23,447 nt of DNA, from IMG/VR virus record IMGVR_UViG_3300027754_000451, positions 1 to 23,447 of that record; one strand, 5' to 3'. Shown here piece after piece: positions 1 to 23,447 of the stretch. A program made the translations under genes and the position numbers. Position 1 is the stretch's first letter, and each line of letters begins with the position of its first letter. Origin of the DNA: a virus. The notes under the pieces are model-generated. The model had not been told where the DNA came from. It did no database searches and saw only the letters and a program-made list of their open reading frames with translations.

Positions 1-1
1 T

Positions 2-3000
2 AATCTAAAAACAGATCGTATCTTATATGCAAATGGTACACCGTATGTATTCACAACTAATGCAGCCGGTACTAACACACAAGTACAATTTAATAATAAC
101 AACGCATTTAGTGCTAGTGCTAACTTTACATTTAATGCCAACACTAGTACACTAGCAGTATCAAATTTAACACTTACTGGTAATGCTAATTTAGGTAATT
201 TTGCAACAGCTAACTATGTAAATGTGTCATATACACTAAACGGTAATGTTGCTAACTTCAGTGGTAATTTAACAGCCACTAATGCTAATTTAGGTAATCT
301 AGTAACAGCTAACTATATAAACGTAGCCACTCAGTTAAACGGTAATATAGCTAACTTTACTGGTAATTTAACAGCCGCAAATGCTAATTTAGGCAACTTA
401 GTAACAGCTAATTATATAAATGTAGCTACTCAACTAAACGGTAATATAGCCAACTTCAGTGGTAACTTAACAGCGGCAAACGCTAATTTAGGAAACCTAG
501 TTACTGCTAACTATGTAAATGTAGCTACTCAATTAAATGGTAATACAGCTAACTTTACTGGTAATATTACAGCCATTAATGCTAATTTAGGTAATGTAGC
601 AATAGCAAATTATTTCATTGGATCAGGTAATAACTTAAGTAATATCCAAGGTGCTAACGTTACCGGAGAAGTAGCAAACTCCAATTACTCAACCTATGCT
701 GATATTGCTTATTCAGTAGATGTTGGTAATGTAGTTGGTATAGGTAATATTGCTACTATAAATTTAGATGGTAATGTATACAATATTCTTCATGGTGATG
801 GATCATGGGCACCAGAATCAAACAATATTTCTAATGCAAATTATGCAAACTTTGCTGGTCAAGTAACAGATAGTAATCAACCAAATATTACCAGTATTGG
901 TAATCTAACAGATTTAACTGTAGGTGATCTAATATCTAATGTCGTCATAATTGACGGTAACATAAATGCAACTGGCAACATAACTGCTAATAATTTCATG
1001 GGCAGGCTTGCTAATGGTAATAGCTATGTAGAAATTCCAGTTGTAGATGGTAACATAATTCTTGTAGCTAATGGTATCACAACACTAACAGTAAGTGAAT
1101 TTGATTTAACAGTTGTCGGAAATATAGTACCAAGTGCTAATATAACATATAATTTAGGTAGCCCAACACAACGTTGGAAAGATTTATATGTTTCAGGTAA
1201 TACTATTGATTTAAATGATTCTACTATTACAGCCGGAGCAAATGGAATAACATTAACAAACCCATTAGGCGGTACTTTTACTGTGATTGGTACCGGAAAC
1301 TCTAATACTGCTAGTATTTTAAATGGTAATAGTAGCATTATAATAGATGAAAATTCAAATGTTAACATAAGTGTAGATACAGTTAGCAATGTAGTTGTAA
1401 TTTCTACTGATGGTTTGCTAGTAAATGGTAATGCAAATATTACTGCTAACTTAACCTCAGGTAATGCTGATTTAGGTAATCTAGCCATAGCTAATTATGT
1501 AAACATCGCATATGATCTTAACGGCAATATAGCTAATTTTAGTGGTAATCTAACTTCTGCTAACGCTGATTTAGGTAATCTAGCAATTGCTAATTATGTA
1601 AATATCGCATATGACCTTAATGGTAATATTGCTAATTTCAGCGGTAATTTAACTTCATTAAATGCTGGTTTAGGTAATTTAGCAATTGCTAATTATGTAA
1701 ATGTAGCATATGAAATCAATGGTAATATTGCTAACTTTAGTGGCAATTTAACAGCCGCCAACGCTAATTTAGGTAATTTAGTAATTGCTAATTTTTATAA
1801 AGGTGTATTTGATAACACCAGTTCAAGTCAAGCAAACATTACTAGTGTAGGAACATTGATTTCATTAAATGTATCCGGTGACTCTAATATAGCTAATCTT
1901 ACTGTAAATGGTAATAGTAGTTTTGGTGCTAATATCAATCTAAATACCAATTGGATCAATAATGTTGGATATCCTAATGTTCCAACAGATGCGGCAACTA
2001 AGGCATATGTTGACACAATGGTATCAAGTGGTCTTAGTTATCATCAACCAGTACTGGCAGCAACTACAACTACTTTAGCAAATGCTACAATTGGTAATAC
2101 ATCATATATTGAAATTACTCCGGGAGACGGAGTTGGTGCATACATAAGTACAGATGGTGTATTTGAGTTTATTGACGGAGCAAATGTTCAAACTGTTGGT
2201 ACACGAATTTTAGTTAAAGATGAAGCTAACGCTACATGGAATGGAGTATACACATATTCCAATACAACTGCTATTGTACGTTCTACTGATGCTGACCAAT
2301 ATGGTCCGGATAGCACAGAGATGTTAAGTGTTAATGATTTCTTCTTTACAACCGGTGGTATTATAAATGAGGGTGTTGGTTTTATTGTTGCTAGTCCACC
2401 TGGTGAAATAATATTTGGTACAAGTAATATTACATTTAGTATATTCACTACTTCACAAGTATATGATGCTGGTACTGGATTAACATTAACAGGTACTACG
2501 TTTAGTGTTAATACTACTCAACCACAAATAACACAAGTAGGTAATTTAAGTAGTTTAACAGTTACTGGTAATTCTAATTTAGGTATTGTAGGAAACGTAC
2601 ATATCGATGGTGGTGGTGCAGGGTATTTATTGGGTACAGATGGGTCTGGTAACCTATCTTGGATAAGCGGTAGTAATATCTCAGGTGTTATAGGAAATAC
2701 TATTGTATTAGGAACACCCACTGACGGTGATCTAACAACTAATGTAGCATACAATGGATGGACTACCGGTACATATGTTACTGATGGTTTAGATGATTTA
2801 AATCAAGTTAGTTTAAACATTGCTGGAAATACCTTTGTAGGTAATATTTATATTTCAGCTAATACAACATCGGGTCCTAGCCCATTGACAGTAGCGTTTA
2901 ATGGATACTATATTGGCAATCCTACTAATTATCTTTGGAATTTTGGTGACGGGACAACTAGTACAACTCGTAACCCAACAAAAACATATAGTAATACTTC

Positions 3001-5767
3001 CGGTGGACAATTTACAGTTACATTTACAGCATATAATGTTAATGGCACCTTTGGTGGCAATGTGGCTAATGGAGCAAAAGGCTCAACTGCTACATCAACT
3101 AATACAAATTACATAACATTATATACACCATTACCAATACCATCATTTACAACTACTCCAACTAGTTTAGATACTGGTAGCAATGTAACTATTACAAATA
3201 CAAGTTTATATGCTACATCATATACAATTAATTATGGCGATGGCAATACTGCTGTTAACCCAGGCAATTCTTGGACAACTAACACCCATAGATATATTAA
3301 TTCTGCTAACGTTGATGCAATATATGGAATTAATTTAACTGGAACAAATCAGACTGCTGGCAATGCACCACCGTATAGTGTAACGACAGCTAACACTAAT
3401 GTTAAAGTCTATACTCCACAAAGTCCTGCTTTCTCATCTAATTCTGTTGCAACGATTAACTATTTTGCTACATCAGGTGGTGTAATTAGTTTCAGAAATG
3501 ATACTCCAGGTAGTCCGGGTAATACTGCTAGTTTTGGCGCACAACAATTATATAACTTCCGTTGGGGAGATGGTACAGCTAATAGTAACATTAATATTCA
3601 AACAGGACTTGCTGGAAACCCAGGCGCAGCCAATATTACTCACGCATTTGCTTTGAGTTCAGTACAACAAAATGCTGCCACTACAGTAAGTTATGTAACA
3701 AATCTTTCACTATACACAGGATATAGTACTAGCCCATTCGTATCTAGTAACATTACGATTACAGTTGAGCCAGAAGTTAGAGCTAACTTTACAGGAACAG
3801 CTAACACACAAACTGATGCTACAGGATATAGTTCTAATGCTCAAGTTGGTTACCTGTATACTGACTATTTGGGTCGTGATAGAAGTTTGTTTAACTTCAG
3901 TAATGATACATCACCTAATGTATCATTTACTGGTAACTTGTTTAATTGGACGTGGGGTGATACTACAAGTAACACAGGCTTAACAAGTCGTGCTAATATT
4001 ACACACTCATATTTAAATGATTATGGATCACCAACTATTGGTGGTAAGACTGTCGCATTACAGGCAAACGGCACTCCGGGAACTACTTTACAAAGTAATA
4101 CGAATACAAAAACAAATTATATTACTATTCTAGCCAACCCAACAGCTCCTTCTAATCTCAGTAGCTACACTAATGTTACTATAGCTACAGCTAGTCAAGG
4201 TACTAGTCCGTTATTGGCTGCAGGAGCCGCTGATAACACTGGTGGAAATATATTAGCTAATGGTACAGCAGTTACCCGTGTTGCTACAACAACACCTGTA
4301 GCAACTAGTACACAGGTAACGAATGCTAACACATCACTTACAGGTACATTAACTGCTTACGTAAACAATACTTCAGCCGGTAACACATCATTCAGTACTA
4401 GTGGAAATGCTGTTGGTACATACGGTGCATTAGTAGTGTCAGCAGATAGAGATTTACACATAGCAAATGCGGCTGTTCCTACAGGATTCTATAAAGTATT
4501 CTCAGCTACAATTAGCAATACATTAGCTAGTTTGGGTAATGGTTATAATGATTTCCAATTACGTCATTCAACCTCAGGTAATACTAATACTATTGGAATG
4601 GTAAAAGATAACTTAAATTCTGCCCCAACACTAGTTACTACGAATACAGTAATGGTTACTGCCACAGCAGGCACATATAGATATATTTCCGGTATCCCTT
4701 ACTATAGTGCTACTGGATCACCGGCTATTACTGTAGCTAATTTAGAATTACAAAACTTTACAGGACAAACTTTCCGTAGTGCTGATCCATTCACAGTAGC
4801 ATCTGGTACATCATATGAAGGTTCCGGATCAGTTATATCTACACAAACTAAAACATTAGCACAAATTGATAACAGTGGAAACTCTATGTTGACTGGATCT
4901 AATGTTAAAGCTAATATTGGTATTTCAACTAACTATTCAATGGGTAATCTTAATATATTACTCAATGGTGCTGTTAATGGTGTATCAACTATAGCGGCAA
5001 ACATATTCAATGTTGTTGGTACTAGTACAACAATTCAATTGCCTACAAAAATACAAATGTATGCTGGTGCAAACTCTGGATTTAATGAACAATCTATTGC
5101 GGCTAATGTAGCAAGTAATACACAAGCTGCCATTCGTGTAGTGTTAAGTACCGCAGGCAATACTCCAGCGTTTAATGGAGCTACAAATTATTATACCAGC
5201 AATGCTTGGACAGGTGCTCAAACTATTGCAGGTACACCAGAAGCAGTTGTTAGATATGGTGTATTAAAACATTATGCTGTAGATTTATCTACTGGGTATT
5301 TACCAATTGGACCTAACTTAGCTACAGGACGATCAGGATTACAGTATTTCACGTTTGCCTTTGCTAGACTTGCTATGAATAACTTTGATGTTATATTAAC
5401 TACCGGAGCAACTGGTTTATCAGGTTTATGGATGGCTGCACCGGGAACAACAATTGATTCGACCGGTAACGTCACTCAACCGGGTTATCCTGGACCATGG
5501 AGTACAATTAACGGATGGTTAACTGGATTCCAACAATATAATGGTGCGGGTGTTCCGGGCGCAAAAAATGGCGGTACTAATACTAATGGATGTGCGTTAA
5601 CCGGAGCTGATGTGATTCCATTGAACACACAGATTTCAAACGTAAGATATACCATGACACTTGGTGAACAGAGTTCAACTTTCAGTACAGGTCAGAATAT
5701 TTTAATTAGAATTGCGTTGGCTTCTGGCCAAACTATAACTGATGTACAGATCGGAGTACAAACCTAA
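2..5767 (+). CDS. Asn-rich repeat tail-fibre/appendage protein with four PKD-like domains (5' partial)
   Basis: The frame is open from base 2 with no stop, so the gene starts upstream. The first in-frame start-like codon inside the window (GTG at 224) lies within a repeat and is not a credible start. The visible 1921 residues begin with a LYANG cassette (residues 1-50). Two blocks of 33-residue Asn-rich repeats follow (about 62-208 and 489-600), with an LGSPTQRWKDLYVSG motif between them. A phage-fibre module starting DAATKAYVD spans about 663-840, and a GGGAGYLLGTDGSGNLSW hairpin about 866-890. Four PKD-like domains occupy about 951-1380, with motifs WNFGDGT (979), NYGDGN (1077), RWGDGT (1187) and WTWGDTT (1316). 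Residues 1381-1921 form a non-repetitive C-terminal domain with a GLWMAAPGTT stretch, resembling C-termini I recall from marine T4-like phage PKD proteins. PKD folds usually mediate protein or glycan contacts, so a receptor-binding or virion-surface role is inferred. The stop overlaps the next start by one base. Confidence 0.9.
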   Translation, partial: NLKTDRILYANGTPYVFTTNAAGTNTQVQFNNNNAFSASANFTFNANTSTLAVSNLTLTGNANLGNFATANYVNVSYTLNGNVANFSGNLTATNANLGNLVTANYINVATQLNGNIANFTGNLTAANANLGNLVTANYINVATQLNGNIANFSGNLTAANANLGNLVTANYVNVATQLNGNTANFTGNITAINANLGNVAIANYFIGSGNNLSNIQGANVTGEVANSNYSTYADIAYSVDVGNVVGIGNIATINLDGNVYNILHGDGSWAPESNNISNANYANFAGQVTDSNQPNITSIGNLTDLTVGDLISNVVIIDGNINATGNITANNFMGRLANGNSYVEIPVVDGNIILVANGITTLTVSEFDLTVVGNIVPSANITYNLGSPTQRWKDLYVSGNTIDLNDSTITAGANGITLTNPLGGTFTVIGTGNSNTASILNGNSSIIIDENSNVNISVDTVSNVVVISTDGLLVNGNANITANLTSGNADLGNLAIANYVNIAYDLNGNIANFSGNLTSANADLGNLAIANYVNIAYDLNGNIANFSGNLTSLNAGLGNLAIANYVNVAYEINGNIANFSGNLTAANANLGNLVIANFYKGVFDNTSSSQANITSVGTLISLNVSGDSNIANLTVNGNSSFGANINLNTNWINNVGYPNVPTDAATKAYVDTMVSSGLSYHQPVLAATTTTLANATIGNTSYIEITPGDGVGAYISTDGVFEFIDGANVQTVGTRILVKDEANATWNGVYTYSNTTAIVRSTDADQYGPDSTEMLSVNDFFFTTGGIINEGVGFIVASPPGEIIFGTSNITFSIFTTSQVYDAGTGLTLTGTTFSVNTTQPQITQVGNLSSLTVTGNSNLGIVGNVHIDGGGAGYLLGTDGSGNLSWISGSNISGVIGNTIVLGTPTDGDLTTNVAYNGWTTGTYVTDGLDDLNQVSLNIAGNTFVGNIYISANTTSGPSPLTVAFNGYYIGNPTNYLWNFGDGTTSTTRNPTKTYSNTSGGQFTVTFTAYNVNGTFGGNVANGAKGSTATSTNTNYITLYTPLPIPSFTTTPTSLDTGSNVTITNTSLYATSYTINYGDGNTAVNPGNSWTTNTHRYINSANVDAIYGINLTGTNQTAGNAPPYSVTTANTNVKVYTPQSPAFSSNSVATINYFATSGGVISFRNDTPGSPGNTASFGAQQLYNFRWGDGTANSNINIQTGLAGNPGAANITHAFALSSVQQNAATTVSYVTNLSLYTGYSTSPFVSSNITITVEPEVRANFTGTANTQTDATGYSSNAQVGYLYTDYLGRDRSLFNFSNDTSPNVSFTGNLFNWTWGDTTSNTGLTSRANITHSYLNDYGSPTIGGKTVALQANGTPGTTLQSNTNTKTNYITILANPTAPSNLSSYTNVTIATASQGTSPLLAAGAADNTGGNILANGTAVTRVATTTPVATSTQVTNANTSLTGTLTAYVNNTSAGNTSFSTSGNAVGTYGALVVSADRDLHIANAAVPTGFYKVFSATISNTLASLGNGYNDFQLRHSTSGNTNTIGMVKDNLNSAPTLVTTNTVMVTATAGTYRYISGIPYYSATGSPAITVANLELQNFTGQTFRSADPFTVASGTSYEGSGSVISTQTKTLAQIDNSGNSMLTGSNVKANIGISTNYSMGNLNILLNGAVNGVSTIAANIFNVVGTSTTIQLPTKIQMYAGANSGFNEQSIAANVASNTQAAIRVVLSTAGNTPAFNGATNYYTSNAWTGAQTIAGTPEAVVRYGVLKHYAVDLSTGYLPIGPNLATGRSGLQYFTFAFARLAMNNFDVILTTGATGLSGLWMAAPGTTIDSTGNVTQPGYPGPWSTINGWLTGFQQYNGAGVPGAKNGGTNTNGCALTGADVIPLNTQISNVRYTMTLGEQSSTFSTGQNILIRIALASGQTITDVQIGVQT
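185..625 (+). repeat. 99-nt (33-residue) tandem repeat, block 1, in gene 1
   Basis: The marker sequence encoding (A)NLGN recurs at 185, 284, 383, 482 and 581, always exactly 99 bases apart. This gives four full units and the start of a fifth. Each unit encodes NANLGNL-(V/A)TANY-(I/V)NV-LNGN-ANF-(S/T)GN-type residues, and Asn makes up about 9 of 33 positions. Units differ mostly at third codon positions (for example GGT/GGC, AAT/AAC and CTA/TTA). The repeat is therefore kept at protein level and is not a fresh DNA duplication. Confidence 0.93.
1466..1800 (+). repeat. 99-nt tandem repeat, block 2, in gene 1
   Basis: The same 33-residue unit as the first block returns with markers at 1466, 1565, 1664 and 1763, again exactly 99 bases apart. 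Units here carry NADLGNLAIANYVNIAYDLNG-type residues, a variant closer to each other than to block 1. The block ends by running into an ANFYKGVFDNTSSSQANIT linker that is also found in genes 2, 3 and 4. Confidence 0.92.
2852..4140 (+). other. Four consecutive PKD-like domains within gene 1
   Basis: Each of four stretches of about 90-120 residues carries an aromatic-x-x-G-D motif, the hallmark of PKD/Ig-like domains. The motifs are WNFGDGT near 2936, NYGDGN near 3230, RWGDGT near 3560 and a degenerate WTWGDTT near 3947. Each is followed by a (T/I)H- or KTY-type strand and a terminal hydrophobic strand (YITLYT, NVKVYT, NITITVEP, NYITILANP). Boundaries are approximate. Domains 2-4 are diverged and carry insertions, so the first is the most certain. 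Confidence 0.75.
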
Positions 5768-5769
5768 TG
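5753..5769 (+). promoter_or_regulatory. Overlapping stop/start (TAATG) with upstream GGAG
   Basis: The gene 1 stop TAA (5765-5767) and the gene 2 start ATG (5767-5769) share one base. A GGAG lies ten bases before the ATG, inside the end of gene 1. This arrangement normally gives translational coupling, so the two proteins are probably made in linked amounts. Confidence 0.7.
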
Positions 5770-8700
5770 GCCGCAACGTTTAACGAATCACAAAAGATCG
5801 ACTATTTGTGGAAAAAGGTTGGTTACGGAGTAACTAAAACCGCTGAGGAAACAACCAAACAAGCCTTTAACGAGAGTATTCCTAGTCCGTTATTATATCG
5901 CGGCGATCTTATTTGGATGGAAAGTAATCAGATTCCATCAACTTCTCCGGCTGCTACAAGTAGTATTGTACAAGTTTATCAAGATGGTGTAGGAAGCTTT
6001 AGTCCTAGTGTAGAATGTACAGAAGACTTAACCTCTCCTGATAATCAAACATGGAAAACAAATTTAACAAATTGGGTACCAACTCAATTTGGTTCTAGTT
6101 ATCTAGTACAAGTATATGTAGCTAATACCGGAGTAACTAACCCACAAACATCAGGTACTAAATTATTCCAAGCTGGTTCCGGAACAGATGATACTTGGTT
6201 CTTTGACTACCAATCTGGTGTATTGAATTTTAATGGTACAAATATACCAGCACAAATTACAGGTGGTGTTACAGGCAAAAGCATTTATATTGTTGGTTAC
6301 CGTTATGTAGGATTAATTGGTGTAACAAATCAACCTAGTGGTAACATTAGTGGTAATACTAATATTGGTAATCTAAACTTTACTAATACTACTATTAGTA
6401 CTATAACTACAAACAGTAACATATATCTTACTCCAAATGGTACTGGAAATTTACATGTAACAACTTCACTAACAGCTAGTGGAAATATTGTTGCTAATAC
6501 GGGTGCTTTTTATATTGGTGACGGTGGATTTTTAGGAAATTTAAACACATCAGGTGTATCAAATGGTAATAGTAATGTAAGCATTCCATCATCTAATGGT
6601 AATGTTAATATTAGTGCTGTAGGTAACACTACATTAGTAGTTGCCGGAAATGGAGTAAATGTCTTTGGATATTTAACTGTAACCGGTACGTTAATAGCTG
6701 GTAATATTAATTCCAATGTATCATCTAATACAGTTACTGCAAATTCTGCAAATATATCGGGTAATCTTTATGTAGCAGATACCGCAACTATTGGTAATGT
6801 ACGTACGGATCACATCTTATACGCAAATGGTCAACCATGGGACTTACAAGAAGCCGCCGGAGCTAACACTCAGATTCAATATAATGACGGCAATACTAAC
6901 TTTGGTGCTAGTGCTAACTTTACTTTTGACCAAACAACTAACTTATTAACTGTCATTGGTAATATTAATACTACTAATGCTAATTTAGGTAATCTTGTAA
7001 CTGCTAATTATGTAAATGTATCATCTATTCTAAATGGAAATGTTGGTAACTTCAGTGGAAACTTAACTTCATTAAACGCTAACTTAGGCAATTTAGTAAT
7101 TGCTAATTTTTATAAAGGTGCATTTGATAACACTAGTTCTAATCAATCAAATATTACAACAGTTGGTAATCTAACTTTCTTAAACGTTGATGGTGTTGCT
7201 AATCTAGCTAATGCCTTAAATGTTCAAGGGGTCGCTAATTTAGCTAATACGTTAAGTGTTCAGGGTGTTGCTAACTTAGCAAATGTATTAAATGTTAATG
7301 GTAATATTAACGCAAATTCTAATATTATCGCAAATGCTAATATTACAGGTGCAAATTTAAACACACTTGGTTTAGCAAATATAGGTAACTTAGAAATTTC
7401 AGGAAAAGTAACCGGTAATTTAATCCCAACAATTGACGCAGATGGTTTAGGAAATGGATACAATTTAGGTACAGCAACATATCGTTGGAAAGATTTATTT
7501 CTAAGTGGAAATAGCGTTTACCTCGGTGAACAATCTATAACATCCAATGCTAGTGGAATTACACTAGCAAATACTACTTTTGTTACTGACCTTCAAGTAA
7601 GTAATAATGCTACAATTAACTTAGCACTTACAGGTAATACTGCTAACTTCAGTGGCAATGTAATAATGCCAAATGCTACAGTTAATTTAGAATTAACTGG
7701 TAACACAGCTAACTTTAGCGGCAATATTGTAGCATTGAATACAAATGCAGGTAACTTATTACTTGCTAACGTTGCTAATTTTGCTGTTAATTTAGTAACT
7801 AATAACGCTACTGTTAATTTAGAATTAACTGGTAACACAGCTAACTTTAGTGGTAATGTTGTAGCATTGAATACAAATGCAGGTAACTTGTTACTTGCAA
7901 ACGTTGCAAATATAAGTGGTAATTTAATTACAAACAATTCAACCATCAATTTACAGTTACAAGCAAATACTGCTAACTTTAGTGGCAACGTTCAAATGGA
8001 TAAGTGGTTAACTGTTGCTGATACTGCAAATGTGGGTAACTTACGTACCGATCATATCTTATATGCAAATGGTGTGCCATGGGACTTACAAGAAGCAGCC
8101 GGTGCAAACACAGAGATTCAATATAATGATGGTGTTGGTAACTTTGGTGCTAGTGCTAATTTCACATTTAACTACGCTACAAATCTACTAACAGTAACCG
8201 GTAACGCTAACATAGCAAGCAATCTTTATGTTGCGGATACCGCACTTATAGGTAACGTAAGAACAGACCATATCTTATATGCAAATGGTCAACCATGGGA
8301 CTTACAAGAAGCCGCCGGATCTAACACACAGATTCAATTTAATGATGGCAATACTAACTTTGGTGCAAGTGCCAACTTTACTTTTAATCAAGCTACTAAT
8401 CTATTGGATGTAGTCGGTAATGCTAACATAGCAAGCAACCTTTACGTTGCTGATACGGCACTTCTTGGTAATATGAGAACAGACCACCTGTTGTATGCAA
8501 ATGGAAGTCCATGGGATTTACAAGAAGCAGCCGGACTTGTTACATACATTCAATATAATGCTGATAACGGTGACTTTGGCGCTAGTGCTAACTTTACTTA
8601 TAATGACACTACTCAATTATTTACAATTGCTGGTAATATTAGTGCTAGTAATGCTAGTTTGGGTAATTTGGCAAGTGCTAATTACATAAACGTATTAGCT

Positions 8701-9882
8701 AACTTGTCTGTTGCAGATACAGCAAATGTAGGTGTTTTACGCACAAATTATTTATTATACGCAAATGGTCAACCATGGGACTTACAAGAAGCCGCCGGAT
8801 CTAATACTCAGATTCAATACAATGATGGCAATACTAACTTTGGCGCAAGTGCTAACTTTACTTTTAACCCAGCTACAAATTTATTAAATGTAATTGGTAA
8901 TGCCAACGTAACTAATTTTAATGCTTCCGGTACTATTAATGCTATCGGTAATATATCAGCAGGTAATGCTAATTTAGGTAACTTAACTACAAGTAATTAT
9001 TTTCATGGTATATTTGACAACACCAGTTCAAGTCAACCAAACATTACTAGTGTAGGTAATTTAACTAATCTAACTATAGGCAATGCTACATCTAACGTAG
9101 TTATAGTTAACGGTAATATTACCGCTACTGGAAATATTAATGCCAATAACATGAATGGTAATTTTACTGGAACGTTTACTGGTAACGTTATTGGTAATAT
9201 TACAGGTATTGGTTCTAACACACAAGTGTTATTCAATTATGACGGGGATGTTAACGGTAGTAATGCCTTTGTATTTGACTATGCGGCAAATATATTAATA
9301 CTAACAGGTACAGGAAACATTACCGGTAATCTTAATGTTTCTAGTAATGTTACTGCCGCTAACGGCGTATTTGGTAATATATCTACTACCGGGGTGGCCG
9401 GCGACATTACTGGGGCTAATTTAATATCTACGGTAACACTTACTGCATCCGGTAACATTACGTCGGCTAATGCTAATTTGGGCAATACCGCAATTGCTAA
9501 TAATGTTATAGCAAATACATTCCAAATGGGTGTCGGGGTTAATGAATTCTACCATTCAACGGTCTATTTTGCTACTACAATAGCTACTACACCTAATCAA
9601 GTTTTGTGGTCTACCTCAATAGCTAATTTATCAGCAATAGATTTTACCATTATTTCAACAGATGAAACAAGTAATACAAGACAAACAGCAAAAATAGCTG
9701 CCGCAGTTTTAGGAACTGAGGTGGTATTTAATGAGTATTCTGGACTCTACATCAATGGGGGTGTGGGGAGTTTTTCAGTAAATTACCAGGCGGGATCGCC
9801 TGATACAGTTAAATTAGTAGTGACTCCGGACTCTAGTAATTTGACCAAATATAATATGATGATAATTCAATATGCGAAATGA
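5767..9882 (+). CDS. Asn-rich repeat tail-fibre/appendage protein with unique N-terminal domain
   Basis: The 1371-residue protein starts at an ATG that shares one base with the gene 1 stop (TAATG). A GGAG at 5753-5756 gives a plausible ribosome site. Residues 1 to about 190 are non-repetitive, fairly charged and aromatic (MAATFNESQKIDYLWKKVGYG; later DDTWFFDYQSGVLNF). They look like a virion-anchoring or structural domain unlike the heads of the following genes. The rest is Asn/Gly/Thr repeat: five LYANGxPWDLQEAAG cassettes (near nt 6835, 8077, 8293, 8509 and 8773), a 12-residue triplet repeat, 22/44-residue repeats and an RWKDLFLSG motif. Residues about 1261-1371 form a non-repetitive C-terminal domain (FYHSTVYFATT ... 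VTPDSSNLTKYNMMIIQYAK). Its close, VTPxSSNxT, resembles that of gene 3. I infer a late virion fibre. The exact receptor or virion position is unknown. Confidence 0.9.
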   Translation: MAATFNESQKIDYLWKKVGYGVTKTAEETTKQAFNESIPSPLLYRGDLIWMESNQIPSTSPAATSSIVQVYQDGVGSFSPSVECTEDLTSPDNQTWKTNLTNWVPTQFGSSYLVQVYVANTGVTNPQTSGTKLFQAGSGTDDTWFFDYQSGVLNFNGTNIPAQITGGVTGKSIYIVGYRYVGLIGVTNQPSGNISGNTNIGNLNFTNTTISTITTNSNIYLTPNGTGNLHVTTSLTASGNIVANTGAFYIGDGGFLGNLNTSGVSNGNSNVSIPSSNGNVNISAVGNTTLVVAGNGVNVFGYLTVTGTLIAGNINSNVSSNTVTANSANISGNLYVADTATIGNVRTDHILYANGQPWDLQEAAGANTQIQYNDGNTNFGASANFTFDQTTNLLTVIGNINTTNANLGNLVTANYVNVSSILNGNVGNFSGNLTSLNANLGNLVIANFYKGAFDNTSSNQSNITTVGNLTFLNVDGVANLANALNVQGVANLANTLSVQGVANLANVLNVNGNINANSNIIANANITGANLNTLGLANIGNLEISGKVTGNLIPTIDADGLGNGYNLGTATYRWKDLFLSGNSVYLGEQSITSNASGITLANTTFVTDLQVSNNATINLALTGNTANFSGNVIMPNATVNLELTGNTANFSGNIVALNTNAGNLLLANVANFAVNLVTNNATVNLELTGNTANFSGNVVALNTNAGNLLLANVANISGNLITNNSTINLQLQANTANFSGNVQMDKWLTVADTANVGNLRTDHILYANGVPWDLQEAAGANTEIQYNDGVGNFGASANFTFNYATNLLTVTGNANIASNLYVADTALIGNVRTDHILYANGQPWDLQEAAGSNTQIQFNDGNTNFGASANFTFNQATNLLDVVGNANIASNLYVADTALLGNMRTDHLLYANGSPWDLQEAAGLVTYIQYNADNGDFGASANFTYNDTTQLFTIAGNISASNASLGNLASANYINVLANLSVADTANVGVLRTNYLLYANGQPWDLQEAAGSNTQIQYNDGNTNFGASANFTFNPATNLLNVIGNANVTNFNASGTINAIGNISAGNANLGNLTTSNYFHGIFDNTSSSQPNITSVGNLTNLTIGNATSNVVIVNGNITATGNINANNMNGNFTGTFTGNVIGNITGIGSNTQVLFNYDGDVNGSNAFVFDYAANILILTGTGNITGNLNVSSNVTAANGVFGNISTTGVAGDITGANLISTVTLTASGNITSANANLGNTAIANNVIANTFQMGVGVNEFYHSTVYFATTIATTPNQVLWSTSIANLSAIDFTIISTDETSNTRQTAKIAAAVLGTEVVFNEYSGLYINGGVGSFSVNYQAGSPDTVKLVVTPDSSNLTKYNMMIIQYAK
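7195..7302 (+). repeat. 36-nt (12-residue) triplet repeat in gene 2
   Basis: Three units start at 7195, 7231 and 7267 and encode VANLANALNVQG, VANLANTLSVQG and VANLANVLNVNG. Gene 3 contains a single copy of the same unit (VANLANVLNVTG, near 10375) in the same surrounding context. Gene 2 therefore appears to have expanded it, or gene 3 to have lost copies. Confidence 0.9.
7603..7990 (+). repeat. 66/132-nt repeats in gene 2
   Basis: A (T/V/I)NLxLTGNTANFSGN motif recurs with phase marks at 7615, 7681, 7813 and 7945, spaced 66, 132 and 132 bases. The two central 44-residue units also share VALNTNAGNLLLANVAN and are nearly identical in DNA across long stretches. This suggests they duplicated more recently than the 99-nt repeats of gene 1. 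Confidence 0.88.
8004..8905 (+). repeat. LYANG-PWDLQEAAG cassette array in gene 2
   Basis: Four consecutive cassettes read, in outline, VADTAxxGxxRTDHxLYANGxPWD, then LQEAAG, an IQ(Y/F)N segment, GASANFT and a TNLL-type strand. Their CCATGG (Pro-Trp) marks fall at 8077, 8293, 8509 and 8773, so the first three are exactly 216 bases apart and the last is 264 bases further. Another copy lies at about 6766-6963. Single copies occur at the start of gene 1 and twice in gene 3 (near 10045 and 11080). Confidence 0.9.
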
Positions 9883-9899
9883 TCATTATTTAGAGATAG

Positions 9900-9907
9900 C
9901 ATAAATA
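9900..9907 (+). promoter_or_regulatory. T4-type late promoter motif (CATAAATA) before gene 3
   Basis: CATAAATA matches the T4 late promoter -10 element TATAAATA at seven of eight positions. It sits in one of only two gaps longer than 20 bases. In T4-like phages this element alone, read by the gp55-type sigma factor, defines late promoters, so no -35 box is expected. The inferred start would fall just before the AAAGGA ribosome site. The motif is short in AT-rich DNA, and its position is the main support. Confidence 0.55.
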
Positions 9908-9915
9908 CACTTATA

Positions 9916-9921
9916 AAAGGA
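9916..9921 (+). promoter_or_regulatory. Ribosome binding site of gene 3 (AAAGGA)
   Basis: AAAGGA lies seven bases before the ATG at 9929. Together with the intergenic position and the following MAIKAFNSIGGFSVG head, which matches gene 4's start, it fixes the start codon of gene 3. Confidence 0.75.
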
Positions 9922-9928
9922 AATTACC

Positions 9929-12900
9929 ATGGCAATCAAAGCATTTAACTCAATCGGCGGCTTCTCAGTAGGAGAAACTCCCGCTAATATTATACTAGCA
10001 AACGGTGAAATTACCACAAGTAATGCAAACTTATCAGCTAATTTGTATGTTGTTGACACCGCAAATGTCGGAAATTTACGTACAGACCATTTGTTATATG
10101 CTAATGGTGTTCCTTGGGATACAGCTAATCCAGCTGGAGCTAATACTCAGGTTCAATTTAATGATGGTAACGGTGATTTTGGAGCAAGTGCAAACTTTAC
10201 CTTTAACACTAGCACTAATTTATTAACTATTACTGGTAATATTAATTCGACTAATGCTAATTTAGGTAATTTAGTAACTGCTAATTTCTTTCATGGTGTA
10301 TTTGATTCTACTAGTTCTAACCAAGCAAATATTACGACAGTTGGTAATCTAACTTTATTAAATGTTGATGGTGTTGCTAATCTAGCTAACGTATTAAATG
10401 TCACTGGTAATATTAATGCAAATGCTAACATTACTGCAAATGCTAATATTACAGGTGCTAACTTAAAAACGCTTGGTTTAGCTAATATTGGTAACTTAGA
10501 AATTTCTGGTACAACAACTGGAAACTTAATTCCTTCAGCTAACGTAACATATAATTTAGGTAATGCTACAAATCGTTGGAAAGATTTATTTCTAAGTGGT
10601 AGTAGTATTCTTATTGGTGATCAGAATATATCAGCAAATGCTACTGGTATAGCACTTTCAAACACAACATTCTTAACTGATGTTTTTGTAAGTGGTAACG
10701 CAAACGTTGGTCTTAATATACAAGGTAACACAGCTAACTTTATCGGCAATGTAATAGCTCCAAATGTTACAGTTAACTTAGAACTATCAGGTAATACAGC
10801 AAACTTTATAGGTAATGTAATTGCTAACAGCCTACGTTCTAACTCATTATCAAATACTAGAGTAACATTTGCCGGAACAAACGGTGTATTAACTGATTCT
10901 ACTAACTTGACATATGATAATCCAAATCAAGTATTAAATATTGGCGCAGGTGGAACACAACTTGGTGGTGATGCTGGTTATGGCTATATTCAAACAGTAA
11001 CAGGTAATTTCAGTGGTAATATTAATTCGTTAAATGCTAATTTAGGTAATCTAGCTACAGCAAACTTTGTAAATGTATCAAGCAATTTGTTTGTAACTAA
11101 TACCGCAAATGTTGGTAACTTACGCACAGATCATTTATTATACGCAAATGGTAGTCCATGGGACTTACAAGAAGCAGCCGGCTCAAATACTGAAATTCAG
11201 TATAACATAGGTGACAATTTTGCGGCAAGTGCTAATTTCACATATGATGATTCCGTACAATTATTTACAGTAACAGGTAATGCAAACGTTACTGGTAATA
11301 TGAGAGCCGCTTACTTCTTAGGTAACGGTAGTCAATTAACAGGTGTCGTTGCTACAGGAGCTGATAAACTTGCTAATGGTAACACAAGTGTAACTACAAC
11401 TACAAGTAGTGTATCGTTTAACATTGCTGATCCTGCTAATGGTAATATAGCAGTACCTAACGTAATTCTTGTTACCTCAAATCTAGTAACTATTAATGCA
11501 AATATTACTACTAGTGGTACAATAACTGCTAATAACTTTGCAGGTAACTTTGCAGGTAATATCTCTGGTAATATTACAATACCAGGAGCAAATACAGGTA
11601 TTGTATTCAATGATGCTACTTATGCTAATTCATCTGCTAACTTTACATTTGACAAAACAACTAACACTGCTAACTTATTAGGTAACTTGAATACTACCGG
11701 TAATGTAAAATTAGGCGTCCTTGCCCAAAATGAATTAAATTCGTCAGGCGGTCAATTAACAGTTACTGGCGGAGCTGGTAATACAGCAGGTCAATTAAGT
11801 TTATTTGCAGGTGTATCCGGTGATAGCGCAAAAATCTCACTTTTAGCATCATCTAATACTATATCTACAGAATCAGATTCAGTCGTATTCAATAACCGCG
11901 CAAACAATCAAGTATTAGTAACAATTAGTAATACAGCAGTATCTGCTACTAATTTCTCAACCGGCACTCTAGTTGCTAATGGTGGAATTGGAATTAATGG
12001 TAATATTTATGCAAATGGATTGATAAATGCTGTGGGAAATGTTACAGCATCAGCATTAATATCACCTACATTAACTTCTAACAGTACCACTTTAACATTA
12101 ACTGCCGCAGCTGGAAATAATGATGTTATACTAGTTCCAACTGGTACTGGTACTGTTAGTGTTTCTAGTAAGAAAATTACAAATCTTGCTACACCAACAC
12201 TAGATACTGATGCTACTACTAAAGCATATGTTGATAGTATTGCTCAAGGTCTAGATCCTAAGGCATCTGTTTCATATGCAACTACGACAAGTATCTATGG
12301 CGCTGGCTATACTTACAATAACGGAACAAGTGGAGTTGGAGCAACAATTACCAGTGACACTAATGTTGCATTAAGTATTGACGGATCAACTCCAACTGTT
12401 GGTATGCGTGTTTTAATTAAAAATGAAGTTGGTGCATTTGTTAATAACACAACTCAATCAGCCGCGTTCAATGGTATATATATTGTAACACAAGTTGGTT
12501 CAGGTGCGGCACCGTATATATTAACACGTTCTAGTGATTATGATCAACCAAGTGACGTATCAGGTGCATTTACCTTTGTTGAAGCAGGTACATATAATGC
12601 AGATACAGGATGGGTAAGCACAGCAGACGCCCCAATTACTATTGGTACAACATCAATAACTTGGGTACAATTCTCTGGTGCAGGTTCATACACCGCTAAC
12701 ACTAATGCTGGCTTAATATTAAACGGTACTGTATTCAGTGCTAAAGTTGACGGTAACGTTAATCCAACAACTGCGTTTGACGGTCAAGGTAACATTTATG
12801 TTCCGGCAGGTGCAGCGTTTACTACTCCAAATATTGGTGTGGCATCAGGTACATCAGTAGTAGTAACAGCAGGTGTTACTGCAAATACATTAACAGCTAA

Positions 12901-13753
12901 CTTAACATTAGATGTTACTGGTAATGCTAACGTTGGTAACTTGGGTACAGCTGGGCTTATCATTGCTACAGGTAATATTTCCGGTGGAAATATTACTACA
13001 GCAGGACAAGTTGTTGCAACTGGCAATGGTACATTTGGTAATATCAGTACTACTGGATCTGGTGGTAATATTTCTGGTGCCAATGTAATATCTGCAAACA
13101 CATTAACAGCAACAGCTAACGTTAACGCTAATAATTTTGTAGGAAATACAGCACAACTATCAACTGGAACTATAACAGCAAGTAAATCAGCAGTCAATGT
13201 AACTCAGACTTGGAACAACGTATCAGCTACATTCACTGGTATACTAGAAAATATAACTGATACAAATTCAGGTGCAAATTCATTGTTGATGGACTTGCAA
13301 GTTGGTGGTGTAAGTAAATTCAGTGTATCTAAGATAGGTAACGTAAGTGTTGGTAATCTTTCAACTAGTTCATTAAGTGCAAATTCATTTGATGTTACTA
13401 CATTAGATATTGGTAATACAGCAATTACAGCAAATACAGTAACTACTACTGCTACTACTGCTAATCAAACAATTGCAACATATCTGTTAACTGGTTCTGC
13501 TGTAACAGGTGTTGAATTCTTAGTTAAAGGTCATGATACACCGGGCGACAAATATAGTGTAGCAACTGTATTAGCTGTTACCGATGGAAATGTATCTGCT
13601 AACAATGTTGATTACACAATTTACGGTACAGTTCGTATTGGTTCTAGTACAGGTTCATTAGCTGTTAATATTGATTCAGGTAATATAGCACTACAAGTTA
13701 CACCAACAAGCAGTAACAGTACGACTTGGACTACACAGATTAGGACAATTTAA
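9929..13753 (+). CDS. Asn-rich modular tail-fibre/adhesin protein
   Basis: The protein has 1274 residues. The head MAIKAFNSIGGFSVGE is shared in pattern with genes 4-6 and may be a virion attachment peptide. The body carries two LYANG cassettes (near nt 10045 and 11080), a single VANLANVLNVTG unit, an LGNATNRWKDLFLSG motif and a GTLVANGGIGINGNIYANG motif typical of phage fibres. A DAT-TKAYVD ... GLDPKASV module starts at residue 761 and runs to about 930. It is roughly 80% identical to that of gene 5. A QTWNN ... LLMDLQVGGVSKFSV motif follows at about 1091-1145. The C-terminal domain (about 1171-1274) contains VEFLVKG and TIYG and ends LQVTPTSSNSTTW. A good ribosome site and a late-promoter-like motif precede it, so it probably begins a transcript covering genes 3-5. 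It is probably a late virion fibre. I see no catalytic motif and no S74-type self-cleaving chaperone. Confidence 0.92.
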   Translation: MAIKAFNSIGGFSVGETPANIILANGEITTSNANLSANLYVVDTANVGNLRTDHLLYANGVPWDTANPAGANTQVQFNDGNGDFGASANFTFNTSTNLLTITGNINSTNANLGNLVTANFFHGVFDSTSSNQANITTVGNLTLLNVDGVANLANVLNVTGNINANANITANANITGANLKTLGLANIGNLEISGTTTGNLIPSANVTYNLGNATNRWKDLFLSGSSILIGDQNISANATGIALSNTTFLTDVFVSGNANVGLNIQGNTANFIGNVIAPNVTVNLELSGNTANFIGNVIANSLRSNSLSNTRVTFAGTNGVLTDSTNLTYDNPNQVLNIGAGGTQLGGDAGYGYIQTVTGNFSGNINSLNANLGNLATANFVNVSSNLFVTNTANVGNLRTDHLLYANGSPWDLQEAAGSNTEIQYNIGDNFAASANFTYDDSVQLFTVTGNANVTGNMRAAYFLGNGSQLTGVVATGADKLANGNTSVTTTTSSVSFNIADPANGNIAVPNVILVTSNLVTINANITTSGTITANNFAGNFAGNISGNITIPGANTGIVFNDATYANSSANFTFDKTTNTANLLGNLNTTGNVKLGVLAQNELNSSGGQLTVTGGAGNTAGQLSLFAGVSGDSAKISLLASSNTISTESDSVVFNNRANNQVLVTISNTAVSATNFSTGTLVANGGIGINGNIYANGLINAVGNVTASALISPTLTSNSTTLTLTAAAGNNDVILVPTGTGTVSVSSKKITNLATPTLDTDATTKAYVDSIAQGLDPKASVSYATTTSIYGAGYTYNNGTSGVGATITSDTNVALSIDGSTPTVGMRVLIKNEVGAFVNNTTQSAAFNGIYIVTQVGSGAAPYILTRSSDYDQPSDVSGAFTFVEAGTYNADTGWVSTADAPITIGTTSITWVQFSGAGSYTANTNAGLILNGTVFSAKVDGNVNPTTAFDGQGNIYVPAGAAFTTPNIGVASGTSVVVTAGVTANTLTANLTLDVTGNANVGNLGTAGLIIATGNISGGNITTAGQVVATGNGTFGNISTTGSGGNISGANVISANTLTATANVNANNFVGNTAQLSTGTITASKSAVNVTQTWNNVSATFTGILENITDTNSGANSLLMDLQVGGVSKFSVSKIGNVSVGNLSTSSLSANSFDVTTLDIGNTAITANTVTTTATTANQTIATYLLTGSAVTGVEFLVKGHDTPGDKYSVATVLAVTDGNVSANNVDYTIYGTVRIGSSTGSLAVNIDSGNIALQVTPTSSNSTTWTTQIRTI

Positions 13754-13772
13754 GTATTGCTGAATACCATAT

Positions 13773-15353
13773 ATGGCAACAATTAAATGGTTTAATTCTA
13801 TAAACGGATTCTCGGTGGGCGACCAGCTCACCGAGGTTATAGATACCTCAGGTAACGTTTACACATCTAAGGTTACTTCATATATAGATGTTGATATTGT
13901 TTCTGATAATGGTAGTAAAGTTTGGACATTTGACAGTTACGGAAATATTGTATTTCCGGATACCACTACTCAAACTACAGCTTATCCAGGTACTGCCACA
14001 ACATTAAGCCTCACTGGTAATATATCAACTGGTAATGCTAATTTAGGTAATCTAACTACAAGTAATTATTTTCATGGTGTATTTGATAATACAAGTTCAA
14101 GCCAACCAAACATTACCAGTGTAGGTAATTTAAGTAATCTAACCGTAGGTAATGCTACATCTAATGTAATTATACTTGGTGGCAATATTACTGCTACGGG
14201 TACAGTATCTGCTAATAATTTTAGTGGTAACTTCAGCGGTAATATTAGTGTAGGTGGTTCCAATACGCAAGTGTTATTTAACGGTAATGGTACTATTCAA
14301 GGTAGTAATGCCTACGTATTTGATTATTCATCAAATGTATTAACACTAGCCGGTAATCTAATAGCAAATGTTGGTGTACTTTATGGTAATATCATAAATG
14401 GTAAAAATGCATTACAAGTAGGTAACACAAGTTTTACTTCTGTGCCAAACACAATAGCACAATTTACTGGTAATTTAAATAGTGCGGCACAAATAAACTT
14501 TCAAAATATCAATACCGGAGCAACATCTAGTACTGACATAGTATTGACTTCAGATAATGGTAATAGCGTAAACAACTATATCAATATGGGTATTACTGGT
14601 AGTGCATGGGACGGTACTCAAACAAATAGTTTAGGTAATGCACTAACACCCGATGACGGATATTTATATGTACGGGGTGGTAATTTAGTTATAGGAACTA
14701 GTAAAGTCCCCACGTCAGTGAAATTTGTAGTTGGAGGTTCAGGTAATGGTAACGTAGTAGCAACTATTAACAAAACCAACGTTGATGTAACGGGTGATTT
14801 AATTGCTAGTGGTAATGCTAACATTACCGGAAATATAACTTCAACTGCAGGGTTGTTAACACTAAGTACCGGCATACTAGCGGTTAGTGGTGGAGATGCT
14901 GGTATTTTTGCCGCATCAATCAATAACATTAATTTAGGGTTAGTAGCTAATATTGCAATGGGTAGTACTACAGGAAATGTGACTGCCCGAGGTAATTTGA
15001 TTGTCAATGATACGGCAACAATAACGAATTTAAAAGTTAGCGATGTTTATAGTAACAGAACCCCAATAGTTGTTACTACAAGCACCGTAATTGACAGCTT
15101 TCCGGTCATTAAGTACAGGTCAGCTAAATACACAATGAGAGTCAACAGTGATGACGGATACCAAGCTGTTGAAGTATTATTGATACATGATAATGCTAAT
15201 AGTTATGTCACCATATACGGTAGTTTATCTACAGTAGGGTTTGATATTATAGCATTATCAACGAATATACTTTCCGGAAATGTTAGAATGTTAGCCAGTA
15301 CTGGCTCAGCGAACACAACGGTTAATTTATTGGGCGTTTACGTAGCAGATTAA
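13773..15353 (+). CDS. Short Asn-rich tail-fibre/adhesin protein
   Basis: The 526-residue protein begins MATIKWFNSINGFSVGD, closely matching gene 3's head, which supports this ATG although no clear ribosome site precedes it. Residues 45-70 carry NIVFPDTTTQTTAYPG, a motif common in phage fibre proteins. Residues about 82-200 closely match a block near the end of gene 2 (NYFHGVFDNTSSSQPNITSVG ... NTQVLFN). Residues about 230-345 contain the NINTGATSSTDIV ... NYINMGITGSAW ... DDGYLYVRGGNLVIGT segment, another recurring phage-fibre unit. Residues about 427-526 form a compact C-terminal domain (SAKYTMRVNSDDGYQAVEVLLIHD ... VTIYGS) shared with gene 5. The start lies 19 bases after the gene 3 stop and the end 11 bases before gene 5. 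It reads as a short version of the same architecture, presumably a shorter fibre. Its function is inferred only from modules. Confidence 0.92.
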   Translation: MATIKWFNSINGFSVGDQLTEVIDTSGNVYTSKVTSYIDVDIVSDNGSKVWTFDSYGNIVFPDTTTQTTAYPGTATTLSLTGNISTGNANLGNLTTSNYFHGVFDNTSSSQPNITSVGNLSNLTVGNATSNVIILGGNITATGTVSANNFSGNFSGNISVGGSNTQVLFNGNGTIQGSNAYVFDYSSNVLTLAGNLIANVGVLYGNIINGKNALQVGNTSFTSVPNTIAQFTGNLNSAAQINFQNINTGATSSTDIVLTSDNGNSVNNYINMGITGSAWDGTQTNSLGNALTPDDGYLYVRGGNLVIGTSKVPTSVKFVVGGSGNGNVVATINKTNVDVTGDLIASGNANITGNITSTAGLLTLSTGILAVSGGDAGIFAASINNINLGLVANIAMGSTTGNVTARGNLIVNDTATITNLKVSDVYSNRTPIVVTTSTVIDSFPVIKYRSAKYTMRVNSDDGYQAVEVLLIHDNANSYVTIYGSLSTVGFDIIALSTNILSGNVRMLASTGSANTTVNLLGVYVAD

Positions 15354-15358
15354 AAGGA
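15354..15358 (+). promoter_or_regulatory. Ribosome binding site of gene 5 (AAGGA)
   Basis: AAGGA directly follows the gene 4 stop codon and lies six bases before the ATG at 15365. It fixes the start of gene 5 and indicates co-transcription with gene 4. Confidence 0.8.
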
Positions 15359-15364
15359 TTAAAA

Positions 15365-18300
15365 ATGACTACAAAATATTTTAATGTAAAACAAGGTATA
15401 ACAACTGGTAATATATTACTAGATGGTATATCCGGTAATATTACAGCAAACAATGCTAACTTGGGTAATGTTGTTTCTGCTAATTTCTTCATAGGCGCTG
15501 GCAATAACTTAAGCAATATACAAGGTGCTAACGTTACCGGTAATGTAGCTAACGCTAACTTTGCTGGTTTTGTAACAGGGAACGCACAAGGTAATATTAC
15601 TTCAGTTGGTACACTAGCTAATTTAAGTGTAACAGGTACTGTAAGTGGTGGTAATTTTACTACTTCAGGTTATTCTAACACAGGTAGTCTAAATGTAACA
15701 GGATTGAGTAATTTAGGTAATGTAGGTAATGTTACAATTACCGGTGGTAGTACAAATCAATATCTAAAAACAGACGGATTGGGTAATTTAACTTGGTCAG
15801 GGATTGCAGCAGGATCTAATATTACTAATGGTAATACTAGTGTTGATATTCCAACTAGTAATGGAAATATTAACCTTACATCAAATGGAAATCTATCATT
15901 AACAGTAACTGAAACTGGCGTTAACGTTGCCGGAACATTGAATGCTACTGGTAATGCTAACACAGGTAATTTAGGTACTGGGTTTATATTTGCAACAGGC
16001 AATATTACTACAACCACTATTACTGCTAATGTAGCAAATGGTACTGCACCGTTTACTGTTAATTCAACTACGCAAGTTGCTAACTTAAATGTAGCAACAG
16101 CAGGTTTGTCAACAGCAGTAACAGGTGCCGCACAAGGTAATATTACTAGTGTTGGTACATTAACCGGTTTAAATGTCAGTTCAACTGTAACGGCGGTGGC
16201 ATTTACCGCTAATACTGGATTATTTACAGGTGATGGTTTTGGTTTATCAAATATAGCAGCTGGCAATATAATTGGAACTGTAGCAAATGCTAATTATTCA
16301 GCATATTCAGGTAATGCTAACTTTGCCAATATCGTAACAGGTGCCGCACAAGGTAATATTACTAGTGTTGGTTCATTAACCGGTTTAACTGTCAGTGGTA
16401 ACGCTAACGTCGGTAACTTAGGTACAACTGCATTGGTAGCAACCGGAACAGGTAGTTTTGGTGGTAATGTTAATATGAATAATTATAACATTACAAGTCT
16501 TGCTACACCAGTTAATGATACTGATGCGGCCACAAAAGCTTATGTTGATTCAACGGCACAAGGACTTGACCCTAAAGCATCTGTAGCATATGCAACTACA
16601 ACAAGTATTTTTGGTAGTGGTTATACTTATAATAATGGAACAAGTGGCGTTGGAGCAACAATTACTGCTAATAGTAACGGAGCATTGAGTATTGATGGGT
16701 CTACCCCGAGTATTGGGATGCGAGTATTGATAAAGAATGAAGTTGGTGCATTTGTTAATAATACAACAGAATCAGCCGCGTTCAACGGTATATATCTTGT
16801 AACAGTAGTTGGTTCAGGAGCAGCCGCTTTTGTATTAACACGTACAACTGATTTTGATATTGGTACTGAAATGGCAGGTGCATTTACCTTTGTTGAACAA
16901 GGTACGTATAACGCAGATACAGGTTGGGTTTGTACTGCAAATCCTCCAGTAACAGTTGGTACAACGCAAATTACATGGACACAATTCTCTAGCGCAGGCG
17001 CATACACGGCTGGTACAGGATTGTATTTAAACGGTAATCAATTTAATATTGCGAATACAGCAGTTACCCCTGCTCCATACGGTGGCGGAGATAGTGTAGC
17101 TACATTTACAGTTAATCAACAAGGCCAATTAACAGCCGCAAGCAATGTATCAATTACTGCTAATGCCGCTAACTTAACTGGCACTACTTTAAATGCAACC
17201 ATTATTAATTCTAGTTTAACAAGTGTCGGTACGTTGGGTAATCTATCAGTGTCATATGATATTACTAGTGGTAATGTTTATGCTAATAGTGGCACGGTAA
17301 AGGCTACATCATTAACTGGTACATTAACAACTAATGCTCAACCAAACGTTACTTCAGTTGGTACACTAACAAGCTTAGAGGTAACAGGTACAGCAAATGT
17401 AGGTAACGTAGTTACTACTGGTGTAGCTAATATAGGAAACCTTGCAGTAACAGGACTAAGTAATTTAGGTAATGTAGGTAACGTTATAATTACTGGTGGT
17501 ACTGCTAATTATGTATTACAAACTAATGGTTCAGGTAATTTAAGTTGGGTAGTACAAGCAGGTTCATCTGCAGCCAGCAACATTGCTAATGGAAATAGTA
17601 ATGTTAATATCCCGGCTGCTAATGGTAATATTAATCTTACCGCTAATAATAATACTTCAATGGTGGTTACACCAACTGGTGCTAACGTATCTGGTACTTT
17701 TAATGTTACTGGTAATTTAATTGCAGGTAACATCACCGGTGTTAATAATGTTAGTGCTAACACATTCACTGGTTCATTAACAACTGCGACACAAGGTAAT
17801 ATTACTAGCGTTGGTAGTTTAACTGGATTAACAGTTAGTAATGCATCAGGTACAGTTAATTTTACAACTACTGCTAACGTCACATTAGGCGCAGTAGGTA
17901 ATTTACATATTTCAGGTGGTAATACAAGCGAATATCTAAAAACTGATGGATCAGGTAATCTTTCTTGGGCTCCAATTGAAGAAACAAGTATAACTAACGG
18001 TAATAGTAATGTAAGTATTCCAACAGCTAACGGTAATGTAAATATTACTGCGGTAGGCAATACAACAATGGTTGTTACTGGTACAGGTGCTAATATCTTT
18101 GGTTATGCTAATATTACCGGCAACGTAGATGCGGCATATTTTATTGGTAATGGTATTGCTATAAGCAACATTGCTGGTGGTAATGTTTCTGGTACTGTTG
18201 CTAACGCAACATATGCGGTTAGTGCAGGTAGTGCTCAAACAGCAGTAGCAGTAACAGGTGCTTCACAAGGTAATATTACAAGTCTTGGTAATTTAACAAG

Positions 18301-18751
18301 TTTAAATGTACTTGGTAATATATCTGGTGGAAACATATACACTGCTGGTACTGCTAATGTAGGTAATTTAATAGTAACCGGTACAACAGCTTTTGGTAAT
18401 TTAACTACTAACTATATTGCTCTTAATGGTGGTTTAACAAGCAATCGTTCAAATGTATCAGTAACTACTAATACCCCAATTGACTTATTTCAATCAAGTA
18501 CATTCAGAACAGCAAAATATATTATTAGTGCATCAGGTGATGATGGATATCAATCAGTTGAAACATTGTTAATACATGATGGTACTACAGCTTATATCAC
18601 AATTTATGGTAGCATTTGCAGTAATAATACAGCAGATATTATTGAACTATCAGGTAATGTTAATAATATATCTGGAAATGTTGGTTTATTTGCAACTGGA
18701 ACTAGTGCAAACTTAAAAGTCAATATAGTCGGCACATACATTAACACTTAA
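15365..18751 (+). CDS. Asn-rich modular tail-fibre/adhesin protein
   Basis: The 1128-residue protein has the head MTTKYFNVKQGITTGNI, nearly the same as gene 6. The body contains NNLSNIQGANVTGNVAN (also in gene 1) and repeated AAQGNITSVG(T/S)L units. GGxxxxYLxT(D/N)GxGNLxW hairpins lie near nt 15735, 17490 and 17910. (S/T)NGN(S/T)xVxIPxxNGN cassettes follow the hairpins. A DAATKAYVD ... GLDPKASV module runs from residue 387 to about 550. The C-terminal domain (about 1026-1128) has TAKYIISASGDDGYQSVETLLIHD and ITIYGS, clearly homologous to the end of gene 4. An isolated Cys occurs in the module (TGWVCTA) and one in the C-terminal domain (YGSICSNN), which is unusual in this Cys-poor set. I infer a virion fibre or adhesin. 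The shared head and tip with neighbouring genes suggest equivalent placement with a variable shaft. Receptor and partners are unknown. Confidence 0.92.
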   Translation: MTTKYFNVKQGITTGNILLDGISGNITANNANLGNVVSANFFIGAGNNLSNIQGANVTGNVANANFAGFVTGNAQGNITSVGTLANLSVTGTVSGGNFTTSGYSNTGSLNVTGLSNLGNVGNVTITGGSTNQYLKTDGLGNLTWSGIAAGSNITNGNTSVDIPTSNGNINLTSNGNLSLTVTETGVNVAGTLNATGNANTGNLGTGFIFATGNITTTTITANVANGTAPFTVNSTTQVANLNVATAGLSTAVTGAAQGNITSVGTLTGLNVSSTVTAVAFTANTGLFTGDGFGLSNIAAGNIIGTVANANYSAYSGNANFANIVTGAAQGNITSVGSLTGLTVSGNANVGNLGTTALVATGTGSFGGNVNMNNYNITSLATPVNDTDAATKAYVDSTAQGLDPKASVAYATTTSIFGSGYTYNNGTSGVGATITANSNGALSIDGSTPSIGMRVLIKNEVGAFVNNTTESAAFNGIYLVTVVGSGAAAFVLTRTTDFDIGTEMAGAFTFVEQGTYNADTGWVCTANPPVTVGTTQITWTQFSSAGAYTAGTGLYLNGNQFNIANTAVTPAPYGGGDSVATFTVNQQGQLTAASNVSITANAANLTGTTLNATIINSSLTSVGTLGNLSVSYDITSGNVYANSGTVKATSLTGTLTTNAQPNVTSVGTLTSLEVTGTANVGNVVTTGVANIGNLAVTGLSNLGNVGNVIITGGTANYVLQTNGSGNLSWVVQAGSSAASNIANGNSNVNIPAANGNINLTANNNTSMVVTPTGANVSGTFNVTGNLIAGNITGVNNVSANTFTGSLTTATQGNITSVGSLTGLTVSNASGTVNFTTTANVTLGAVGNLHISGGNTSEYLKTDGSGNLSWAPIEETSITNGNSNVSIPTANGNVNITAVGNTTMVVTGTGANIFGYANITGNVDAAYFIGNGIAISNIAGGNVSGTVANATYAVSAGSAQTAVAVTGASQGNITSLGNLTSLNVLGNISGGNIYTAGTANVGNLIVTGTTAFGNLTTNYIALNGGLTSNRSNVSVTTNTPIDLFQSSTFRTAKYIISASGDDGYQSVETLLIHDGTTAYITIYGSICSNNTADIIELSGNVNNISGNVGLFATGTSANLKVNIVGTYINT

Positions 18752-18762
18752 TCAAATTTGTC

Positions 18763-18777
18763 CCCCTTAATAAGGGG
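18763..18777 (+). terminator. Possible short hairpin terminator after gene 5
   Basis: CCCCTT and AAGGGG form a 6-bp stem around an AAT loop, eleven bases after the gene 5 stop. Only a mixed A/T run and no clean T-tract follows, so intrinsic termination would be weak. Its last G is also the first base of the late-promoter-like motif. Confidence 0.4.
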
Positions 18778-18784
18778 ATAAATA
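18777..18784 (+). promoter_or_regulatory. T4-type late promoter motif (GATAAATA) before gene 6
   Basis: GATAAATA matches the T4 late element TATAAATA at seven of eight positions, in the longest gap of the window (65 bases). A TATAAT hexamer also occurs at 18788-18793, but no convincing -35 box lies at the right distance. The late-promoter reading is therefore preferred. It would start a transcript for genes 6 and 7. Confidence 0.5.
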
Positions 18785-18816
18785 TATTATAATTCGTAAA
18801 CAGGGAATATGGAACT

Positions 18817-20151
18817 GTGTCATTTAAATATTTTAACGTAAAGAACGGCCTAACGACTGGAAATATAGTATTGCATTCAGCAAATGCACATGTACAGGCA
18901 AATTACTTTCTTGGAAATATTAGTGTCACAAGCTCTGCAAATTTAGGTAATGTTAGTAATGTAAAAATTACAGGCGGAACCGCCGGCTATGTATTAAAAA
19001 CAGACGGTACAGGTAATCTGTCATGGACTGCTCAAGCAGGCGGTGGCGGAGCAGTTTACTTTCAAAGTAATGTAGATAATGTTGTTGCCGGCTCTACACT
19101 TGCAGTAAATGTAGATTATGCCAATGCTAGTTATCCTGGTGGACTATTTACATTAGAACAATTGGGCCCGGTTGAATTTACCACTACTGATATTTGGGCC
19201 GTTACTAGTACCACTAGTAAAAATGCATATGCAAATCTCATTGCAAATACAGCAAATGTGTCTAATATTAGATTGATACTATCTTTAGCTAATGCTACAT
19301 TTAATGTACAATCAACAGATACAATTACTATAGGATCTTCTACTATAACAGGAGCCAATCTAACAGGTTTGGGCATTTCTGGTACAGGTGGAACATACAC
19401 TATTGTAAATACATTGGTAGGCGACGCAATACAAACAAATTCTTCTACCGCTGTTAGTGCAAATTTAACCACATCCCGTGGCGTAAAAACGACAAATGGA
19501 ACAACACTAACAACTATTGCGGCAGTGCCATTCAATGTAACATCATTGACTGGATCTTTTTCTTCAAGCTCAGTTCCTTTTTGGACACCATCACAAACAT
19601 TTAATTGGAGTGCGGCATTAACATCAGGCGCAACTGTTAATAGCGGTAACGTAACATATAGTAATGTTTCAAATAGTGTAAGCGGGTCATTAACCTCTGT
19701 CGGAGCTACTAGTGGAACTAGTGCATCATTAGATAGCACATTAACATATACAATTAGTTCAAGTGATTATACAGGTGCCGGTGGTTTTGGCGCAGGTACA
19801 CGAACTATTCCTAGTACTGTTACAGGTACTGTTAGTCCTGCAACATTATATTATCCGTTATTCTATACAACTACAGGTAGTAGTGCTAATCCAAACTTCA
19901 CTACTAGTAGTACTAGAAATTCAAATAACTATGCTACAGGCCAAGGAGCAAATACAACGGCAACAACTACTAACTATTTGTGGATAGGAACACCTACTTC
20001 AACTGCTAGGTCATTTGGATTTACCTTTTTAGGCTCATTTGTAAGTGTTACACCGGACGTTACTTACAATAGTCAAACTATATCAGGGCAGACATATAAT
20101 GTATATGGATTCACAAATTATTCTGCAATAACATTCATTTATACGGTATAA
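18817..20151 (+). CDS. Small fibre/adhesin protein with non-repetitive Ser/Thr-rich C-terminal domain
   Basis: The 444-residue protein uses GTG at 18817. This is supported by the resulting head MSFKYFNVKNGLTTGNI, matching gene 5, by an in-frame stop at 18790, and by the lack of an in-frame ATG between them. The ATG at 18809 is in another frame and stops after ten codons. AGGGA at 18802-18806 may serve as ribosome site. Residues about 45-75 hold one GGTAGYVLKTDGTGNLSW hairpin. From about residue 80 the protein leaves the Asn repeat pattern. It becomes a Ser/Thr/Gly-rich beta-type region (VAGSTLAVNVDYANASYPGG, later FWTPSQTFNW, YYPLFYTT and NYLWIGTPTSTARSFGFTF), ending YNVYGFTNYSAITFIYTV. I do not recognise this domain with certainty. 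Of the complete genes here it has the shortest shaft, so it may be a tip or adhesin subunit. That is inference. Confidence 0.88.
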   Translation: MSFKYFNVKNGLTTGNIVLHSANAHVQANYFLGNISVTSSANLGNVSNVKITGGTAGYVLKTDGTGNLSWTAQAGGGGAVYFQSNVDNVVAGSTLAVNVDYANASYPGGLFTLEQLGPVEFTTTDIWAVTSTTSKNAYANLIANTANVSNIRLILSLANATFNVQSTDTITIGSSTITGANLTGLGISGTGGTYTIVNTLVGDAIQTNSSTAVSANLTTSRGVKTTNGTTLTTIAAVPFNVTSLTGSFSSSSVPFWTPSQTFNWSAALTSGATVNSGNVTYSNVSNSVSGSLTSVGATSGTSASLDSTLTYTISSSDYTGAGGFGAGTRTIPSTVTGTVSPATLYYPLFYTTTGSSANPNFTTSSTRNSNNYATGQGANTTATTTNYLWIGTPTSTARSFGFTFLGSFVSVTPDVTYNSQTISGQTYNVYGFTNYSAITFIYTV

Positions 20152-20152
20152 C

Positions 20153-23100
20153 ATGGCAGCACTAACATTCCCAACCCCCACACAACTTAAAAATATAGGT
20201 GAGCCAACTGCCAATTCCGATGCGGCAACTAAATATTATGTTGATATACAAGCAAGTGGTGGCAATGCAAATTATGCTAACTTTGCAGGAACTGTAACTA
20301 CTAATGCTCAGCCAAACATTACTTCAGTTGGCACATTAGTAAATTTAAATGTTAGTGGTACTGTTACTGCTGTAGCATTTACTGCTAACACCGGTATCTT
20401 TACTGGTAATGGATCTGGACTATCAAACATTGCTGGTGCTAACGTTACAGGTACTGTAGCTAATGCAACATATGCTGTATCGGCAGGTAGTGCAACAACA
20501 GCAGTTACCGTAACAGGTGCAGCGCAAGGCAACATTACAAGTGTAGGTACGTTAACAGATTTATCAGTATCTGGTAATGGTGTTATTGGTGGCAACTTAA
20601 CAGTTAACGGCACACTAACGTACATTAATTCTACTACATTATCAATTAGTGATCCAATCATTAATTTACAAACAGGACCAAATGGTGCGGCACCAGTTGC
20701 TAACAGTGGCAAAGATGTAGGTACAGCATTAAATTATTACGATACAAGCGCAAAGATTGCTTGGATGGGCTGGGATGTAAGTAATGCAGAAATAGCTTTT
20801 GGATCTAATGTTGGTATATCATCAGAAGTAGTAACATTTACTTCATTGGCCAACATTCGTTCTGGCAATGCACAATTAGGTAACAATGTATCAGCTAATT
20901 TCTTTACTGGTAACGGTTCGTTATTAACAGGTGTTACTACAGCTAGTATATCAAACGGAAATAGTAATGTAAATATTCCATTAGCTAACGGTAATATAAA
21001 CTTTAGTGCTGAAGGCAATGCCAATATATTAGTTGTTACCGGCACTGGCGCTAATATTACAGGTAATCTTACTACAACTAACATCATTACAGGTAATGGT
21101 TCTGGCGGCAATATTATTAACGCTAACGTCATCTCAGCTAATACATTTATTGCTAGTGGTAATGTCACTGCCGGTAATGCTAATTTAGGTAATTTAGCTA
21201 TAGCTAATTTCTTTAGTGGAGCTGGTAATAACTTAAGTAATATAACAGCTAGTAATATTACTGGTCAAGTAGGTAATAGTTTAGTTTCTGGCACCGTGTA
21301 TACAAACGCACAACCAAACATTACAAGTCTTGGTAATTTAACAGGGTTAACTGTAAGTAATGTATCCGGTATAGTTAACTTTACAACTACTGCTAATGTG
21401 ACATTGGGCGCGGTAGCTAACGTACATATCACTGGTGGTACTAGTGGTTATGTATTAAAAACAGATGGTACAGGTAATCTAAGTTGGATTGCTCCAGGTA
21501 GCGGAAGTAATAGTATCAGTAATGGTAATAGTAATGTCAGTATCCCCACAGCTAATGGCAATGTTAATATTAGTGCAGTTGGCAATGCTAATGTAGTAGT
21601 CATAACCGGCACAGGCGCTAATATATCCGGCACAGCAAACATAACGGGTAATGTTAATGCCCCGTACTTCATTGGTAACGGATATTACTTAACCGGGGTA
21701 GACACAAGTCCAGCAAATATATCAAATGGTAATAGTCAAGTAAACGTACCTGCCGCAAATGGCAACATAACTGTAACTGTTTCAGGAGTAGCTAACACAG
21801 TTGTGTTCAGTAATGTCGGTGTTGATGTAGCCGGCAATATAACTACGGGTAATATTCAAATTACAGGAAATGCTAATGCTACATATTTTGTAGGTAATGG
21901 TGCATTCTTAACAGGTGTCGCTACAAACCCAGCAAACATATCAAATGGAACCAGTAATGTAGAAGTTTCATTAAATGGTAATGTAACCACAAGTGTTAAC
22001 GGCAATGCTAATATACTAACCGTTACTGCCACAGGTATAGTTGTCACAGGTAATGCTACAATTGGTACTGGAACAGGTGGTAATCTTTCTGGTGCTAATA
22101 TAGTAACTGCAAATTTAATTGATGCAGGCAATGTTAATTCTTCAGGTAATGTTAATGCTACATATTTTGTAGGTAATGGTGCATTCTTAACTGGTGTAGC
22201 TACAAACCCAGCAAATATATCAAATGGAACTAGTAATGTAGAAGTTTCATTAAATGGTAATGTAACCACAAGTGTTAATGGTAATGCCAACATTTTAGTT
22301 GTTACTGGCACAGGTATAGTTGTAACCGGAAATGCTACAATTGGTACTGGTACAGGCGGTAATCTTTCCGGTGTTAATATAGTAACGTCAAATCTAATTG
22401 ATGCAGGTAATGTTAATTCAGCAGGTAATGTTAATGCTACATATTTTGTAGGTAATGGTTTTTACTTAACTGGTGTAGATACAAGCCCATCAAATATTAC
22501 AAATGGAAATAGTAATGTAGAAGTAACATTGAATAGTAATATTGTAATGTCGGTTGCGGGCAATGCTAACATATTAACTGTAACAGGTACAGGTATAAAT
22601 GTTACAGGCAATGCTATTATTGGTGCTGGTACAGGTGGTAACATATCTGGTGCTAATATCATAACTGCTAATACATTTACAGCACTAACTTCCGTAGACT
22701 TCACATCTACTTCTAATGCAAGTTTGGGAGCAGTTGGAAATGTAAAAATTACCGGCGGTACTAGTGGTTATGTATTACGCACAGACGGTGCAGGTAATTT
22801 ATCTTGGATTGCTCCAGGTAGCGGAAGCACTGGTATTAGTAATGGTAATAGTAATATAAATATACCGGCAGCTAATGGCAATGTTAATATTAGTGCAGTT
22901 GGCAATGCTAATGTAATTGTAGTAACTGGCACAGGCGCTAATATATCCGGCACTGCAAATATAACAGGTAATGTTAGTGCTCCCTACTTTATTGGTAATG
23001 GTTTTTACTTAACCGGGGTAGATACAAGCCCTGCAAATATATCAAATGGCAATAGTCAAATAAATGTACCTACTGCAAACGGTAATATCGCTGTAACTGT

Positions 23101-23447
23101 TGCGGGAGTAGGCAACACTGTTGTGTTTAGTAATGTTGGTGTTAATGTAGCTGGTTATCTTACTTCAACTGGTAACGTAACTGCAGGTAACATTATAGGT
23201 ATAATTGCTGCCGGATCTAATACAATTACTACTACCGGTAATGCTAACGTTGGTAATTTAGGTTTTGGTACTGGTGTTATAACTGGTACAGGTAATATAA
23301 CTGCCGGTAGTTTTATTGGTGCACTGGCAAATGGTAATAGTAATGTAAATATTCCAAGTAGTAATGGCAATGTTAATATTACAGCAGTAGGCAATACTAC
23401 TGCGGTGATTACTGGAACTGGTGCAAATATCTTTGGATATGCTAATG
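20153..23447 (+). CDS. Long Asn-rich repeat fibre protein (3' partial)
   Basis: The ATG lies one base after the gene 6 stop, and the frame stays open to the window end (1098 codons visible). The head MAALTFPTPTQLKNIGEPTAN runs straight into DAATKYYVD, the start motif of the phage-fibre module of genes 1, 3 and 5. The GLDPKASV part is missing, and the KxFNxxxG head of genes 3-6 is also absent. Residues about 141-230 (NLTVNGTLTYINSTTLSISD ... YYDTSAKIAWMGWD) match a pattern I recall from T4-like phage fibres. The rest is Asn-rich cassette: two GGTSGYVLxTDGxGNLSW hairpins (near nt 21434 and 22754), several NGNSxVxxPxANGN units, tandem 93-residue repeats and a long displaced duplication. No clear ribosome site precedes it, so re-initiation from gene 6 is likely. 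The C-terminal tip lies outside the window. Confidence 0.9.
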   Translation, partial: MAALTFPTPTQLKNIGEPTANSDAATKYYVDIQASGGNANYANFAGTVTTNAQPNITSVGTLVNLNVSGTVTAVAFTANTGIFTGNGSGLSNIAGANVTGTVANATYAVSAGSATTAVTVTGAAQGNITSVGTLTDLSVSGNGVIGGNLTVNGTLTYINSTTLSISDPIINLQTGPNGAAPVANSGKDVGTALNYYDTSAKIAWMGWDVSNAEIAFGSNVGISSEVVTFTSLANIRSGNAQLGNNVSANFFTGNGSLLTGVTTASISNGNSNVNIPLANGNINFSAEGNANILVVTGTGANITGNLTTTNIITGNGSGGNIINANVISANTFIASGNVTAGNANLGNLAIANFFSGAGNNLSNITASNITGQVGNSLVSGTVYTNAQPNITSLGNLTGLTVSNVSGIVNFTTTANVTLGAVANVHITGGTSGYVLKTDGTGNLSWIAPGSGSNSISNGNSNVSIPTANGNVNISAVGNANVVVITGTGANISGTANITGNVNAPYFIGNGYYLTGVDTSPANISNGNSQVNVPAANGNITVTVSGVANTVVFSNVGVDVAGNITTGNIQITGNANATYFVGNGAFLTGVATNPANISNGTSNVEVSLNGNVTTSVNGNANILTVTATGIVVTGNATIGTGTGGNLSGANIVTANLIDAGNVNSSGNVNATYFVGNGAFLTGVATNPANISNGTSNVEVSLNGNVTTSVNGNANILVVTGTGIVVTGNATIGTGTGGNLSGVNIVTSNLIDAGNVNSAGNVNATYFVGNGFYLTGVDTSPSNITNGNSNVEVTLNSNIVMSVAGNANILTVTGTGINVTGNAIIGAGTGGNISGANIITANTFTALTSVDFTSTSNASLGAVGNVKITGGTSGYVLRTDGAGNLSWIAPGSGSTGISNGNSNINIPAANGNVNISAVGNANVIVVTGTGANISGTANITGNVSAPYFIGNGFYLTGVDTSPANISNGNSQINVPTANGNIAVTVAGVGNTVVFSNVGVNVAGYLTSTGNVTAGNIIGIIAAGSNTITTTGNANVGNLGFGTGVITGTGNITAGSFIGALANGNSNVNIPSSNGNVNITAVGNTTAVITGTGANIFGYAN
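21385..21838 (+). repeat. Displaced duplication in gene 7, copy A (copy B at 22705-23158)
   Basis: About 450 bases here recur exactly 1320 bases downstream without length change. Matching points include the GGTSGYVL hairpin (21434/22754), GTGANISG (21611/22931), SNGNSQ(V/I)NVP (21722/23042) and the VVFSNVGV segment (21801/23121). The block encodes LGAVxNVxI through VVFSNVGV(D/N)VAG. The 279-nt tandem repeats lie between the two copies. Confidence 0.9.
21878..22460 (+). repeat. 279-nt (93-residue) tandem repeat in gene 7
   Basis: The ATYFVGNG-encoding mark recurs at 21878, 22157 and 22436, exactly 279 bases apart. Two full units are nearly identical in protein (NPANISNGTSNVEVSLNGN, VTTSVNGNANIL, TGIVVTGNATIGTGTGGNLSG). 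The third is diverged after its first few residues and continues as DTSPSNITNGNSNVEVTL. DNA identity between units 1 and 2 is high, with scattered mostly silent changes. Confidence 0.93.
22705..23158 (+). repeat. Displaced duplication in gene 7, copy B
   Basis: This is the second copy of the roughly 150-residue block at 21385-21838, offset by exactly 1320 bases. Changes relative to copy A are mostly synonymous or conservative (for example LKTDGTG to LRTDGAG, and NVNAPYF to NVSAPYF). After about 23158 the two copies diverge into different cassettes. Confidence 0.9.

Follow-up and report, generated by a model that had tools for sequence, protein, structure and literature searches.

Does an array of consecutive fibre-like genes equip one virion with several different fibres, or does it hold a store of alternative receptor-binding proteins? 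The initial annotation had raised both readings for IMGVR_UViG_3300027754_000451. The entire 23,447-base IMG/VR record was analysed here and is referred to as the window, so that the window ends are contig ends.

The seven-gene array and its genomic setting

Seven co-directional ORFs on the + strand (g1 to g7) cover the window with no further gene, and the successive gaps between them measure -1, 46, 19, 11, 65 and 1 nt (Table 1). No tRNA was found in a scan of the window and none of ten of its longest antisense ORFs had a PHROG match, which upholds the earlier description of seven consecutive Asn-rich genes with nothing else between them. Asn makes up 9.5-16.8% of the encoded proteins, Thr 11.6-18.2% and Lys 0.5-1.9%, compared with 7.3%, 8.1% and 5.3% respectively for the non-array genes of the related contig G001; the seven proteins are also Gly-rich, and Lys is nearly absent. 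In-frame tandem repeats detected with TRF have units of 99, 132, 216 and 279 nt (33, 44, 72 and 93 residues), and the modules shared among the array genes are real, in agreement with the cassette sharing first described. In the whole-length all-versus-all BLAST of the seven proteins, composition and repeats dominated the matches; orthology calls did not depend on it alone but rested on N-termini, gene order and DNA alignment. Neither a tail-fibre chaperone nor a baseplate gene was found within the window, and sigma-70 promoter and terminator scans gave no excess over shuffles.

Across 13,315 aligned nt, contig L007 has 2 mismatches to the window, and the order and N-termini of g1 to g6 were found again in contigs G001 and G008. 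The block is neither chance nor an assembly artefact. L007 reaches 1005 nt further upstream than the window and places the start of g1 554 nt ahead of window base 1; the gene begins with MAVDKFNSFGGYSVG and has a full length of ~2106 aa. Upstream of it lie a T4-type late promoter and then a divergent HNH-like ORF (~121 aa). This start and this divergent ORF indicate that the array begins at g1, whose orthologues are G001_73213_2110 and G008_52138_2191.

Table 1. Features of the window (positions in the 23,447-base record).
Feature	Position	Strand	Remarks
g1, fibre gene	2..5767	+	5' open, 1921 aa in window
g1 tandem shaft repeats, 33-residue (99-nt)	181..1793 (181-613 + 1432-1793)	+	TRF
g1 PKD (Ig-like) domain	2846..3049	+	Pfam PF00801/PF18911, above cut-off
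g1C, conserved C-terminal domain, phrog_8578	4127..5764	+	C-terminal in every carrier
g2, fibre gene, 1371 aa	5767..9882	+	1-nt overlap with g1 stop
g2N, conserved N-terminal domain, phrog_9417	5767..6339	+	directly 3' of g1C in 80/80 loci
g2 shaft tandem repeats, 132-nt + 216-nt, in-frame	7675..8604	+	TRF
CATAAATA, T4-type late promoter-like element	9900..9907	+	29 nt upstream of g3; equal spacing in G001, G008
g3, fibre gene, 1274 aa	9929..13753	+	ORF
phrog_30390 module of g3	12344..12877	+	PHROG match
g4, fibre gene, 526 aa	13773..15353	+	ORF
g4 C-terminal domain	15006..15350	+	homologous to g5 C-terminus
g5, fibre gene, 1128 aa	15365..18751	+	ORF
g5 AATKAYVD / phrog_30390 module	16469..17191	+	common to annotated tail fibres and PDB chain 9efk_AE
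g5 C-terminal domain	18431..18742	+	g4 homologue; weak match to cyanophage tail fibres
GATAAATA, T4-type late promoter-like element	18777..18784	+	40 nt upstream of g6; 40-41 nt in G008, G001
g6, fibre gene, 444 aa, exchanged tip	18817..20151	+	GTG start
g6C tip, 320 aa	19189..20148	+	on at least 2 other N-terminal families elsewhere, always C-terminal
g7, fibre gene, at least 1098 aa, 3' open	20153..23446	+	N-terminus MAALTFPTPTQLKN..AATKYYVD
g7 shaft tandem repeats, 279-nt (93-residue)	21864..22672	+	TRF

Relatives were collected by scanning for the N-terminus of g2, which yielded 80 contigs, among them several large ones. The orthologous block of the 137-kb contig G001 consists of 18 co-directional fibre-like genes (16,731 residues, 51 kb, 37% of the contig). 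The array size given earlier is thus correct for the window, and the full array is larger. On the g1 side of the block, G001 carries a T4-type major capsid protein, more head genes and the portal, with baseplate hub and wedge genes further out (phrog_138 major head, phrog_213 portal, phrog_13211 hub, phrog_10646 and phrog_219 wedge); on the far side are ORFs that, judged by their sequences, we take to resemble ribonucleotide reductase subunits. Of the contig extension proposed in the initial annotation, L007 provided the start of g1 and the relative G001 neighbouring structural genes, and the flanks, for which a bacterial chromosome had been considered, are phage genes in this relative. By synteny with the head and baseplate linkage of G001, the window would be part of a late structural locus of a T4-superfamily phage.

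The capsid protein shares 66-67% identity with those of PA5oct and Vibrio phage 2.275.O, and the closest relative of the G001 portal is that of Atu_ph07 (51% identity), a phage placed close to RaK2-like phages (PMC6102473). Together, capsid and portal sequences place the virus nearest to jumbo myoviruses of the RaK2/PA5oct/Atu_ph07 type. An IscU-like gene of G001 shows 79-85% identity to Comamonadaceae and other Burkholderiales, and one module has a match in a Limnohabitans phage. Plausible hosts are freshwater Burkholderiales, a hint taken from the relative G001 rather than a result on the window; the available host hints indicate fresh water and not the marine setting assumed at first. 'Moraphages' were considered as the lineage and set aside, as the part of the source consulted (PMC12619734) revealed no connection to it.

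Fibre identity and position on the virion

The module common to g3 and g5 links the array to known tail fibres. Its g5 copy has 41-54% identity to annotated tail fibres of Methylophilales phage Melnitz, Pelagibacter phage Mosig and cyanophage S-CAM9 (Kyanoviridae), and the module also matches the solved chain 9efk_AE, named orf22; a literature search on PDB entry 9efk returned no paper. With the T4-type portal, capsid and baseplate genes that flank the G001 block, these matches bear out the phage fibre identity proposed earlier. The C-terminal domain of the g4/g5 type sits C-terminally in 20/20 carrier proteins. One gene of the G001 array encodes six Laminin_G_3 lectin domains, others have glycine-rich (Gly_rich_2) tips, and one contains a 277-residue match to a 'baseplate wedge tail fiber protein connector'. 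In the phage collection, neither the g6 protein nor the N-terminus of g5 had a match. No enzymatic beta-helix family was detected with Pfam or PHROG in the seven window proteins, nor did CBA120/gp10-like N-terminal docking domains give a sequence match. The Pfam family Phage_T4_Ndd in g7 was rejected together with DUF7770, KH_N4BP1 and Herpes_ORF30 in G001, these matches being repeat-driven or below cut-off.

Searching solved structures by sequence with g1C and g2N gave weak, unconvincing matches only. AlphaFold monomer models, computed from alignments that left out rows from named phage records, were of low confidence for both g2N (35 rows, mean pLDDT 43.5) and g1C (38 rows, mean pLDDT 49.7). 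A fold search with the g1C model had no match at E <= 0.001 and was discarded as evidence because of this low confidence. The elongated beta-structured fold proposed below for the shafts is a prediction.

Where would such fibres sit? Attachment to the tail is likely, and is graded as likely rather than proven because the phiCbK homologues of g1 and g2 adjoin a candidate head-filament gene. The alternative, which we regard as unlikely but deserving of attention, is that the proteins are virion fibres of the head or neck, i.e. whiskers or head filaments making first contact, for instance with a flagellum. In its favour, the major capsid gene of G001 is ~6 kb from the start of the block, and that of phiCbK is ~1.8 kb from the g1C-g2N pair, which lies two genes ahead of gp76, the proposed head filament (PMC3556154). 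The head or neck position also agrees with the whiskers of Atu_ph07, a bearer of g2N homologues, which are primarily capsid-associated (PMC6102473). However, the pair of Sinorhizobium phage Phosso is ~160 kb from the capsid gene and adjoins a 'minor tail protein', and the g2N homologues of Atu_ph07 (gp324-gp325) are beside the tail fibre gp327 and away from the capsid gene gp215. These homologues fall within CDS 284-329, a cluster described as a whole as containing many virion proteins identified by mass spectrometry (PMC6102473). The connector segment in the G001 array and the module matches to annotated tail fibres also argue against the head or neck. The gene neighbourhood of the g1C and g2N homologues points both ways, to head and to tail. 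Weighing these observations, we favour the tail over the head with moderate confidence.

Late promoters, conserved docks and exchanged tips

The motif NATAAATA is the late-promoter motif of T4-like cyanophages (PMC2984593). It occurs 4 times on the coding strand of the window and its L007 upstream extension, and three of these sites are 35, 29 and 40 nt upstream of g1, g3 and g6. G001 and G008 have the same three sites at 35, 29 and 40-41 nt from these genes. This arrangement can be read as three late units, g1-g2, g3-g4-g5 and g6-g7. In the codon comparison with G001 and G008, g1 to g6 gave dN/dS values of 0.09-0.27 at dS 0.42-0.87; these are biased down because only aligned stretches of >=60% identity were used, and g6 contributes ~67 codons. 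Over their whole length, orthologues are 77% (g3), 85% (g4) and 75% (g5) identical, while no orthologue of g7 was found in G001 or G008. By these substitution ratios, g1 to g6 are under purifying selection.

The two ends of the proteins behave differently. The first 35 residues of g1 to g6 are 77-100% identical between genomes within a slot and 6-54% identical between slots. The C-terminal part of g6, in turn, exists in three unrelated versions in the window, G001 and G008, and the window version is found elsewhere on at least 2 other kinds of N-terminus (MALLRSGTRIYGN... and MAIIQISKIQHRTG...), always C-terminally. DNA alignment showed G008 g6 to be an in-frame fusion that joins the 5' part of G001 g6 to the 3' part of a 1410-aa gene lying ~6.5 kb downstream; from between the fused parts the g6 tip, a 1613-aa gene and the beginning of the 1410-aa gene are missing. 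Either deletion or expansion may account for this difference between the two contigs. Exchanged tips on conserved N-termini constitute a tail-fibre-like pattern at the level of sequence.

Two junctions between neighbouring genes are also conserved. g1C is immediately followed by g2N in 80/80 loci, with a 1-nt overlap in 75; these loci were collected via g2N and many are close relatives, so that they are not an unbiased sample for this adjacency. Homologues of both domains likewise co-occur in phiCbK-type phages, Salicola SCTP-2 and Phosso. Similarly, in 6/6 other loci checked, the gene after the g6C tip has a g7-type N-terminus. One possible reason is mutual binding of the joined parts, as in multi-subunit fibres; the other is their joint transfer through crossovers in the flanking shafts.

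The late promoters, the purifying selection, the slot-specific N-termini and the tip exchange and fusion favour many different fibres per virion, diversified by shaft recombination. The locus is probably a late block of virion surface fibres, many different ones per particle, in an uncultured freshwater T4-superfamily jumbo myovirus. Each gene would encode one elongated fibre, in which a short slot-specific N-terminus docks on the particle or on an adjacent fibre, a long repetitive Asn-rich beta-structured shaft follows, and the C-terminal tip binds a surface receptor. Late transcription would start from at least three T4-type promoters (g1-g2, g3-g5, g6-g7), and the different fibres would be assembled as a set into the same particle, most likely at the baseplate. 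Shared shaft repeats could serve as homology for in-frame recombination that changes the length of the array and moves tips, or a tip with the next N-terminus, onto existing docks. More tentatively, and in our estimate doubtful as a whole, the number of different non-enzymatic fibres displayed by one virion may be no lower than 7 and perhaps 17 or more, with some of them linked end to end (g1C-g2N, g6 tip-g7N); the set would evolve as a recombining array with shaft-to-shaft crossovers moving 'tip plus next dock' blocks.

On present evidence we give little credence to the other reading raised at the outset, a store of alternative receptor-binding proteins from which recombination or regulation would select one or a few for use at any given moment. 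The variation of tips and array length among close relatives and the ample recombination homology in the shaft repeats would suit such a store. Nevertheless, every gene has an intact frame and a conserved slot-specific N-terminus, the late promoters are conserved, and six genes are under purifying selection. Moreover, no promoterless or startless cassettes were seen and no reverse transcriptase (PF00078) exceeded the cut-off in eight related contigs, which are fragments. Of the two readings, several fibres per virion fits these sequence data better. That the proteins act outside the virion, as adhesins secreted or exposed on the cell surface during infection, or are bacterial host genes, is hardly credible: PKD and lectin domains occur in bacterial adhesins too, but the block is flanked by phage head and baseplate genes, is preceded by T4-type late promoters, and has modules that match phage tail fibres.

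If the proposed explanation of many different fibres per virion is true, these uncultured jumbo phages of fresh water devote more than one third of a 137-kb contig to surface fibres that are interchangeable. Setting the three close arrays side by side yields a testable rule, by which docks are kept, tips are exchanged and crossovers lie in the repetitive shafts; this rule is relevant to the gain and loss of hosts by phages. As a conserved marker, the g1C-g2N pair spans phiCbK-type siphophages and jumbo myoviruses.

Comparison with known fibre arrays

The array was compared with selected systems, and we make no claim that it is the largest. phiCbK-type Dolichocephalovirinae have adjacent g1C and g2N homologues (gp73-gp74, ~29-37% identity), but they are siphophages with a proposed head filament downstream, and no comparable array was seen in them. 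Atu_ph07 (gp324-gp327) has two g2N homologues by a tail fibre, in its cluster rich in virion proteins; identity is low (33%) and no g1C match was found. The Kyanoviridae loci of Melnitz, Mosig and S-CAM9 share the homologous AATKAYVD module and have tail-fibre genes in or near structural genes. Each of these loci has roughly three to five genes annotated as tail fibres, and enzyme genes often adjoin them, whereas the window has at least 7 and G001 has 18.

Long fibre arrays occur in other phages too. In the jumbo myoviruses RaK2 and phiK64-1 (Alcyoneusvirus), a run of different tail-fibre genes (gp526-gp534; nine in RaK2) encodes fibres whose conserved N-termini build one branched adsorption complex (PMC10253068). 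The lineage of the window, with its jumbo T4-superfamily relatives, is alike in carrying a run of different fibre genes. RaK2 fibres, however, have enzymatic beta-helix and CBA120-type N-terminal domains, whereas the window proteins have Asn-rich repeat shafts and no Pfam or PHROG enzyme match, and the recognisable tips in G001 are lectin- or glycine-rich. The hyperbranched fibres of phiKp24 involve fourteen predicted tail-fibre proteins, many of them in the run gp294-gp313 (PMC9700779). This phage resembles the array in having many fibres, a likeness drawn from its published description, but its fibres are depolymerases. Runs of 9-14 fibre proteins are thus already known, and the present array is a large, non-depolymerase variant of them; it differs in its Asn-rich composition, its greater extent in G001 and the direct evidence of a shaft-to-shaft fusion.

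The start of the array

Where the array begins, the three genomes L007 (near-identical to the window), G001 (a related 137-kb contig) and G008 all have a conserved HNH-like ORF of 121 aa, which is divergently oriented. It is possibly a homing-type endonuclease, which could promote recombination at the array.

Coordinates of the features
Feature	Location	Remarks
Divergent HNH-like ORF, 121 aa	L007:1-370; G001:C1:79643-80008; G008:C1:58810-59175	Cys-rich HNH-like sequence
Three tandem paralogues, 306-313 aa each	G001:C1:81004-83856	flanked by capsid gene and array
IscU-like iron-sulphur scaffold gene (L090)	G001:C1:18775-19164	79-85% to Burkholderiales
Rubrerythrin-like ORF	G001:C1:17997-18461	adjoins IscU-like gene; sequence reads like rubrerythrin

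Other genes of G001

The three tandem paralogues share the sequence MPIxFEGATISGGISIEPY..., and the one searched had no PHROG match. The IscU-like gene and the rubrerythrin-like ORF are possible auxiliary metabolic genes. An ORF of 5842 aa (G001:C1:112606-130134) immediately follows the baseplate wedge gene.

The post-g2 position and related phages

In another branch (L037, L041, L047 and relatives), a protein of 104-291 aa with the N-terminus MITLFHAIQSLVPGAEVSVG is encoded directly after g2, the two genes often overlapping by 4 or 34 nt. This protein is a different partner occupying the same post-g2 position. Homologues of the conserved g1 C-terminal (g1C) and g2 N-terminal (g2N) domains are present in two copies per genome in many of the phages among the CcrSC, CcrBL9 and Brevundimonas phage records.
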